Assembly (NCBI RefSeq): GCF_017356035.1 | Contig: NZ_JAFIQX010000006.1 | Location: forward strand, 186,001 to 250,000 | DNA from: Longitalea luteola | GTDB taxonomy: Bacteria > Bacteroidota > Bacteroidia > Chitinophagales > Chitinophagaceae | DNA length: 64,000 nt | Direction: 5' to 3' | Shown: positions 1 through 64,000 of the stretch, piece after piece | Numbering within the stretch: position 1 is the first letter of the stretch | How the letters are laid out: every line of letters starts with the position of its first letter | Notes under the pieces: model-generated | Told to the model about the DNA's origin: nothing | Database searches by the model: none | What the model saw: the letters and a program-made list of their open reading frames with translations, nothing else | Program-made: the position numbers and the translations under genes

Positions 1-101
1 ATATCCTTGATAATACCTGATTCTATAAGGACATCCTGCTTTGTTCCGTTAAATGGGGATGATGGGTCAGTTATTGTAACCTGTTGAATTAGAATCTTCA
101 T
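1..101 (-). CDS. Dihydroorotase, N-terminal fragment (cut by window start)
   Basis: The reverse strand from 101 reads an ATG followed by 33 codons with no stop up to the window edge. The translation begins MKILIQQVTITDPSSPFNG and continues KQDVLIESGIIKDI. This is the usual start of Bacteroidota dihydroorotase/amidohydrolase proteins: a short beta strand, the motif PSSPFNG, then a D-I/V-L-I-E-x-G-I-I strand of the composite amidohydrolase domain. Dihydroorotase catalyses the third step of pyrimidine synthesis in the cytoplasm. The metal-binding HxH motif would lie outside the window. The assignment rests on only 33 residues, so another amidohydrolase of the same superfamily is possible. Confidence 0.7.
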   Translation of the reverse strand, partial: MKILIQQVTITDPSSPFNGTKQDVLIESGIIKD

Positions 102-291
102 TCTCAAAAAGTTGAGCGAAGATACGGTTTTCTGTTTTAAGTTTTCGTTCTCGTTATTAATGAGTTGCAAGGTCCTTCACTGTTACCGGCTCCCGGTTTC
201 CGTATTCCGGGGGGCAAAAAATTAGCGAACCGGCTACTTGTTGGGAAGCTTGACACCAAAGTCCTGTAACCGGAAACAGACAACTCTTCCG

Positions 292-1248
292 CTAAATCAC
301 TTTATTAACAGGTACGCCATTTAAAAATGCAGCAATATTATTAATGGTAATATCCATTACTCTTTGCCTTGCTTCTTTGCTTACCCAGGCATTATGCGGC
401 GTAATTATACAGTTTTTGGCGCTGAGCAGCGGATTTTGCGCTGAAGGCGGTTCGGCTGATAACACATCCAGCCCGGCGCCGGCAATCCGGCCTGTGTTCA
501 GGGCATCGGCCAGGTCCTGCTCGTTGATCAGTGGGCCGCGGGCTGTATTGATAATATAAGCCGATGGTTTCATCCTCGCGATGAGTTCGGCATTTACAAA
601 ACCGGTATTGTCGGGCGTCAGCGGGCAATGCAGCGAAACCACATCGGATTTTGCAAACAATTCCGGTAGCGGCAGCCAGGGTGCAAATGCATTTTCTTTC
701 TTCCTGGGATTATGGTAACAAAGCTCCATACCGAGCGCCTGGGCGATACGGGCGGTCTGTTGCCCGATGTTTCCCCAGCCAACAATACCCATGGTTTTGC
801 CGGCCAGTTCGGTAAGAGGCGCCTTCTGATAACTGAAATCGGGAGACTTCGTCCACTCACCGGCGGCAACCGAAGCCGCATGTTTGCCCACCTGGTTGGT
901 CAATTCGAGCAATAAAGCAATGGTATGCTGGGCAACCGATGCAACTCCATAGGCCGGCACATTGCACACTATTATGTTCTTTTTTGTTGCCGCCTGCACA
1001 TCTATTATATTGTAACCGGTTGCCGTAACAGCGATCATTTTCAGCTGAGGCAGCTCTGCGAGTGTAGCTTCATTAAATGGCACTTTATTGGTAAGTACGA
1101 TCTGAGCATCCCTGCATCTGTCAATGATCTCCTGCGGTTGGGTTCTGTCATACACTGTTACCTCACCAAATTGTTCAACCGGTTTCCAGCTCAGATCACC
1201 GGGATTCAGGGTATAGCCATCGGTTACTACAATCTTAGTCATTGCCAT
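292..1248 (-). CDS. D-2-hydroxyacid dehydrogenase (NAD-dependent, glycerate dehydrogenase-like)
   Basis: A 318-residue cytoplasmic oxidoreductase of the D-isomer-specific 2-hydroxyacid dehydrogenase family, reducing 2-oxoacids such as hydroxypyruvate with NADH. The Rossmann motif GIVGWGNIGQQTA lies in the middle of the protein. The catalytic triad is visible as Arg in NTARGPLIN, Glu in GLDVLSAEPP and His in ITPHNAW. Length is normal for the family. The start MAMTKIVV is ATG; an inner ATG two codons on is equally possible. The exact substrate (hydroxypyruvate, glyoxylate or another) cannot be read from the sequence. It is transcribed toward the dihydroorotase start but separated from it by about 190 nt with no recognisable signal. 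Confidence 0.9.
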   Translation of the reverse strand: MAMTKIVVTDGYTLNPGDLSWKPVEQFGEVTVYDRTQPQEIIDRCRDAQIVLTNKVPFNEATLAELPQLKMIAVTATGYNIIDVQAATKKNIIVCNVPAYGVASVAQHTIALLLELTNQVGKHAASVAAGEWTKSPDFSYQKAPLTELAGKTMGIVGWGNIGQQTARIAQALGMELCYHNPRKKENAFAPWLPLPELFAKSDVVSLHCPLTPDNTGFVNAELIARMKPSAYIINTARGPLINEQDLADALNTGRIAGAGLDVLSAEPPSAQNPLLSAKNCIITPHNAWVSKEARQRVMDITINNIAAFLNGVPVNKVI

Positions 1249-1284
1249 GTTTTATACTACTTTGGGAACGGCAAAAATAAGGCA

Positions 1285-1393
1285 GTTACAGGTTACAAGT
1301 TTCACGTTACAGGGCTGGCCTTGCAGACTGCTGAACAATTGGTCGAGATCAGAATTATAGGGTCCTGAAACCTGGAACATGTAACCTGGAACG
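1285..1393. repeat. Heptamer inverted-repeat element, vocabulary GTTACAG / CCTGGAA
   Basis: The left arm (1285-1314) reads in 7-nt steps ACAGGTT, ACAAGTT, TCACGTT, ACAGGG. The right arm (1364-1393) reads CCTGAAA, CCTGGAA, CATGTAA, CCTGGAA. The arms are roughly complementary and could form an imperfect hairpin. The element fills the gap between the divergent dehydrogenase and the small gene at 1469. A second copy of this vocabulary lies at 44041-44117. Confidence 0.7.
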
Positions 1394-1422
1394 GTTTCAT
1401 AATTCACCACTAATCGCCCATC

Positions 1423-1451
1423 TATTGACCATTGCCGCCATTATTCTACCT
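1423..1451 (+). promoter_or_regulatory. Possible promoter of the small gene at 1469
   Basis: TTG in TATTGACC followed after 19 nt by TACCTTCG, one mismatch from the Bacteroidota -7 consensus TAnnTTTG. Transcription would start about 10 nt before the ATG at 1469. This is a motif reading only. Confidence 0.4.
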
Positions 1452-1468
1452 TCGCTTCAAACATTTGT

Positions 1469-1702
1469 ATGGCAGAGTATACGATATATGTCAATCAGAT
1501 AGAGGAGTACCAGATGCTGAACGACCGCCAATCGCTGGATGCGATCTTTCGGCGGGCCCAAAGCGCAGTTGTTGGGGGAGAAGTAGTGGCGCTGGTGCGC
1601 AAGACGTCGAATGGTGAGTCGTACCGGTTCGAAGAGATCTCTACCCTGGAAGACCTGAACGAATACAAAAAGAATGTATATAAATACGTAAAAGAAGACT
1701 AA
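1469..1702 (+). CDS. Small hypothetical protein (77 aa)
   Basis: A 77-residue, mostly acidic, probably cytoplasmic protein without signal peptide or membrane segment. It begins MAEYTIYVNQIEEYQML, has a central glycine pair (VVGGEVVALVRK) and ends in a charged lysine/tyrosine-rich tail. I do not recognise the family. Support for coding comes from a clean ATG, amino-acid composition typical of a folded small protein, a possible promoter just upstream, and termination right at the start of a heptamer repeat element, as several real genes in this window do. An antisense reading frame covers the same bases but has an unlikely composition. Confidence 0.6.
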   Translation: MAEYTIYVNQIEEYQMLNDRQSLDAIFRRAQSAVVGGEVVALVRKTSNGESYRFEEISTLEDLNEYKKNVYKYVKED

Positions 1703-1797
1703 CACGCTAAATGCGAAACGCTAAACGCCTGAACAGGATACAGACATGCTTCCATTGTCTTACAAGCTTTCAGCTTTCAGCGTTCTGCGTTAAGCGT
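1703..1797. repeat. Heptamer inverted-repeat element, vocabulary ACGCTAA / GCTTTCA-GCGTTCT
   Basis: The left arm reads ACGCTAA, ATGCGAA, ACGCTAA, ACGCC. The right arm (1766-1796) reads GCTTTCA, GCTTTCA, GCGTTCT, GCGTTAA. The arms are inverted relative to each other and share the GCGTT word with the large array at 63.2-63.4 kb. It begins directly after the stop of the 77-residue gene and precedes the epimerase gene. Confidence 0.7.
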
Positions 1798-1850
1798 AAA
1801 AACTCGCCTAAAAATCTAAAAGCCTAATTTTAGCTATTACCTTATTTAAA

Positions 1851-2840
1851 ATGGGAAATATGAAAGTACTGGTTACTGGCACTGCCGGACATTTGGGAGA
1901 AGCCCTGGTGCGAACATTAAGAAAAGATCATGAGGTGGTAGCATTGGACATAAAACCATCGCTTTTTAATACACATACCGGCTCCATAACTGATCGGGAT
2001 CTGGTAAAACAATGTATGCAGGGCGTAAAGGTCGTTTTGCACACGGCCACTTTGCATAAACCACATGTGGCAACACATACGCCGCAGCAATTTGTTGACA
2101 CCAATATAACAGGCACCCTCAACTTATTACAGGAAGCCGTTGCAGCCGGCGTTGAAGTATTTGTATTTACCAGTACGACCAGCGTATTCGGCGATGCCCT
2201 CGTGCCACCGCCAGGTGCTCCGGCCGCCTGGATAACAGAATCAGTTACCCCGGTACCTAAAAATATATATGGTGTTACAAAGACAGCGGCAGAAAATCTT
2301 TGTCAACTGTATTACCGGAACGCCGGGTTGCCCTGTATCGTACTGCGTACATCCCGTTTTTTTCCGGAAGAAGATGACAACCGGAAAATGCGCGAGATCT
2401 ATCCCGATTCAAACCTCAAAGCCAATGAATTCCTGTATCGCCGCGCAGAGATCGAAGACGTGGTAAGCGCTCACCTGGCGGCGATGGAGCGGGCTAAGTC
2501 TATCGGATTTGGTACCTACATCATCAGTGCTACCACTCCCTTTCAGCAGACTGATCTGTGGGATTTACGCGCCCATGCGCATGAAGTGGTAAAACGGCTT
2601 TACCCCGAATACCTGGCCATTTATGAACAACGTGGCTGGAAAATGTTCCCCTCAATTGACAGGGTTTATGTGAACGAACTGGCGCGCACCGAACTGGGCT
2701 GGGCACCGAAATATGATTTCAAATATATTCTTGAACAAATAAAACATACCAACGAACTGCGGAGTCAACTGGCCAAACAAATTGGCGTTAAAGGGTATCA
2801 TACAGAAAAATTTACCGAAGGACCATATCCTGTTGATTGA
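1851..2840 (+). CDS. NAD-dependent epimerase/dehydratase family protein
   Basis: A 329-residue extended short-chain dehydrogenase. The Rossmann motif is VTGTAGHLGEAL near residue 10, and the catalytic pair is in YGVTKTAAENL (Tyr and Lys four residues apart), with FTSTTSVFG holding the upstream Ser/Thr. Such enzymes act on nucleotide sugars or related substrates in the cytoplasm with NAD(P). A second ATG at 1860 (MKVLVTG) may be the true start, since family members usually begin close to the first strand. Together with the following cupin it may form a small sugar-modifying operon (gap 69 nt). The substrate is not evident. Confidence 0.88.
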   Translation: MGNMKVLVTGTAGHLGEALVRTLRKDHEVVALDIKPSLFNTHTGSITDRDLVKQCMQGVKVVLHTATLHKPHVATHTPQQFVDTNITGTLNLLQEAVAAGVEVFVFTSTTSVFGDALVPPPGAPAAWITESVTPVPKNIYGVTKTAAENLCQLYYRNAGLPCIVLRTSRFFPEEDDNRKMREIYPDSNLKANEFLYRRAEIEDVVSAHLAAMERAKSIGFGTYIISATTPFQQTDLWDLRAHAHEVVKRLYPEYLAIYEQRGWKMFPSIDRVYVNELARTELGWAPKYDFKYILEQIKHTNELRSQLAKQIGVKGYHTEKFTEGPYPVD

Positions 2841-2909
2841 GGCTAAACGTACGCCTTCCGAACAAACTATAAGCGAAAATGTTGTTTACATTTACTGAAA
2901 AGACTACGT

Positions 2910-3281
2910 ATGGAAAACAACTATCCTTATGACACAAGGCTTGATATTAAATATGATCATCTTGAGATCATTGATATTCCCGCTATTGTGAAGGCCAATC
3001 AGCACAAATGGTTTAACCAAACGCTAACGAAAGTAAACAGCAGTGTGGTGCGGGTGGCCATTATAGAAGGGGAGTACCACTGGCATAAACACGATAACGA
3101 TGATGAATTCTTCTTTGTACTGGATGGACAGTTGCTCATTGACCTTGAAGACAAAACCATAACATTAAATCCCTGGGAAGGATTTACCATTACAAAGGGC
3201 ATCACGCACAGAACACGGGCGCCTAAAAAGACGGTGATCTTAATGGTAGAGACCAGTGATATTGTACCTACCGGTGATTAG
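2910..3281 (+). CDS. Cupin domain protein
   Basis: A 123-residue single-domain cupin. The first metal-binding motif is HWHKHDNDDEFFFVLDG (two His and one Glu in the usual spacing), and the second half contains GFTITKGITHRTRAP with the conserved His. The protein has no signal peptide and is likely cytoplasmic. Stand-alone cupins of this size act as sugar-phosphate isomerases, epimerases or small dioxygenases; the sequence alone does not decide. It follows the epimerase gene in the same direction and ends in front of a long hairpin shared with a convergent gene. Confidence 0.85.
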   Translation: MENNYPYDTRLDIKYDHLEIIDIPAIVKANQHKWFNQTLTKVNSSVVRVAIIEGEYHWHKHDNDDEFFFVLDGQLLIDLEDKTITLNPWEGFTITKGITHRTRAPKKTVILMVETSDIVPTGD

Positions 3282-3282
3282 C

Positions 3283-3386
3283 TAATTTCTGATTTTGAGA
3301 TTTAGAGATTTTAAGATTTAATCAGGTTCTGCTTTCTGACAAATTTTAAAATCTCTAAATCACGAAATCTCAAAATCAGAAATCTT
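3283..3386. terminator. Long AT-rich inverted repeat between convergent genes
   Basis: The left arm (3286-3320) and right arm (3341-3385) are complementary over about 35 bases apart from an 8-nt insertion in the right arm. Each arm is a quasi-repeat of GATTTTGA/GATTTAGA-like words with an 8-nt period, unlike the 7-nt period of the other elements. It sits between the cupin (plus) and the DUF5689 gene (minus), so a bidirectional terminator role is likely. Confidence 0.6.
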
Positions 3387-3389
3387 TTA

Positions 3390-4991
3390 TTACTCAACCA
3401 GTTTGGTTACACTGGGGTGCTTTTCTAAACTGTCAATCGTAGCAGTAGCCTGTACCAGTTCCACAACCACCTGCTTACGAGCAGTTGTCCATCTGCCAAG
3501 GGTAACATTGTATACACCGCCCATCAAATTATACAAGCCGGCATCTGCAGGTACACTTGGGTAGTTTTCATTTACCGCGTAAGGCATATTGGCGGTATTG
3601 CCGGGAGAACGGTAATACAGATAGGGAACCACAATAGGCTTATAAGTATTTTGATCAATAACTACCGAATACATCGAATACCAGTCGTTATTACAGATCC
3701 TGTAACCTAAAATGGGCGTTTTGCCGGGGTCATAAACGGCGGCGGCTCCACCAGTAGCCACGAACAATACATCTTCGGGTACTGACTTTTCGGTAACCGT
3801 AGTTCCTTTGAATATGGCTACACCACATGTATTGCCGTTGTTGGGCCAGGGGCCTGAGGTGCCAAACGAACTCGCGCGAACAAGCCCTCCATCGCCCCGA
3901 TTTGTACCACTCGTAGCGTAGGTTTTTTGATACCAGTTTGTTGAAGCCGGAAATGAATGAGCACCTCCTGAACCATTGATCTTTTTGCCCTGGAAGCCAA
4001 AATAAAAGAACTGTCCTTTTTGTACACCACCCGTTGTAATGTTCCATTTGATGGTACGCTGGCCACCGGTAGCCCATCCGGCATCGAGCGGCGTAGCAGA
4101 ACTGGCAGTGCCACTATTGACACAAAATAGAATGCTATAAGGAGTGGCAGTAAAGTCTATATCTTTAGTAGCCAGCATCTGTACGTATTCATGCCCGCCA
4201 TCGCCTCCTCTGGGATCGCCCATGAACCCGGTTATCAGAAGGTCCTGGGCCATAGATCCCATATTCACGATATCATCTCCGTTCCTTGTTCTGAGCTGTA
4301 CAGATCCCTCGATAGTGCTAAAAGGAATGCCTACATATGCAGCCAGAACATAAGGTGCATTTTGAGCATAACTTACAGCCGGATTTGTATAAAGAACAAG
4401 GTCGCCAAAACCATCATTTATTACTTTCGAACCACTTATCACATCTCCTGGTTGAGGGCCGGGATTGAAACTGCCTTTATTAATGAGGCAAAGCGAACTT
4501 TCATAGTCAGGTTTGGCATGCAGCTGCGCTATAGTTATCGCGTTTACGTTAACCGTACCTTTACCAGCAGCGGTAATGTTGGCTGTTGTTAGGCCGGTAA
4601 TTGTTAAAATGCCATTTTTACGGGTCAAAGTACTGCCAACAATATCTATCACTACCGAATCACCAGGGTGGTAGTTCGCTGCATCTGCACCCAACTCAAT
4701 AGAAATACCCCGCAGCGTTTGCAGCCGGCGGTTATCCTGCACTACCAGCAGGCCTTCAGGAAGATTTTTTTCGGTATGGTCAGATACAACTACCGCCGCC
4801 AGTTTGGAAGCACCATAGAGATTCTCCTGAGTAAGCACAACATCCTCCCCCTTATAAATTGGGCGAACATCCAGAATGGAAATTATATCGTTAGGCGTAG
4901 CTCCGAAATATTTTTCGTAGGTATCCTTAGTACAACTGTTTATAGCTACAGCTATGATCGTTATGAAAAAAAGATTCAATAAATATCTCAT
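3390..4991 (-). CDS. DUF5689 domain lipoprotein
   Basis: A 533-residue exported lipoprotein. The N-terminus has a hydrophobic segment ending in AINSC, with the lipobox cysteine at residue 20. The following 200 residues match the DUF5689 pattern, a predicted OB-like surface domain found beside SusC/SusD genes: VYGASKLAAVVVSD-type strands, then NLPEGLLVVQD and LRGISIELG. The C-terminal half is rich in Gly, Ser and aromatic residues, as in beta-sandwich surface proteins. It is the last gene of the sigma-FecR-SusC-SusD operon, 28 nt after SusD. By position it is probably a surface glycan- or protein-binding accessory of this uptake system; its ligand is unknown. Confidence 0.82.
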   Translation of the reverse strand: MRYLLNLFFITIIAVAINSCTKDTYEKYFGATPNDIISILDVRPIYKGEDVVLTQENLYGASKLAAVVVSDHTEKNLPEGLLVVQDNRRLQTLRGISIELGADAANYHPGDSVVIDIVGSTLTRKNGILTITGLTTANITAAGKGTVNVNAITIAQLHAKPDYESSLCLINKGSFNPGPQPGDVISGSKVINDGFGDLVLYTNPAVSYAQNAPYVLAAYVGIPFSTIEGSVQLRTRNGDDIVNMGSMAQDLLITGFMGDPRGGDGGHEYVQMLATKDIDFTATPYSILFCVNSGTASSATPLDAGWATGGQRTIKWNITTGGVQKGQFFYFGFQGKKINGSGGAHSFPASTNWYQKTYATSGTNRGDGGLVRASSFGTSGPWPNNGNTCGVAIFKGTTVTEKSVPEDVLFVATGGAAAVYDPGKTPILGYRICNNDWYSMYSVVIDQNTYKPIVVPYLYYRSPGNTANMPYAVNENYPSVPADAGLYNLMGGVYNVTLGRWTTARKQVVVELVQATATIDSLEKHPSVTKLVE

Positions 4992-5019
4992 CTTCCTGAT
5001 TTTTTAATTATTGAAACAA

Positions 5020-6597
5020 TTAAGGCTGCTGCCACCATACATTGGTAAATATTTCGTCGGGGCCCTGTGCGGCTACTGCAGCTTTGTAATTTACCGGGTT
5101 GGCAGCCTGTACGTACACAGGGTATACCATGCGCGCCGGCATTACGCCGTTGTTCGACAATCCAGGCCCTTTAGGCAAAACTGGATGGCCTGTGCGTCTG
5201 TGTTCAAACCACTGCTGCAGATCGGTCAAAAACAGTGCATAGTATTTCTGTAAGTGGATCAATTCCATTTTATCTTCTAGCGGAAGATTATCATCCCAGG
5301 TTTCACTGGCAGCATCAAGATTTGTAAGATGGGTGGTAAACTCGGTGGAACTGATATTTTCAGGAAAGTTGGGCACCCAGTAATTGATGGCAGATGCTAT
5401 GCCCTGGTAAAAATAGGTTTTTGTATCGCCGGTGATCCATCCTTTGGCAGCCGCTTCGGCAAGTATGAACTGTAGTTCTGCATATTGCATAATGATACCC
5501 GTCCGCGGATTTTGCTGGAGCGACCAGGTACCGCCTGTGCTGGCATTATCATAGCTTTGAAAAAAACAACCTTTTGGTTCGCCCTGGCCTGGCAGGTAAC
5601 CGCTTTTTACCCCGTACCATCCGCCGGTACTCGCCTGGGCAATGCCCAAACGGCCTATGCTACCCGATCCATACGGAGTAGAAGAAACATAACGCGGGTC
5701 AGACCACGCAATCAAATTGTCTAAAAAGAAAGCGCAAAGCGCCGGGCCACGAAAATCCTGCGCACGTATCCCATTTACATAAGGGGAAGTATATGGATCA
5801 GTAGTACTGATACCACCGCTCCAAAGTATTCTGGCTCCGTCAGCATTGCTTTGGAAGATGGGATATTCAGAAGGGTTTTCTACTATCTGTTTTATTTTTG
5901 CAATACATTGCTGTTGTACATCAGTTTTACCTGATACGCGCAACAAAAGCCGCAGGTATAATGAATTCACAAATTTTCTCCATTGGCCTACGTTTCCATT
6001 GTACACGGGATCACTGGTAGCCACGATTGTATCGCCTTTGGCAAGCAGGGTATTGGCTTCTTCCAACTGTTTAAACAGATCAAGATAAATGTCTTTCTGC
6101 CTGTCAAAAGCCGGCGCTACGTTTTGTTGATCACCTTGCAGTGCATTGAAATATGGAATATCACCATAAGTATCTGTCAAATTAGAGAACAGCCATACCT
6201 TGCATACTTTTCCAATGGCCTGATAAGTGGCATTGGGGGCTTTCTCGCCATCCGCGCGTTCGCGAGACAGGCTGTCTACCTGTTTGAAGTTCGTTAATTG
6301 TACATACCAGGCATTCCATAAATAGTCCGATACGTTAGCTCTGAAAGCATAACGGAATACGGTATTATCGCCATCGCTTTGTCCTACGGTTACCTGCATC
6401 AATTCGTTGTTAAAGTTCCTGTTACGGCTCATACCAGGCCAGATAGCATTTACCAGTGCAGGCGCCAGCAACTTGTCTGAAGTAGTGCTGACGATATTAA
6501 TAGGATCTACGTTCAATTCCTCAAATCCCTTTTTGCATGAATAGAGTGTTGGCCCAGCCATCAGAACCAAACATGCTATAAATAATTGCTTTCTCAT
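5020..6597 (-). CDS. SusD/RagB family lipoprotein (SusD-like group 2)
   Basis: A 525-residue outer-membrane lipoprotein that forms the lid of the SusC channel. I start it at the ATG at 6597 (MRKQLFIACLVLMAG), because this gives a proper signal peptide and lipobox (TLYSCKKGFEELN); the longer open frame overlaps the SusC gene. The sequence FEELNVDPINIV, the TPR-like helical stretches and the ending with repeated Tyr/Asn fit the SusD-like family. It lies 40 nt after its SusC partner. No carbohydrate-active gene lies beside it, so the substrate could be a glycan, peptide or other nutrient. Confidence 0.92.
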   Translation of the reverse strand: MRKQLFIACLVLMAGPTLYSCKKGFEELNVDPINIVSTTSDKLLAPALVNAIWPGMSRNRNFNNELMQVTVGQSDGDNTVFRYAFRANVSDYLWNAWYVQLTNFKQVDSLSRERADGEKAPNATYQAIGKVCKVWLFSNLTDTYGDIPYFNALQGDQQNVAPAFDRQKDIYLDLFKQLEEANTLLAKGDTIVATSDPVYNGNVGQWRKFVNSLYLRLLLRVSGKTDVQQQCIAKIKQIVENPSEYPIFQSNADGARILWSGGISTTDPYTSPYVNGIRAQDFRGPALCAFFLDNLIAWSDPRYVSSTPYGSGSIGRLGIAQASTGGWYGVKSGYLPGQGEPKGCFFQSYDNASTGGTWSLQQNPRTGIIMQYAELQFILAEAAAKGWITGDTKTYFYQGIASAINYWVPNFPENISSTEFTTHLTNLDAASETWDDNLPLEDKMELIHLQKYYALFLTDLQQWFEHRRTGHPVLPKGPGLSNNGVMPARMVYPVYVQAANPVNYKAAVAAQGPDEIFTNVWWQQP

Positions 6598-6637
6598 CCG
6601 TTTTTCTTTTGTTATTATCAGATCTTTTACACAATAA

Positions 6638-9600
6638 TTAAAACCCGATTGATAAATTAAAACCCATGCTACGGGTAGAAGGAAACTGTCCCGTTTCAAA
6701 ACCGGTTACAATGTCTGACCCGGCCAGGGTTCCAAACTCGGGATCGAATATTGGCCAGGGTGACCAGATGAACAGGTCGCGCCCGTAAATCCCGATGCTT
6801 GCCGAGCTTAAACCGATCTTCTTAAGCAAGGTTGGCTTAAAGGCATAGCTTAAAGAAGCTTCACGGAATTTTAAAAAATCGGTGCTAAAGGTGCTTCCCT
6901 CGGCATTGTAGCTACCCATGCTATATTGATAATACTGATCGATATCGTAAGCCACCACATCATTTTTACGGTAAGAACCATCCTGGTTTTGTACCACACC
7001 ATTACCGATGATCCCGTTGTACCGGCCCGGTAGTGTACTTTTAAGTTTGCCCTGCTCTGCCAGTTTGTAATGAGATAGCGAGTAGGCCACAGCACCCACC
7101 TGTGCATCGAACAGCAGGTTCAAACTAAAGTTCTTAAAGCGAAAATTATTACCAAGGCTGAATTTGTATTTAGGTATGGTGTTTCCCAGGTAAATAATGC
7201 TATCCGTGATCCTTGGAAATCCGGTATTAGCGTCAAAAACGACTTGCCCGTCCGGACTGCGCACATAACCCAGGCCATACAGATCGCCCATGCTGCCACC
7301 TACAGATGCCACAATCTGGCTGCTGGCGATCTGGCCGGCCCTCAGCAGCACGGAGCTATCCGGCATGGAAATGATCTTGTTTTGGTTGCGCGCAAAAGTT
7401 CCAAACAGGCTCCAGTTAAAGCCCGTTGCACTGGCAATGGGTCTGGCATTAAGCTGTATTTCCACACCATTGTTCCTTACTTTTCCGGCATTGATGATGG
7501 CAGAACTGTAACCTGAAGAGGCATCTACCGTTCTTGTGAAGATCTGGTTCCTGGTATTTCCAAAATATACTGCCAGGTCTAACCCTAATCTGCCATTGAA
7601 GAACTGCACTTCTGTACCCAGCTCGAATGTTGAGGTAAGCAGTGGTTTTAAATTGATGTTCGGCAGGGTAGTGGGGCTTACAAGGGCGCTATCGGGATAA
7701 ATACCTGCGCTTGCGAGGCCATACGTATAAGCAGTTCTGTAAGGAGTGGTGCCGCCGCTGCCTACCTGGGCATAGGACGCCCTAACCTTGGTATAGTTGA
7801 TGACGGTTGGCAGCTTTACTACATCCGACAGAACAAAACTGGTGTTGATTGAAGGATAGAAAAAACCTACATTGTCTGTTCTTCCCTTGGTGGCCAGTAC
7901 GCTGTTCCAGTCCTGGCGGCCGGTAATTTCAACAAACAGGTAATTTTTATAGCTGAGATTAACAACCCCATATATACTGTTTATCTGGTAACTGCTTGTA
8001 TCAGGATAATAGGTCAATCCATACAAACTGTTGTTCAGGTCATATATCCGGGGGTAGGGGGAGGCGCCATCCAATGAATCCGGATACTTTAAACCGTCGG
8101 CCCTGACATCGGATTTGTCATAATTATTTTTCAACTGGCTTCCCCCCAGGGTTACGCCGAGCTTTGCGTTTTTATTCACCTGTTTGGAGTACCTGGCCAT
8201 GAAGTCGAAGCTCTTTTCCTGCGAATAGATATTTTGTTTTCTTACAGAACCATAGATGAGGCGGGTGCCTGCATCGTAAGGCCGGTCCTGCTCCCGTTTA
8301 TCATTCATCCAGTCGAGGTTGCCGCGCAACATGAAGCTTAGATCTTTCGTAGCCTGAAAATTCAGGGTAACATTGCCGGTCACGTTATTTCTTCTGGTTT
8401 TGTTGAGGAACTCATAGGCTATGGCAAATGGGTTTTCGGGAAAACCAGAAAAGGGGTAACGAATAAATTTGTAAAGGCTGTCATATACGCTGCCTTCGCC
8501 GCCCGCCCAGTAGTTCCTTAGCCAGTTTACATCGGCGTTTGGCTGCCAGAAAATGTACCAGTACATTAAGGACTGGTTGCCATATCCTGCTGCCGGCAGG
8601 TTATCGCTTTTCCTGAAACCATAGTTTATTTTGGTAGAAAGTTTTAATTTTTTGCCAATGTCCGAATTGGTGGTCAATCCGACATTTCTACGATCGAAAC
8701 CTGTGTTGGGCACAATCCATTTGTTGTTTTCTGTGCCAAAATTCACCCGAATACCAGTTGTACCCAGTCTGCCATCTACGGTGAGGTTGTGCTTCATGTC
8801 TTTTCCTACATCCCATATATCGTCGATATTATCGTAAGCCACCCAGGGCGTGCGCTCCAAACCTACTGTCTGACGCACAGGGTCGTATTGATAGAACATT
8901 TGTCCGTCGAATTTCGGGCCATAAGCAGAGCTGGTGCCGCTGGTGCTGGCGCCGTCCTCGCTTGCGCCAAAAGAGTAATGCGTTGCCCCGCCCAAACCCT
9001 GACCATATTCGTATTGCAGATCAGGATATCTGTTTACCTGCTCTATGTTACCGCTGGCTGTATAGCGAAAATTAAAGCGGCCTTTCTTTTTTTGCGCTGC
9101 TGATTTGGTGGTGATAATGACAGCACCGTTTGCCGCCCGCTGACCATACAATGCAGCAGCCGCAGGTCCTTTCAGGATAGATACGCTTTCTATATCCTGT
9201 GGGTTGATATCATTCAATGAACTTCCATAGTCAGCCGGCAGATTGTCTGAGTTCGTTGCATACACCGCGTCGCCTCTGTTGCCGGAACGTTTACCACTAC
9301 CATTATTGATCACCACACCGTCCACTACAATGAGGGCTTCATTATCACCTGTAAGGTTGTTTTCGCCGCGAAGGATGATCTTGCTGGAGGCGGCGGGTCC
9401 CGAACCCGAACGCACAAGGTTCAACCCGGCTACTTTACCTGAGAGCGCATCTGTCCAGTTTGTACTTGCTGCCTGGGTAAGCTGTGTGCTATCCACTTTT
9501 GTAAGCGCATACCCCAGCGACCGTTCTGATTTTTTGATACCTAATGCAGTTACTACTACATTCTGCATCTGCTGATCATCTTTTTGTAGCACAATGCTTA

Positions 9601-10153
9601 ATGACTGTTGCGCTTCAGCAGCGAATCTTTTTCTCAACGGCTGGTAGCCAACAGCAGTGATCTCAACTGTTCCTTCCGACAAAGTAGAGAGGGTTTTGCT
9701 GAAACGGCCATTGTCATCGGCAATGGCCATCACATTTTTCTGTCCATCCTGCTTAATAATGATGGTGGCACCGGGAACAGGAAGGCCGCCCTCCATGATA
9801 GTACCCTTCACTACCATGGTGGGCGCTTTTTTAGGGACATTGCTTTTTTTGATCACCCAGTTGGTGCCACTGGCCGTTGCATCGAAACCACCGGGCGCCA
9901 GCACTTTATTTAATAACTCACCCACACTACCCGCTTCATAAGAGGCAGGCGGCACTTTTACCGCCGACAGCTCCTCATTTGCATATGCGAGTTGTACTTT
10001 GAATAACCGGCCAAAATCTTCGACAATAGCAGCAAGGTTATTGGCCCCATGCCGGTAATGCAACGGGCCCGATTGCGCATGCAGGTTTTTTATACCTGTC
10101 ATCAGCAGCAGTAATAATGCAGTGAAAGCTTTAGTTAGTTTTGCGTACTCCAT
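6638..10153 (-). CDS. SusC/RagA TonB-linked outer membrane receptor with STN signalling domain
   Basis: A 1,171-residue TonB-dependent transporter. In order: signal peptide ending at NLHAQ (residue 27); STN domain (about 30-105), typical of receptors that signal to an anti-sigma factor; carboxypeptidase-regulatory-like beta sandwich (about 115-195, VKGTIMEGGLPVPGATI); plug with the SusC signature region (LVRSGSGPAASSKIILRGENN and SVSILKGPAAAALYGQRAANG); then the beta barrel ending in a C-terminal aromatic strand (FNLSIGF). The STN domain and the upstream FecR and sigma genes together indicate FecA-like cell-surface signalling: ligand binding releases the sigma factor. The gene lies 79 nt after FecR. 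Confidence 0.95.
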   Translation of the reverse strand: MEYAKLTKAFTALLLLLMTGIKNLHAQSGPLHYRHGANNLAAIVEDFGRLFKVQLAYANEELSAVKVPPASYEAGSVGELLNKVLAPGGFDATASGTNWVIKKSNVPKKAPTMVVKGTIMEGGLPVPGATIIIKQDGQKNVMAIADDNGRFSKTLSTLSEGTVEITAVGYQPLRKRFAAEAQQSLSIVLQKDDQQMQNVVVTALGIKKSERSLGYALTKVDSTQLTQAASTNWTDALSGKVAGLNLVRSGSGPAASSKIILRGENNLTGDNEALIVVDGVVINNGSGKRSGNRGDAVYATNSDNLPADYGSSLNDINPQDIESVSILKGPAAAALYGQRAANGAVIITTKSAAQKKKGRFNFRYTASGNIEQVNRYPDLQYEYGQGLGGATHYSFGASEDGASTSGTSSAYGPKFDGQMFYQYDPVRQTVGLERTPWVAYDNIDDIWDVGKDMKHNLTVDGRLGTTGIRVNFGTENNKWIVPNTGFDRRNVGLTTNSDIGKKLKLSTKINYGFRKSDNLPAAGYGNQSLMYWYIFWQPNADVNWLRNYWAGGEGSVYDSLYKFIRYPFSGFPENPFAIAYEFLNKTRRNNVTGNVTLNFQATKDLSFMLRGNLDWMNDKREQDRPYDAGTRLIYGSVRKQNIYSQEKSFDFMARYSKQVNKNAKLGVTLGGSQLKNNYDKSDVRADGLKYPDSLDGASPYPRIYDLNNSLYGLTYYPDTSSYQINSIYGVVNLSYKNYLFVEITGRQDWNSVLATKGRTDNVGFFYPSINTSFVLSDVVKLPTVINYTKVRASYAQVGSGGTTPYRTAYTYGLASAGIYPDSALVSPTTLPNINLKPLLTSTFELGTEVQFFNGRLGLDLAVYFGNTRNQIFTRTVDASSGYSSAIINAGKVRNNGVEIQLNARPIASATGFNWSLFGTFARNQNKIISMPDSSVLLRAGQIASSQIVASVGGSMGDLYGLGYVRSPDGQVVFDANTGFPRITDSIIYLGNTIPKYKFSLGNNFRFKNFSLNLLFDAQVGAVAYSLSHYKLAEQGKLKSTLPGRYNGIIGNGVVQNQDGSYRKNDVVAYDIDQYYQYSMGSYNAEGSTFSTDFLKFREASLSYAFKPTLLKKIGLSSASIGIYGRDLFIWSPWPIFDPEFGTLAGSDIVTGFETGQFPSTRSMGFNLSIGF

Positions 10154-10232
10154 ATATTCATTTACATTATAAACAATACAATACCTGTCCGCTTTTCAGC
10201 AGCTAAAAACAACCAATATTGATAAGGAATGC

Positions 10233-11084
10233 TTAGTGAATATTAAAGCCAGTCAATGTATTCAGCACCTTTAAATTTTCCTGCAATGAAATGGTCAGAT
10301 CCCAGGTAAGTGTTACTTTGTATTCTCTGTCAATAGCGCCATGCGTTAGCTTAACCTGGTAATATGTTTCAATGCGATTGAGCAATTCTTCCAATGGAAT
10401 GTTATGTAACCTGATCTGTTGCTGTAACCACCAGTCAGCGGCAGCCGGATTTACAGGTAATACCTGTTGTGTTACCGACTGAGCAGTAACCACCTGTTGT
10501 CCGGCAGTTAACAAGGTATGGCCGCCGGCATTATTCAGCGCCACTTTACCTTCTTTGACGGTCAGTTGCAGGTCGACAGAATCAAGTCTGCGAATAGTGA
10601 ACGCCGTACCCAATACAGTGACCTGTTGCCGGTTTACACCGATAATAAAGGGATGTTGCGCATCTTTGGCCACGCTGAAAAAAACAGTTCCCTTCAACAG
10701 CTCGGTCTTACGCTGATTCAAAAAATCGGTATACACCTTTACTGATGAATAGGGCGCCAGCCATACTACAGAGCCATCCAGGAGTTTGATCTCTTTTGCG
10801 CTGTCGGCACTGGCCACCTCCTGCCAGGGATTTGTGATCTCAGGTGAATCACTGCCTGGTAGTTTTATAAAAATGGCTACCAAAATGGCAGCCGCCGCGC
10901 TTAATCCAATAAAAAAGAGCTGCTTTTTCCGGCGTCGCTTGTTATCAAGCCGATCATTAATGCTGTTTAATAAGGTTTGTTTCTTTTGTGCACCCATGGC
11001 CTCGGGTGCCTGCCATGCCTTAAGCCATTGCTCATCTGAGGATTTACCATTGGTATCATTATTTCGCTTCGACTTACGGGGCAT
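10233..11084 (-). CDS. FecR family anti-sigma factor
   Basis: A 283-residue inner-membrane regulator. A charged cytoplasmic segment (1-55) contains QWLKAWQAPEAMG, the anti-sigma part. One membrane helix (KKQLFFIGLSAAAAILVAIF, about 55-78) follows. The periplasmic FecR domain has EIKLLDGSVVWLAPYSSVKV and GTVFFSVAKDAQHPFIIG, and the C-terminus is a DUF4974 domain (IPLEELLNRIETYYQVKL). It would hold the ECF sigma factor at the membrane until the STN domain of the downstream SusC contacts it. Its gene is separated from the sigma gene by 326 nt, filled with repeats, which is unusual for this pair. Confidence 0.93.
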   Translation of the reverse strand: MPRKSKRNNDTNGKSSDEQWLKAWQAPEAMGAQKKQTLLNSINDRLDNKRRRKKQLFFIGLSAAAAILVAIFIKLPGSDSPEITNPWQEVASADSAKEIKLLDGSVVWLAPYSSVKVYTDFLNQRKTELLKGTVFFSVAKDAQHPFIIGVNRQQVTVLGTAFTIRRLDSVDLQLTVKEGKVALNNAGGHTLLTAGQQVVTAQSVTQQVLPVNPAAADWWLQQQIRLHNIPLEELLNRIETYYQVKLTHGAIDREYKVTLTWDLTISLQENLKVLNTLTGFNIH

Positions 11085-11410
11085 GGCCTGAACAGCTTTG
11101 GTTAATAGACGTTGGTTAAAAGGAACTGGTACTAGAGTGATTGCAGAAAAAAACGGGCGTTAACAATTTGGTCATATTGAACAAAAAATTCCAAATCCCA
11201 AATTACAAGAACCAGATAAATCTCAAAAATTCAGCTCCAAAGGACCAAAAACTGTCGTGATTTGTCTTTTGTTTAGTGGGTTCCCAAGATTGTCGGAGTT
11301 ATGCTTTTTGGTTCCTGAGATTTGTGATTCGTGGGTTTTGTTTTTTGAGTTCCTAAGATTGTGATTTGGGTTTTGCTTTTTTGGTTCTTGAGATTTGTGA
11401 TTTGAGATTT
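11085..11410. repeat. Repeat-filled 326-nt gap between sigma and FecR genes (heptamer words such as TTGTGAT, TTGAGAT, ATTCCAA)
   Basis: No gene is visible here. From about 11178 the strand reads ATTCCAA, ATCCCAA, ATTACAA, GAACCAG and similar words. From 11300 to 11415 it reads the inverted vocabulary TTGGTTC, CTGAGAT, TTGTGAT, then TTGAGTT, CCTAAGA, TTGTGAT, then TTGGTTC, TTGAGAT, TTGTGAT, TTGAGAT. The last words run up to the stop codon of the sigma gene. The two halves could pair into a long imperfect hairpin. The same vocabulary recurs at 25.6-25.8 kb. Confidence 0.7.
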
Positions 11411-11971
11411 TTAAAAGTATACCTGCCGCAACATCTTTACAATGCGCTGTCCGGCAGTATGTAATTGGTTCTTCACCGTTTGTTCGCTCAGTTGCAATTC
11501 GGAAGCGATCTCTTTTACTGATAGTTGATCTTCATTTTTCATGGCATAGATCCTGCGCATTTGCCCGGGCAATTTATTGGTGGCATTTTTCCAGATATGA
11601 TATGCCTGCTTGTATTGATATTGTTCGTCGGGCAGGGGGCGGCCTTCGGTACGCTCTGGCATTTCGGCTGGCAGGGTGTATCTCTTTCTTTTGGAAGCCC
11701 GCAGGTGATCGCTGATGCAATGCTGAACAATGGTGTATAGATAATTGCGGAAAGAAGTATGGATAACGATCGATTGACGTTTTTTCCACAGGCGTATAAA
11801 TACTTCCTGCAGCACGTCATCGGCCTCTTCAGATCCATTCAACCGTAACCGGATGTACGTAAGAATGGGATCGGCAAAGCGGTTAAAAATCTCATCAAAA
11901 GCAATTCTGTCCCCCTGTTTCAGTTGCAGCAATAATTCGCCGTCGTCGGGAACAATTGGCTGAAAATTCAT
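11411..11971 (-). CDS. ECF RNA polymerase sigma factor
   Basis: A 186-residue sigma-70 family ECF factor. Region 2 holds FDEIFNRFADPILTYIRLRL and ADDVLQEVFIRLWKKRQSI; region 4 holds LPGQMRRIYAMKNEDQLSVKEIASELQLSEQTVKNQLHTA, a clear helix-turn-helix. I chose the ATG at 11971 (MNFQPIVPDDGE); a longer frame uses a TTG at 11989. It heads the minus-strand locus FecR-SusC-SusD-DUF5689, and its likely targets are the SusC promoter region and itself. A perfect palindrome (12067-12080) lies 96 nt upstream. Confidence 0.94.
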   Translation of the reverse strand: MNFQPIVPDDGELLLQLKQGDRIAFDEIFNRFADPILTYIRLRLNGSEEADDVLQEVFIRLWKKRQSIVIHTSFRNYLYTIVQHCISDHLRASKRKRYTLPAEMPERTEGRPLPDEQYQYKQAYHIWKNATNKLPGQMRRIYAMKNEDQLSVKEIASELQLSEQTVKNQLHTAGQRIVKMLRQVYF

Positions 11972-12066
11972 ATGGCGCAAACTTAACAACCAAATGTACT
12001 ACCATAAAAGAAGTTGTTTTACTAAATGTTTAAGTTTTTTTAAGAAAGTTTAAGCTCACTATCTTA

Positions 12067-12080
12067 TGCAAACGTTTGCA
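12067..12080. promoter_or_regulatory. Perfect 14-nt palindrome TGCAAACGTTTGCA upstream of the sigma gene
   Basis: The 14 bases are fully self-complementary and centred on ACGT, the pattern bound by LacI/GalR/PurR-type repressors (core AAACGTTT). It sits about 96 nt upstream of the sigma start, between that gene and the terminator of the T9SS gene. Binding is inferred from the motif only; no LacI-family gene is present in the window. Confidence 0.45.
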
Positions 12081-12149
12081 TTAAAGTTATTAACAATCTG
12101 TAACACGCAAAAACCCGCAAACCGAAACAAATGGAGCCGGTTCGAAACA

Positions 12150-12188
12150 AAAAGAGACTGTCATCGTAACAAGATGACAGTCTCTTTT
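12150..12188 (-). terminator. Rho-independent terminator after the T9SS gene
   Basis: A perfect 16-bp stem (12150-12165 with 12173-12188, AAAAGAGACTGTCATC and its complement) with a 7-nt loop. On the minus strand the stem is A-rich at its base and followed by TTTTGTTTCG. It starts 27 nt beyond the stop codon of the T9SS gene. Confidence 0.85.
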
Positions 12189-12214
12189 CAGAATTTCGCT
12201 GAGAATATGCCCGT

Positions 12215-14380
12215 TTATTGCTTTATTAATTTGAACGCTGTAGTAGTTTCCTTCCGGGTAACCTTCAAAACGTATATGCCCGCGGGTAAGGATTGCAGGT
12301 CATTAAAATACTGGGCATTGTTACCAGCACTGACGAAACCTGTTTTTCGCCACATAAGTTTACCATCGCTATTGAACACCCTGAATTGAACTGCTTCATC
12401 TGTATCGCTTTGTACAGCAATCACAACATGTTTGTTGAATGGGTTGGGCGAAACAGTTACCTGGAACGCTTTCACATCGGTTCGGATAGTAATTATGGCG
12501 CTGTATGTAAACTGACCGTCTTTGTCTACCATTTTCAGGCGATAATAATTAATACCGCTGGCCGGAGAGGCATCAACAAATGCGTATTGCTGTGTGAGCG
12601 CATTGGTAGTAGCGCCTGTTACCTGGGCCAATGAAGAGAAATGAGCGCCATCAGTACTATGTTCTATTACAAAATGAGAGAAGTTCACCCCGGCATCGGT
12701 TTGCCAGTTTAGATAGGTTCTATTATTGTTGAATACACCTTTCCACGAATAAAGGGTAATAGGAAGCACGCCACATTGAGAAGCAGCATTGTTACTATTG
12801 CGGAATGTTACAGGCAGGGACAATATTAGTTCTATTCCCGCTGAACCGGATGTTGAATTGTAAACATTGTTTACCGGACCGTTGGTTGAACCGGTACGGG
12901 TAAGCCCGTTCGCCCCGCCATTAACAGTAATCGCATTCGCCGGTATTACATTAGATATCACAACACCGCCACCACCTCCGCCACCGGGGCCATGCGCGTA
13001 ATAAGCCGTCATATCGCCGCCCTTACCACCATTGGCTGAAGCTGTAATGGAATGCGTACCTACACTACCTGGCTGGTTGGTAGCCACAATAATGGTACCA
13101 CCGGCGCCACCGCCACCCGCAGCATCGGTTACAGAATTTAAAGAAACATTATGAGAGGCGCCACCATTGGCAGTAACCGTTCCATTGCCGCTGTACGATC
13201 TGGCGCGTATGATAATGATTCCGCCGCCACTGGCGCCACTCGACAAATAGTCTGTCGTTCCGGCCGTGCTGTTGTTACCGGTACCGGCGCCACCGCCGCC
13301 ACCCATTACAAATCGTTGCAAAGAAGCCTCTGCAAATGCAGCGCCACCATAACCGCCGGTATTATATGTGCTGGCATTACCATCACCACCATCCCAGCCA
13401 CTGCCGCCTCTGCCGCCGGCGCCGCCATTACCGCCACCACCGCCACCGGGATTGTACTGGTTTCCATTAGGATCGCCATCAGTACCACCGCCACCGGCAT
13501 TGCCCGGGGCACCTCTTCCCATTGAACCGCCAATATAACCTTCCAGCGTACCGGTTGTAGCGTTGGTGGCGCCATTCGTTAAATAATATACAGGTGTTCC
13601 GGCAATACCTTCCCCTTTCGCGCCACCGGTAGTATTGTCGGCTGTGGAAACGGGGGATGGCCAGCGATAATCTGTGCGGGTGATAGCGGCGCCGCTGCCG
13701 CTGTTGCTATTGGGGCCAATGCCGAGAAAACGTTTACCACCACCACCTCTGAAACCTAAAGCATTGGCAGTAACTGAACCGTTTAATGTAACTAGATTGG
13801 CTGCTTCAATCACTACAATGCCACCGGTGCTTCCATCCCATGCTGGCGCTGTAATAGAGGCACCTGAACTGATAGTTACATCGTAATATCTGGGCACCCT
13901 GATCACCTGATAGGCTTGTGTGCCGCCGCCCGCACTATAGGCACGGGTATAATAATTATTAGCAAGCGTATACGATAAGTTCAGGGTGTTGCCGCTAACA
14001 CTGCTTACAATATTGTACTCGTACCTTCCTGCCACCAGGTTGCTGGTGAGGTAACCGCTGGCATTGCCACCATTTATGCCATCGCCATAACGGCTGTTAT
14101 TGGAGGTATTGAATTCAGCTCCCTGCATCTGGATAATTAATATCATGTCGCCATTGGCAACGGGAGCTGCATTACCCCTGGCATCTAATGTACCAACTGT
14201 TAAACTTGTAGCACCCGTAACCGGGTTGCCTGTACCGCGATAGTAGGAGTTCACTATCATATTCGCAGCGTTGATGGTCGTTATCCCGCTCGTAGGAGCA
14301 ATTCCGCATTGACTGTATGAAGGACTGTGCAAATAAATCAAGGCCAGGGATAGGAAGGACCGGATTAAAATTGTTTTCAT
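12215..14380 (-). CDS. Glycine-rich secreted protein with T9SS type A sorting domain
   Basis: A 721-residue secreted protein. It has a signal peptide (MKTILIRSFLSLALIYLHSPSYSQ), then about 480 residues of beta-strand repeats interrupted by glycine runs (for example around residues 305-340, GGGGGGNGGAGGRGGSG). A region containing LPITLYSWKGVFNNNRTYLNW and a fibronectin-like segment (FSHFVIEHSTDGAHFSSL) follows. The last 80 residues are a type IX secretion sorting domain (VTVSPNPFNKHVVI ... GKLMWRKTG ... LPAGIYVLKVTRKE ... KLIKQ). It would cross the outer membrane through T9SS and be anchored or released at the surface. It may be an adhesin or matrix protein; no catalytic motif is visible. Confidence 0.88.
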   Translation of the reverse strand: MKTILIRSFLSLALIYLHSPSYSQCGIAPTSGITTINAANMIVNSYYRGTGNPVTGATSLTVGTLDARGNAAPVANGDMILIIQMQGAEFNTSNNSRYGDGINGGNASGYLTSNLVAGRYEYNIVSSVSGNTLNLSYTLANNYYTRAYSAGGGTQAYQVIRVPRYYDVTISSGASITAPAWDGSTGGIVVIEAANLVTLNGSVTANALGFRGGGGKRFLGIGPNSNSGSGAAITRTDYRWPSPVSTADNTTGGAKGEGIAGTPVYYLTNGATNATTGTLEGYIGGSMGRGAPGNAGGGGTDGDPNGNQYNPGGGGGGNGGAGGRGGSGWDGGDGNASTYNTGGYGGAAFAEASLQRFVMGGGGGAGTGNNSTAGTTDYLSSGASGGGIIIIRARSYSGNGTVTANGGASHNVSLNSVTDAAGGGGAGGTIIVATNQPGSVGTHSITASANGGKGGDMTAYYAHGPGGGGGGGVVISNVIPANAITVNGGANGLTRTGSTNGPVNNVYNSTSGSAGIELILSLPVTFRNSNNAASQCGVLPITLYSWKGVFNNNRTYLNWQTDAGVNFSHFVIEHSTDGAHFSSLAQVTGATTNALTQQYAFVDASPASGINYYRLKMVDKDGQFTYSAIITIRTDVKAFQVTVSPNPFNKHVVIAVQSDTDEAVQFRVFNSDGKLMWRKTGFVSAGNNAQYFNDLQSLPAGIYVLKVTRKETTTAFKLIKQ

Positions 14381-14567
14381 CGCATTCTACTGGGTTTGGT
14401 TGAGAGGTTAGGGATTCAGATCAAAAACCGTAAAGATAAGACCAAACTTTACATTTTTCTAAGGGATTACCTTTATACCTATGCCATTAACATGAGTTTA
14501 CCCAAACACCTTGTAGAATAAATACTACCCGCCAGCAACATAAAATACTACACCCCTTACAATAAAA

Positions 14568-14601
14568 CGGAGTATACTCAGGGCAAACTGAACATACTCC
14601 G
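14568..14601 (-). terminator. Terminator after the azoreductase gene
   Basis: The arms CGGAGTAT (14568-14575) and ATACTCCG (14594-14601) form an 8-bp stem with an 18-nt loop. On the minus strand the stem is followed by TTTTATTG. It lies 27 nt downstream of the azoreductase stop codon. Confidence 0.65.
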
Positions 14602-14627
14602 GCTTTTATAAATGACAAAAAAAACAG

Positions 14628-15236
14628 TTAAAAGGCGAACTCCTGCACTGTTTCCACTGCTTTTGGAAAAGCGGCATCTTTTAGGTGAGGTAACGCAGTT
14701 CCTTCAACCCGGAAGGTGGTAACATCATTCAAACCGATGAAATTAAGGATGAACTTTAAAAATGGTTCTGCAAAATCATAGGGCTTCATAGGACCGTCGG
14801 AATAAACGCCGCCGGTAGCCATCGCCAGGTACACTTTTTTATTGGTCACCAGTCCTTTGGGCGCACCGTCTACATAATTGAAGGTAACACCGGCCCGTAC
14901 AATATGGTCTATCCAGGCTTTTAATGAAGAAGGAATACTAAAATTGTATAAAGGCACACCGATCACAATGATATCGGCTTCCTTCAGATCGCTGATAGCC
15001 TGGTCGGAATAGCTGACCAGCTCTTTGTGATCCTGTGTACGCTGCTCCTCGGGCGTAAAGAAAGCAGTTACGTGTTCGGGATGCAAATGCGGCAACGGAT
15101 TTTTGGTAAGGTCATGTGTTTTTACATGACTGTCGGGGTAAACTGTTAATAATTTGTCAATGATGGCGTTCGATAGCTTATTACTGTACGAATGTTCACC
15201 TTTTGCACTTGAAACTATATTCAGTATCTTTTTCAT
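14628..15236 (-). CDS. azoR: FMN-dependent NADH-azoreductase
   Basis: A 202-residue cytoplasmic flavodoxin-fold enzyme that reduces quinones and azo compounds with NADH and FMN. The phosphate-binding loop is in NIVSSAKGEHSYSNKLSNAI (residues 6-25), and the isoalloxazine-contact segments are VIGVPLYNFSIPSSLKAWIDHIVRAG (about 91-116) and ATGGVY (about 139-144). Length is typical of the AzoR family. It is transcribed divergently from an HxlR-family regulator, and the gap between them carries four operator-like palindromes. This mirrors the YodB control of AzoR1 in Bacillus subtilis and supports a role in detoxifying quinones or other electrophiles. Confidence 0.9.
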   Translation of the reverse strand: MKKILNIVSSAKGEHSYSNKLSNAIIDKLLTVYPDSHVKTHDLTKNPLPHLHPEHVTAFFTPEEQRTQDHKELVSYSDQAISDLKEADIIVIGVPLYNFSIPSSLKAWIDHIVRAGVTFNYVDGAPKGLVTNKKVYLAMATGGVYSDGPMKPYDFAEPFLKFILNFIGLNDVTTFRVEGTALPHLKDAAFPKAVETVQEFAF

Positions 15237-15309
15237 TGTAATTAATTTTGAATAGTTGTTTGAGCTTGTAATTGTGTTTTTGTTTTCACAACAAAGCTAC
15301 TTACCTTTA

Positions 15310-15378
15310 CTATACATTAGTAAGTACTATACATCTGTATAGCTCTATACAGATGTATAGCGCTATACAACGGTATAG
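15310..15378. promoter_or_regulatory. Array of operator palindromes CTATAC-N4-GTATAG between azoR and the HxlR gene
   Basis: Three perfect units, CTATAC-ATCT-GTATAG (15327-15342), CTATAC-AGAT-GTATAG (15345-15360) and CTATAC-AACG-GTATAG (15363-15378), are spaced exactly 18 bp apart. A degenerate fourth unit (CTATAC-ATTA-GTAAGT, 15310-15325) precedes them. Units 1 and 2 also form a perfect 16-nt inverted repeat with each other. The array ends 20 nt before the HxlR start codon and lies about 75 nt upstream of azoR, so it can control both promoters. Confidence 0.8.
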
Positions 15379-15398
15379 TAACTTAAAAAAAATAGAAC

Positions 15399-15755
15399 AT
15401 GCTAAAAAAGGAAGAGAGGGAGCACCACAAATGCCTGGGGATAATTCTCCCGGTATCAGATGCTATACATATTCTGAGCGGCAAATGGAAATTGCCCATC
15501 ATCATTTCATTGCAATTTGGTAACAAACGGTTCAGCGAAATAGCTAAGGATATTCCCAAAATCACCGATCGCATGCTCTCGAAAGAGTTGCGGGACCTGG
15601 AAATGAACAAATTGATAAAAAGAACGGTGTACGATGCCGTTCCTGTAGTGGTGGAATACTCTCTCACTGAATATGGCGAATCGCTCGACGATCTCATACA
15701 GGAATTATATAAGTGGGGCACCAAACACCGTAAAAAGATCATGGCAAAAGATTAA
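15399..15755 (+). CDS. HxlR family transcriptional regulator (YodB-like)
   Basis: A 118-residue winged-helix regulator of the HxlR/DUF24 family. The core is HILSGKWKLPIIISLQFGNKRFSEIAKDIPKITDRMLSKELRDLEMNKLI, with the wing in KRTVYDAVPVVVEYSLTEYGESL. A single cysteine at residue 12, just before the first core helix, corresponds to the redox-sensing cysteine of this family (Cys6 of YodB). It is divergent from azoR with the operator array between them. I infer that it represses both genes and is inactivated by quinones, diamide or similar thiol-reactive agents. Confidence 0.9.
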   Translation: MLKKEEREHHKCLGIILPVSDAIHILSGKWKLPIIISLQFGNKRFSEIAKDIPKITDRMLSKELRDLEMNKLIKRTVYDAVPVVVEYSLTEYGESLDDLIQELYKWGTKHRKKIMAKD

Positions 15756-15777
15756 CTGTTTAAAAACCTCTAGCCAC

Positions 15778-16476
15778 ATGGCCAAACACCAGCAATATCC
15801 AACCATCCTGCAATCGGGCTTCGATTTTTTACTGGCATTGAAAAAAAACAATCACCGCGACTGGTTCAATGCTCACAAAGACAGGTACCAACAGGAGCAG
15901 GAACAGCTGGAAATATTTGCCGAAGCACTGCTAAGGGAACTTAATAAACACGATGTTATTGAAACGCCTTCAGGTAAAAAGAGCCTGCATCGCATATACC
16001 GCGACATCCGGTTCTCAAAAGATAAAACACCCTATAAAACAAACTGGAGCGGTAATTTTAAACGAGCCACCAAATACCGCCGTGGAGGTTACTATTTTCA
16101 CCTGGAGCCAGGCAGCAGTTATATTGCAGGCGGCTTCTGGGGCCCCAATACACAGGATCTGAAACGCATCAGGGATGAAATTGCGTTTGACGATAAACCC
16201 CTGCGCAAAATATTAAAAAACAAAACCTTTATCACCACATTTGGCGCCCTGAAAGGTGAACAGGTTAAAACAACACCTAAAGGATACGAAGCCGGTCACG
16301 AGGCCATTGACCTGTTGCGCTACAAACAATTTCTGCTAATAAGGCATTTTTCCGATAAAGAAGTGCTGAGCGATCAGTTTTTGAAAGAAGCCAGTTTAAC
16401 TTTTAAAAATATGCGCCCCTTCTTCGATTACATGAGCGAGGTCTTAACAACCGATACGAATGGTCTTGAAATCTGA
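15778..16476 (+). CDS. DUF2461 domain protein
   Basis: A 232-residue cytoplasmic protein of the DUF2461 family (also catalogued as TIGR02453). Recognisable stretches are LKKNNHRDWFNAHKDRYQ near the N-terminus, RIYRDIRFSKDKTPYKTNW in the middle, and YYFHLEPGSSYIAGGFWGP. I take the ATG at 15778 (MAKHQQYPT), since the longer frame overlaps the HxlR gene. It follows HxlR by 22 nt and may be co-transcribed. No biochemical function is established for the family. Confidence 0.88.
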   Translation: MAKHQQYPTILQSGFDFLLALKKNNHRDWFNAHKDRYQQEQEQLEIFAEALLRELNKHDVIETPSGKKSLHRIYRDIRFSKDKTPYKTNWSGNFKRATKYRRGGYYFHLEPGSSYIAGGFWGPNTQDLKRIRDEIAFDDKPLRKILKNKTFITTFGALKGEQVKTTPKGYEAGHEAIDLLRYKQFLLIRHFSDKEVLSDQFLKEASLTFKNMRPFFDYMSEVLTTDTNGLEI

Positions 16477-16602
16477 AAATCACCTGGCCCATTAAATGCT
16501 GATGCAGATCAGGTTCATTAATATCATTTACATGCCTGCTTTACTTAGTTTTTCCCAGCCAAAATAGGCGTTCTTTGCCGGATATATATTAATTTACCGG
16601 TG

Positions 16603-18990
16603 ATGAAAGTGGAGAAACCCGATAGCATAATAACCGGTTTTTTAGTGTTTGTGATCCTCATAATAACAAACCTGAACATTTATTCACAAAGCCGTACACT
16701 TACCTTAAGAGTCCTCGATAGCGTTCAGCTACCGGTAAGTAATGCAACGATCAGGATCAATCAGAAAGAACGTTTAGCCGATTCCACCGGCATCACCTCG
16801 ACAACTTTACCCAGGGGCAGGTACCGTATTGTGGTGAGTGCTGTAGGCCATTTCAACACCACCAAATTCCTTTTTTTAAACAACGATACTACGGTAACCG
16901 TGTATTTACGCTCCCGGGAAAGTTTGTTACAAAACGTAATTGTAACCGGCAGCCGTAATATTCTGCGGAACCAAATGAGTGTGCACAGTCTGGAAATGGC
17001 GCAAATCCAAAAACTGCCCGTGATCCTCGGTGAAGTGGATCCTATGAAGACGATTACCCTGCTGCCTGGCATTAAAAATGGGGGCGAAGCCAGCGCCGGC
17101 ATTTATGTACGAGGCGGTGGCCCCGACCAGAACCTCGTTTTACTCGACGGAATACCGGTATATAATCCCAATCACCTGCTCGGCTTTTTCAGCGTCTTCA
17201 ACGGAGATGCTGTAAAAAATATTGAAGTAATAAAAGGCGGCATGCCGGCCGAATACGGCGGCCGTTTAAGCAGTGTTATTTCGGTAAATACACGGGATGG
17301 CAATAAAGACTCTTTGAAATTCGGCGGCGGTATTGGTCTCATCTCTTCCCGGCTTTCCCTGGAAGGCCCATTGCTTAAAAAAAGATCTTCTTTCGTGATC
17401 AGCGCCCGCCGCACCTATATTGACCAGGTAGCCAAATTAATCGCTCCTGACAGCATTGGTAACAACGGTTATTTCTTTTACGACATTAACGCCAAAGCTG
17501 ACTTTATCATCGACAGTAAAAACAGCCTGTATCTTACTTTCTATCTTGGGAAAGACGATTTCACGTTCTCAGATGATGATGAAGATGGCCCCCGGCGGGA
17601 GTTTAATGCCATTTGGGGGAATACTATTGCAGGACTCACCTGGAAACAACAACTGCACAGAAAATGGCGGCATGAACTGTCAATTGTGCGAAACGACTTT
17701 AATTTAAACAGCCAGGTAGTTTTTTCTACCAACGGCTTTATATTTTCATCGGGCCTCACCGATCATACGGTAAAAGACGACTGGGTATATACACCGGCAA
17801 GCTGGCTGAGATGGAAAGGCGGTTTCCAATATACCTGGCATAAGTTCAGGCCCGGCGCCGGAAGCGCCAGTGCGGGTTTCCAGGAGTTCGAGGCACAGAT
17901 CAATGACCAGTATGCACGTGAAGCGGCAGCCTATGTAAGTGCTGATGTTGATATTACGACGCGGTTGAACCTGGTGGCTGGTTTACGCTATAGTTATTTT
18001 AACCAGGTAGGGCCAACCGAGCACGTTATTTATGGGCCCGACGGCGCACCAACGGGCGAAACCGCCTATTACAAAAGAGGAGAAAGCATTGCGCGGTATC
18101 ATTATCCGGAACCCCGCATTAATTTATTGTACAAACTGCCAAACGCAGCCAGTCTTAAACTATCGTATACCCGTACCATTCAGTACCTGCACCTGGCCAC
18201 TACCAGCGCGGCTACTTTTCCCAGCGACCTGTGGGTACCTGCCAGCCGGCTTATTAAACCAGGCAAAGCAGAACAGGTGGCAGCCGGCTTCTTTAAAGGT
18301 TTCGGCAATGGCCGGTATGAAGCCAGTGTGGAAACCTATTACAAAACGATGAACAATCAACTGGAATTCAAACCTGGGGCCAGGTTATTGTTAAATCAGA
18401 ATATAGAAGGGGAAATGATCTTTGGCAGCGGCAGGGCCTATGGACTTGAACTGTTCCTGCAAAAGAAGACCGGAAAACTCACCGGCTGGATCGGTTATAC
18501 ACTCAGCCGCGCTGAACGCACCTTTGCCGATATGAATGAAGGCAAGGCGTTTCCTTACCGGTACGACCGTACGCACGATATCAGCCTGGTGGCCAATTAT
18601 AACATTAATAAGAAATGGGAAGCGTCCGCGGTGTTTGTTTATGGAACAGGTAATGCGTTGACCATGCCTACCGGCCGGTTTGTATACAACCTGGGATATA
18701 ATGTGCAGGACCGGGAGCCTATTTTTACAAATATCAGTCAATACGACAAGATCAACGACTACCGGATGCCGGCCTATCACCGGATGGATATTGCCTTTAC
18801 CTATACGCCCCGGCCACGGAGCACCAAACGTTTTAAAAGCAACTGGGTATTCAGTTTATATAATGTATATAACCGGCGCAATCCTTATTTTATTTACATA
18901 GATGCCGATGAAGATGAACGCACCATTAAAGGCAAGCAGGTATTCCTGTTTCCCATATTGCCCGGTATTACCTGGAATTTCAAATTTTAA
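16603..18990 (+). CDS. TonB-dependent receptor with carboxypeptidase-regulatory-like domain
   Basis: A 795-residue outer-membrane receptor. It has a membrane-spanning signal segment (ITGFLVFVILIITNLNIYSQ), a CarboxypepD-regulatory-like domain (about 32-105, LDSVQLPVSNATIRINQK), a plug (about 115-230, NEVDPMKTITLLPGIKNGGEASAGIYVRGGGPDQNLVLLDGIPVYNPNHL in several blocks), and a barrel ending GITWNFKF. I use ATG 16603 rather than GTG 16600. It is shorter than SusC proteins and lacks the SusC signature. The downstream DUF4249 gene starts 4 nt after its stop, a common pairing in Bacteroidota, so the two act together in import of an unknown ligand. Confidence 0.92.
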   Translation: MKVEKPDSIITGFLVFVILIITNLNIYSQSRTLTLRVLDSVQLPVSNATIRINQKERLADSTGITSTTLPRGRYRIVVSAVGHFNTTKFLFLNNDTTVTVYLRSRESLLQNVIVTGSRNILRNQMSVHSLEMAQIQKLPVILGEVDPMKTITLLPGIKNGGEASAGIYVRGGGPDQNLVLLDGIPVYNPNHLLGFFSVFNGDAVKNIEVIKGGMPAEYGGRLSSVISVNTRDGNKDSLKFGGGIGLISSRLSLEGPLLKKRSSFVISARRTYIDQVAKLIAPDSIGNNGYFFYDINAKADFIIDSKNSLYLTFYLGKDDFTFSDDDEDGPRREFNAIWGNTIAGLTWKQQLHRKWRHELSIVRNDFNLNSQVVFSTNGFIFSSGLTDHTVKDDWVYTPASWLRWKGGFQYTWHKFRPGAGSASAGFQEFEAQINDQYAREAAAYVSADVDITTRLNLVAGLRYSYFNQVGPTEHVIYGPDGAPTGETAYYKRGESIARYHYPEPRINLLYKLPNAASLKLSYTRTIQYLHLATTSAATFPSDLWVPASRLIKPGKAEQVAAGFFKGFGNGRYEASVETYYKTMNNQLEFKPGARLLLNQNIEGEMIFGSGRAYGLELFLQKKTGKLTGWIGYTLSRAERTFADMNEGKAFPYRYDRTHDISLVANYNINKKWEASAVFVYGTGNALTMPTGRFVYNLGYNVQDREPIFTNISQYDKINDYRMPAYHRMDIAFTYTPRPRSTKRFKSNWVFSLYNVYNRRNPYFIYIDADEDERTIKGKQVFLFPILPGITWNFKF

Positions 18991-18994
18991 ACGA

Positions 18995-19909
18995 ATGAAA
19001 AAAGCGAGCACCTATTTCCTGATCATGACGCTGGTGGCATTTGCTTCGTGCGAACGGGATTTTGATATAGCATTGAAGAACAACCAGCCGCAACTGATCG
19101 TAGAGGCCTATATAAACAATGAATTGCCATTTTATAATTATGTGATCCTCGGCCGCAGTCAAAGCTATTTTGAGCCGGGCTTTGAAAACATTTCGGTAAG
19201 CGGCGCCACCGTGACCATTACCGAAGGCACCCTGCTGACCAACAATACTTACAACTGGGATCTGGCGTCAAAAAGACAGTTAAAAGAAGGCAGGCTCCCG
19301 CAATTCGGTAATCAGCTGCTGCCGGGTGTTTATTTCGATCCGGAGCTATTAACCAATCAGTCCAATGCATTAAAAGGAACGCCCGGTAAACATTACCTGC
19401 TTGAAATAGATGCTGAAGGAAAACAATATTCAGCCATCACCACCTTGTTACCCATCGTTCCGTTAGACAGTGTAACCACCGGCTTTCATTATATTGATGA
19501 AGATGATGATACCACACAGGAGAAAGCGCGGTTGACGGTTCATTATAAAGACCCGGATACCGTTGGTAATACCCAGCTGTATTATTGGAGCACCATAGAT
19601 TCAAGACAGAATTTTGGCTGGGGCGCTATGGGCACTAACCGCTTTACACCCGGCACCGATGACCTGGTGAATGGCGAATACATTCATTTAACCCTTTCAA
19701 ATGGCTTCGCTATTGGCGACTCGGTAAATTATTACATGGCCAGTGTTGAAAGGAAAGTGTACAATTTCTGGGACAGCTTTAACAAGGCCAGATCGAACGG
19801 CGGCCCTTTCTCTACACCAGTAAGGTTACAGAATACGGTTAGTGGCGACAATGTGATCGGCTGTTTCAGCGGCTTTAGTCTCAGTACCAAAAGCCTCGTC
19901 ATTAAATGA
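18995..19909 (+). CDS. DUF4249 domain lipoprotein
   Basis: A 304-residue exported lipoprotein. The start at 18995 (MKKASTYFLIMTLVAFASC) gives a lipobox with cysteine at residue 19; the longer frame reads into the receptor gene. The sequence matches DUF4249: NNQPQLIVEAYINNELPFYNYVILGRS and SGATVTITEG near the N-terminus, LPIVPLDSVTTGFHYIDEDDD in the middle, and a C-terminal GDNVIGCFSGFSLS. It partners the TonB-dependent receptor directly upstream. Its stop codon (19907-19909) abuts the stop of the convergent superoxide dismutase gene with no spacer. Confidence 0.9.
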   Translation: MKKASTYFLIMTLVAFASCERDFDIALKNNQPQLIVEAYINNELPFYNYVILGRSQSYFEPGFENISVSGATVTITEGTLLTNNTYNWDLASKRQLKEGRLPQFGNQLLPGVYFDPELLTNQSNALKGTPGKHYLLEIDAEGKQYSAITTLLPIVPLDSVTTGFHYIDEDDDTTQEKARLTVHYKDPDTVGNTQLYYWSTIDSRQNFGWGAMGTNRFTPGTDDLVNGEYIHLTLSNGFAIGDSVNYYMASVERKVYNFWDSFNKARSNGGPFSTPVRLQNTVSGDNVIGCFSGFSLSTKSLVIK

Positions 19910-20668
19910 TCACATCTGCGCAAACCGTTTCTGTACATAATCCCAGTTGATGGTATTCCACCAGGCGTTGATGTACTCAGGGCGTTTGTTCTGATACTTT
20001 AAATAGTAAGCATGCTCCCAAACATCCAGGCCAAGCACAGGCAAGCCTTTTACGTCTGCCACGCTCATTAGTGGATTATCCTGATTAGGTGTTGAACTCA
20101 CTATCAGCTTTTTATCTCTGGTGTAAATGAGCCATGCCCAGCCGCTGCCGAACCTGGTCTCGGCTTCTTCGGTAAATTTGTTCTTAAATGCCTCTACGGA
20201 ACCAAAATCACGTGTGATCAGGTCCTTCAGTTTACCGGATACATTATTGCCTTCGGCAGGCGCTTTTAAGGTTTTCCAGAACAGCTCATGATTATAATGT
20301 CCACCGGCGTTGTTGCGCATTTTTGCTGAATATTTTGAAATGTTCTGCAGTAATTGCTCTATGCGCATAGAGGAAGTATTTACCTGCTCTGCTTTTACAG
20401 CTTCTGCCAGGTTCTTGGCATACGAAGCAGCATGTTTGGTATAATGGATCTCCATGGTTTGGGCATCGATGGCTGGTTCTATGGCCTTATAGTCGTAGCC
20501 CAGCGGTTGTTGCGTCCACCCTATATCGTTATTGTCACCTCCCAGGGCGAATGAACTTTCCTCAGCGGCCATTGACAGCAGCGCAGGCACGGTTAGCACC
20601 GTGGCGAGCCCGGCCTTACCGGTATTACTGATAAAGTGGCGGCGGCTCATCGTGTTTTCTTTCTTCAT
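19910..20668 (-). CDS. Exported superoxide dismutase (Fe/Mn type) with twin-arginine signal
   Basis: A 252-residue Fe/Mn superoxide dismutase converting superoxide to H2O2 and O2. The N-terminus MKKENTMSRRHFISNTGKAG contains a twin-arginine motif followed by a hydrophobic stretch, so Tat export to the periplasm is likely. Metal ligands are visible in EIHYTKHAASY (first His), YNHELFWKTL (second His) and LDVWEHAYYLKYQNKRPEYI (Asp and His). The start is set at 20668 because this places the Tat motif at the N-terminus. Length beyond the usual roughly 200 residues is explained by the signal region. Tat export would suit a metal-loaded enzyme folded in the cytoplasm. Confidence 0.92.
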   Translation of the reverse strand: MKKENTMSRRHFISNTGKAGLATVLTVPALLSMAAEESSFALGGDNNDIGWTQQPLGYDYKAIEPAIDAQTMEIHYTKHAASYAKNLAEAVKAEQVNTSSMRIEQLLQNISKYSAKMRNNAGGHYNHELFWKTLKAPAEGNNVSGKLKDLITRDFGSVEAFKNKFTEEAETRFGSGWAWLIYTRDKKLIVSSTPNQDNPLMSVADVKGLPVLGLDVWEHAYYLKYQNKRPEYINAWWNTINWDYVQKRFAQM

Positions 20669-20920
20669 AACACTATTTTTTAAAGCGGGGAATAAGCGTA
20701 ACAGGTTAATACATAATGTGCCAGTATGCAATGCAATTTTTGGGCCTTAACATTAACGAACTATTAATGTCATCAACTTGCATGAATAGAATAAATTAGT
20801 AATGTTGTGTTCTCATTTCAATGAGTGAGGATTAAAGTACAGCGGAACTTTTACGGACAGGAAATGTTAATGGTTTGGAATTAAATCAGGCCGCCTGAAA
20901 CGCGGCTAAATGTATATCGA

Positions 20921-21145
20921 ATGAAAAACAGATCGGCAATGGTAGCCGGGATACGTTTTAAAACAACTGTATTTCCCGGCAAAGAGACGCGTTATCATTA
21001 TAAATTAAAAGAAGAGCTGAAGAGCCGGCCGGCTAAAAAAGCAGTACCACAGCCGTCGGAAGACCTGGTAAATTATTTGAACCGTATTGCTAAGGAATAT
21101 CCGTTCTGTGTTTGCTTCAAATACAAAACACATGATCCGCTGTAA
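20921..21145 (+). CDS. Small basic hypothetical protein (74 aa)
   Basis: A 74-residue lysine/arginine-rich protein beginning MKNRSAMVAGIRFKTTVF and ending with two cysteines in FCVCFKYKTHDPL. It has no signal peptide or membrane helix. The family is not recognised. It lies divergently from the superoxide dismutase gene across a 252-nt gap in which I see no clear element, and convergent with the endonuclease V gene nine bases away. It could be a real small gene or a chance frame; the composition and compact spacing slightly favour a real one. Confidence 0.5.
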   Translation: MKNRSAMVAGIRFKTTVFPGKETRYHYKLKEELKSRPAKKAVPQPSEDLVNYLNRIAKEYPFCVCFKYKTHDPL

Positions 21146-21154
21146 CGCAGGTAA

Positions 21155-21658
21155 TTAAGGTTCTTTGGTGATCCTGTCCAACTCCTTCAGAACAGTAGGC
21201 AACCGGAAATCGCCATGCATATTCTTTATGTGATCTGCAGCCTGTTGAACATCCATGCCGATAGCGGTTACGTATAAAGGATTGGCGCTTTCACCTCGCA
21301 GTATGGGAACAACATGTTGCTGATTTTGATGAAAATTGCTTTTTGCCACGCCAATCACCGGTATCTTTAGCGGACTATTCTCATATACGTAGGCGCCCAG
21401 GCCTGGTTTACCGGTATCATCCAAAACGACAAACCCGTCTATAACCAGATAGCTGAGCACATTCAAATCGAGGTTCTTTAAGATCTCCATAATACAAGGC
21501 AGCTCCCGCTTGTAAAAAGAACCGGGCTCATATTCTTCTACACCATCAATATACTTTATCACATGCTGCCGGGCAGCCGCATCTTTCCAATGCTGGATCA
21601 AAGCGCCAACCGCTTTTGCCGTATTTGCTTTATAATGTACGTCTATCGCGAGGATCAT
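21155..21658 (-). CDS. Endonuclease V family protein (short form)
   Basis: A 167-residue protein with the endonuclease V fold pattern; the family cleaves DNA or RNA near deaminated adenine (inosine). Asp6, Tyr43, Glu52 and Asp74 are spaced almost exactly as Asp43, Tyr80, Glu89 and Asp110 of the Thermotoga maritima enzyme. The context motifs are YEPGSFYKRELP and LVIDGFVVLDDTGKPGLGAYV. IPVIGVAKSNF and the C-terminal FRLPTVLKELDRI also match the family. It lacks roughly the first 35-40 and some C-terminal residues of the usual 220-residue proteins, so it is a short subfamily member rather than an obviously broken gene. It overlaps nothing and is probably monocistronic. Confidence 0.82.
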   Translation of the reverse strand: MILAIDVHYKANTAKAVGALIQHWKDAAARQHVIKYIDGVEEYEPGSFYKRELPCIMEILKNLDLNVLSYLVIDGFVVLDDTGKPGLGAYVYENSPLKIPVIGVAKSNFHQNQQHVVPILRGESANPLYVTAIGMDVQQAADHIKNMHGDFRLPTVLKELDRITKEP

Positions 21659-21696
21659 GATTGGTATTATGAATGAACATCAAAAAGATGCATAAG

Positions 21697-23013
21697 CTAT
21701 TTATTGAACTCATCTGCATACACAGTCTTGTTATCACCATTTGTTAACCGGATATAATCGACTGCGCCGGTGCCGCTGAAATTATAAATGAGCCCGACAA
21801 TTCTGCCGAAATCGTTTTTATACGTAATTGAATAAACGGGTTGCTCATCGAGGTAGATGGTCGCCTTTTTATCAGCCACTTTTATTTGCAGCCGTTGCCA
21901 CTCATATATGTTACGGCCAAAAACAGACAGATCTTTATTAATGCCATCATGAAATACTTCGCCCATTTTAACAGCAATGTCGCGCTCGCAACCTTTGCCC
22001 ATCATGCGTACAAAATAGATATGTTCTTCACATACGATCGTTAATTCCATACCCGGACAGGCGACTGTTTGCAAACTATCACATTTTATGCGCGTATCGA
22101 TCGAAAAATCGTCACTCGACGTATTGTCAAACTCGCGGATATTATAATATCCCAGCAGCACCTCTTTTTCCATGTTCACACCGGCGGCAGGCAGGTCATC
22201 CCGCATAATATGCAGGGCGCCGTTTTGCACCGGATCATTTTTTCTGATGTAGATCGGATTGCCCTCGGTCTTCGCATAACGGGTAAGCGGAAACCAACCG
22301 TCTGTAGTGATATGAACCCGGAAACGTTTTATGATGGAGTCGTTAGCGATTAATTTAGCCCGGTGAAAGCCAGGGTAATAATAAATAGTGGAGTACACAT
22401 GATGGCCAGGATCGATCCGCACCTTATCCTGCGGATTCCATGATTGCTGAAAAAAGAAACTGTCGGCCGCCACTTTAGAAACATCATAATTGAATATAAC
22501 CGTATTTGGAACGCCCTGCGATACGGTCTTGTTGCCTGTAAATGTAACCGGTCCTTTTATCACAGGCTTTTTGCCGACCGGTCCTGAACGGAAAGCGATC
22601 AGCCAGCAACCTACTGCAACAGCCGCAACTACGGCCGCCCATAACCACGGATTGAACTGGCGGCGGCGTTGATGGCGGTTCTCAACAAGAGGCGTTGCCG
22701 GCGTTGATGGCGCAGGTGTAACTACAGCCGTCGGCATTGTCGTTTCCTGCTGTTTAAACGTTTGCCAGTCTTTGTAACCCAGCACCGAAACCAGCGCCTG
22801 CAGCGTGGCAGGATGCGGCATTTTATCGTAATCCTTTTTCCATAACCGCTTCAGGGTCGACAGACTTATCCTGATCCCGGAACTTTCTTCTATACTTTCG
22901 GCAAGGTATTCCAGATCGCGCTGACGTACTTCGCCATGTTCGTTCCCGAACTGAAGCTTCGCTTCGATCAGGCGTTTACAACGGCCTATATGATCTTGTT
23001 CAGAACGATCCAT
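21697..23013 (-). CDS. Membrane-anchored protein with N-terminal DNA-binding-like domain and C-terminal LamG-like domain
   Basis: A 438-residue protein with unusual architecture. Residues 1-90 are soluble and charged and resemble a helix-turn-helix region (LEYLAESIEESSGIRISLSTLKRLWKK, then ATLQALVSVLGYKDWQTF). A Pro/Thr-rich linker follows (about 93-112), then one membrane helix (NPWLWAAVVAAVAVGCWLIAF, about 121-142). The remaining 295 residues would lie in the periplasm and end in a concanavalin/LamG-like sandwich (YEWQRLQIKVADKKATIYLDEQ, IVGLIYNFSGTGAVDYIRL). The topology fits a one-component transmembrane regulator that senses a sugar or protein outside and binds DNA inside; this is inference. 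It is divergent from a secreted LamG-like protein. The family is not named. Confidence 0.8.
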   Translation of the reverse strand: MDRSEQDHIGRCKRLIEAKLQFGNEHGEVRQRDLEYLAESIEESSGIRISLSTLKRLWKKDYDKMPHPATLQALVSVLGYKDWQTFKQQETTMPTAVVTPAPSTPATPLVENRHQRRRQFNPWLWAAVVAAVAVGCWLIAFRSGPVGKKPVIKGPVTFTGNKTVSQGVPNTVIFNYDVSKVAADSFFFQQSWNPQDKVRIDPGHHVYSTIYYYPGFHRAKLIANDSIIKRFRVHITTDGWFPLTRYAKTEGNPIYIRKNDPVQNGALHIMRDDLPAAGVNMEKEVLLGYYNIREFDNTSSDDFSIDTRIKCDSLQTVACPGMELTIVCEEHIYFVRMMGKGCERDIAVKMGEVFHDGINKDLSVFGRNIYEWQRLQIKVADKKATIYLDEQPVYSITYKNDFGRIVGLIYNFSGTGAVDYIRLTNGDNKTVYADEFNK

Positions 23014-23132
23014 GCCGTTAAATTACGCATAAATGCCTATTTGGATTATAAATGACTGGAAATTGAACGCTAATTGAGAATGAAGTTTTTATGTGTTGTT
23101 GTTCCTTGCAGGCTGATAAAAATCACACATAT

Positions 23133-24239
23133 ATGAAAAAGTTTTATAGCCTGTTGACCGTCGCGTTACTAACCACCAGCTGGGCTGCCAATAGCCAGGC
23201 GGTTTCCGTTCCATTCACTTCAGACCGTTGGAGTAAAGAAGGAGCGGAGAGCACGATAGAAACCTACCAGGGAAAAGAGTGTATCCTGTTAAAAAAAGGT
23301 TCTATATATATAAAAGACCTGCAATTGCAGGACGGCATTATTGAAGTGGATCTGAGTTTTGCGCAGGAGCGTGGTTTTCCCGGTATTATCTTCCGCATGC
23401 TTGATGCCGGCAATGGCGAAAACTTTTATGTACGGCCACACCAGTCAGGCAATCCCGACGCAACCCAGTACACACCGGTATTTAATGGCAGCGCTGGCTG
23501 GCAGTTGTATCATGGTGAAGGGTATTCAAAAGCCACCCAATTCAAATTCGGGCAATGGCATCATATAAAGATCGACGTGCATGGCCGGCAGGCGGATATT
23601 TACATCGATGATATGCAAAAGCCTTTGACAAAAGTTACCGAGCTGAAGCGTGATCCGAAAGCCGGGACTATTTCTGTGTATGGGGGCGGCATTGCCGCCA
23701 GGTTTGCCAATCTGCAATACACGATAAAGACGCCGGTCACGCAAGCCGCTATGCCAGTGCCGGCCAATGGAACCGATGGTCTTATTACCCAATGGCAGGT
23801 AAGCAACCAGGTAAGCCAGCAATTGTTTGCCAACAGAACGCAACTGACCGCAGATATTAAATCGAAACTTAACTGGCAAACCCAAAGCAGTGAACCCTCG
23901 GGCACCCTCAACCTGGCAAAATTTACCCAACCAAAAGATACCAATAAAGTAATGGTGGCCAAACTGGTCATTGAATCAACAACTGACCAGGTTAAAAATA
24001 TCTCATTCGGTTTTAGCGATCATGTATTAGTGTATTTGAATGACCGGGCGCTATATGGCGGCAGTGATGCGTTTATGTCGCGTGATTACCGTTTTCTGGG
24101 GACAATTGGCTTTTATGACATGCTTTGTTTACCGCTAAAAAAAGGCAGGAATGAGCTGTGGTTTGTGGTAGGAGAGATCTTTGGCGGCTGGGGTGTGAAA
24201 GCAAAGCTGGAGAATATGGAAAAGATTTCGTTGCGATGA
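23133..24239 (+). CDS. Secreted protein with LamG-like (concanavalin-fold) domain
   Basis: A 368-residue secreted protein. I start at 23133 (MKKFYSLLTVALLTTSWAANSQA), which gives a clean signal peptide. Residues about 25-200 form a LamG-like sandwich (GIIEVDLSFAQERGFPGIIFRM, NFYVRPHQSGNPDATQY, WHHIKIDVHGRQADIYIDD). The rest (about 230-368) looks like a second beta domain with LVIESTTDQVKNISFGFSDHVLVYLNDRALYGG. No catalytic residues of a known hydrolase family are evident. The sandwich is related in pattern to the periplasmic part of the divergent membrane regulator-like gene, suggesting the pair shares a ligand. Confidence 0.8.
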   Translation: MKKFYSLLTVALLTTSWAANSQAVSVPFTSDRWSKEGAESTIETYQGKECILLKKGSIYIKDLQLQDGIIEVDLSFAQERGFPGIIFRMLDAGNGENFYVRPHQSGNPDATQYTPVFNGSAGWQLYHGEGYSKATQFKFGQWHHIKIDVHGRQADIYIDDMQKPLTKVTELKRDPKAGTISVYGGGIAARFANLQYTIKTPVTQAAMPVPANGTDGLITQWQVSNQVSQQLFANRTQLTADIKSKLNWQTQSSEPSGTLNLAKFTQPKDTNKVMVAKLVIESTTDQVKNISFGFSDHVLVYLNDRALYGGSDAFMSRDYRFLGTIGFYDMLCLPLKKGRNELWFVVGEIFGGWGVKAKLENMEKISLR

Positions 24240-24250
24240 GATGAAAGGAG

Positions 24251-24284
24251 CAGGCGGGTCTCCGGAAAAACGGAGACCTCCCTG
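24251..24284 (+). terminator. Terminator after the LamG-like gene
   Basis: The stem GGTCTCCG (24257-24264) pairs with CGGAGACC (24271-24278) around a GAAAAA loop and extends with CAGG/CCTG flanks (24251-24284). It is followed by TTATTTTA and begins 12 nt after the stop codon. Confidence 0.85.
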
Positions 24285-24361
24285 TTATTTTATGAACATA
24301 AGCGATTAACGACGAATCGCTGACAAGACACCCAACATAATGCATTGCTGCAGGTATAACC

Positions 24362-25573
24362 TTAACGCCTGCTAGCCTTTTTATACCGCAGCATCGCTTC
24401 CAGGTAATAATAATCGGCATAGATCAGCGGCACATCTATATCGGCGTTCTTGGGATAATTACCCACGCCATGTTTCAGAATAAATCCACCGTTTTCCCCT
24501 ACAGAAGCCAGGTAGGCAGGCGAACAAAGCGAGCGAAGCATGGTTTCCGCTGCGGTAAAATAGGTTTTGGCGGTTTTGCCGTTCACATGACCCGACAGCT
24601 CCAGCAAAGCTGAACAAATAACAGCGCCGGCTGACACGTCGCGGGCGGTTGCGGGAATACCAGGCGCATTAAAATCCCAATAGGGGATCTTGTCTGCCGG
24701 TAAATTCGGATGGTTTAACAAATATTGCGCTATCCGGTTCGCCTGTTGCAGATATACCGGATCTTTTGTCTCGCGATACATCAACGTATACCCGTATAAC
24801 CCCCATGCCTGTCCCCTAGACCAGGCCGATTGATCTGCTGCGCCCTGCACCGTCTGCTTTTTTAGTATGCTTCCATCCTTGGGATCATAGATCACCAGAT
24901 GATAAGAACTGTAATCGGATCTGAAATGATGTTTGAGCGTGGTATTGGCATGGGTCACTGCGATCTTGTAATAAGTGGAATCGCCGGTGAGCCGCGTAGC
25001 CGCGAATAAAAGTTCGAGGTTCATCATATTGTCTATAATGACCATAAACCGGCCGGGATCGGAATCCCAGGAGCGGATGCAGCCCACCTGTTTGTTGAAC
25101 CGGCTTGCCAGAGATCTTGCACTGTTGATGATAACGGTATCATATTCCGGCCGCGGGGCCAGGCGTTTTGCATTGCCAAAAGAACAATACATCATAAAAC
25201 CCAGGTCATGTGTGGTCTTATTGAATTGCTCTTTCTCCAGGACCTTTAATTTGCGCAGCGCTTCGGCATATACAAAACTATCCTTTGTGGCTTCATATAA
25301 ATAGAGCAAACCACCCGGATAAAAACCACCCACCCAGGGCTCTGAACCACTGGTGACCCATTTTTTACTGGCTTCATAATAAGTGACCGGAAAGCGGTCT
25401 TCAGGCAGGTGCTGCGCCAGAAGCTTATATTGCCCCACCGACGCTGTCAGGCTTTTGTCAATCTCATTCAATAAACCCTTATGCGCTTTTCTCCCATGCT
25501 GTTGCGCCCGGCTATCAGCGCCTGGCACTACGAACAACACTAAGAAGAAAACTTTCCAGACCAAACGAAACAT
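24362..25573 (-). CDS. GH88 unsaturated glucuronyl hydrolase (first copy)
   Basis: A 403-residue secreted glycoside hydrolase family 88 enzyme. It removes the 4,5-unsaturated uronic acid left at the non-reducing end by polysaccharide lyases, using vinyl-ether hydration. It has a signal peptide ending near DSRAQ. The two catalytic aspartates fall in THDLGFMMYCSFG (Asp123) and IIDNMMNLELL (Asp181), as in the Bacillus UGL pair Asp88/Asp149. The alpha/alpha barrel signature ADQSAWSRGQAWGLYGYTLMYRETKD is also present. It is the last gene of PUL unit 1, 238 nt after GH2-1 with a repeat array between. A paralogue lies at 44146. Confidence 0.94.
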   Translation of the reverse strand: MFRLVWKVFFLVLFVVPGADSRAQQHGRKAHKGLLNEIDKSLTASVGQYKLLAQHLPEDRFPVTYYEASKKWVTSGSEPWVGGFYPGGLLYLYEATKDSFVYAEALRKLKVLEKEQFNKTTHDLGFMMYCSFGNAKRLAPRPEYDTVIINSARSLASRFNKQVGCIRSWDSDPGRFMVIIDNMMNLELLFAATRLTGDSTYYKIAVTHANTTLKHHFRSDYSSYHLVIYDPKDGSILKKQTVQGAADQSAWSRGQAWGLYGYTLMYRETKDPVYLQQANRIAQYLLNHPNLPADKIPYWDFNAPGIPATARDVSAGAVICSALLELSGHVNGKTAKTYFTAAETMLRSLCSPAYLASVGENGGFILKHGVGNYPKNADIDVPLIYADYYYLEAMLRYKKASRR

Positions 25574-25585
25574 ATAATGTGTTTA

Positions 25586-25815
25586 ATAAATTCCAGGAAC
25601 CAAATACCAAGATCCAAACAATAAATTCCAAGAACCAAATACCAAGATCCAAATAATAAATTCCAAGAACCAAATACCAGGTACCATATAGATCCCAAAA
25701 TTTAAGATTTAAAATGTCGAATGTGTTGTGATCTGAAGTTTGTTTGGTTCTTGCGATTTGTAATTTGAGATTTCTTTATTTGGATCTTGAGATTTGTAAT
25801 TTGAGATTTCTTCAA
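25586..25815. repeat. Heptamer repeat array with three tandem 35-nt higher-order units and inverted arm
   Basis: 25586-25620, 25621-25655 and 25656-25690 are three 35-nt tandem copies, each five heptamers long (ATAAATT-, CCAAGAA-, CCAAATA-type words). The third copy diverges toward its end. From 25733 the inverted vocabulary follows (TTGGTTC, TTGCGAT, TTGTAAT, TTGAGAT, TTCTTTA), twice, 36 nt apart. The right end runs into the stop codon of GH2-1 at 25812. The element occupies the whole GH2-1/GH88-1 gap and could fold into a long hairpin in the transcript. Confidence 0.8.
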
Positions 25816-28577
25816 TTAACCTTTAATAAATGATTGACCTGCTCGTAAGTAATTTCTGTAACCGGATTGAAAGAGCTACTATTCATGTACTGTTCCAAAC
25901 TGTAGCGCAACTGTCGTGCAGCCGGGCGCTTATCCAGGTCGTGCGAGAGATCGATGCTACTGATGATCAGTTTACCTTTTCCTGCTTTCGCCTCGATCAC
26001 ATTGGCCATCCGGCGATTCTTGTAAAAATTGTCAATGACGGTCACAATGGGAGAGAGGTGGGGCAATGAATCCAGTACCATTGTTTTGGACGAAGTGATC
26101 AGGTGCCACCATTGCCAATTGCTGAAAGCGTCGGTTGGAAAATGCTGTAAGGCCGGATGTTTCGGATCACACAGGATACCCATGGTACCTGGCTGGTCGG
26201 GAAAATGTACCGGGCTCCAGAACACAGGTGCAAACCGCCCTTCCACGCCTTTCAGCTGAGCGGTATCCGGATTCAACAACACGCGCTTCCCCTGCTGCAA
26301 TAATTCCAGCGCCTCTTTTGCGGAAGTAGTAAATGTTATATTGTTATTGTTTGATGGCACCGTAGCAGGATATACCCAAAATGTCCATTTGTTTTTATAG
26401 GCTGTGCCTTCCAGCCGTAATTCAATGGTAAGTTGTGTGGCCATAGTGATGGATCGTAGATCAAGATTGATCGTACCCAGCTCAATTCCATTATCTATAG
26501 GAATGTCTTTTGCATTGAGCCGGCCGCTGAACCATTTCTTACCCTGCTGGTCGGTGACCGTCCATACCGGTACCACTTTCTTTAATTCACCACTGCTGAA
26601 ATTAGCCACTTCGGCTGTTGCTGCCAGTGATTCGTTGTTGGTATAGGTTGCCTTTTCAAAACGAAGCAGGGGCACTACTTCGCCGCAATACATCCGGTGT
26701 TCTGCCGGTGTTACCAATCCTTTGCTGTCCCAGAAAGCATCCAGTATACCTACCAGGGCAGTACCCTGGCCTGGAAAGTCGTGCAGATCGAGCAGTTCAA
26801 AGCCGCTGAGCCCTTTTGTTTTTAAAGCCCGTTCTATTTCTTCTTTGTAAAGATTCGCTGAGAACCTGCCACTGGCTATGGTGTAAGCCGGCGCCAGGTT
26901 CAACAGGCCTTTACGCGCCAGATCTTGCTGAATGGCTTTGAAGTTCAGGGGATCCAAAACACCCGTGTATTTTTTAATTTCCTGCAGATTGGGATAAACG
27001 GAATACTGTCCGATCTCGTGGGTGATCAGGGGCACCGTCAAACTGTCCATGGCCTTTGAATAATCGGTAGAAAAGTTAGGCGGATAAGTGTTGAAAATAC
27101 CCTGGCCGCGCACCCAGCCCTTCTTCGTGTATTGCGTAATAAAATACTCATCGCCGGGTTCCGGCCAGGTGCCATGTCCTTTTTGAAAAGTAAACGTAGT
27201 AGTGGTGTACAAATGACGGTTATCAGCGGCTTTCAGTTGTTGCAGCAATTGGGCCAGCCATTGAAAATCGCCCTGTAATTCATTGCCCAGCGACCAAAAC
27301 ACAAAAGACGGATGATTGCCATACTCCCTGATGATGCGCACTGCTTCTTCCTGCAGAAAACGGTTGGTATTTTTATCTTCACCAACGGTCATACTCCACA
27401 GCGGTAATTCTACCTGTAAATAAAAACCCATCGAATCTGCTATCTCAAAAGCTGCTTTGGGCGGGCACCAGGAGTGAAAACGTAAATGGTTTAATCCATA
27501 TATTTTGGCTGTTCGAAATACTTTGAACCACCCTGCTTTCTCCATCGGCGGATGCCCTGTTAATGGAAATATATTACATTCCAGGGTTCCCCGCAGGAAT
27601 ATCCGCCGGCCATTCACCTGCAACAGACCGTTGTCATTGGTCACTTCACGCATTCCGAATGAGGTGGCTGCCTTGTCATTTACTGCCGGCTTTTGTGCCG
27701 TAAGCAGTACCTGAACACGATAAAGATCGGGGTGGAACTCGTCCCACAGCTGGATGTTATTTCCGAACGACAGTTTTATTTCTTTTTTGGAAACGCCCGT
27801 ATCGATCGTTACCGTTTCCCTGCGGGTAGCCACTATTCTGTTATTTTTGTCACGTACCTGCACTTCCAGCGCGGCATTCACTGTATGCGGAAAATTGTTT
27901 TGCAGGGCAGGGGACACGGTTACCGACCGGCCCTTTACATCGGGACAGGTTTGAATGTGATCAATGTACAAAGGATCTCTCGCCCTTAATTGCAGCTTTC
28001 CGATCACACCGTTCCAGATGATCTGCGTACCATCGGTGTAGGCATGGGCATAATCCTTGTGACTGATATCATACTGTTTGCTGTTGTCGATACGAATCAC
28101 CAGTAAATGCCTGCCTGGTTTCTGCAGGGCGCCTAGTTGAAACCGTTGCGGGGCTGATAAACTTTCTTCGCTGCCGATCTCCTGCCCATCTAACCATACC
28201 CGTGTTTTCCAGATCACCCGCTCCAGGTACAGCTCAAGATGTTTCTTTGCCCAGCCTTGTGGTATAACGATCTCCTTACTGTACCATGCGGGGCCAATAT
28301 ACGAGTGTTTCCTTGTAAGTTGCAGCAGGACTGCTTTTTCCAGTTTATTGGCGGTAAGGGTCGATTTGCGGCCGAGGCCTGCATCGTCAAGCGTACCCGG
28401 CAAACGGATAGCGGTACCCGTATGTTGATTATACCATTGCTCATTCAACCCCTTATTCAGTGAATCCAGTCGCACCTGCCATTGCCCAGCCAGCGAGACG
28501 GTTTGTTGGGCATACAGGTGTAGACAAAAACATAGGAGACCTAATATAGAAAGCGTTCGTTTAAATTTATAATGCAT
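25812..28577 (-). CDS. GH2 family glycoside hydrolase 1 (beta-galactosidase/beta-glucuronidase-like)
   Basis: A 921-residue secreted GH2 enzyme (signal peptide MHYKFKRTLSILGLLCFCLHLYAQ). The order is a sugar-binding jelly roll (about 25-190), an Ig-like domain (about 195-310), a TIM barrel (about 310-610), and C-terminal sandwich plus flavodoxin-like segments. The general acid/base is Glu433 in FWSLGNELQGD and the nucleophile is Glu521 in THEIGQYSVYPN. The segment LLDLHDFPGQGTALVG is shared with the three other GH2 genes here. It lies 38 nt after the DUF5107 gene and before GH88-1. The exact sugar specificity is not readable; beta-galactose or beta-glucuronic acid are the likely options. Confidence 0.92.
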   Translation of the reverse strand: MHYKFKRTLSILGLLCFCLHLYAQQTVSLAGQWQVRLDSLNKGLNEQWYNQHTGTAIRLPGTLDDAGLGRKSTLTANKLEKAVLLQLTRKHSYIGPAWYSKEIVIPQGWAKKHLELYLERVIWKTRVWLDGQEIGSEESLSAPQRFQLGALQKPGRHLLVIRIDNSKQYDISHKDYAHAYTDGTQIIWNGVIGKLQLRARDPLYIDHIQTCPDVKGRSVTVSPALQNNFPHTVNAALEVQVRDKNNRIVATRRETVTIDTGVSKKEIKLSFGNNIQLWDEFHPDLYRVQVLLTAQKPAVNDKAATSFGMREVTNDNGLLQVNGRRIFLRGTLECNIFPLTGHPPMEKAGWFKVFRTAKIYGLNHLRFHSWCPPKAAFEIADSMGFYLQVELPLWSMTVGEDKNTNRFLQEEAVRIIREYGNHPSFVFWSLGNELQGDFQWLAQLLQQLKAADNRHLYTTTTFTFQKGHGTWPEPGDEYFITQYTKKGWVRGQGIFNTYPPNFSTDYSKAMDSLTVPLITHEIGQYSVYPNLQEIKKYTGVLDPLNFKAIQQDLARKGLLNLAPAYTIASGRFSANLYKEEIERALKTKGLSGFELLDLHDFPGQGTALVGILDAFWDSKGLVTPAEHRMYCGEVVPLLRFEKATYTNNESLAATAEVANFSSGELKKVVPVWTVTDQQGKKWFSGRLNAKDIPIDNGIELGTINLDLRSITMATQLTIELRLEGTAYKNKWTFWVYPATVPSNNNNITFTTSAKEALELLQQGKRVLLNPDTAQLKGVEGRFAPVFWSPVHFPDQPGTMGILCDPKHPALQHFPTDAFSNWQWWHLITSSKTMVLDSLPHLSPIVTVIDNFYKNRRMANVIEAKAGKGKLIISSIDLSHDLDKRPAARQLRYSLEQYMNSSSFNPVTEITYEQVNHLLKVN

Positions 28578-28596
28578 AGTTCGTTATGTGAGACCA

Positions 28597-28611
28597 AACC
28601 GTGCCACGGTT
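28597..28611. promoter_or_regulatory. Palindrome AACCGTG-C-CACGGTT in the DUF5107/GH2-1 gap
   Basis: Perfect 7-nt arms around one central base, located 20 nt upstream of the GH2-1 start codon and 5 nt after the DUF5107 gene. The same sequence forms a 13-bp stem upstream of GH2-2 at 35037-35087. It may be an RNA hairpin that adjusts expression within the operon, or part of a dispersed palindromic repeat. Confidence 0.5.
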
Positions 28612-28615
28612 CATG

Positions 28616-31600
28616 TTAGCTTATTAACTTTTCAACTTTTTTCACCATTTCAAGATGGGTTTGTGCGCCAAAATGCATGGCGTCATGATCCAGCGCTTTT
28701 TTCAAACAGGCGCCTGCTTCTTCTTTATGTAATCCAAGATAGCCAAGTCCCATCATGTAATAGCAATGCGTTTGATTGCGCAGTTGCAGGTCATCTTCGA
28801 AGATCAACAGATCGGGCAGCGATACCGCGAAATAATCGATCTTCACCACATCCTGCAAATGTGTTTCTCCATATTCTACCAGCCGGGTAAATATCTGGTG
28901 GGCTTTATCTTTTTCGCCCAGCGCGTTCCAGGCCAGGCCCTGGTAAAAGATCTTGTCGGGCTGCTGATCGTTATAGAACATGGCAGCGGTTGGTTCGGCC
29001 AGTCCCTCGGTGGCTTTATGCAGAAAAGCAGTCGCTTTTTTCGTATTGCCCAAACCTTCGTATGCGGAAGCCAACCAATAGAAAATATCATTTTCCTGGG
29101 CGCCATGCAGTTTGCCTTCGCCCAAACCAGGCGGATATACCTGCGCCTGCTCAAGCAATGCAATAGCCTTTTCAAATTGTGCAGCCTCGATCAGCTGACG
29201 GGCCATTCCCACCAGGCTATAAATATATTGTCCTGACACCTTGCCTTCACCGCCTTCCCAGGGATGGAATTGCCGTTGCATGATCAGTTCATAGGCCTTT
29301 TCAAATTCGCCCAGGAAATTGTACAAAGCAGCCCTTTCCAGGTAAAGATCATCCCGTTGACCGACAACAGCTACATGTTCCTCCAAAAATGCCAGCCGTT
29401 TCCTGGGTGATCTGTTCAGGCGTTTGTACAATTGATCCAGCTCCATCAGTACCCGCGCATCCGTTGTATCCAATGCAAATGCGTTTTCGTAACAGTGCAG
29501 CGCTTTCTCTGGGTCGTTCCGTTTATTGAAATATGCAATGCCCAGATTACGGAATGCGGTAGGGAAGGAAGCATCTCTGTGCACGGCCAATTCCCAGCCG
29601 GCGATGGCATCCTCATATTGGCGTTTATCGTACCAGAGATTGCCGAGGTAATACGGCGCGCGGGCATCGGCTGTATTTACAGTAGCAGCCATTTGCAATA
29701 CGGCAATATCTTCCAGCCGGTTCGGAAAACAACAACGCGGATCGGCCTGTGCGCCTTTTACAAAATGGGTCATGGCCTTCTCTGCTTCACCCAACTGCTG
29801 ATACGCCCATCCCAGGTAGTACCAGAGCATCGGCGAATCGGGCCCTGCATTCTGTTCAACTGCCAGTTGCAGCAATTCTATTGCTTCCTGGTAAGCCCCG
29901 ACAGCCATATAATCCAGTGCGTATTCCAAATAATTGTGTGCATTTCCCCTGGCGATCTGCAGCAATTGATCGAGGGAATTTTTTGCAGCAGCCGCATTGC
30001 CCAAATGGCTGAACAGCTTGTGCTGTTCAAAGAGGATGGATAAATTAAAAAGATCTTTTTCCAAAGCCGATGCGCATGCTTTAACAGCAGTTTGATTCAA
30101 TCCAAGTTTTCGCAGGGCAAGTACTTTAACCGCCATGGCCTTGCTGTTCTTTGCATTCCGGTCAAGTGATCTTTCGATATGCTCAAGCGCCAGGTCGAAA
30201 TTACCGTGGGCACAATCTATTTGGGCTACTGAAAAAAAGCCACTGTCCTGCCAGGCACTGTTCCAGGTTGATTTGTAAAATGCATTGTATGCTTCCTTTA
30301 ACCGGCCCTGCATTTTCAAGCACAAGCCTAAATTATAATATGGTTCCCCGTCGTATGGATTGGGATTGCGGGAAGTGAGGGTTTCAATCGCTTTCCGGAA
30401 ATAGGGTTCGCTCTTCGCAAACTGTCCTCTGCGAAGCAGCCATAATCCAAGTGCATTATTGTTGCGGATATCTTTCGGGTCCCTGCGTAATGCTTCTTCG
30501 TAATACGGCACAGGGCTGTAGGTAGCATGGCGGTATTGCTCCAGGTGCAGGCCGGTTAAAAACAATTGCTCGTTATTCTCCACATCCTTTGGTTCCAATG
30601 CTGCTTTGGCCGGCTCTGGAATGTCACTTTGTTTATTGGCCTTGCTTTCATACCGCAATACTTCTTTCCCGTCTTTGTTCGTGAGCACGAACAAAATATT
30701 ATCGGCTGTTATCTCTTCAGCAACAGCCAATGATTTTGTATATACTTTTTCCGGACTGGCCAGAATAACTTCATTCAATAGAACCTGGTCATCTTTTGAC
30801 AATAGGATCTTCAGTACCTGGGCCGAAGTAGCAAACACCTTCACCTGCAGTTCACCGTTGATTTTCTCTACATTCATCAATACATCCCTGGTGGCGTTCT
30901 TCACCACACCCAACTCACGGTAAGGCATAAAGTATTGGGTGAATGATTTTTCCTCATAGGGCATCAGCCAGCTGAAATCAGGCTGGTTGTCGGTGAACAC
31001 ACCGGTCATGAGCTCAATATAAGGACCATCTTCATCGGTGAGGTTCCGGTCCCAGGCCTGGCCGAAGTCGCTGTGCCCCCAGGTCCATTGTTTTTTACCG
31101 GGTGATACATGGTGGTTGGCAACATGCAAAACGCCCGCCTGGGTGTCATGCTCATAGCCACCGACAAAATCGTAGTCTGAATTGACGGCCATGTAAGAAG
31201 TAGGCACCGGTATGTTTTTATAGCGGGAAATATCGGTACCTGGCGAGTAATCTACTTTATAATAAGTGCCGGTAGCAATAGGAAAGGTAGACACATCTCT
31301 TTTACCATGGTCAAAAACGGCATTTACGTCTGGCGGAAATACAGATTGATAATGATCGTTCACCCGCACCGCCGGATTAGCCCACCATAAAAAGGTCTGG
31401 GGCAGGGGCGTGCGGTTGTACAATTTTACTTTTATTTCCAGGTAAGCTTTGTCGGGATATAATGTAAACCCTGCCATTCCTTTTGTACGGAACATGCGCT
31501 CTACTTCATTTACCCAAACCGTTTTGCTGCCGTCTTCGTTTTCTTCTATGGAGTAATCTACCGCCTCATACGTGCTGGGCCGGTGGTGTTGCGGCCAGTT

Positions 31601-31957
31601 AAATTCAATGCCTCCTGAGATCCAGGGGCCGCACAAGCCAACCAGCGCAGGTTTAATAACCTGGTTATAATAGATAAAATGCCGTTGCTTTATCTTGTCA
31701 TACGCCATTTGTACGCGGCCGCCCAGTTGCGGCAGGATCATGATCTTCAGGTATTGGTTCTCCAGGAAAAGCGCCTGGTATTCCTTGTCCTTTTTCTCAT
31801 CATAGATCTTTTCAATAACCGGGTTAGGATATACAACGCCACTGCTTCCCTGATACACCCGCTTTTCAAAGAACATGGGATTTTTATCCGGTTCACCTAC
31901 TTCATAGGTCGGAATCGTTACTTTTTCTTCCCACACCTGTATAATTGATTTGTTCAT
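28616..31957 (-). CDS. DUF5107 and tetratricopeptide-repeat protein (1,113 aa)
   Basis: A 1,113-residue protein without signal peptide, so probably cytoplasmic. Residues about 1-400 match the DUF5107 beta-sandwich domain (YPNPVIEKIYDEKKDKEYQ, ILPQLGGRVQMAYD, PWISGGIEFNWPQHHRP, KAYLEIKVKLYNRTPLPQTFLWWAN), a fold related to aldose-1-epimerase and sugar-binding sandwiches. From about 470 on, TPR repeats dominate (DIRNNNALGLWLLRRGQFAKSEPYFRKAI, YNLGLCLKMQGRLKEAYNAF, FRNLGIAYFNKRNDPEKALHCYENA). It is the first gene of PUL unit 1 with its own regulon promoter 23 nt upstream. Its role could be handling imported oligosaccharides or organising enzymes; none is proven. Confidence 0.88.
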   Translation of the reverse strand: MNKSIIQVWEEKVTIPTYEVGEPDKNPMFFEKRVYQGSSGVVYPNPVIEKIYDEKKDKEYQALFLENQYLKIMILPQLGGRVQMAYDKIKQRHFIYYNQVIKPALVGLCGPWISGGIEFNWPQHHRPSTYEAVDYSIEENEDGSKTVWVNEVERMFRTKGMAGFTLYPDKAYLEIKVKLYNRTPLPQTFLWWANPAVRVNDHYQSVFPPDVNAVFDHGKRDVSTFPIATGTYYKVDYSPGTDISRYKNIPVPTSYMAVNSDYDFVGGYEHDTQAGVLHVANHHVSPGKKQWTWGHSDFGQAWDRNLTDEDGPYIELMTGVFTDNQPDFSWLMPYEEKSFTQYFMPYRELGVVKNATRDVLMNVEKINGELQVKVFATSAQVLKILLSKDDQVLLNEVILASPEKVYTKSLAVAEEITADNILFVLTNKDGKEVLRYESKANKQSDIPEPAKAALEPKDVENNEQLFLTGLHLEQYRHATYSPVPYYEEALRRDPKDIRNNNALGLWLLRRGQFAKSEPYFRKAIETLTSRNPNPYDGEPYYNLGLCLKMQGRLKEAYNAFYKSTWNSAWQDSGFFSVAQIDCAHGNFDLALEHIERSLDRNAKNSKAMAVKVLALRKLGLNQTAVKACASALEKDLFNLSILFEQHKLFSHLGNAAAAKNSLDQLLQIARGNAHNYLEYALDYMAVGAYQEAIELLQLAVEQNAGPDSPMLWYYLGWAYQQLGEAEKAMTHFVKGAQADPRCCFPNRLEDIAVLQMAATVNTADARAPYYLGNLWYDKRQYEDAIAGWELAVHRDASFPTAFRNLGIAYFNKRNDPEKALHCYENAFALDTTDARVLMELDQLYKRLNRSPRKRLAFLEEHVAVVGQRDDLYLERAALYNFLGEFEKAYELIMQRQFHPWEGGEGKVSGQYIYSLVGMARQLIEAAQFEKAIALLEQAQVYPPGLGEGKLHGAQENDIFYWLASAYEGLGNTKKATAFLHKATEGLAEPTAAMFYNDQQPDKIFYQGLAWNALGEKDKAHQIFTRLVEYGETHLQDVVKIDYFAVSLPDLLIFEDDLQLRNQTHCYYMMGLGYLGLHKEEAGACLKKALDHDAMHFGAQTHLEMVKKVEKLIS

Positions 31958-31980
31958 TTACGTTAGAATTAGTTTTATAA

Positions 31981-32048
31981 CAAACTTAGTTTTGAAGCAA
32001 CGACTGCAAAATGGAAAATACTTCGAAAAAGATGGACAATCTTATGGA
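31981..32048 (-). promoter_or_regulatory. PUL regulon promoter A (before the DUF5107 gene): shared operator plus -33/-7
   Basis: Minus-strand order: operator TCCAT-AAGATTG-TCCATCTTTTTC (32025-32048), then TTG (32009-32007), 18-nt spacer, then a perfect -7 element TAAGTTTG (31988-31981). The start codon follows 23 nt later. The operator and the -7 element are 36 nt apart, exactly as in copies B and C. The operator holds a TCCAT direct repeat with 12-nt period. Confidence 0.75.
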
Positions 32049-32168
32049 GTTTACAGTTCATAGTTTAAAGTTCTTAGTTCGCAGTTCTCAGAAAATTCAC
32101 CATTGTCCATTCACCATTGACCACTCACCATTCACCACTCACCATTCACCACTCACCATTCACCAATG
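32049..32168. repeat. Heptamer array with two vocabularies (GTTCTTA-type and TCACCAT-type), entering the GH2-2 coding end
   Basis: 32049-32091 reads GTTTACA, GTTCATA, GTTTAAA, GTTCTTA, GTTCGCA, GTTCTCA. From about 32096 to 32168 it reads TCACCAT/TCACCAC/TTGACCA-type heptamers. The GH2-2 stop codon (32146-32148) and its last seven codons (encoding SLVNGEW) lie inside this second part. The array directly adjoins the regulon operator of copy A. Confidence 0.75.
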
Positions 32169-35007
32169 ACTTTAGCTTGTCTACTCTCACTGATGTAGCT
32201 GGCTGAAAGGCATTCCCACCCATATACTGCTTCAGGCTGTACAATAACTGCCTCGCTTCCGGCCGGTTGTGCTGGTCTGTTAGCAGATCAATGCCCGACA
32301 ACAACAACCTGCCTTTTCCAACTTTGCATTCTACGATCAGGCCCAGGGGACGGGCAGTTACCCAATCATCGATCACCCGCACAATTGGTTGCAGTCCCTT
32401 TGCAAGCGAGTCGAGCTGAATGGCCCTCGAATGACGCATGCCATCCCACCATTGCCAGTTGCTGTGGTATTGGGTCGGAAAGGAAGCCAGCGCAGGATGC
32501 CGGGGATTACATAATATTCCTAAGGTAACCGGGGGCTGACTGCTTGTCCAGGCTGTATTCCAGAAAATACTTGAAAAACCGATGGCAATGTTTCCCGGTT
32601 TACCTTGCTGCAGGGTGTCTTTTTTCAGGCTCAGCAACACTTTCCCTCCTTTGTCAAGGGTCTCCAGCGCCTTTGCATCCAGCTGCCCGGTCACGAGCAC
32701 GTCCGGGGCGTTGTCTGACAATGAAGCCGGATATACAAACAGGTCCCAGGAATTTTGATACGCCCCAACAGAAACCGTTAGCGTAAGTCTTTCCGGCCGT
32801 TGTACGGCTTGCAGGGATAACCTGATCGTTCCTAACGGAATGGCATTTCCTAAAGGAATATTGGTTGTTGGCAATTGTCCCTGGAATAGTGTTTTACCCC
32901 TTTCATTGGTGATTACCCAGGCCGGCGTTACCTGGTCAAGCACAGTTGGGCCAAATTGCGCCACTTCCACCGGCACCGATAACTCTTCATTATTAAGATA
33001 GATCATTTTAGGCAATTTTGCCAGGGGCACCACCGCATTACAGAAACGGCTATACGCTTTAGCAGTAACATACCCTTTTTCTTCCCAAAAAGGATTCAAC
33101 ACGCCCACGAGCGCTGTTCCCTGTCCGGGGAAATCATGCAGATCAAGCAGCTGAAAACCTGCAAAACCAGGCGTACGCAGGGCGGCTTCTATATCGGCTT
33201 TATAACACAATACCTGCAGTTTGCCGGAAGCCAGCAAAAAGCTGTCGGCCAGCTTGCTCATGCCATGGCTATTGAGCTTGTCCCTGAAGATCTCAAAATT
33301 CTTTGCTTTTAATACGCCGGTATACTTTTTAATTTCTTTAAAATCGGGGTACACACACCATTGCCCGATCTCATGGCTTACAGTCGGCAGTTGCCATTTA
33401 GATATGAGGTTACTCCAATTATAGTCTGCTCTTGGCGGCTGACCGTTGATAATACTTTTCAACCCTTCGCCCCAGCGTTGGATGCGTGGCGTAGGGCTGC
33501 TGTTGAAGTCCTGTTTGTCAATGACCGGCCAACCGGCGCCCGTGGTATACAAGCGCCGGGGATCTTTATTTTTCCAGTAGGCTACAAAATCTGTCAGGTA
33601 TTTAACGTGGTTCTTGCCGTTAGGTTCATTCCCATACGCCATCAGGCAAAACGAGGGATGGTTACCATAGGCTTTCACCACCCGTTCGCTTTCTTCATAC
33701 ATATATTGGTCAAGCGGTTTGCCATCACCAATGGTAGCTCCCTGGTTGGCCCAGGAGGAACATTCTACCTGCAGGTAGAAACCCATGCGGTCTGCAGCGT
33801 CAAAGGCGGCAGCAGGCGGCGTCCACGAATGAAAGCGCATATGGTTCAGGCCAAAAGAACGGGCTACTTTGAAAATGTGCAGCCAGGAAGCCACGTCCGT
33901 GGGCGGGTAGCCTGTTTTCGGGAATATGGCACACTCCAGGGTTCCCCGTAAAAAAGCTGGCCGGCCGTTGATGGTGAATTGGGTACCATTCGCCGCGAAT
34001 GCGCGCATGCCGAACTGAACCTGCTTTTCATCTTTACCCCCGCTTTGTATTAGCTGTACTTTCAACGTATACAGGTTGGGTTCGAACTCATCCCACAGCA
34101 ATGGCTTTGTACCCATTGAATAGTGCATCTCCAGAGTGGCGCTGTCACCCGTTATCTCAATATCTTTTGTCAGGGATTTTAATTTCTCTGCAGGGGAGTG
34201 TTGGGCGGTTGCCTGCAATTGAAGGGTGGCCTTAGCCGGTTTGCCGGTGGCATTCGCGATGGTCACTTTCGCTAACACTTCTTTGGTCATTATATCCGGA
34301 TACAATTGCACATCCTTTACATACACTGGTGAACGGGCGTTCAATGCTAACCGGCCTATCATGCCATTCCAGTTACTCTGCGTGTGATCGGAGATGCTGT
34401 GTGAGTTCTGGCCAACATCAACATCCTTGACCCGGTTATCTATGCGAATGGTAATTTGATGGGTGCCTGGCGTAAGCACTTTGCTAAGATCGAAAACATG
34501 TGGCGTGCCCAGGCTGTTCTGCATACCAACCGCTGCACCATCTACCCAAACAGTAGTTTCCCAATGGCTGCGTTCAATGAACAATTCCAGTTGTTTGCCT
34601 TTCCAGGCCGCCGGAACGGTTACTGTTTTCTGGTACCAGGCAGGGCCTTTATAATATTTAACAGGCTGCAACCAGAAGGGCACTTTAACGTTTCCCTTTT
34701 TACGATAAGCAGCATACTCAGGTTTTACGAACCAGGAAGAGTCCCAGATACTTCCTGTCCAGGGCGTAAACACATCGATATCATTTCCTTTTCCATTCGT
34801 GGTCATAGAGCCGGGCAATGTAATGGCATCCGGCAGCTTCCGGTTAAACCATTGCTGTTCGACGCCTTTATCCAGCGAATCAGCCTGAAAACGCCATTGG
34901 CCCGATAAATTAAATGTATTCTGTAATTCCTGATGAGGCTGCGCCTTTACAATTGAGTTAATTAACAAAAAGGGAACCAACAAGAAACAGGGAATCTTCT
35001 TTATCAT
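32146..35007 (-). CDS. GH2 family glycoside hydrolase 2
   Basis: A 953-residue secreted GH2 enzyme (signal peptide ending NSIVKAQ), paralogous to the other three here. Acid/base Glu461 lies in AYGNEPNGKNH and nucleophile Glu546 in SHEIGQWCVYPD. LLDLHDFPGQGTALVG follows in the barrel. Compared with copy 1 it has an insertion near residues 60-105 (DVFTPWTGSIWDSSW and KVPFWLQPVKYYKG), which may extend the active-site rim. The C-terminal flavodoxin-like part includes LGILCNPRHPALASFPT. Its final residues are encoded by a heptamer repeat. It is the last gene of PUL unit 2 after GH30-1. Confidence 0.92.
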   Translation of the reverse strand: MIKKIPCFLLVPFLLINSIVKAQPHQELQNTFNLSGQWRFQADSLDKGVEQQWFNRKLPDAITLPGSMTTNGKGNDIDVFTPWTGSIWDSSWFVKPEYAAYRKKGNVKVPFWLQPVKYYKGPAWYQKTVTVPAAWKGKQLELFIERSHWETTVWVDGAAVGMQNSLGTPHVFDLSKVLTPGTHQITIRIDNRVKDVDVGQNSHSISDHTQSNWNGMIGRLALNARSPVYVKDVQLYPDIMTKEVLAKVTIANATGKPAKATLQLQATAQHSPAEKLKSLTKDIEITGDSATLEMHYSMGTKPLLWDEFEPNLYTLKVQLIQSGGKDEKQVQFGMRAFAANGTQFTINGRPAFLRGTLECAIFPKTGYPPTDVASWLHIFKVARSFGLNHMRFHSWTPPAAAFDAADRMGFYLQVECSSWANQGATIGDGKPLDQYMYEESERVVKAYGNHPSFCLMAYGNEPNGKNHVKYLTDFVAYWKNKDPRRLYTTGAGWPVIDKQDFNSSPTPRIQRWGEGLKSIINGQPPRADYNWSNLISKWQLPTVSHEIGQWCVYPDFKEIKKYTGVLKAKNFEIFRDKLNSHGMSKLADSFLLASGKLQVLCYKADIEAALRTPGFAGFQLLDLHDFPGQGTALVGVLNPFWEEKGYVTAKAYSRFCNAVVPLAKLPKMIYLNNEELSVPVEVAQFGPTVLDQVTPAWVITNERGKTLFQGQLPTTNIPLGNAIPLGTIRLSLQAVQRPERLTLTVSVGAYQNSWDLFVYPASLSDNAPDVLVTGQLDAKALETLDKGGKVLLSLKKDTLQQGKPGNIAIGFSSIFWNTAWTSSQPPVTLGILCNPRHPALASFPTQYHSNWQWWDGMRHSRAIQLDSLAKGLQPIVRVIDDWVTARPLGLIVECKVGKGRLLLSGIDLLTDQHNRPEARQLLYSLKQYMGGNAFQPATSVRVDKLKSLVNGEW

Positions 35008-35036
35008 GTCACTTTAGATATTTTTATGGTAATATC

Positions 35037-35087
35037 AAACCGTGCCACGGATTGCCCTTCGACTGCGTTTGGCACCGTGGCACGGTT
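35037..35087. promoter_or_regulatory. 13-bp inverted repeat AACCGTGCCACGG / CCGTGGCACGGTT upstream of GH2-2
   Basis: Arms 35038-35050 and 35075-35087 are exact complements with a 24-nt loop. They match the palindrome at 28597. The stem lies about 30 nt upstream of the GH2-2 start codon and about 60 nt after the GH30-1 stop, so it could be an intercistronic processing or attenuation hairpin. Confidence 0.55.
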
Positions 35088-35108
35088 AGTCTGCGTTACC
35101 CTCTTTTT

Positions 35109-35122
35109 CCGCCAGCTGGCGG
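35109..35122. repeat. Perfect palindrome CCGCCAGCTGGCGG
   Basis: A fully self-complementary 14-mer in the GH30-1/GH2-2 gap, preceded by CTCTTTTT on the plus strand. Next to the inverted repeat at 35037 it makes this gap unusually rich in secondary structure. It could be a terminator hairpin or a dispersed palindrome. Confidence 0.5.
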
Positions 35123-35147
35123 ATACGGGCGGGCAAGTGTCTCGCGT

Positions 35148-36803
35148 TTATTGAATTGTACCTGCTAAAGTTACTACCGAACGGGCAGGAACAACGATAT
35201 TATTCAATGCGTTGGCGGTTCTTTTCAAATTATAGGCAAAATCGGTGGTATAAACAGCTACTGCATTGCCTGTCAGATTCAATGAACTATTCTCTCCCTT
35301 CAGCTCCAGGATCTTGTCCTTTGCTTCGGGATTGACAACCACCACTACCAATTTCTTACTGGTCTCATCTTTGTAAGCAGAGATCATTAAAGTGTTGGCC
35401 GCAGTAACAGCATCTGTTATTCCCTGCACATTAGCGGTAATACGTTTCATGCCGGGCCGGATAAAACGGGCATAGTTACCAAAAGACCATAGTTGCTTTG
35501 AGTCCAACACAATGCCATCCTGCTTGCAATTGTTTACATTCATCTGGCCAGCCGGATCGTTTATGTACACGAGCGCGTCGCTGTAATTATACGGACTGAT
35601 AGCCAGCCACCAGTGCCAGGATGTTACATTGGTAATGGCCAGGTCGTGATGCAGCACTTTTGCCACATATAAACCATAATCGATGCTTGTATTTCTCGGG
35701 TAACCATTGTATTTACCACAGATATCGCCCAGAATACCGAATTCGGTCTGCCATACGGGCAATGATGCATCAACCTGGTTGATCTTTGCCACTACCTGCT
35801 TCCGGACATTGATCATGTTATCATCAGGACAGGTGGTAAAATAACTATGAGCCGAGATGGCTTTTTCAACAGCGGGGAGGTTCCCAATATAATTGGCAGA
35901 TGCGGGGGTGAAGAACTGATTGATCTGGTCGCCTCTGCCATCATTGTTGCGCCCGGTTAAAAAATCCCATTGCGCTGCTTCGCCTATTACCACTTTAGAA
36001 GAAGTAGCTGCCAATTTTGGCGACAATGCTTTTACCAAAGCGGCCAGTTCTGCATTGGTTGCCTGGGTGCCTTCCTGGCCAGCGCTGGTAGCCTGCCCCC
36101 AGGTCCACTGAGGTTCATTCACCGGGCTCAGATAGTCAAACTGAAAATGTTTGGTCACCTCGGCCATAAAATCGGCGTATGCGTCCATCTTGCCATCCTG
36201 CAGGTTCATTACGATACCACCGCTGCTGTTATACGCTTTTCCATTTCTGGACATATGAACAGGTGGGGTAAGCGAAAAGCCGACTGTATATTTTATCCCG
36301 CGTTGTTTGGCGGCCTGCAGAAACCATTGCTGACCGGCTTGTTTCGTCCAATCGTAGGAACCATCGGCATTTAAAAAACATTCCTCTCTTCGCCATTCAT
36401 CGGCGATATTGCTGGAAGTGCCCTGTTCAAAACTGCCGCCGCCGATATTGAACCGCCATAAAGTCAAACCAATGCCTTTGGGTGATCCATCCTGCAGCGT
36501 ATCGGTGCTGAACAGGAGATCGGCAATTTGATTCTTCTTCTGAACATCATTCCATTTGCCAATGTACTTCGCCGTCCAGCAATCAGAAGCACCGAAGCTG
36601 TGAATGGTTTGTTTCACCTCGTTAAGGTTAACGGTAACAATTGTTTTGGGTTGCTGCTGGCAGGTGTCTACACCCAGGTATACACAGGTGTTAGGCGGTG
36701 GGGGAGGTTCCTCACCGCCTGAAGCGCCTTTTTTGCTGCAGGAAAACCAGCAAGTACACAGCAACAGCCACATAAGTATGTGAGAACGATTATTTTTCTT
36801 CAT
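35148..36803 (-). CDS. GH30 family glycoside hydrolase 1 (lipoprotein)
   Basis: A 551-residue surface or periplasmic lipoprotein (lipobox cysteine 22 in CWFSCSKKG, followed by a Gly/Glu/Pro spacer). The GH30 barrel begins at TIHSFGASDCWTAKYIG. The acid/base is Glu230 in YLSPVNEPQWTW and the nucleophile Glu354 in WQTEFGILGD. LWRFNIGGGSFEQG and KYTVGFSLTPPVHMSRNGKAYN are further signatures. The C-terminal beta domain (about 430-551) is typical of GH30. The SPVNEPQW context resembles the GH30_5 endo-beta-1,6-galactanases, though beta-glucosidase or fucosidase activities in the family cannot be excluded. It is the third gene of PUL unit 2, with a paralogue at 51905. Confidence 0.92.
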   Translation of the reverse strand: MKKNNRSHILMWLLLCTCWFSCSKKGASGGEEPPPPPNTCVYLGVDTCQQQPKTIVTVNLNEVKQTIHSFGASDCWTAKYIGKWNDVQKKNQIADLLFSTDTLQDGSPKGIGLTLWRFNIGGGSFEQGTSSNIADEWRREECFLNADGSYDWTKQAGQQWFLQAAKQRGIKYTVGFSLTPPVHMSRNGKAYNSSGGIVMNLQDGKMDAYADFMAEVTKHFQFDYLSPVNEPQWTWGQATSAGQEGTQATNAELAALVKALSPKLAATSSKVVIGEAAQWDFLTGRNNDGRGDQINQFFTPASANYIGNLPAVEKAISAHSYFTTCPDDNMINVRKQVVAKINQVDASLPVWQTEFGILGDICGKYNGYPRNTSIDYGLYVAKVLHHDLAITNVTSWHWWLAISPYNYSDALVYINDPAGQMNVNNCKQDGIVLDSKQLWSFGNYARFIRPGMKRITANVQGITDAVTAANTLMISAYKDETSKKLVVVVVNPEAKDKILELKGENSSLNLTGNAVAVYTTDFAYNLKRTANALNNIVVPARSVVTLAGTIQ

Positions 36804-36830
36804 AGAAATATTAAGGTTGTGAAACGTGAA

Positions 36831-37094
36831 TGTGGTGAATGGTCAATGGTGAATAGTGAATAGAAACGCTACTTTTCGGCTTGCAGCACTTTCGCAGAGC
36901 CCATTGACTATTGCCCATTGACTATTGACCATTGACTATTGTCCATTGCCCATTGACTATTGACCATTGCCCATTGACCATTGCCCATTATCCATTGACC
37001 ATTGCCCATTGACCATTGCCCATTGACTATTGCCCATTGACCATTGCCCATTGACTATTGCCCATTGACCATTGCCCATTGACCATTGCCCATT
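36831..37094. repeat. Largest heptamer array (CCATTGA / CCATTGC / CTATTGC words) between susD-2 and GH30-1
   Basis: 36893-37094 is about 28 consecutive heptamers of CCATTGA, CCATTGC, CTATTGC and CTATTGA with few indels. A short inverted counterpart (TGGTGAA, TGGTCAA, TGGTGAA, TAGTGAA) lies at 36835-36862. The array touches the stop codon of the SusD gene at 37093. It fills the whole 289-nt intergenic space inside an operon, and in the transcript its two parts could pair. Confidence 0.85.
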
Positions 37095-38688
37095 AAAAGT
37101 ATCCCGGGTTCTGCTCCACCACACCTTCAGAGGAAATAACCTGACTGTTGGGGATGGGCCAAACCAGGTGGATCGCAGGATTGAAATGAAATCCTTTGTT
37201 CTGTGGCTCGGTTTTATTATTTACTTCCCAGTAATCGGTGCTCACCGTTGTATTGTATTTGACAAAACTTCCATTAGGGCCAAAAACGCTGTTAATGACC
37301 GGTGCTCCACTTTGATCTTTCCAACGGCGCAGATCATATAACCGGTCGCCTTCCAGCGCCAGCTCCAGCCTTCTTTCTTTCCGAACGGCATTGGTGAGGT
37401 TCCAGCCACTGAGGCTCATGTCGGTTGTCAGGCTAACGCGGTCTCGTATCCTTTTTAAAGATGATAGCGCTTCAGCCGTATGGTTGTGCATGGCGGCTGC
37501 TTCTGCATGGATGAGCAGCACATCGGCAAAGCGTAAGATGATATCGTTCAAAGCATACAAACCGTTTGCCGGGCGCTGGGCTTTGGGCACATAGCGCTTT
37601 CTGCTGAATCGTCCTGATTTGGAAGAAGCGGTTCCCGAACCGGTATAAGGTCTGGCATCAAACTTCGGCGTATTGGGGTCGCCCACGACCGGCAACCCGT
37701 GCCGGTTGATGGTCCAATGCAGGCGAATGCTGTCACCCTCAGCCATGAACGCTTTTTCCAGATCGCTGGTCACGGAAATATAGCCCCAGCCGCCATCTGC
37801 TACAGAGTTCATCGGAATAACATACCCGTTGGCAGGAAGGGCCGGTTGTTGTGAAGATGCATTTTGGATTTCGAATATTGATTCGGTGCCGTTTTTATAA
37901 TTGTAATTCCATAAAGTGCCGAATGTGCTTTCCAGGCTATAATCACCCAGGTCGATCACCTGTTTGGCAGTTGCTTCTGCATTTACCCAGTCTTCGGCAT
38001 ACAAATAGGTTTTGGCCAGCAACGCAAGTGCTGCGCCCTTCGAAGCCCGGAACCTGTCTGCAGCAGGGTATTGTGATCTCCGGGGCAGTATTGCGGCGGA
38101 TTCCTTCAGATCATTGATGATAAAATCATATACTTCTTTGGCAGAGGAACGGGCAACATGGGTGGTAGGCGGAAGGATCCGCGTAACGATAGAAACGCCG
38201 CCCCAGTTCCGCACGAGGTCAAAATAGTTGAAGGCACGCAAAAACTTCAATTCGGCAATAAACTGGTTCTTGCTGTTTTCGTCGATAGGTGCTTTTTCTA
38301 TTCCCTGGATAGCCGCATTCCAGATACCGATTGCTTTGTACAACATGATCCAGTGGCCTTCCGCCCTGTCGTTCCCGGCATCGATGGTATAGTGCGCTAC
38401 GGCATCCCAGGAAGCATGGGTCGACTGATAGGTATTTCCGATCCAGGCATTGTCACTGGCAGCTTCGCCTGATAAGAAGCGCCAGTTCTGTGTTTGCCAC
38501 CAGGCGTCCCAGTCCACATAGCGATAGCTGGCTTTCGTTGCATTGTTACATTGGTCGAACGTTGTATAGAATTCCGATTCAACTATGTTGGAATTATAAG
38601 GAGGCTGATCTAAGAATTCTTTTTTACAGCTTGCATTTGTGAATGAAGCAACAATGATAGATGTATATAGAAAGATTTTCTTGTTCAT
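37093..38688 (-). CDS. SusD/RagB family nutrient-binding lipoprotein of the PUL
   Basis: A 531-residue outer-membrane lipoprotein (lipobox cysteine 21 in NASCKKEFLDQPP). It has the usual SusD features: ESEFYTTFDQCNNATKASYRYV, FLRAFNYFDLVRNWGGVSIVT, LLAKTYLYAEDWVNAEATAKQVID, the C-terminal TDYWEVNN region, and the ending HLVWPIPNSQVISSEGVVEQNPGYF. It binds glycan at the cell surface and closes the SusC channel. It follows SusC-2 by 28 nt. The stop codon is the first base triplet after the large heptamer array. Confidence 0.95.
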   Translation of the reverse strand: MNKKIFLYTSIIVASFTNASCKKEFLDQPPYNSNIVESEFYTTFDQCNNATKASYRYVDWDAWWQTQNWRFLSGEAASDNAWIGNTYQSTHASWDAVAHYTIDAGNDRAEGHWIMLYKAIGIWNAAIQGIEKAPIDENSKNQFIAELKFLRAFNYFDLVRNWGGVSIVTRILPPTTHVARSSAKEVYDFIINDLKESAAILPRRSQYPAADRFRASKGAALALLAKTYLYAEDWVNAEATAKQVIDLGDYSLESTFGTLWNYNYKNGTESIFEIQNASSQQPALPANGYVIPMNSVADGGWGYISVTSDLEKAFMAEGDSIRLHWTINRHGLPVVGDPNTPKFDARPYTGSGTASSKSGRFSRKRYVPKAQRPANGLYALNDIILRFADVLLIHAEAAAMHNHTAEALSSLKRIRDRVSLTTDMSLSGWNLTNAVRKERRLELALEGDRLYDLRRWKDQSGAPVINSVFGPNGSFVKYNTTVSTDYWEVNNKTEPQNKGFHFNPAIHLVWPIPNSQVISSEGVVEQNPGYF

Positions 38689-38716
38689 TTTTTCCGGTTT
38701 ATTATGTTAGCAGTAA

Positions 38717-41700
38717 TTACAGCCCTACACTAAGCCCTAGCAAATAGGTTCTTGCCTGTGTGGGTTGAAAGTTGTCGATACCGTTCAAACCAATGCCCTG
38801 AAAAGGAAGTTCGGGGTTCAAACCAGAGTAGTTCGTAAGCGTAAACAGGTTTTGCGCCGATGCATAAATCCTCAAGCTGTTGAATGCTTTTACCAGGTCT
38901 CTGGGCAGCGTATAACCTAACTGTATCAACCGGCACCGGGTAAACGAAGCATCCTCAACCAGGAAGGAATTCATTTTGCTGAAATTACCATTCGGATCCG
39001 TAGCTTTTAAAATAGGGAAGCTGTTGGAAGTACCTTCGCCATGCCAGAACTTATCGCCCAGGCCCGACATGAAATTGTATTTACCCGAACCATTCATTAA
39101 TAGGCGGTAACCATTATTATATTTCTGACCATAAGAGCCGTAAAATTCTGCCCTGAAATCAAAATTGCTGTAGTTCAACGTAAGGGTTAAGCCGCCGGTT
39201 AATTTTGGCCAGGGTGAACCCAGGTCAGTAAGGTCCTTGTTATCAATTACGCCATCGCCATCAATATCTTTGAATATGAGGTCGCCTGCTTTTGCCAGCG
39301 GCTGCATACGCACATTGTCTTTATTTACATAAGCAGCGGCTTCTGCATCGGTTTGAAATACGCCTAAAACTTCATAACCATACCAGGCGCCCGGCTCATG
39401 GCCTTTTGTAACCCGCGAGCGGAAAGTGGTGATCACATCGTTATTCACGCCATACCGGATAGGATCATTGGCACCCAAGTTATCAGCCACTGATTTGAAA
39501 TGGCTCAGAATGAGATCTACACCAAAGCGGAGTTGCTTTGTGATGTTATCCCGATAGCCAATATTGATATCCCAACCTTTGGTAGTTAATTTTCCCACAT
39601 TTGCCTCCTGGGTAGGAATATATCCCTGGGCATAGCCCAGCACCGGGTCAACAGGAAGGCTCAGCAGTAAATTCCTGGGTGTTCTTATGTAACCCTCCAA
39701 TGTAAAATTTAATTTGTTCTGGAATAAATTTCCATCCAGTCCCACCGTATAATCTTCCTGTTCTTCCCATTTGATCTCAGGATTGGCTATATAGTTGGTG
39801 GTATAACCAATGATGGCCGCACCGTTGGCATCGGGATAAGAGATGGGACCAACAGTCGAGTAATACAAACCTAACCCGGGCAGGTTGCCGCCGGCTTTAC
39901 CCCAGCTGGCTCTTAATTTTAAGTAATTAACGGTCTTATTTAATTTCTCGAAGAACGGCTCATCCGAGATCACCCAGGCGGCAGACAGGGTTGGAAAATA
40001 TCCCCAACGGTATAATGGATTTACCAGCGAGGTTCCATCTGCACGCATGGTTGCCGTGAGGTAATAACGTTCATTAAAATTATACCGGAAAGATCCGAAG
40101 TAAGAAACCATTTTACCAAAGGGTGTAGAGCCGGTTGATGCACCAGGCTGATACCAGCCGCTTGCTCCTACAACCGTTGGCGCCGCAGAAACATACTGAT
40201 ACGGCTCCTCTTCAAATGGTATTCCTTTCTTTGTAACCGAAGTTCCCTTCACCGTAAAGTCATCAGCGCTTTGACCGGCCAGCAGATCAATATTGTGTTT
40301 ATTAAGTGTCAATCTGTAATTTGCTGTATTGGTGATCTTCCAGCGCATATTCTGCTGGTTATCCTGGTACACCTGGTCTTCTCTGTTATTACTGTTTGTT
40401 GCCAGGTAATATTTCGGTGTATAATTGGTGTTGCTGGTGGCAGTGCCAAATCCTTCCAACTGGGTTCTCAGCGTCAGGTTCTTCACTGGCTTCGCCTCTG
40501 CATACAATGAATATTGAGCACCCCAGGCATCATTATTGTTGAAATTGGTCCTGAAATAAAAATCCGGATTAACAACCCCATTAACAGGAGAGCGGTTCGG
40601 CATACTGTAATATGGATTGAAAGCGGTCATATCCATAAATCCATTGGGAATGGATCTAAGAACAGAATCCGCAGACTTAAATGGCAGCGTAGTAGGGTCC
40701 ATCATATAGGCCCGGCTAAGATTGCTGCCATCTGAGTTCAGCCATTTTTCGAAACGGGGCGCAAACTGCAAACCCACTTTAAAGATCTTATTCAATGCAA
40801 AGTCAATATTCAGGCGGGCGGTGATCCTGCTCCAGTCGCCGCCTTTGTCAGTAGCATAATAGGAGTTTTGTTTATAGTAACCCAGGTTGCCATATATAGA
40901 CAATCCGTCTTTACCCCCGGTGACACTTAAATTGTAATTCTGGCGGTTGCCCACATCGAACGTACTGTTCCAGTAATCTGTATGAGTTACGTTGTCGGGG
41001 TTTGGAAAATAAGGCGCAGCGCCGCTATTCGCAGCAACGGTGTTCATGATGCGCACATATTCGCTGGCATCGGCCAGTTTCACTTTGGGCACTTTATCCC
41101 AACCATAGGAAGCTTCAAAGCTGACACTGGGTTTTCCTTTACCTCTTTTAGTAGTGACGAGTATAACGCCCTGGCCCGCACGCGAACCATATATCGCAGA
41201 AGCCGAAGCGTCTTTCAATACATCGATGGATTCAATATCGGCAGGATTCAAAAAATTAAGCGCATTGTAACCCATTTCATTACCATCCACTATCACCAGT
41301 GGAGTGGTGTTCTTGCTAAGACTGCTCAAACCCCTGATCAAAATAGTCGGCTGAGAACCGGGTAAACCGTTCCCCGAGAAAACCTGCACGCCGGCCATTT
41401 TACCCTGGATGGCGTTGGCCACGTTTCCCGTTACATAGGATTTGATCTCTTTCGAACTTAACGAAGAAACCGCCGTGGTAACACTTTTACGTGAAACGGA
41501 TTGATAACCGATGACCACGACCTCATTCATTTGTGCCTCTTGCGATTGAAGCGACACTTCGATAAATGTTTTGCCGGCTACAGGTATTTCCCTGGATAAA
41601 TATCCGATATGAGAAATAACCAACACCGCATCATCAGCAACGGCAAGTGTAAATTCACCGCTTCCGTTTGTAACAACGCCCGTGTTCTGGCCTTTGATAC

Positions 41701-41827
41701 TGACGCCGGCTCCAGAGAGCGGCTCATTATTACTTCCTGTTACTTTCCCTTTCACAGTGGAAGTTTGCGCAAAACATGGAACGATAGCGAATAGAAGGCA
41801 GGCATATAACAGCAATCGTTTTTTCAT
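38717..41827 (-). CDS. SusC/RagA TonB-linked outer membrane transporter of the PUL
   Basis: A 1,036-residue SusC transporter. I start at 41827 (MKKRLLLYACLLFAIVPCFAQ) because the longer frame lacks a proper signal peptide. CarboxypepD-like domain about 25-100 (VKGKVTGSNNEPLSGAGVSIKG), TonB-box-like stretch NEVVVIGYQSVSRKSV, plug with GVQVFSGNGLPGSQPTILIRGLSS and DVLKDASASAIYGSRAGQGVILVTTKRGKG, then the barrel to the end. Unlike SusC-1 it has no STN domain, so it is not part of a sigma/FecR circuit; it carries the regulon promoter B instead. It imports the oligosaccharides made by the PUL enzymes. Confidence 0.96.
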   Translation of the reverse strand: MKKRLLLYACLLFAIVPCFAQTSTVKGKVTGSNNEPLSGAGVSIKGQNTGVVTNGSGEFTLAVADDAVLVISHIGYLSREIPVAGKTFIEVSLQSQEAQMNEVVVIGYQSVSRKSVTTAVSSLSSKEIKSYVTGNVANAIQGKMAGVQVFSGNGLPGSQPTILIRGLSSLSKNTTPLVIVDGNEMGYNALNFLNPADIESIDVLKDASASAIYGSRAGQGVILVTTKRGKGKPSVSFEASYGWDKVPKVKLADASEYVRIMNTVAANSGAAPYFPNPDNVTHTDYWNSTFDVGNRQNYNLSVTGGKDGLSIYGNLGYYKQNSYYATDKGGDWSRITARLNIDFALNKIFKVGLQFAPRFEKWLNSDGSNLSRAYMMDPTTLPFKSADSVLRSIPNGFMDMTAFNPYYSMPNRSPVNGVVNPDFYFRTNFNNNDAWGAQYSLYAEAKPVKNLTLRTQLEGFGTATSNTNYTPKYYLATNSNNREDQVYQDNQQNMRWKITNTANYRLTLNKHNIDLLAGQSADDFTVKGTSVTKKGIPFEEEPYQYVSAAPTVVGASGWYQPGASTGSTPFGKMVSYFGSFRYNFNERYYLTATMRADGTSLVNPLYRWGYFPTLSAAWVISDEPFFEKLNKTVNYLKLRASWGKAGGNLPGLGLYYSTVGPISYPDANGAAIIGYTTNYIANPEIKWEEQEDYTVGLDGNLFQNKLNFTLEGYIRTPRNLLLSLPVDPVLGYAQGYIPTQEANVGKLTTKGWDINIGYRDNITKQLRFGVDLILSHFKSVADNLGANDPIRYGVNNDVITTFRSRVTKGHEPGAWYGYEVLGVFQTDAEAAAYVNKDNVRMQPLAKAGDLIFKDIDGDGVIDNKDLTDLGSPWPKLTGGLTLTLNYSNFDFRAEFYGSYGQKYNNGYRLLMNGSGKYNFMSGLGDKFWHGEGTSNSFPILKATDPNGNFSKMNSFLVEDASFTRCRLIQLGYTLPRDLVKAFNSLRIYASAQNLFTLTNYSGLNPELPFQGIGLNGIDNFQPTQARTYLLGLSVGL

Positions 41828-41869
41828 AAAGCGTTTGGTTTGATTCCGCGTGGGAGATTTTTGAATAAG

Positions 41870-41936
41870 CAAATCTTGAATTTATAAGCCCGAAAGCCAA
41901 TAGAAATTCTTATGAAAAAGATGGACTATTTTATGG
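41870..41936 (-). promoter_or_regulatory. PUL regulon promoter B (before SusC-2): shared operator plus -33/-7
   Basis: Minus-strand order: operator ACCAT-AAAATAG-TCCATCTTTTTC (ending at 41914), TTG (41900-41898), 20-nt spacer, -7 element AAGATTTG (41877-41870), then 42 nt to the start codon. All 67 bases align without gaps to copy C (60 identical). The operator-to--7 distance is 36 nt. Confidence 0.78.
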
Positions 41937-41973
41937 TGAATGGTCAATGGTCAATAGTGAATGGTCAATGATG
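41934..41973. repeat. Heptamer repeat (TGGTGAA / TGGTCAA words) next to regulon promoter B
   Basis: Reads ATGGTGA, ATGGTCA, ATGGTCA, ATAGTGA, ATGGTCA from the outer end of the operator toward the PL8 gene. The vocabulary is that of the large array at 36.9-37.1 kb, in the opposite orientation. Confidence 0.7.
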
Positions 41974-42015
41974 AAACGGTTCTATCTAAGATGTTACAAG
42001 TGGCAGGCTTAAACG

Positions 42016-44016
42016 TCAACGGTGTAGCTTCTTACAAACAGTGATTCCACCAGGAGGCAGCGACAATTCAAATGATTTACCGGAGAAAGTGAAACGAACG
42101 GAAATTCCTGTATGCGAAGGATCACTGGCATATAACACCCCATTCTTTATCAGAACGAGACAGGGTTTATCTGTTTGTATTTCATCTAATTTACCCGGTG
42201 CATAAAATGCTGCCATCTTTGTACCATCGTTAAAACGGATGGCCTGGCATTGGTCATCGTTGCGTAAGACATTCCAATTGGGCCTATTAAATAATTTCCT
42301 GGCCTCACCAGGTGTTGTACACAGGGCCAATGCATAACCTGTTGCCCTACTTGTATCATGAACCAATACAGGCATGAACATTTTTTCAGTTACCTTTTCA
42401 GTTGTTTCGGAAGCATTGATGGAAGTCCAGGTACCGGTCACTTCTTTCGCATGCAGGTCAATGGTCGCCGGCGAAAGAGGCATATAGGCAAAACCGGCAT
42501 GATGGATCCAGTGTACGTCCTTCACCGTATGTATTCCCTCTTTAATGACATTTCCCGGTTTGTTTACAGTTATATCGCTCTGCCAGCGGCACTGATCAAG
42601 CGCCGTAAAAATATTTCCGGAAACATTAGTGCCTTTCATACCTGACAATAAACAGATCACAACATCCTGGTAAGCGGCCCAGCATTTACGGGCAGTCAAT
42701 GTCTGCGTTCCGGATTTGTCTTTTAATACATAGTCCATAGCGAATAACCCTTCGGTTTCGCTGGCCACGCCGCCCACGAATGCCTGGCGATCGATCTGAT
42801 GCGCATTGGCGAATGTGGTTACGCCGGGCAATAGTGTATAATCCCAAACGGGCATCAGGTCGAAATATTCACGGCCATTTTTAACGAGGTAAGCATCGCC
42901 GCTGTTCAGCAGTTTTCCTTTCAGGTTTTCCCGGTTGATAGATTCGGTAGCGAGAGTACGGGTAGAGATCGTTTTCAGAAAAAAGCTAAAACCAGGACGA
43001 TGATATGCTGCGAAATCCGAATAAGGATAATAACGGTAACCCTTCATTGATCCTTTTCCGTTTTGAATAGCTTCCATGGTATTAAATGCATTGGCCTTTG
43101 CCGGATCCAGTTCCCTTATAAATGGAATGAGTGGCCGCAGATCAGCGGCCTGCAATTCTCCTTTCCTCGAAGAAGAACGATCCATAGTGCCCGGCACTGT
43201 ATGAATGCCTCTCGCCATCCATTGCCAGCCATTGAGCACTGCATTCGTGAGGATATTCACTTTTTCTTCCGGAAAGGCCAGTGATGTTTCCCGCAGCTGC
43301 CAGGCGAGCCGCAACCCTTCCCACAAATACGCTTTACCATACTGGTACATCTGCAGGCGGTTACCATGCTGATGGAAACTGTGATCCGGTTGTACGCCTT
43401 CCCCCCTGGTGATCTGAATTTCCCGCATCAACAATTTCCGGCAACGATCCATCAACACGGTATCCTTTGTAAGCGCCCCATAATGCAAACCCAGATCGGC
43501 GCACCAGATGAGATTACCCGCCACAAAATCATCATGCACCTTATGCTGTGCCAGTATTTCCAATGATTGCTTCAGGCGCAATGCAGAAAGATCATTTCGT
43601 AAGAGCACCAGAATATCACGCATATAGCGGGGAACACCGATCTCATTGTGCCACCAGTTGTCGCTTTTGTAGCGCTTCAGCAGCCAATGATCCAGCGCAA
43701 CGTTTATTTTTTCCCAAAGCTGTTTGTCATGGTATTGGACAGTCATTGGCGTAACCCACACCTGCGCCATTTCTTTTATGCGTTGCAGGTGGCGGGAAAC
43801 TTTCCATCCGGCCGGTTCCCGGTCTTCATAATTTATATCCGCCCATTGTCCATGTGCGTTCAATGGGGCTGACCAACTGCCACCAGAAGTCATTTGAAGT
43901 GCTGACGTGCGGAACAGGTACGCCTTGTAACGATCCAATATAGTGTCTGACTGTGCCTGGGTTGAAAGCAGCAGGAATAATTTAAAGGAGAGGAGGAAAG
44001 TAATTTTGAATTTCAT
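42016..44016 (-). CDS. PL8 family polysaccharide lyase
   Basis: A 666-residue secreted lyase (signal peptide ending STQAQ) that cleaves 1,4-linked uronic-acid polymers by beta-elimination. The alpha-helical catalytic half carries SDNWWHNEIGVPRYM and QPDHSFHQHGNRLQMYQYG. Asn168, His217, Tyr226, Arg280, Arg284 and Glu363 fall at nearly the same spacing as Asn175, His225, Tyr234, Arg288, Arg292 and Glu371 of Flavobacterium chondroitinase AC, so the active site looks complete. The C-terminal sandwich ends PSHTGISVRFTFSG. At 666 residues it is at the short end of the family. PL8 enzymes act on hyaluronan, chondroitin, xanthan or alginate; here no sulfatase accompanies it. Last gene of PUL unit 3. 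Confidence 0.93.
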   Translation of the reverse strand: MKFKITFLLSFKLFLLLSTQAQSDTILDRYKAYLFRTSALQMTSGGSWSAPLNAHGQWADINYEDREPAGWKVSRHLQRIKEMAQVWVTPMTVQYHDKQLWEKINVALDHWLLKRYKSDNWWHNEIGVPRYMRDILVLLRNDLSALRLKQSLEILAQHKVHDDFVAGNLIWCADLGLHYGALTKDTVLMDRCRKLLMREIQITRGEGVQPDHSFHQHGNRLQMYQYGKAYLWEGLRLAWQLRETSLAFPEEKVNILTNAVLNGWQWMARGIHTVPGTMDRSSSRKGELQAADLRPLIPFIRELDPAKANAFNTMEAIQNGKGSMKGYRYYPYSDFAAYHRPGFSFFLKTISTRTLATESINRENLKGKLLNSGDAYLVKNGREYFDLMPVWDYTLLPGVTTFANAHQIDRQAFVGGVASETEGLFAMDYVLKDKSGTQTLTARKCWAAYQDVVICLLSGMKGTNVSGNIFTALDQCRWQSDITVNKPGNVIKEGIHTVKDVHWIHHAGFAYMPLSPATIDLHAKEVTGTWTSINASETTEKVTEKMFMPVLVHDTSRATGYALALCTTPGEARKLFNRPNWNVLRNDDQCQAIRFNDGTKMAAFYAPGKLDEIQTDKPCLVLIKNGVLYASDPSHTGISVRFTFSGKSFELSLPPGGITVCKKLHR

Positions 44017-44021
44017 ACAAT

Positions 44022-44117
44022 TAATGGTAAATGGTCAATGCAAGCTGTTACAAGTTGCATTTTGCAGGGAAAACGAAGCAGCATGCCCTGAACCTGTAAC
44101 CTGAAACAGGTAACCGT
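44022..44117. repeat. Heptamer inverted-repeat element (GTTACAA / CCTGTAA) between GH88-2 and PL8
   Basis: 44022-44040 has TGGTAAA, TGGTCAA words. 44041-44069 reads GCAAGCT, GTTACAA, GTTGCAT, TTTGCAG. 44086-44117 reads CCTGAA, CCTGTAA, CCTGAAA, CAGGTAA. The last two blocks are inverted relative to each other, and the vocabulary matches the element at 1285-1393. Confidence 0.7.
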
Positions 44118-44145
44118 TATCCCTGTATCAGCAACTTTCAAACTA

Positions 44146-45444
44146 TTAACGAGCATTATATCTCCGAAGCGCTTCAATGTAATAATAATCAGCATAAGTA
44201 AGCGGCACATCAACTTCCGCATTACCTGGTACACCACCACAGCTATGCTTTAACAGGAAGCCGCCGTTCTCACCAACTGCTGCGCGGTATTGCGGCGAGG
44301 ACAGGGATCTAAGCATGGTTTCCGCCGCCGCCAGATATTTCTTTTTGAGCCTGGCGTCCACATAATCGGCCAGTTCGAACAGGGCAGATGAAACGATAGC
44401 TGCTGCCGATGCATCGCGGGGAGTTACCGGATACTTCTTAGGATCATAATTCCACGGTGGCGTGAACCCCGGCTGTCCTACATTAAAATCCCAATACGGA
44501 ACCTTATCTTTCGGCAGATTGGGATGATCCAGGAAGAAATCCGCCATCCTCGCCGCCACGTCTAAATACTTTTTATCTTTTGTTTCGCGATAAGTCATGG
44601 TAAACCCATAAATACCCCACGCTTGTCCGCGCGACCAGGTTGAGTTGTCTGAAAATCCCTGCTGGGTTTCTTTACTAAGGGGTTCGCCGGTTACAGAATC
44701 GTAATTAATTACATGGTAACTACTATAGTCGGGCCGCAAGTGATGTTTAATTGTTTTGTCGGCATGTTTGATTGCTATGTCTTTAAAATATGGATCACCT
44801 GTTACGCGGGAGGCGAAGAACAACAATTCCAGATTCATCATATTGTCTATGATCACCGGAAAGGTCAATAGCCGTTTGCCGTCGAGCGATTTTATCTGGT
44901 CCCATGATTTAATGCAGCCAACTTTAGGGTAATACCTTGCGGCCAGCGACTTTGCCGATTGTATCAGGATGTCCTTGTATTGAGGTTTTCCTGTTAAGCG
45001 GTATGTATTGCCAAAGCTACAGTACATCATAAACCCCAGGTCATGGTTCACCTTCACGGTTTGCAGCTTCTCCAGGATCTTCAGCCGTTCTTCAACCTCA
45101 TTCAGCAGCGTGCTGTCTTTTGACAGCTCGTACAGGTAAGCCATTGTGCCGGGGTAAAAACCGCTGATCCAGGCATAGGGACCTACCGTTTTCAGGCTGC
45201 CATCCTCGAATGTGCGTGGCAGTTGATCCGCCGGCAGGTCGGCAGTAAGTAACTTGTATTGTTGTATCGATTGGTTCACCACCGCTTTCACCCAGGGCCG
45301 TTTTGATAAGCCCGATTGCATTTTTTGAGCATGAACCTTGTTTAACAAGGCGAATGCCAGGAACAGGATTATGTATCTTATCTGCTGAACGCTTAACGGG
45401 TAACGACAAAAACGAAGCGCCTTATAACGTTGTAATTGTTGCAT
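44146..45444 (-). CDS. GH88 unsaturated glucuronyl hydrolase (second copy)
   Basis: A 432-residue GH88 enzyme, paralogous to the one at 24362. I start at 45444 (MQQLQRYKALRFCRYPL), because the longer frame runs into GH2-3; a membrane/signal segment (QIRYIILFLAFALLNKVHAQ) follows at about 21-40. Catalytic aspartates: Asp135 in HDLGFMMYCSFG and Asp200 in IIDNMMNLELLF. Compared with copy 1 it carries a short insertion near FNVGQPGFTPPWNYDPKKYPVTPRD, close to the end of the barrel, that may change substrate fit. It lies between GH2-3 (19 nt upstream) and PL8, in the order expected for lyase product clearance. Confidence 0.93.
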   Translation of the reverse strand: MQQLQRYKALRFCRYPLSVQQIRYIILFLAFALLNKVHAQKMQSGLSKRPWVKAVVNQSIQQYKLLTADLPADQLPRTFEDGSLKTVGPYAWISGFYPGTMAYLYELSKDSTLLNEVEERLKILEKLQTVKVNHDLGFMMYCSFGNTYRLTGKPQYKDILIQSAKSLAARYYPKVGCIKSWDQIKSLDGKRLLTFPVIIDNMMNLELLFFASRVTGDPYFKDIAIKHADKTIKHHLRPDYSSYHVINYDSVTGEPLSKETQQGFSDNSTWSRGQAWGIYGFTMTYRETKDKKYLDVAARMADFFLDHPNLPKDKVPYWDFNVGQPGFTPPWNYDPKKYPVTPRDASAAAIVSSALFELADYVDARLKKKYLAAAETMLRSLSSPQYRAAVGENGGFLLKHSCGGVPGNAEVDVPLTYADYYYIEALRRYNAR

Positions 45445-45463
45445 TGTAATGTTGTTTGCTTTT

Positions 45464-48295
45464 TTATCGAAGTAAAAATTCAATGTCCTCAATCTGGTCC
45501 TTCGGGTCAAATAACCCGCTGTATACATACCGAAGCATGCTATGGTACAAGCACCGCGCTTCGGGCCTGTGCAGCAGTGCCGGTAAATTGGCCATACATA
45601 CCAGCAGGCGGCCTTTGCCTGCTTTACATTCAAAGATCATCCCCAGTTTATGGTTGCGATCAATATTATCAATTACCTGTACAATAGGCCGAAAAGACCG
45701 GTTTGTACTGTCCAGGATCAATGGCCGGGCATTTTTGGTGATGCTCCACCATTGCCAGTTACTGTGAAACTCTGTTGGGAAATCCCGGAACAACGGATGA
45801 TCAGGCTTTGTGAGAATACCCAATGTACCTGCAGATACTTTTCTGTTACTTCTTTCCGTAACACCCTTAAACACCAGCCAGTTCCAAAACTCGCTGATAA
45901 ACTGCGGGCCTACCGTTTTCTGCTCAACAGCTTTATGGTCGGGGAACAGCAACACCCGCGCTCCTTTATTTAATTTTTCGATCAGCTGATCATCCAGTTG
46001 GGTAGCTATGGTAACACCAGCCGGTACAACGACGGAGGCATTGTCTGGATACACCCACACAGGATAAGCTGATCTGTAAGGCGTATTTTCAATTTCCAAT
46101 CTGACCTCCAATTTGGCTGCTTTCAAGATCTTGTTTAAAGGAAAAACAATTTTCCCTGACGGATTGATCTTACCCTTTTCAATCAAAGCCATCGGCATTT
46201 TCCCACTTGTCAATACACGGCTATCGTTTGCCGTAACTACAGACCAGCGGAGTGTTTTGCCTTTCATATCCTGCGGACTGTAATTCACCACCTGCATATC
46301 GGCGGCGAAGGTTTCATTATTCGCCCAGGTATATTTTTCCATCAGCAGTTGCACGACGACATCGTTATTGAAACGGCGGAATTCAGCTGGCGCAACAAAA
46401 CCTTTATTCTCCATAAAGGCATTCAGCAATCCAACCAGGGCAGTACCCTGACCGGGGAAGTCCTGCAGATCGAGCAACTGAAAACCGCCAAATCCCGGCG
46501 TTCGGAAGGCCATCTCAATTTCTTCGCGGTACAACAAGGCAGTCAGCATGCCGGAAGCTTTACAAAAGCTGTCTGCCTGATCGCCCATGCCTGCTGCTTG
46601 CAATCTTTCCCGGAAGATCTTAAAATTGAGTGGACGCAACACACCTGTGTAACACGCCATCTCTTTATAGTCGGGGTAAATTTGATATTGCCCGGTCTCG
46701 TGCCCAATAACGGGCAGTTGCACACCACGGATAGCAGCTGAAAAATTGCGCAGGGTAGAAGGCAAAACACTATTGATGATCCCGTTACCGGTATCTTCGG
46801 TGGCAGCAAATGATCCCCTCACATCAAAGGTTCGCGCCGCTGATTCTTTTCCCGTACGCATGGTAACCCAGAAATCATCGGTTTTCCCCGGCGCCGGATC
46901 GTTGTAAAATGCATTGGTTCCGTATGCATACAAGCGGCGGCCATCATAGTTTCGAAGATCAGCCACGAGTTTCTCATGAATGGTATTGTTTCCGGCGAGT
47001 TCATTACCTAATGTACACATCACAAAAGATGGATGATTGCCAAAGGCATCCAGGATAGCACAACCTTCCTGGTATTGAAAGGCGATCTGCGTGGTGTCTT
47101 TACCGGTAAGATCGGCCCAGTTGGGCAATTCAGCCTGAATATAAATCCCCTCCACATCGGCCGCTTCAAAGGCAGCGGCCGGTGGCGTATAGGAATGAAA
47201 CCGGAAATGATTTATGCCATATTGTTTAGCGGTGCGATACAACTTTCGCCAATGGGCCATATCTGTGGGCGGATAACCGGTTAACGGAAATACACAGCTT
47301 TCATTTTTGCCGCGCAGGAATGTAACCACATCATTAATGCGGAACTGGGTGCCAACCGGTTTAAACGAACGCAAACCAAAATTGGTCATCAGTTTATCCA
47401 GCGTGTGATTGTCGCTGCGCAGGGTAGCGGTAAGCCGGTAGAGTGCGGGCGAATACTCGTTCCATAGTAACGCCCGGGGACCTAACGGGTAGCGGAAGCT
47501 CAATATAGTGTCGCCGCTATTTACCGCAATAGGGAAGGAGCGGGGCGCAGCCGCATGTTTCAGCGATGTATTCCAGGCAGTGGCCTGCAATTGCAGCCAT
47601 AATTTTTTATGGGCTGCATTGGCGCCCTGAAGCCGGATCTGCACCAGTGCTTCTTTGTTCTTTACATCCGGTGTTATTTTTATCCAATTGATCTTAAGGG
47701 CACCGGCGGCTTCCAGGTACATGCGGCCAATGATGCCGTTCCAATTCGTTTGTGTATGTTCACTCAGTGCATGAGAGCCGCCCACCGGGAACAAAGCCGG
47801 CGTGTTGTTCACCAAAATGGTAATTGTATGTTTTCCGGGCGATAAGTTACCAGTGAGATCATACACATGCGGTGCTGATAATATGGATGCCCGGCCAATC
47901 CATTTCCCATCGATCCAGACCTGCGTTGCTTTCGTACGCTCAAGGAATAATGCCACTTGTTTATGCTTCCACGATTCAGGGATCTCGATCTCTTTTTTAT
48001 ACCAGGCAGGGCCTGTGTATTTATACGTTTGATTGAGGTATTGTGTAACCGGCTGCGTCACATACACGCCTTGTTTGTTTTCTTCGAGTGTACCCGGTAA
48101 ACGCAAAACTTCTTTAAACAAACTATCCTGCCAGTGCTGTGCAAGACCAACATTCATAGAATCCAGTCGAAATGTCCAGGTACCGGCAAGAGACAGGTTT
48201 TCCCTGGTTGAAGGCTCCTGGGCAAGCGCCTGCACTCCGGCAATAGCCAGATATATAAACAGGAAAGTTTGTCTGTATAGTTGAAAAGTGAACAA
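45464..48295 (-). CDS. GH2 family glycoside hydrolase 3
   Basis: A 943-residue secreted GH2 enzyme (signal segment MFTFQLYRQTFLFIYLAIAGVQALAQ). Acid/base Glu432 in TLGNELAGNN; nucleophile Glu533 in GHETGQYQIYPD, where Thr replaces the Ile of the other three copies. The distance between the two glutamates (101 residues) is longer than in copies 1, 2 and 4 (84-88), because of an insertion around NAFYNDPAPGKTDDFWVTMRTG. LLDLQDFPGQGTALVG is conserved. These differences suggest a diverged specificity. It is downstream of the SGNH gene and upstream of GH88-2 in PUL unit 3. Confidence 0.92.
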   Translation of the reverse strand: MFTFQLYRQTFLFIYLAIAGVQALAQEPSTRENLSLAGTWTFRLDSMNVGLAQHWQDSLFKEVLRLPGTLEENKQGVYVTQPVTQYLNQTYKYTGPAWYKKEIEIPESWKHKQVALFLERTKATQVWIDGKWIGRASILSAPHVYDLTGNLSPGKHTITILVNNTPALFPVGGSHALSEHTQTNWNGIIGRMYLEAAGALKINWIKITPDVKNKEALVQIRLQGANAAHKKLWLQLQATAWNTSLKHAAAPRSFPIAVNSGDTILSFRYPLGPRALLWNEYSPALYRLTATLRSDNHTLDKLMTNFGLRSFKPVGTQFRINDVVTFLRGKNESCVFPLTGYPPTDMAHWRKLYRTAKQYGINHFRFHSYTPPAAAFEAADVEGIYIQAELPNWADLTGKDTTQIAFQYQEGCAILDAFGNHPSFVMCTLGNELAGNNTIHEKLVADLRNYDGRRLYAYGTNAFYNDPAPGKTDDFWVTMRTGKESAARTFDVRGSFAATEDTGNGIINSVLPSTLRNFSAAIRGVQLPVIGHETGQYQIYPDYKEMACYTGVLRPLNFKIFRERLQAAGMGDQADSFCKASGMLTALLYREEIEMAFRTPGFGGFQLLDLQDFPGQGTALVGLLNAFMENKGFVAPAEFRRFNNDVVVQLLMEKYTWANNETFAADMQVVNYSPQDMKGKTLRWSVVTANDSRVLTSGKMPMALIEKGKINPSGKIVFPLNKILKAAKLEVRLEIENTPYRSAYPVWVYPDNASVVVPAGVTIATQLDDQLIEKLNKGARVLLFPDHKAVEQKTVGPQFISEFWNWLVFKGVTERSNRKVSAGTLGILTKPDHPLFRDFPTEFHSNWQWWSITKNARPLILDSTNRSFRPIVQVIDNIDRNHKLGMIFECKAGKGRLLVCMANLPALLHRPEARCLYHSMLRYVYSGLFDPKDQIEDIEFLLR

Positions 48296-48348
48296 TAAAG
48301 TGATAAAGTTGATAGAGGTGATAAAAGCAAGTATGTTTAGAAAATGAG

Positions 48349-48380
48349 GCTTCCGGTTTGCCGCCTGCCGTCTCCCGCTT
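48349..48380. repeat. Short heptamer repeat (CTTCCGG, TTTGCCG, CCTGCCG, TCTCCCG)
   Basis: Four to five heptamers sharing NNNCCGN, ending at the stop codon of the SGNH gene (48379). It has the same style as the larger arrays but GC-rich words. Confidence 0.55.
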
Positions 48381-49080
48381 ACTCAAAGTATCGCATGATC
48401 TCCGCAGCAATCAATGTATGTCCGGCCCTGTTAGGATGATTTGACTGCGACATGTAGCCTTTCAGATCCTTTTTCTTCTCTACTATCTGTTTAAACTGTT
48501 TGTAACTGTCAGCCAAGCCTACATGATATACATTCGCCAGCTCTTTCAGTTGCCTGGCAAATAATTCCAGCTCGTTGCCGGGCTGCAGCAGATCCACCTG
48601 TTGGTCTGCCGATGGTGTCAGCAATATCACTTTGATATTTTTCCTCAAAGCCTGCCTGATCATCTTTTCCATGTGCTGCCGCGATGCTGCCAGGCCCAGC
48701 TTACGGTCGTTCAGCGCATAATCAATGAACAACACATCGGGTTTATGCGTCAGTACATCCCTTTTAAAGCGTTTTTCACCCTGGGCAGAATTTTCACCGC
48801 CAATGGAAGTAACGATCACATTGATCACGGCAAAGGGATATTGTTGCTTTAATTGTTGCAGTACTAAATAGGGGTAGGCGTCGAAGGTCCTTACCTCCGG
48901 TGTGGCAAAATAACCGGCGGGCACTGAGTGCCCATGAAACACCAGGTTTATTGTCCTGTTATTGGGCCATTTTTTTTTCAGTTCCTCTTTTATTCCTTTC
49001 AGGTAATCATCAGGCTGCGCACGCACTACCTGTACCAGTAAAAGGAATACTGCCAGGTTATATAGATATTTTCTTTGCAT
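48379..49080 (-). CDS. SGNH/GDSL-type hydrolase (probable carbohydrate esterase)
   Basis: A 233-residue secreted SGNH hydrolase (signal peptide ending VVRAQ). The nucleophile block is FHGHSVPAGYF (Ser52), the oxyanion residues are in TSIGGENS (Gly94/95) and DYALND (Asn124), and the catalytic His215 is in SQSNHPNRAGH. The Asp normally three residues before that His is Gln212, so the catalytic triad may be a dyad or use another acid. In this PUL it most likely removes acetyl or similar ester groups from the polysaccharide. It lies 26 nt after GH2-4. Confidence 0.85.
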   Translation of the reverse strand: MQRKYLYNLAVFLLLVQVVRAQPDDYLKGIKEELKKKWPNNRTINLVFHGHSVPAGYFATPEVRTFDAYPYLVLQQLKQQYPFAVINVIVTSIGGENSAQGEKRFKRDVLTHKPDVLFIDYALNDRKLGLAASRQHMEKMIRQALRKNIKVILLTPSADQQVDLLQPGNELELFARQLKELANVYHVGLADSYKQFKQIVEKKKDLKGYMSQSNHPNRAGHTLIAAEIMRYFE

Positions 49081-49106
49081 ACGTAATTAAGTTGTCAACT
49101 TTATTA

Positions 49107-51887
49107 TCACCTCCTGAACAGGGCATCCACTATCTCCTCCGCCAGCGCTTCGGCAGGATTGAAGTCTTCACTAACGATATAACGCTTCAGGCTATACAAC
49201 AACTGGCTGGCTACCGGCCGTTGTTCCATACCATTAATTAGATCAACTGCAGAAAACAACAACTGGCCCTTTCCAATTTTCGCTTCCCAGATCAACCCGA
49301 TCTTTTTATTGTTATTCCAGTCAGGGATCATTTGTACCAGCGGCCGGAAAGAAGCGGGCATTGCATCGAGCACTACCGGTTTCGAATGGCGCACAACATC
49401 CCACCATTGCCAGTTGGAATGGCATTCGGTAGGGAAATGTTTCAATGCAGGATGCGCGGGATCACACAAAATACCCAGCAGGTTTGGCGGCATGCCCGAC
49501 CACACGGTATTCCAGGAAATACCCGAAAACACCGGATCAGCAGTTGAATGGATGCGGCCCGTATCGGCCAGGAGCAACACTTTTCCGCCCTGCCGTAGAT
49601 GCGCTTTTGTCGCTTCGTTCCAATCACCGGTAACCAGTATATCGTTCATTGAAACAGCTGGCAGGGACTGCGGATACACCCAAATGCTCCATTGATTGCT
49701 GTACGCAGTACCGGCTACCTGTACCGTAAAGATCAACCGGCTGGCTACTGTTATTTTATTGAGGGGGATAACCACCTCTCCAACAGGAACAGGACTTCCC
49801 AGCGCGATCTCTTTTTTAAATTTGCCCTGTTGATATACTTTTCCATCCTCATACTGTAATGACCACTCGATGGAAGCAGATGGAACAGGGCCTTTACCAA
49901 AATTGGCAAATTGAATGGTGGCCTTAAAATGTTGGTCATTGGTGTAGGTAAAAGAATCGGTACGCAACAGGGGAACTACCGGTCCCTGGAATCGGCTAAA
50001 CTCCTTTGCAGTTACATATTTTTTCGGGTCCCAGAATACATCCACCACACCTACCGGCGCCGTACCCTGACCAGGAAAATCATTCAGCTGCAGCAAATGA
50101 TAACCGCCAAATCCCGGCGTACGCAGATACGATTCGATCTCTTCTTTTTTCTGAAGCACCTGGAATTTACCGGAGGCCAGCGTAAATTTTTCCGCCAGAT
50201 CGATCATATGGTGTTCCCGCAAAGATTCACGGAACAGTTCATAATTATAAGGTTTTAATACGCCGTTGTATTTCGGTATTTCATTATAATCGGGATACAC
50301 ACACCATTGGCCTATTTCGTGTGTGATCATGGGTATCCTGAACTTTGCTACATAGTCAGCATAATCATAGCGGGTGTTCAGCGGCTGCACATTAAAGCGT
50401 CCTTTCAATCCTTCCTTCCAGCGCTGGGGCCTTGCGCCATAAAATACATTGTATTGATTTTCGGGAACGACCGGGTAAGCAGAAGCGCTGGTATACAAAT
50501 GACGCGGATCTTTTTTCCACCGGCTTACCAGGCCCGACAAAAAAGCATTCACCGAAGGACCTACCAGTTCATTGCCCTCGCAAAACATCATAAAAGAAGG
50601 ATGGTTCCCATACGTTCTCAAGATGCGGTCGGCCTCTTCTGTCAAAAACCGGTTTACCGCCGAATCCTTGCCAATGGTAAACCGCCAGTCTGAATTTTCT
50701 ACCTGAAGGTACATGCCCAGTTTATCGGCAGCCACAAAAGCGGCTTCCGGCGGGCACCAGGAATGAAAGCGCATGGCGTTCAGTCCATACTCCTTGCAAA
50801 TAGTAAAAATGCGCTCCCATTGTGCCGGCTCCATAGGGGGATAACCTGTGACCGGGAATTCCGCAGAATTCACTGTACCACGAATAAACGTCGGGCGGCC
50901 GTTAATAGTAAAGCGCGTGCCTGCCGTTGCCAGTTCCCGCATACCAAATACCACCTGCCTGTTATCTTGACCTTTCATTCCTTCCTGCTCGGCTGTCATG
51001 GAAACAGTTATTTGATACAAAACAGGATCGAACTCATCCCAGCTTTGCACCTTCGCCCCTAATGCCATTTCAGTGGACACCGTTAATAAAGAATCGCTGC
51101 CTGAAAACGGAATGGAATGCGTTGGCAACAGCAGCGGTTGACCGGTATTGGCAGTGTTACCTGAAAAATGCAGGATTCCTTTTGTGGGCGCCTTTGATCT
51201 GTTCAGGATGGTTATTTGAAAGCGGACCGACTTTTGCGACAATTGCGGATACACCTGAATGTCCTCCAGATGAACCTTGTCATAGGCCTGCAATTCCATT
51301 CGCCCGATGATACCATTCCAGTTGGTTTGCGTTTCGGCGCTCACCGCATGACTGTACTCAATGTTATAGATCATATTGTTGTCGACCCGGATACGAATGA
51401 CATTCTTTTTTCCGGGTTGCAGCAAACCGGCAAGATCATATACGTGCGGCGTGGAAAGACTTTCCTGTTTGCCGGCAGGCTGGCCGTTTACCCATACACT
51501 GGTTTCCCAATGAGCGCGTTCCAGAAAGAGGCGTACATCTTTATTTTTCCAACCTGATGGAACAAAGATCTCTTTTTCATACCAGGCTGCGCCTTTGTAT
51601 TCATACAGGCGGGTGAGGCGCAGGGAGGTCATGTCCTGCGTTTTAATGCCTTTACCCGCCTGATCGGTAGAACCGGGCAGGGTGATCTCTTCAGGAAGCT
51701 GCGGCATCAACTGAACGCCATTGCTGCTGATGCCTGTAAAAAAAGGATCGAGCTTGAACTTCCAGATACCCTGTAAAGGAATTATTTCGCAGGAAGGCCC
51801 TGTTTGACCATTAACCTGGCCAAGGGTCAAACGCCAGCTCATGAGTATAAAAAATAAGGTACAGCAACCAATGATTGTACGTTTCAT
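49107..51887 (-). CDS. GH2 family glycoside hydrolase 4
   Basis: A 926-residue secreted GH2 enzyme (signal peptide MKRTIIGCCTLFFILMSWRLTLGQ). Acid/base Glu440 in CEGNELVGPS; nucleophile Glu524 in THEIGQWCVYPD. The conserved block reads LLQLNDFPGQGTAPVG. By motif wording it is nearest to GH2-2 (HEIGQWCVYPD, YGVLK-type continuation, KFQVL). Both of these copies sit directly downstream of a GH30 gene, so GH30-GH2 looks like a duplicated two-gene module. It follows GH30-2 by 17 nt in PUL unit 3. Confidence 0.92.
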   Translation of the reverse strand: MKRTIIGCCTLFFILMSWRLTLGQVNGQTGPSCEIIPLQGIWKFKLDPFFTGISSNGVQLMPQLPEEITLPGSTDQAGKGIKTQDMTSLRLTRLYEYKGAAWYEKEIFVPSGWKNKDVRLFLERAHWETSVWVNGQPAGKQESLSTPHVYDLAGLLQPGKKNVIRIRVDNNMIYNIEYSHAVSAETQTNWNGIIGRMELQAYDKVHLEDIQVYPQLSQKSVRFQITILNRSKAPTKGILHFSGNTANTGQPLLLPTHSIPFSGSDSLLTVSTEMALGAKVQSWDEFDPVLYQITVSMTAEQEGMKGQDNRQVVFGMRELATAGTRFTINGRPTFIRGTVNSAEFPVTGYPPMEPAQWERIFTICKEYGLNAMRFHSWCPPEAAFVAADKLGMYLQVENSDWRFTIGKDSAVNRFLTEEADRILRTYGNHPSFMMFCEGNELVGPSVNAFLSGLVSRWKKDPRHLYTSASAYPVVPENQYNVFYGARPQRWKEGLKGRFNVQPLNTRYDYADYVAKFRIPMITHEIGQWCVYPDYNEIPKYNGVLKPYNYELFRESLREHHMIDLAEKFTLASGKFQVLQKKEEIESYLRTPGFGGYHLLQLNDFPGQGTAPVGVVDVFWDPKKYVTAKEFSRFQGPVVPLLRTDSFTYTNDQHFKATIQFANFGKGPVPSASIEWSLQYEDGKVYQQGKFKKEIALGSPVPVGEVVIPLNKITVASRLIFTVQVAGTAYSNQWSIWVYPQSLPAVSMNDILVTGDWNEATKAHLRQGGKVLLLADTGRIHSTADPVFSGISWNTVWSGMPPNLLGILCDPAHPALKHFPTECHSNWQWWDVVRHSKPVVLDAMPASFRPLVQMIPDWNNNKKIGLIWEAKIGKGQLLFSAVDLINGMEQRPVASQLLYSLKRYIVSEDFNPAEALAEEIVDALFRR

Positions 51888-51904
51888 CCTTTCTTGCTAT
51901 GGTT

Positions 51905-53506
51905 TCATTGATAGGTTCCTGTGAATGTAACTATTGACCTCGAAGGGATCACCAGGTTATTTACAGCTGCCACTGTTTTTTTCAGATTCCGCGTAGCGTC
52001 TGTGGTATAAGCGTTCACCACGTTCCCGGCAAACCGAAGTTTGTGTTTTGTACCCATCAGCTGCAGGGATTGCTGATCTCCGGTTGGATTAACAACCACC
52101 AGCACCAGCTTCCGGCTGCTTTCATCTTTATACGCCGAAACCATCAATGTACCAGCTGCCTTGACCGGATCATTCAATCCTTCTACGGCTACATTTATCC
52201 GCTTCATACCCGGGCGAACAAAGCGGGCATAATTACCAAAGCTCCAAAGTTGTTTGCTATCCAGCACAGTGCCATCCTCTTTGCATTTGTCTACCTGCAT
52301 ACCACCGGAAGGATCGTTGATATAAACCAGGCCATCGCTATAATTGTAGGGATTTATAGCCAGCCACCATTGCCAGGAAGACACATTGGCGAGGGTGAGA
52401 TCATGATGTAATACCTTGGCTACATACAGACCATAATCGATGCTCGTATTTCTTGGGCCGCCTTTGTACAGATTACAAATGTTACCCAGAATACCGAATT
52501 CAGTTTGCCAGGTTTCCAGTTTTGCATCTACCTGCCGGATCTTCCCTGCCACCTGCTGGCGCACCTTCACCAAATGAGAATCGGGACAGGTGGTGAAATA
52601 ACTGTGTGCTGATATAATATGAGCGGTATTCGGTAATTTGCCAATATAGTTTACAGAAGCAGGGGAAAAGAACTGTTGGATCTGATCGCCGCGGTTATCT
52701 TTATTTCTACCGTATAAAAAATCCAGCTGACCGGCTTCACCGATCGCTATCTGTGATCTAACGCGCCGGGCAACAAGGCTGTCGGCCAGCAGCCTTACCA
52801 ATTCGGCAATTTCATCATTGGTAGCCTGAGTACCTTCCTGGCTGATGCGGTCTTTGCCCCAATCCCACTGCGGTTCGTTTACAGGGCTCAGGTAATCAAA
52901 CTTAAAATGAGCTGATACCGCTGCCATAAAACCTGCATAGGCATTCATTTTTCCTTTCAGAATATTCATCGACGGCTCCGCGGTACCGTTATAAGCCTTT
53001 CCATTCCTGGCCATAAAAACAGGTGGTGCAATGGAGAAGCCCAGGGTATACCGCACGCCTCTTTGTTTTGCTGCCTGCAGGAACCATTGTGCTCCTTGCT
53101 GTTTCTTCCAGTTCCAGGAACCATCTGGCTGCAGAAAACATTCTTCCCGCCGCCATTCGTCGGGAATATCACTCGCTGCACCCTGCTCAAAACTGCCGGC
53201 GCCAATATTGAAGCGCCAAAGGGATAAGCCAATGCCTTTCGGACTTCCATCTGCTAACGTATCAGTACTGAACAGCCAGTCTGCAATTTGATCTTTTTTG
53301 GAAGTATTGCTCCAGTTACCGATGAATTTGGTCGTCCAGCAATCGGAAGCGCCAAAGCTGTGTATGGTCTGCTTTTCATGCTCCAGCTGAATGGTGATCC
53401 TGGTCTTATCAACAGCTTTTTTCTGACTAAACGCAGCAGGTGTTCCAGCCGTCAATGCCAATAGCATTAGCGGCAGTATTCCCTTTGGACTGTTATAACC
53501 ACGCAT
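51905..53506 (-). CDS. GH30 family glycoside hydrolase 2
   Basis: A 533-residue GH30 enzyme, clearly paralogous to the lipoprotein at 35148. It has a cleavable signal peptide (LMLLALTAGTPAAFSQ) and no lipobox, so it should be soluble in the periplasm rather than surface-anchored. Acid/base Glu211 in YLSPVNEPQWDWG; nucleophile Glu336 in WQTEFGILGN. The substitutions SFEQGAASDIPDEW and RYTLGFSIAPPVFMARNG keep the same active-site scaffold. It is the first gene of PUL unit 3, with regulon promoter C 110 nt upstream. Confidence 0.92.
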   Translation of the reverse strand: MRGYNSPKGILPLMLLALTAGTPAAFSQKKAVDKTRITIQLEHEKQTIHSFGASDCWTTKFIGNWSNTSKKDQIADWLFSTDTLADGSPKGIGLSLWRFNIGAGSFEQGAASDIPDEWRREECFLQPDGSWNWKKQQGAQWFLQAAKQRGVRYTLGFSIAPPVFMARNGKAYNGTAEPSMNILKGKMNAYAGFMAAVSAHFKFDYLSPVNEPQWDWGKDRISQEGTQATNDEIAELVRLLADSLVARRVRSQIAIGEAGQLDFLYGRNKDNRGDQIQQFFSPASVNYIGKLPNTAHIISAHSYFTTCPDSHLVKVRQQVAGKIRQVDAKLETWQTEFGILGNICNLYKGGPRNTSIDYGLYVAKVLHHDLTLANVSSWQWWLAINPYNYSDGLVYINDPSGGMQVDKCKEDGTVLDSKQLWSFGNYARFVRPGMKRINVAVEGLNDPVKAAGTLMVSAYKDESSRKLVLVVVNPTGDQQSLQLMGTKHKLRFAGNVVNAYTTDATRNLKKTVAAVNNLVIPSRSIVTFTGTYQ

Positions 53507-53616
53507 GGGCGTTTGCTTTTGCAGGTATCAATATATATGAGAAGCAATAAGAAGGGCACATAGGCAGCATCGTTTTAAATGTTAGCAAGAATAAATCGTG
53601 CAAGAAATTGATCAGG

Positions 53617-53683
53617 CAAATCTTGCATTTATAACTCCGCAGGCCAATAGAATTTTTTATGAAAAAGATGGACTATTTTATGG
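53617..53683 (-). promoter_or_regulatory. PUL regulon promoter C (before GH30-2): shared operator plus -33/-7
   Basis: Minus-strand order: operator TCCAT-AAAATAG-TCCATCTTTTTC (ending at 53661), TTG (53647-53645), 20-nt spacer, -7 element AAGATTTG (53624-53617). 60 of 67 bases match promoter B and the 36-nt operator-to--7 distance is the same. The stop codon of the upstream DUF2784 gene (53673-53675) lies inside the operator. Confidence 0.78.
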
Positions 53684-54053
53684 AGAAGGATCTCCGGTCG
53701 CGGATATTCAACCAGATACTCATTACAAGACTTATCACAAAAACAATAAGGGTAACATGATTCACCAGGTCTTCATTAAAGTTTATGCCGGTGAGTTTTA
53801 GTAACAGGAAATTGATATAGGAATTTTGCTGATCATGGTAACCAAGCCGTTCTCTTACATCCCAGTGCCAGTCGGTACAAAAACAGTACCCCCAGCCATA
53901 CCAGATGCCCAGTACGAACCAGGAAAAGGCAGTCAGCAGCAGGGTGATCAGGTTCCATTTCCTGGTGGCGCGAAACATCCATCCAAAGATGTTAAACAGG
54001 GTGAACACGGTATGGAATGCAAAGAAGAAATAATTCAGTACCTGGTACCACAT
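53673..54053 (-). CDS. DUF2784 family membrane protein
   Basis: A 126-residue integral membrane protein with three to four hydrophobic helices (YQVLNYFFFAFHTVFTLFNIFGWMF, LITLLLTAFSWFVLGIWYGWG, LIVFVISLVMSIWL). The loop CTDWHWDVRERLGYHDQQNSYINFLL is the DUF2784 signature. The function is unknown. It lies upstream of the PUL in the same direction. Its last codons (encoding SIK and the stop) overlap the operator of the PUL unit 3 promoter, so the end of the protein is shaped by a regulatory sequence. Confidence 0.88.
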   Translation of the reverse strand: MWYQVLNYFFFAFHTVFTLFNIFGWMFRATRKWNLITLLLTAFSWFVLGIWYGWGYCFCTDWHWDVRERLGYHDQQNSYINFLLLKLTGINFNEDLVNHVTLIVFVISLVMSIWLNIRDRRSFSIK

Positions 54054-54148
54054 AACCCGAGATTAAGTGTATGCCAATTTATGCTATTTCTGACATTAAT
54101 CTTAAGGCAGGCTTTTAATAAGGTAATTCGGGTGGCTGCCCGGCACCC

Positions 54149-55090
54149 TTATGTATCCGCGCCGGCTTTGCCGGTATCAGGCACCTTATGCAATTCAAAC
54201 ATATACGCCCGCGATGAGGGCACAATAGGATCACTGGTAAGTAATGAATACTCCTTGATAAAGCTGGCCCCAAAATAAAGAATGAAGGAAGAGTAGAATA
54301 CAAAAAGCAGGATAAGTACGATGGCAGCGCCCGCGCCATACACGGCGCCTATATCACTTTGAACGAGCAGTACCGACAGCGCCGCTCTGCCGATGTAAAA
54401 AAGGAGACCGGTAACGATGCCTCCTGCTGATGCCACCTGCCAGGAAGGACGCCCGTTTGCCAGGTACCTGAATAAGACGACAAACCAGGTGGTTACTACC
54501 AGCACGCCGGCAATTTCATCCAGTGCGCTCGTAAAAAAACTTCCGCCTTCCGGCCAGAATTTGCCAATATAATTTCCGGCAATTACTTTTATTACGTCAA
54601 TAACGCCAGCAGCAAGGAAAAGAATACCGGCCATCAGGATAATGAACAGGGACCTGCCGCGAACTTTCATATCAGTAACAAACTCCGATCGCTCGAGGCG
54701 GATATTCCAGATATCATTGAGGGAATTTCTAATCACTTTAAACAGGGTGGTTGCCACAAAGGCAAGGAACAACAGCCCTATTACCGCCATATACCAGGTT
54801 TTGGCGAGGTTGCGCAGTCCGAGGGCGGTAAGGCGTAACTGCTCCGCGCCCTGCGGCCCGAGCGTATCGGAAAGCAATTGCCGCAACTCTCTGCCCACAA
54901 TTTTCCTGGCAAAGAAAATACTGAACAACTGGAAAAGCAGTACGAGAATAGGCGGAAGGGCAAAGCTGGTAAAAAATGCCGTAGCGCCGGCCATACGCAA
55001 TGGGTCATTGCGCATCAGCCGCCTGAAAGAATCTTTCATCAGCTTCCAGAGCACTGGCAATTTCCATATCGATGTTTTATTGTTCTTCAT
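54149..55090 (-). CDS. YihY/BrkB family inner-membrane protein
   Basis: A 313-residue polytopic membrane protein of the YihY family (formerly misnamed ribonuclease BN). I take the ATG at 55090 (MKNNKTSIWKLPVLWKLMKD); upstream frame codons look non-native. FRRLMRNDPLRMAGATAFFTSFALPPILVLLF is the family's hallmark first-helix region. About six helices follow, ending with IVLILLFVFYSSFILYFGASFIKEY. It may be a transporter or envelope factor; the role is not established. It is upstream of DUF2784 by 95 nt. Confidence 0.88.
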   Translation of the reverse strand: MKNNKTSIWKLPVLWKLMKDSFRRLMRNDPLRMAGATAFFTSFALPPILVLLFQLFSIFFARKIVGRELRQLLSDTLGPQGAEQLRLTALGLRNLAKTWYMAVIGLLFLAFVATTLFKVIRNSLNDIWNIRLERSEFVTDMKVRGRSLFIILMAGILFLAAGVIDVIKVIAGNYIGKFWPEGGSFFTSALDEIAGVLVVTTWFVVLFRYLANGRPSWQVASAGGIVTGLLFYIGRAALSVLLVQSDIGAVYGAGAAIVLILLFVFYSSFILYFGASFIKEYSLLTSDPIVPSSRAYMFELHKVPDTGKAGADT

Positions 55091-55144
55091 AAGCCAGACC
55101 AGGGCATATAACGCACTCATAAATCTACAACACCTGAAGTAAAG

Positions 55145-55173
55145 CATAAAAAAGGCCCTGAATATCAGAGCCC
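55145..55173 (-). terminator. Terminator after the transketolase gene
   Basis: On the minus strand GGGCTCTGA and TCAGGGCC form a stem (one G-T pair) around a short loop (55154-55173), followed by TTTTTTAT. It begins about 23 nt after the transketolase stop codon. Confidence 0.8.
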
Positions 55174-55195
55174 GTTAAGTTAATGGCAGTTCTTG

Positions 55196-57064
55196 TCACG
55201 CAGGCGTGCTCACGGGATCATTCGATCTAACTATCTGTCTTACCCGGGCCGCAATGGCTGCGGCGTCTATACCGGCATCCTGCAACAGTTCCTCCTGTTT
55301 GCCGGATTGAGAGATCTTTGTTACCGCCATTTTTACAACGAGATCACTTTCCGCACCGATGGCCGCTGCAACAAAATCGCCCAGGCCGCCATGGGCAAAA
55401 TGATCTTCTACGGTAATTATACATTTAAGCCGGGTGTCGTTTAAACAAGCCGCCAAGGTTTGCTTATCAACGGGGTTAATTGAGTAACAATCAACCACCC
55501 GGATGTTTATATTTTCCTGCTTCAGCATATCCGCAGCCTGCAGCGCTTCGAACACCGTAATACCTGTTGCCGCTACCGTAAGCAGATCATTATCTGATTG
55601 CCTGATTATCTTAGATCCTCCGATGGAAAATGTATCACCTGTAGTATACAATAACTTTGTTTTCGGGCGAAGGGTGCGCATATATACGAAACCGGTATGC
55701 TCTATCATTCGCGGTACCAGGTTAGCCGTTGCAATGGCATCACAAGGCTGTAATATAACGGTACCGGGCATGGCTCCAAAGAAAGCAATATCTTCCAGGG
55801 CCATCTGCGAGGGGCCGTCTTCGCCAATAGAAACGCCCACGTGCGATCCTACATATTTGATATTGGCTTCAGAGATCCTTGCCATCCTTATCTGGTCGGC
55901 GGCACGCATGAAAAAAGCGCCAAAAGTGGCTAAAACCGGTACTTTGCCGATCCTTGACAAACCGGCGCCTACAGATACCATGTTCTGTTCCGCTATAAAA
56001 CACTCTATAAACCGTTCAGGCGTTTCTTTTAAAACGTCTTCAGTAAATGTGGAGTTCTTTACGTCGGCGTCCAGCACATACACATCGGGTGAATGCTGCG
56101 CTATCTGCGCCAGTGCCTGTCCAAAGACCTCGCGGGTTGCATAGGTCCTGGCCCTGTCGAATTCCAGCTGTACAGCCGTGTTCGTTTGGGTTGCATTGGC
56201 TATAGCTGTTTGGGCTGGTTTCCGAAGATCAAAACGTATATTGTCATCTATAGCTCCTAACTCATTCAGGGCTTTTTTCAGATCATCTTCTTTTAATGGC
56301 TTACCATGCCAGCCGTCTTTATTTTCCAGGAATGAAATGCCCTTTCCTTTCAGTGTTCTTGCAATGATAGCAACGGGTTGTTGGCCTGCATCGTCATGGG
56401 CCTGCTGCAAAGCCTGGTCAATTTCTCCGTAGTTATGCCCATCTATGGTAATTACCCGGAAATTAAAAGCGCGGAACCGTTGTTCGTACGCTTCCATATC
56501 GTGACCGAACATGGTTTCTCCACTTTGCGCCAGCCGGTTGATATCTAAAATGGCAATTAAATTATTTAACCGGTGATAAGCAGCAAAGTTAGCCGCTTCC
56601 CATACCTGGCCCTCCGCCAGCTCGCCATCACCACACAACACGTACGTTGTATAGGGCAGCATTTCTCTTTTAGCTAACAAAGCCAATCCGGCTCCTACAG
56701 AAAGTCCCTGCCCCAAAGATCCGGTCGCAGCTTCCGCATATTTGAATTTTGGAACGGGATGTCCTTCAAAAAGACTGTTGAATTGCCTTAATGTTTTTAA
56801 TTCATTCAGATCATAGGCATTACACATGCCAAACAGGGCATAGAGCAGGGGAGCGGCATGGCCTTTTGAAAGCACAAACCGGTCGTTGTATCTGTTTAAA
56901 GGATTGGAAATATCGTACGTAAAATATTTTTCAAACAGAACGGCTGTAAGATCAGCTGCCGATAAGCAGGAGGTTGGGTGCCCCGATCCCGCCGCCGTTG
57001 TTGAAACAAGGCACCATTTGCGAAGCAATTTCGCCTTTTCTTCCCAGGCATTGTTGTTTTTCAT
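55196..57064 (-). CDS. tkt: Transketolase
   Basis: A 622-residue cytoplasmic thiamine-diphosphate enzyme of the pentose phosphate pathway, moving two-carbon units between sugar phosphates. I start at 57064 (MKNNNAWEEKAKLLRKWCL). Motifs: SGHPTSCLSAADLTAVL, the ThDP site GDGELAEGQVWEAANFAAYHRLNNLIAILDIN in two blocks, GLSRIGKVPVLATFGAFFMRAADQIR, and GVSIGEDGPSQMALEDIAFF. It is full length for a single-chain, transketolase-like protein. The C-terminal domain is 55.2-55.6 kb. It is monocistronic by its terminator. Confidence 0.94.
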   Translation of the reverse strand: MKNNNAWEEKAKLLRKWCLVSTTAAGSGHPTSCLSAADLTAVLFEKYFTYDISNPLNRYNDRFVLSKGHAAPLLYALFGMCNAYDLNELKTLRQFNSLFEGHPVPKFKYAEAATGSLGQGLSVGAGLALLAKREMLPYTTYVLCGDGELAEGQVWEAANFAAYHRLNNLIAILDINRLAQSGETMFGHDMEAYEQRFRAFNFRVITIDGHNYGEIDQALQQAHDDAGQQPVAIIARTLKGKGISFLENKDGWHGKPLKEDDLKKALNELGAIDDNIRFDLRKPAQTAIANATQTNTAVQLEFDRARTYATREVFGQALAQIAQHSPDVYVLDADVKNSTFTEDVLKETPERFIECFIAEQNMVSVGAGLSRIGKVPVLATFGAFFMRAADQIRMARISEANIKYVGSHVGVSIGEDGPSQMALEDIAFFGAMPGTVILQPCDAIATANLVPRMIEHTGFVYMRTLRPKTKLLYTTGDTFSIGGSKIIRQSDNDLLTVAATGITVFEALQAADMLKQENINIRVVDCYSINPVDKQTLAACLNDTRLKCIITVEDHFAHGGLGDFVAAAIGAESDLVVKMAVTKISQSGKQEELLQDAGIDAAAIAARVRQIVRSNDPVSTPA

Positions 57065-57185
57065 ACTATGTGAAATACTGATGAATATTGAAAAACGCAC
57101 AATTCAGGTGCCATTGCCTGTTAACATAAAATGAGGTAATCCCTGGATGAATTGTAGAAATTATTAAGCATCAGGCCGGAACTTG

Positions 57186-57542
57186 TTACGCATCCTTTTT
57201 CACAAAATAAAGCTCCTGGTTCTCATAAAAATGGGCCAAATCTTCCCTGGCCGTCGCCAGCGCCTTCAATTTATCTTCGTAATAAAGTTTACCAATTGAA
57301 TACTCATACGCATTTGCCAGCGTTCTGGACTTGCCTTTTGTTTCAGGATCGTCTTTATGCGCCTCCAGTTTCTTCATTCTGGCGATCAGTCCAAATACCT
57401 TGTTACTGCCGAGAAAATCAATGATCTCAGCAGCCTTGTATCTGTTCTCTATAATTTCATTACAAAGCTCTGCAGCAGCTAATCGTAAAACGCGGTCACC
57501 CACCAGTTCGATCTTCTTAAAAATGTGTTGTTCTTCAGTCAT
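57186..57542 (-). CDS. Hypothetical cytoplasmic helical protein (118 aa)
   Basis: A 118-residue, strongly helical and charged protein starting MTEEQHIFKKIELVGDRVLRLAAAELCNEIIENRYKAAEII in blocks. No signal peptide or membrane helix. The family is not recognised. The start at 57542 is chosen because the extra eight residues upstream give no better start context. It stands between the transketolase and the TonB-like gene, divergent from the latter. Confidence 0.65.
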   Translation of the reverse strand: MTEEQHIFKKIELVGDRVLRLAAAELCNEIIENRYKAAEIIDFLGSNKVFGLIARMKKLEAHKDDPETKGKSRTLANAYEYSIGKLYYEDKLKALATAREDLAHFYENQELYFVKKDA

Positions 57543-57674
57543 AAAATAATTTATAGAAACTTCCAAATTGCGAAAATAACATATATTTTCTTCGCTTGGG
57601 CCCCGGTGAACTTATTATCGTCGCCGGATAGGAGATAATTTCTAAAATGTATAATTTACGGCCTAATACGTTCT

Positions 57675-58421
57675 ATGAAAAAATTATCCTTGTTGCTGCT
57701 TTTAGCAGCCTTTACCCTGCCCGTAACAGCGCAGGAGCTTTCAGTGATCAAATACCTCGACAAAAACGGTGACAGTACCGGTAAAGAAAATGCGTTCTCA
57801 TACAATGTAGTCACCTACACCGATGCCTCCAAAACGGCCTATACCACCAGGAACTACACCCTGGAAGGGCACCTGAACTCAGAAATTTCCTACCGCGACA
57901 GCGGCAAAACATGGTTGTATGACGGAAGCTATATTACCTACCATAAAAATGGCAAGCCCAAAGTAAAAGGCAGCTATGTAAGGAACAAATTGAATGGAGA
58001 ACTAACAACCTGGTACGACAATGGACAGGTCAAAAGAAAAGATGAATATGTGCTGGACTCATTGATCAGCGGACATTGTTATAAAGCTAACGGACAGGAC
58101 ACTACCTGGTTCCCGTACCATATTGGTTTCAACTATGGCAAGAGCTTACGTGAATTATACACTTTTATCGGCAGGAATATTAAGTATCCAAAAGAAGCAA
58201 AAAGAATGGGCATCGAGGGCACCGTTCACATTCAGTTCGTTATTGAAAAGGACGGCAGCCTGTCGAATGAAAAGATCCGTCGTTCGGTAAGTGATGTGAT
58301 CGATAAAGAAGCATTGAGAGTTTTACGGGCAGTACCCGGGCTCTGGCAGCCGGCCCTGACTGATGGTGAACCACAAAGGACCTATGCCATTCTACCCATT
58401 ATGTTTAAACTGGAAGGTTAA
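57675..58421 (+). CDS. Energy transducer TonB-like protein with MORN-type repeats
   Basis: A 248-residue exported protein (signal peptide MKKLSLLLLLAAFTLPVTAQ). Residues about 25-140 contain MORN-like repeats (YITYHKNGKPKVKGSYVRNKLNGELTTWYDNGQVKRKDEYV in blocks), also found in YwqK-type proteins. The C-terminal 90 residues form a TonB C-terminal domain (NIKYPKEAKRMGIEGTVHIQFVIEKDGSLSNEKI, KEALRVLRAVPGLWQPAL). With a cleavable signal and no membrane anchor near the N-terminus, it is not a classical TonB; such proteins are common in Bacteroidota and may act in the periplasm. The exact role is unknown. Confidence 0.85.
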   Translation: MKKLSLLLLLAAFTLPVTAQELSVIKYLDKNGDSTGKENAFSYNVVTYTDASKTAYTTRNYTLEGHLNSEISYRDSGKTWLYDGSYITYHKNGKPKVKGSYVRNKLNGELTTWYDNGQVKRKDEYVLDSLISGHCYKANGQDTTWFPYHIGFNYGKSLRELYTFIGRNIKYPKEAKRMGIEGTVHIQFVIEKDGSLSNEKIRRSVSDVIDKEALRVLRAVPGLWQPALTDGEPQRTYAILPIMFKLEG

Positions 58422-58539
58422 AGCACTGGCATATTTTTTTAATTAATGTGTTTACGTGTCAGCCATCTGGGATATTTCCCTGCCCGATGGTCTGAAATGG
58501 TAACCCGTTTACTATTTATATGTAGTTAAACCTCAAAAT

Positions 58540-58728
58540 ATGTCAGACGACAAAAACAACACAGGGCGGCAGCAGGACGATGTCCGCGTCAGTGCCAATG
58601 ACCAAAGTGAGTTCAACTATCTGCACCAGCAATTTCCAAACAAAACGGATGAGCAAATTCTGGAAGCCATAAAAGCGGCAGGGCCGGTAAAAGCCGATAT
58701 CATCGAGTATCTGCAAAGGGTTAAATAA
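58540..58728 (+). CDS. DUF3606 small protein
   Basis: A 62-residue protein matching DUF3606: a charged N-terminus (SDDKNNTGRQQDDVRVSANDQSE) then NYLHQQFPNKTDEQILEAIKAAGPVKADIIEYL. The family is small, cytoplasmic and without known function, often linked to stress responses in soil bacteria. It has its own ATG with upstream AT-rich leader. Confidence 0.8.
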   Translation: MSDDKNNTGRQQDDVRVSANDQSEFNYLHQQFPNKTDEQILEAIKAAGPVKADIIEYLQRVK

Positions 58729-58774
58729 GGAAATGGCACTGATCATCAGTTTTGGCTGACATCCTGTTGATGAC

Positions 58775-60847
58775 TCACTTTACCCATACTGCCTGCGTAA
58801 ACGCGCCATTTGCTGCCACATCCCAGGCTTCGAGCCGCACCCATTTTCTGCCGGTAAGATCAACAGGTATGGTGAAACGCTGTTCACCAAAAGGCAGCGT
58901 ATGGTGCAGGTTAATTCGCTCCCGGTATACCTTGTTGCCATCACCTGAAATGATCTCGGCATAATTCATGGGGAATGTCCATTTCAGGGTGAACGAAACT
59001 GTTGATTTGCTATCCGGGGAGATCGAATCACCGGATGATCTTCCATTCACCGTGAATGCAGGTAAAAGCACTTCGCCGGTGGAGGAAAAGAATTTACCAT
59101 GTTGCAAGGCATCAACGATCGTTTGCCAGCCGCTTTTGTAGTCGGGCAGTTTGTCAATTTTCAGGTAGTTGATGTTCAGATGTGCATACATCTCATTTTC
59201 CGGCTCAATAGTAAACAGGTCCGATTCTGCAAGTACCTTTTTTCGGTTACCCCAGTTATTCATATCGTCCATCAGGTCGAGCACGCGTTTACCAAGCATT
59301 GGCTGGGAAAGATCAGCCGGCATGGCTTTCCAGGCTGCGCCGAGGAAATGCTCATCTTTGAAAAAAGGAGCCAGCCGGTATTTGTCGGGATACCCTGTTG
59401 ACCCTTTTGTGCGCGGATGGGCCGTCCACGCCAGGCCATTTTCAATTTTCAACAGGTCAAGCATTTCTTTTTCATTCGAGATCCGGTACACTTTACCGTA
59501 AGTGGCATCTTCTGTTACAAATGGCTGTCCCTCTTTTCTCGACATGATCCAGTAAACTGGTCTCGGAAACAGTTGCAGCCAGTGCCCGCCGAAGAATTCA
59601 TTGGGCTCTTCGCCCGGAAGCAACAGGAATTTGTCTGACGATAATCTTTCACATTGTTGGAACAGGGCGTGCAACTCTTTTAACCGCAGGCTGTCAGGGC
59701 CCTTGGGGTGGGCGGTGTAATGAAACTCACCCAGGTGCACAATGTCGATACCGGTGCCGCTGAAAACATGCATGAACGCAGGTGTATCAGGAACCGGTTT
59801 ATTGGCCATAACAACTTTCATGATAAACTCATTATGAAAGTGACTGGCCATTGTTTTATAACCGGGCAGTGGCCTGTAACGATCGTTGTTGGTAAACTGT
59901 TTTACTTCAGCCAGCGCCATGGATTCGTTTCCAGAGTTCAGTAAAACGAAATAATTCAATCGCTGCCTGGTGCCGGGTGGTGCATTGAACCAGGGCACGA
60001 ACCGCCGGTCGCCGTAGAGGTCCTGCCTGATGCCGATCCCGTATCCATTCACCAGGTTGCGGTAATTAGTACCTGCCCACACGAATTTTAAATTGAATGC
60101 TTCATCCAACGGATAGAAATACTGGTGGGGCGGGGGAAACACCGCCAGGCTGCCATGAGTGCTTATGCCAATGATGCTTCTGTATTTTACAGGCAGCGCA
60201 GTAGCGCTGTCTTGCATGGCTGGCTTTAACGACTGCACTTGTTCCTGCACGTTGCTCCAGCCGATCTTTTCCCATAGCCTGGTTCCTGAAACCAGCCCGG
60301 CATCGTACAGAATAGCAGTAGAGTCAATATGGGTTGACATGACTGCAGCAATATTCAGCAGCGGACTGCCATTGTATACAGTTATTTCGAGCGTACCGGT
60401 AAAGCCGGGCGCCTTCAAAGAATCGATGCTGATCACGGTTCTGGTGCCAATGGTGGTGACCGCAGCAGCATGTTTATAAAGTTCAACACGGTTTGATGTA
60501 AACGGCTTGTTGGGCACTTTGTCGAAGAAAATGTTCCAACCATTTTGCGACACCAGGTCGCGTTTGCCAACCGTTAACAGAAACACAGGATCGAGGCCCG
60601 ATGCAATTAAATGATCGCTGGTGCCTTCCTGTAATTCCAGGCTTTTGAAAAGCGGCTGTTGCGCAGAAAGGTCAACATTCAGTTTGCCGGTTCTGTTTTT
60701 GCCGGCCGGCCATGATACCGATAAGATATTGCCTTTTACAATGGCCGTGGTGCCGTTTTTATTGCTGAAATCTTTTAGCGATGTTTTTACCTGCGCATAT
60801 AATGTGCAGGAGAAGAAAAGAAATACAATGGCAATAAGGAATCGCAT
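58775..60847 (-). CDS. Secreted protein of unknown function (690 aa)
   Basis: A 690-residue secreted protein (signal peptide MRFLIAIVFLFFSCTLYAQ, start chosen at 60847). The first half is a beta-rich domain (NVDLSAQQPLFKSLELQEG, TGTLEITVYNGSPLLNIAAVM). The second half has several His-containing segments, IDIVHLGEFHYTAHPKGP, ANEFFGGHW-like EPNEFFGGHWLQLFP and LAWTAHPRTKGSTGYPDKY, that could ligate metal, as in PHP or related amidohydrolase folds; this is only a resemblance. The C-terminal 120 residues form a sandwich. No known family is assigned. It is divergent from the sigma-2 gene. Confidence 0.7.
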   Translation of the reverse strand: MRFLIAIVFLFFSCTLYAQVKTSLKDFSNKNGTTAIVKGNILSVSWPAGKNRTGKLNVDLSAQQPLFKSLELQEGTSDHLIASGLDPVFLLTVGKRDLVSQNGWNIFFDKVPNKPFTSNRVELYKHAAAVTTIGTRTVISIDSLKAPGFTGTLEITVYNGSPLLNIAAVMSTHIDSTAILYDAGLVSGTRLWEKIGWSNVQEQVQSLKPAMQDSATALPVKYRSIIGISTHGSLAVFPPPHQYFYPLDEAFNLKFVWAGTNYRNLVNGYGIGIRQDLYGDRRFVPWFNAPPGTRQRLNYFVLLNSGNESMALAEVKQFTNNDRYRPLPGYKTMASHFHNEFIMKVVMANKPVPDTPAFMHVFSGTGIDIVHLGEFHYTAHPKGPDSLRLKELHALFQQCERLSSDKFLLLPGEEPNEFFGGHWLQLFPRPVYWIMSRKEGQPFVTEDATYGKVYRISNEKEMLDLLKIENGLAWTAHPRTKGSTGYPDKYRLAPFFKDEHFLGAAWKAMPADLSQPMLGKRVLDLMDDMNNWGNRKKVLAESDLFTIEPENEMYAHLNINYLKIDKLPDYKSGWQTIVDALQHGKFFSSTGEVLLPAFTVNGRSSGDSISPDSKSTVSFTLKWTFPMNYAEIISGDGNKVYRERINLHHTLPFGEQRFTIPVDLTGRKWVRLEAWDVAANGAFTQAVWVK

Positions 60848-61031
60848 AATAGTATTGGGTGTTTGAATAACCGGGATGCTTATAGTAAAACTAAAAATAG
60901 CATTATATTCTATATTTTCTTTGCACACGCATGCTCACTGCAATAATATTTTGCTGAAAATGTATAGCAAAATGCAGACGTTCACATTCAATGACTTAAA
61001 GCGTTATGCAGAGATAAAATAAAATTTATTC

Positions 61032-61039
61032 TACTTTTG
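61032..61039 (+). promoter_or_regulatory. -7 element TACTTTTG before the second sigma gene
   Basis: A perfect match to TAnnTTTG, 45 nt before the ATG at 61085. No good TTG is present at the usual distance upstream, so activation may need another factor, as in autoregulated ECF loci. Confidence 0.45.
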
Positions 61040-61084
61040 AAGGCAGCTAACGATCACTAAGGTTCCATCTTAATCTTGCCATAT

Positions 61085-61672
61085 ATGAAGGGGATTTCTG
61101 ATAACGATTTGCTTATGCGCATAAGCGAAGGCGACCGGCACGCGTTTCGTGAGTTGTATCAGCGCTATATTCCCGTATTGTACCCGTTTATTAAAAGCTT
61201 ATGTAATGACGATTCCTCGGGTGAAGATATTGTGCAGGATGTATTCATTAAGATCTGGGATAACCGGGCAAAAGCGGTTAATATAAAACAGGTTAAATCA
61301 TATTTATTTAGAGCTGCCAAAAACAGGTTCCTGAACGAATTAAGAAAACAAAAAAAAGAACGGAACGTCATCAACGACCGCCTCTACAACGGAATTGACA
61401 CTGAAACGCCGGAACAACAATTGACTATTAAAGAAGGGATGCGTTTGGGCGACGAGGCCCTGTCGAGGCTCTCGCCCAAAAGAAGACTTATTGTTGAATT
61501 GAGTACACGCGAAGAGTTGAGCCTCGATGAAATATCGGCAAGGGTAGGCTCTTCAAAGAATGTAGTAAAAAAGCTGCTTTACCAGGGACTGGCCACGCTG
61601 AGAAAAAACGAGATCATAAAGTATTTTAAAGTGATCCTACTTCCACTATTAAGTTTTCCGATCCGGTTCTGA
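61085..61672 (+). CDS. ECF RNA polymerase sigma factor (second)
   Basis: A 195-residue ECF sigma factor. Region 2: RISEGDRHAFRELYQRYIPVLYPFIKSL and GEDIVQDVFIKIWDNRAKAVNIKQVKSYLFRAAKNRFLNELRKQ in blocks. Region 4: LSRLSPKRRLIVELSTREELSLDEISARVGSSKNVVKKLLYQGLATLRK. I use the ATG at 61085 (MKGISDND) instead of the TTG at 61076. The final residues are hydrophobic (VILLPLLSFPIRF). It is followed by FecR-2 and an STN-containing SusC, the standard surface-signalling order. Confidence 0.94.
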   Translation: MKGISDNDLLMRISEGDRHAFRELYQRYIPVLYPFIKSLCNDDSSGEDIVQDVFIKIWDNRAKAVNIKQVKSYLFRAAKNRFLNELRKQKKERNVINDRLYNGIDTETPEQQLTIKEGMRLGDEALSRLSPKRRLIVELSTREELSLDEISARVGSSKNVVKKLLYQGLATLRKNEIIKYFKVILLPLLSFPIRF

Positions 61673-61696
61673 TCTGTTTTTAAGAAGCCGGATCGG
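61658..61696 (+). terminator. Hairpin across the end of the second sigma gene
   Basis: CCGATCCGGTTCT (61658-61670) pairs with AGAAGCCGGATCGG (61683-61696) with one bulge. The loop contains TGTTTTTA. The left arm is inside the last codons and stop of the sigma gene. It may attenuate read-through into FecR-2 and it merges into the heptamer array that follows. Confidence 0.55.
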
Positions 61697-61899
61697 AAGT
61701 CGGAATCGGAAATCAGAAATCGGAAATCCAAAGTCCGAAGTCCGAAGTCCGAATTCGGAAGGCAGCGGACAGTCGGCAGTGGGCGTTAGTTTCGGGCGCG
61801 GGATCGTATTAAACTGTCAGGCGGTCGCGAGTTTCTAAAGAAGGTTCTCTTCAGACCTCAGACCTCAGACCTCTGACTTCTGACCTCATATTTCATACC
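61688..61899. repeat. Heptamer arrays (ATCGGAA / GTCCGAA and TCAGACC words) between sigma-2 and FecR-2
   Basis: 61690-61758 reads GTCGGAA, TCGGAAA, TCAGAAA, TCGGAAA, TCCAAAG, then GTCCGAA three times. 61763-61790 reads GCAGCGG, ACAGTCG, GCAGTGG. 61850-61899 reads TCAGACC three times, TCTGACT, TCTGACC, TCATATT, TCATACC. The 293-nt sigma/FecR gap holds no gene. Confidence 0.75.
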
Positions 61900-61965
61900 T
61901 GCTACTTTTAAAAATTTGTTGCCCCCAGGGGTCCTTTTTCCCGGCACGCGTGTCTTACCCGTGAT

Positions 61966-63171
61966 ATGGACCAACAATCATTCGAGGATTTTCTTAAAAA
62001 GGTAGCACAGCAAACCCATTCACCTTCGGAATTAGCGGAGTTTCTACGCTGGCTGAAGTCGCTCCCCGGTGAGCAGGCGGCAGCAGCGCTGGACAAATAT
62101 GAACAGGTGTTCAGCACAAGGGACACCAATGCCGGCGTTGACAGTGAAGCGCTCCGTCGTATTGAAGAAGGCATAGAAAACCGGTTAGGGCCATGGCCTG
62201 CTGTTGATACTATTTCCCAAAAACGTACGCCTGTTGTCTTATACCTGAAAGTAGCCGCCATCTTCGTAGTGGTGCTATCGATAGTGTCATTTTTTCTTTA
62301 TCAAAACCAATTCGCGGGCAAACGCAAGCAACCTGTTCCCGCAACTGCAGCCATCGGTCCCGGTAAAAACCAGGCAGTGTTGAAACTGAGCGGGGGCAGG
62401 TCCATCCTGCTCGAAGAAGTGGCAGATGGGGTAATTACAATGAATGATAAAGCAACCGGTTTTGAAAAGAAAAGTGGTTTGCTGGTAGCAAAAGGTGATG
62501 GACAAACGCCCGACGATGCCGGGGCCATCAATATGCTGGAAACACCCAAAGGCGGGCAATACCAGCTGGCATTGCCCGATGGTTCGCGGGTATGGGTGAA
62601 TGCATCCACCCGTCTGTTCTTCCCAACGGTTTTTAAGCCGGGCGAAAGAAAAGTAAAGGTGTTGGGCGAAGCTTATTTCGAAGTGAAATCTGATCCCAAA
62701 AATCCATTTATCGTTGAGACGGGTACGGGCGCCTTTTTACGTGTGCTCGGTACAAGTTTTAATGTGAGCGCTTACCCGGAAGATGCACAGGAGATCACAA
62801 CCCTGTTAACCGGCAGTCTGCAGGTTACCCGCAGTCAGTCCCAGGTACTGCTGAAGCCCGGGCAGCAGGCCATCGTAAACCCGGAAAAAATTATGGATGT
62901 GCAGGAAGTAGAAACCAGTTACGCAGTAGCCTGGAAAGAAGGATATTTTATGTTTAACAGAGAACCGGTCAAAGACGTGATGAACAAGATAGCCCGCTGG
63001 TATGACGTAGAGGTAGTGTATGAAGGGCCTGTTATAGAAACCCGGTTTTGGGGCACTGTATCCCGGTTCTCCCGGGTAAGCGATGTCCTGAAAATGCTTG
63101 AAGCAACGGGACGCGTGCATTTCACCATTGAAGGAAGAAAGATCATTGTAAGGAAGACGCTTAAGGCTTAA
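61966..63171 (+). CDS. FecR family anti-sigma factor (second)
   Basis: A 401-residue inner-membrane regulator. Cytoplasmic anti-sigma segment 1-85 (SFEDFLKKVAQQTHSPSELAEFLRWLKSL), one membrane helix (LYLKVAAIFVVVLSIVSFFLY, about 86-108), FecR domain about 190-300 (GQYQLALPDGSRVWVNASTRLFF, VLGEAYFEVKSDPKNPFIVETGTG, LRVLGTSFNVSAY), and C-terminal DUF4974 (FNREPVKDVMNKIARWYDVEVVYEG). It would control the sigma factor encoded upstream in response to the STN-bearing SusC at 63419. Its last codons belong to a CTTAAGG-type heptamer run. Confidence 0.93.
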   Translation: MDQQSFEDFLKKVAQQTHSPSELAEFLRWLKSLPGEQAAAALDKYEQVFSTRDTNAGVDSEALRRIEEGIENRLGPWPAVDTISQKRTPVVLYLKVAAIFVVVLSIVSFFLYQNQFAGKRKQPVPATAAIGPGKNQAVLKLSGGRSILLEEVADGVITMNDKATGFEKKSGLLVAKGDGQTPDDAGAINMLETPKGGQYQLALPDGSRVWVNASTRLFFPTVFKPGERKVKVLGEAYFEVKSDPKNPFIVETGTGAFLRVLGTSFNVSAYPEDAQEITTLLTGSLQVTRSQSQVLLKPGQQAIVNPEKIMDVQEVETSYAVAWKEGYFMFNREPVKDVMNKIARWYDVEVVYEGPVIETRFWGTVSRFSRVSDVLKMLEATGRVHFTIEGRKIIVRKTLKA

Positions 63172-63405
63172 AGCTTAAGACTTAAAGCTTAAGGCTTGTT
63201 TGCAATAGGCGCCCTGCGCTTTTGCGTTCAGCGTTTTGCGTTCTGCGTTCAGCGTTTTGCGTTTTGCGTTCAGCGTTCTGCGTTCAGCGTTCAGCGTTCA
63301 GCGTTCTGCGTTCAGCGTTTAGCGTTCAGCCGTTCAGCCGTTTAGCGTTTAGCGTTTAGCGTTCCGCGTTCAGCGTTTTGCGTTTCGCCTTTAGCCTTCA
63401 GCCTA
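63158..63405. repeat. Heptamer array (CTTAAGG then GCGTTCA / GCGTTTT / GCGTTCT) between FecR-2 and SusC-3
   Basis: 63158-63196 reads CTTAAGG, CTTAAAG, CTTAAGA, CTTAAAG, CTTAAGG; the FecR-2 stop codon (63169-63171) lies inside it. From about 63224 some 26 heptamers of GCGTTCA, GCGTTTT, GCGTTCT and GCGTTTA follow, interrupted twice by an extra C (GCCGTTCA). The array ends about 14 nt before the SusC-3 start codon, filling its leader region. Confidence 0.85.
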
Positions 63406-63418
63406 AATTATGTAATCT

Positions 63419-64000
63419 ATGACATTAAACCCAGGTACAGCTCGTGTACCAACCAAAATTAACCAACTGCAAAAATTGCTCATTACCATGAAGCTGCTAT
63501 TGTTCCTGTTGTTTACCATGCTGCAGGTAAATGCCAATAGCTATGCCCAGGGCATCTCGCTCAAAGGCCGCAGCATACCCATCGAGCGCATCTTTCTCGA
63601 GATCAGAAAACAGACCGGCCTGGCGGTGTTATGTGAAACGGAAGTGCTGGAAAGCATTAAACCGCTCACTGTAAATTTCAACAAAACACCGGTTACTGAT
63701 GTATTGGCGTTCTGCCTGAAGCAAACGCTGTATACCTATCAGCTGGAAAAAAACAGTATTGTGATCAGGGCGATCACGCGGCCTGAACAAAGAACGCCTG
63801 ACAAGGAGATCGTGCAACAGGTGATCACGGGCAGGGTTACTGATGAACAGGGCAATCCGCTGCCAGGCGTGAATGTACGAACCAATAATGACAGGGGAAC
63901 CATCACCGGGGCCGACGGAACTTTTAGTCTGACCGTGCCTGATGATGTAACCAGTCTTACATTCAGCTATATCGGGTACCAGCCCAGGACCGTGGCATTG
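63419..64000 (+). CDS. SusC/RagA TonB-linked receptor with STN domain (cut by window end)
   Basis: The frame opens at ATG 63419 (MTLNPGTARVPTKINQLQKL) and is still open at the window edge, giving 194 residues. After a signal segment (MKLLLFLLFTMLQVNANSYAQ, about 24-44) comes an STN domain (GISLKGRSIPIERIFLEIRKQ ... LTVNFNKTPVTDVLAFCL, about 45-118). It is followed by a CarboxypepD-like domain (ITGRVTDEQGNPLPGVNVRTNND, then SYIGYQPRTVAL). These are the first two domains of an STN-type SusC. A start at the inner ATG 63488 is also possible. It is the receptor partner of sigma-2/FecR-2. Confidence 0.9.
   Translation, partial: MTLNPGTARVPTKINQLQKLLITMKLLLFLLFTMLQVNANSYAQGISLKGRSIPIERIFLEIRKQTGLAVLCETEVLESIKPLTVNFNKTPVTDVLAFCLKQTLYTYQLEKNSIVIRAITRPEQRTPDKEIVQQVITGRVTDEQGNPLPGVNVRTNNDRGTITGADGTFSLTVPDDVTSLTFSYIGYQPRTVAL

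Follow-up and report, generated by a model that had tools for sequence, protein, structure and literature searches.

An AraC-type operator predicted at three transcription units of a polysaccharide utilization locus in Longitalea luteola

Results

The stretch of DNA analyzed here (the window) covers 64,000 nt of the L. luteola assembly GCF_017356035.1 (contig NZ_JAFIQX010000006.1, positions 186,001 to 250,000) and carries a polysaccharide utilization locus (PUL) on its minus strand (Table 1). A first-pass annotation had described a regulon of 12 genes in three units; the three units stand, while the gene count becomes 3 + 4 + 6 = 13. The SusC start was taken as the ATG at 41827, because the TTG start in the ORF list falls inside the -7 box. 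The best match of the PL8 protein is a chondroitinase AC of solved structure, and that of the GH30 protein is a "conserved exported protein." A Pfam scan of 36 of the 58 ORFs listed for the window returned no AraC or hybrid two-component system (HTCS) protein. In the ORF lists of the flanks (L034-L037), a response-regulator-like ORF lies about 50 kb from site C (L037:19453-19998).

Table 1. Transcription units, predicted operators and -7 boxes in the window
Feature	Position	Strand	Details
Unit A	24362..31957	-	DUF5107-TPR protein (28616-31957), GH2 (25812-28577), GH88 (24362-25573); Pfam
Unit B	32146..41827	-	SusC (38717-41827), SusD (37093-38688), GH30 (35148-36803), GH2 (32146-35007); Pfam/NCBIfam
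Unit C (genes 1-3 of 6)	42016..53506	-	GH30 (51905-53506), GH2 (49107-51887), SGNH/GDSL (48379-49080); Pfam
Unit C (genes 4-6 of 6)	42016..53506	-	GH2 (45464-48295), GH88 (44146-45633), PL8 (42016-44016); Pfam
Operator A	32010..32048	-	half-site 1 TCCATAAGATTGTCCATC (32031-32048), half-site 2 TTCGAAGTATTTTCCATT (32010-32027), 21 nt apart
Operator B	41899..41937	-	half-site 1 ACCATAAAATAGTCCATC (41920-41937), half-site 2 TTCATAAGAATTTCTATT (41899-41916)
Operator C	53646..53684	-	half-site 1 TCCATAAAATAGTCCATC (53667-53684), half-site 2 TTCATAAAAAATTCTATT (53646-53663)
-7 box, unit A	31981..31988	-	TAAGTTTG; predicted start ~31976
-7 box, unit B	41870..41877	-	AAGATTTG; predicted start ~41865
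-7 box, unit C	53617..53624	-	AAGATTTG; predicted start ~53612

Each unit is preceded by one copy of the motif (T/A)CCAT-N7-TCCATCTTTTTC, at 32025-32048, 41914-41937 and 53661-53684, all on the minus strand and each with 36 nt between the 12-mer and the -7 box. The pattern search thus confirmed the places and spacing claimed for the motif, as well as the claim that the window holds no other exact copy. The latter extends to the whole genome: the 7.3-Mb assembly contains only these three exact copies, and the pattern read backward, used as a control, gave 0 matches. Allowing up to 3 mismatches, the window gives 4 matches against 0.51 expected from shuffles, the fourth (3224-3247) carrying 3 mismatches. 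At up to 2 mismatches, the assembly gives 66 matches (the 3 exact ones included) and the backward control 50, so near matches in the genome are mostly chance. Operator C overlaps the 3' end of a DUF2784 ORF (53673-54053).

The main repeat at these sites has a period of 21 nt and is built from a half-site of about 18 nt, YMRTAAnAwnnTCYATY. In each of the four sets of sites, self-identity is highest at a lag of 21 (0.57-0.63), compared with 0.32-0.39 at lag 12 and a mean over lags of 0.26-0.30; among related sites, conservation of the 5' CCAT is loose. The lag analysis and site conservation therefore rule out the direct TCCAT repeat with a 12-nt period, previously proposed from the sequence, as a dimer site. 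The 12-nt pair is better read, we infer, as two boxes contacted by the two helix-turn-helix (HTH) motifs of a single AraC subunit.

The second copy of the half-site abuts the -33 region and ends at about -34 from the predicted start, as computed by placing the -7 box at -12 to -5 relative to the start (according to a passage of PMC9723704). This is the layout of an AraC-type activated promoter, a direct repeat of about 21 bp with its downstream copy at the -33/-35 region. The earlier suggestion that the three units share one promoter design is supported, the design being of activator type. The TTG that had been listed with this design occurs at 10 of 11 sites belonging to the window locus and its relatives; its absence from all 9 core sites and from 10 of the 11 other sites of the class rules it out as a fixed -33 element.

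The TTTG of the -7 box falls 52 nt after TCCAT. It occupies this +52 position, which lay outside the patterns and matrices by which the sites were found, in 28 of 31 aligned sites; two weaker sites of the source genome are without it. The fixed place of the TTTG of the housekeeping TAnnTTTG box (as a passage of PMC9723704 gives it) argues against an ECF-sigma promoter. Sites B and C are without the leading T of that box, and scans of 41700-54200 for sigma-70-type promoters and terminators gave no excess over shuffles.

The source genome has four strong sites, all of which contributed to training the search model: the three in the window and one on another contig, C42. The C42 site lies between an AraC-type gene (C42:64394-65281) and a divergent locus with a GH2 and an MFS sugar transporter, so the predicted regulon extends past the window. 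This GH2 matches many beta-galactosidases and beta-glucuronidases. The AraC protein combines an N-terminal AraC_binding/cupin sensor domain (PF02311, 1.1e-14) with a C-terminal two-HTH domain (PF12833, 2.2e-18; PF00165, 6.7e-24, 2 stretches), as expected of the AraC/XylS family; an HTCS would unite a sensor kinase, a receiver and an AraC DNA-binding domain in one protein, whereas only sensor and HTH domains are present here. Its best NCBIfam match is the E. coli AraC equivalog NF007860 (residues 51-294 of 295), at 102.2 bits against an equivalog cut-off of 208.

The association between such AraC genes and the operator is conserved. Each of the 9 genus genomes besides G008 has the AraC gene and, upstream of it, such a site; G008 has a single close AraC (63% to the core gene), which lies within the orthologous locus and next to the sites. 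We then scored 75 loci that lay outside the training of the matrix, which had itself been built from sites of this class; they were drawn from the closest 80 of at least 583 AraC relatives, and two of them (L201 and L226) had already been examined beforehand. The best operator match was divergent and at most 400 nt upstream of the AraC gene in 57 of the 75, compared with 2, 5, 1 and 4 for control matrices at the same loci. TTTG stood at +52 in 35 of these 57 (background, 0.66% per position), and 11 had neither TTTG nor TTTA there. In the other 18 loci the best match fell outside the divergent upstream region, in 8 of them just past the end of the AraC gene. Another five of the 18 (L202, L205, L206, L208 and L229) had no good operator match (score <8).

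The DUF5107-TPR protein was the most frequent first target gene (17/56). Orthologues of the window SusC/SusD adjoin this AraC gene in Chitinophaga chungangae and in a MAG, and share one locus with it in a Niastella vici genome. At L164 and L165 they are divergent from the AraC gene with the operator between; their SusC/SusD identities to the window are 57/66% and 54/63%, respectively, the next locus reaching 33/40%, and L164 has ATTG at +52. In G007, a GH2-DUF5107 pair is preceded by a site (E 4.8e-12) that had been left out of training; TTTG stands at its +52 position. Another AraC-like ORF of G007 lies beyond DUF2784 (L154:10402-11268, matched over 92 aa only). A minimal DUF2784-GH2-DUF5107 stretch was seen in G004 and G007.

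Discussion

We consider it highly probable that a free-standing AraC-family activator uses the three sites as its operators; most likely it is the product of the C42 gene, acting in trans. An AraC dimer would occupy the two half-sites, which are two helical turns apart, and within each half-site the two HTH motifs of one subunit would touch the 5' box YMRTAAnA and the 3' box TCYAT. From its place at about -51 to -34, the downstream subunit could substitute for the weak -33 element and recruit the housekeeping sigma factor to the -7 box at a fixed distance, like AraC at araI1-araI2. The C42 AraC would thus control the three units (13 genes) in trans, which are likely a co-regulated set as first suggested, and the divergent GH2 and MFS locus in cis. 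Its gene is unlinked to the window locus in the source genome, so the proposed action in trans rests on the shared operators. A sugar freed from the glycan is the likely inducer, and it may be a monosaccharide that the MFS transporter brings in.

The first-pass annotation had named an AraC-type or a hybrid two-component regulator. An AraC-type protein as the likely binder agrees with our results; the hybrid two-component system is not an equal choice. At 57 of the 75 loci outside the training, the same operator adjoins an AraC gene that is free-standing. That an HTCS with an AraC-type DNA-binding domain binds the three sites is unlikely. Such proteins also use direct repeats of about 21 bp: the predicted HTCS motifs of Bacteroides thetaiotaomicron, upstream of PUL operons, have an average distance of 21 bp in the relevant passage of Ravcheev et al. 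2013 (PMC3878776). In the source genome, a SusC gene on contig C41 has a weaker, similarly designed site ahead of it, and a kinase-like ORF about 7.6 kb away carries an AraC-type stretch at its end (66 aa, 35%). However, the Pfam-scanned window ORFs include no HTCS, the operator in the G008 copy of the locus again adjoins a free-standing AraC gene, and the likely regulator is a soluble protein without kinase or receiver domains.

Common ancestry could also produce similar promoters, if a promoter was copied during growth of the locus and the bases in common reflect recent duplication instead of a bound site. Sites B and C are identical at 60 of 67 positions, reproducing the alignment first reported, and CTTATTCAA beyond the -7 box is common to the B sites and the C site of G001, which makes it probable that B and C arose by duplication. 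As the main source of the likeness, ancestry is nevertheless very improbable: A is identical to B and C at only 40 and 41 of 67 positions, yet retains the half-sites and their spacing, and the half-sites, mostly with the TTTG position, are retained in the 57 unseen AraC loci. There is equally little to recommend a takeover of the three PUL operators by one of the two weaker AraC paralogues of the source genome (C42:100584-101432 and C11:456637-457410; 38% and 29% identity), since neither 3.8-kb locus (L101, L110), nor any of 8 further loci in the genus with the 38% type (L098-L100, L102, L105-L107, L111), has an operator-like site at the threshold used, and in its DNA-binding region the 38% paralogue shares 50 of 99 positions with the core AraC, compared with 69 of 99 for the G008 PUL AraC.

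The AraC-type activator that we favor would work by a kind of switch that is already known, and its regulator and DNA site look like a new example. At araI1-araI2 of E. coli araBAD, the spacing is 21 bp, araI1 contains a TCCAT box, and the site overlaps the -35 element. Both E. coli AraC and the C42 protein pair a sensor domain with a two-HTH DNA-binding domain; the window promoters differ from araBAD in their Bacteroidota -7 box and PUL targets. In E. coli, the AraC dimer occupies two proximal operators and recruits RNA polymerase from the downstream one (as outlined in part of PMC4760080). SusR-type operators are direct repeats whose site centers stand 67 or 77 bp apart (in a passage of PMC3878776); over the lags up to 44 that were covered, the window sites show a 21-nt repeat. 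Another parallel is CgrA of Zobellia galactanivorans, a free-standing regulator of the AraC family that acts positively in a Bacteroidota polysaccharide locus for a different substrate, carrageenan; the genes induced by carrageenan include a SusC/SusD pair outside the locus (passages of PMC5698469, which give no operator).

A broader reading, to which we give slightly less than even confidence, is that a Bacteroidota-wide AraC subfamily, marked by TDIGYY and W[TS]IYW, runs a core set of genes for sugar use (MFS transporter, DUF5107-TPR protein, aldose epimerase, GH2 and SusCD) through a rigid operator-promoter cassette with half-sites at a 21-nt period and TTTG 52 nt after the first TCCAT. Polysaccharide loci would join in trans by gaining or copying this cassette of about 67 nt, as may have happened in the window, where the locus seems to have grown from a minimal DUF2784-GH2-DUF5107 set to 13 genes under three copies. 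We recognized no description of this subfamily or operator in the open-access literature searched.

A passage of PMC10766802 gives HTCS, ECF-sigma systems and catabolite repression as the canonical mechanisms for hemicellulase genes; in our judgement, free-standing AraC regulators of PULs draw less attention. Here, comparative genomics across several Bacteroidota families pairs one predicted operator with its likely regulator, and the exact operator geometry lends itself to direct testing. The proposed regulon also offers a starting set for an inducer search and a functional handle on DUF5107-TPR proteins. In the open-access literature searched, DUF5107 appeared in a single paper, on marine stramenopiles.

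A shared putative operator in the window

An exact search of the window found the minus-strand (T/A)CCAT-N7 motif of the first-pass annotation at the three places reported for it, before the PUL gene units A, B and C. Its claim that no other copy exists held well beyond the window, as there were zero exact copies elsewhere in the whole 7.3-Mb assembly (43 contigs); allowing up to three mismatches added one poor match in the window, where 0.51 matches are expected by chance. The constant operator-to--7-box distance at all three sites and the 60 identities over 67 nt between copies B and C were reproduced exactly. The putative regulon, previously counted as 12 genes, comprises 13 in three units: DUF5107-TPR, GH2 and GH88 (unit A); SusC, SusD, GH30 and GH2 (unit B); and GH30, GH2, SGNH, GH2, GH88 and PL8 (unit C). 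We assigned the SusC start to an ATG (1036 aa), not to the TTG inside the -7 box. Features are summarized in the table below.

The DUF5107-TPR protein has an N-terminus without an obvious signal peptide, and its first domain matches 5cd6, a solved TPR-domain protein (E 2.8e-17). Intergenic arrays of a 7-nt repeat (CCATTGA/CCATTCA/CTATTGA) also occur in the window, and operators A and B each have one such array close upstream. With one mismatch, MYTATTSACCATTSACYATT has 340 matches in the genome vs 1 for its backward control; the array was not seen in the G001 stretch upstream of the SusC operator.

Coordinates of features in the window and in related loci
Feature	Location	Coordinates
Poor motif match (up to 3 mismatches)	window	3224-3247
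FecR-type anti-sigma genes	window	10233-11989; 61966-63171
DUF5107-TPR gene, unit A	window	28616-31957
Predicted starts, units A, B, C	window	31976; 41865; 53612
7-nt repeat arrays	window	about 32095-32165; 36832-37109; 41933-41967
Last GH2 gene of unit B	window	32146-35007
SusC start codon	window	41827
DUF2784 gene	window	53673-54053
Weaker match before GH30-RicinB gene	C4	194931-194987
Weaker match before SusC gene	C41	339032-339098
AraC-type gene of this genome	C42	64394-65281
PUL AraC-type gene of G008	L063	10013-10903
GH88-PL8 fusion ORF of G008	L064	6519-9686
Sigma-54-type activator gene of G008	L064	9710-12340

Association with AraC-type genes

Exact CCATN7TCCATCTTTTT is present in four of the 10 genomes of the genus group: that containing the window (G000), G001, G004 and G008. 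Orthologues of the window SusC occur in G001 (92%) and G008 (83%). The G001 and G008 loci, when read, gave eight further sites with a pattern in their target genes: A-type sites stand before DUF5107 genes (before an MFS gene and then DUF5107 in G008), and B/C-type sites before SusC, GH30, SGNH or GH2 genes. Across 394 family genomes, TCCATCWTTTTMNNNNNANNYYCYATT had 17 matches in 10 genomes, against one match for the backward control. All seven matches outside PUL loci adjoin an AraC-type gene of about 300 aa, divergently in six (at locus L068 the neighbor was identified through a 93% match).

The G008 PUL encodes its own AraC-type protein, beside the first G008 site. HTH_18, HTH_AraC and AraC_binding domains were found in all seven AraC proteins scanned, namely that of G008 and six of the seven adjoining the non-PUL matches. 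A close relative of the G008 PUL protein exists in all 10 genus genomes. Nine carry a core AraC gene that shares 61-63% identity with the PUL copy of G008, and each of these nine loci has a same-design site upstream of AraC with TTTG at +52, counted from the T of the first TCCAT; in G008 a core copy was not found, the next match being 53%. The G000 copy lies on another contig than the window, divergent from a GH2 gene with the gene for an MFS sugar transporter after it.

A search of the G000 contigs with a profile trained on 16 sites returned four strong matches (E < 1e-13), namely those of the window and the one beside the AraC gene on C42. Each of them is a training-set member, and the informative part is that no other match was as strong. 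Weaker matches were found on C4 (E 2.5e-6; half-sites CCCATAATAAAATCCATC and ACCATAAAAATTTCCATT, ATTG at +52) and C41 (E 0.001; TTTG at +51). Of 4,428 first-look candidates in G000, 150 were scored, and weak sites there may therefore be missed. A G007 site outside the training set (E 4.8e-12) stands before a GH2-DUF5107 pair next to DUF2784 and has TTTG at +52.

Conservation across AraC relatives

Nine aligned AraC proteins, scanned against genome contigs, hit at least 583 relatives; we took the best 80, which came from Chitinophagaceae, Sphingobacteriaceae, Flavobacteriaceae and other Bacteroidota. Five from training genomes were set aside, leaving 75, among them L201 and L226, loci seen earlier and absent from the matrix. 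In 57 of the 75 loci, the single best match of a 38-nt matrix fell in divergent orientation no more than 400 nt upstream of AraC; a reversed matrix placed it there in 2, and three column-shuffled ones in 5, 1 and 4. In eight of the remaining 18, the best match was on the strand of AraC, just past the gene end and 858-1023 nt away from the AraC start. At +52, the 57 loci had TTTG (35), TTTA (11) or another sequence (11), the background for TTTG being 0.66% per position. Since same-class sites had trained the matrix, the conservation of the half-sites is only partly independent of it; the position beside AraC and the box at +52 are independent.

Among 56 scanned, mechanically picked first target genes, DUF5107 was the most frequent beside AraC in other genomes (17), ahead of SusC-type Plug (15), sugar transporter (5), aldose 1-epimerase (4) and PSD1/DUF1553 (4). 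Orthologues of the window SusC/SusD adjoin this AraC gene in L164 (a MAG; 57/66% identity) and L165 (Chitinophaga chungangae; 54/63%); the next locus has 33/40%.

Operator geometry and proposed mode of action

Across 31 aligned sites, TTTG, whose position was not part of the patterns or matrices used for site finding, lay at exactly 52 nt in 28 and at 51 in two, and one site had TTTA. Invariant columns paired at 21 nt (A -4/17, C 1/22, A 3/24, T 4/25), an invariance that is partly by selection, as several of these columns belonged to the search pattern or matrix. For lags of 5-44, a lag of 21 gave the highest self-identity in all four site sets: 0.63 for the window sites, 0.60 for the PUL sites, 0.60 for the core sites (which had 0.57 at lag 28) and 0.57 for the 57 unseen sites. 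Because of this pairing and the lag-21 peak, the operator reads as two half-sites YMRTAAnAwnnTCYATY at 21-nt spacing. The 12-nt TCCAT direct repeat proposed earlier gives way to this reading: the CCAT/TCCAT pair forms two boxes inside half-site 1, and lag 12 reached 0.39, 0.36, 0.33 and 0.32 in the same four sets (lag means 0.26-0.30). Nor is the TTG supported as a constant design element, being present in 10 of 11 PUL sites, none of nine core sites and one of 11 others.

In Flavobacterium psychrophilum, the -7 box occupies -12 to -5, according to PMC9723704; the starts tabulated are predicted from that placement. Relative to the predicted start, half-site 2 of site A lies at -51 to -34 and half-site 1 at -72 to -55.

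Since the operators are shared, the window PUL may be controlled in trans. The simplest account is that a free-standing AraC-family activator would work as at araI1-araI2, and that the window PUL would have come under it in trans. Hybrid two-component proteins use similar repeats, as described in PMC3878776; we regard their action at these operators as unlikely, and favor the AraC-family activator. A description of this AraC subfamily was not found in our searches of an open literature library, a statement that holds for that library only.

Proposed growth of the locus

The DUF2784 gene adjoins site C, and a copy 84-86% identical occupies the same place in G001, G004, G007 and G008, so the locus seems anchored there. 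DUF2784, GH2 and DUF5107 occur together in G004, where two sites accompany them, and in G007, where there is one; G008 has an intermediate form with its own AraC, and G000 and G001 have the three-operator form. The GH2 that lies next to DUF5107 in G004 and G007 is orthologous to the last GH2 of unit B (80% and 78%, respectively). These comparisons suggest that the locus grew from the G004/G007 form through the G008 intermediate to the three-operator form, in that putative order. Sites B and C look like duplicates, and site A is probably a more distant copy.

In G008, a single stop-free ORF of 1055 aa is a GH88-PL8 fusion, its first part matching the unit A GH88 (82%) and its second the unit C PL8 (54%). 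Directly downstream of the G008 locus copy is a sigma-54-type activator with GAF domains. Towards each window edge lies a FecR-type anti-sigma gene, the first adjoining an ECF sigma gene and then a SusC/SusD pair; these look like separate loci under a different control system.
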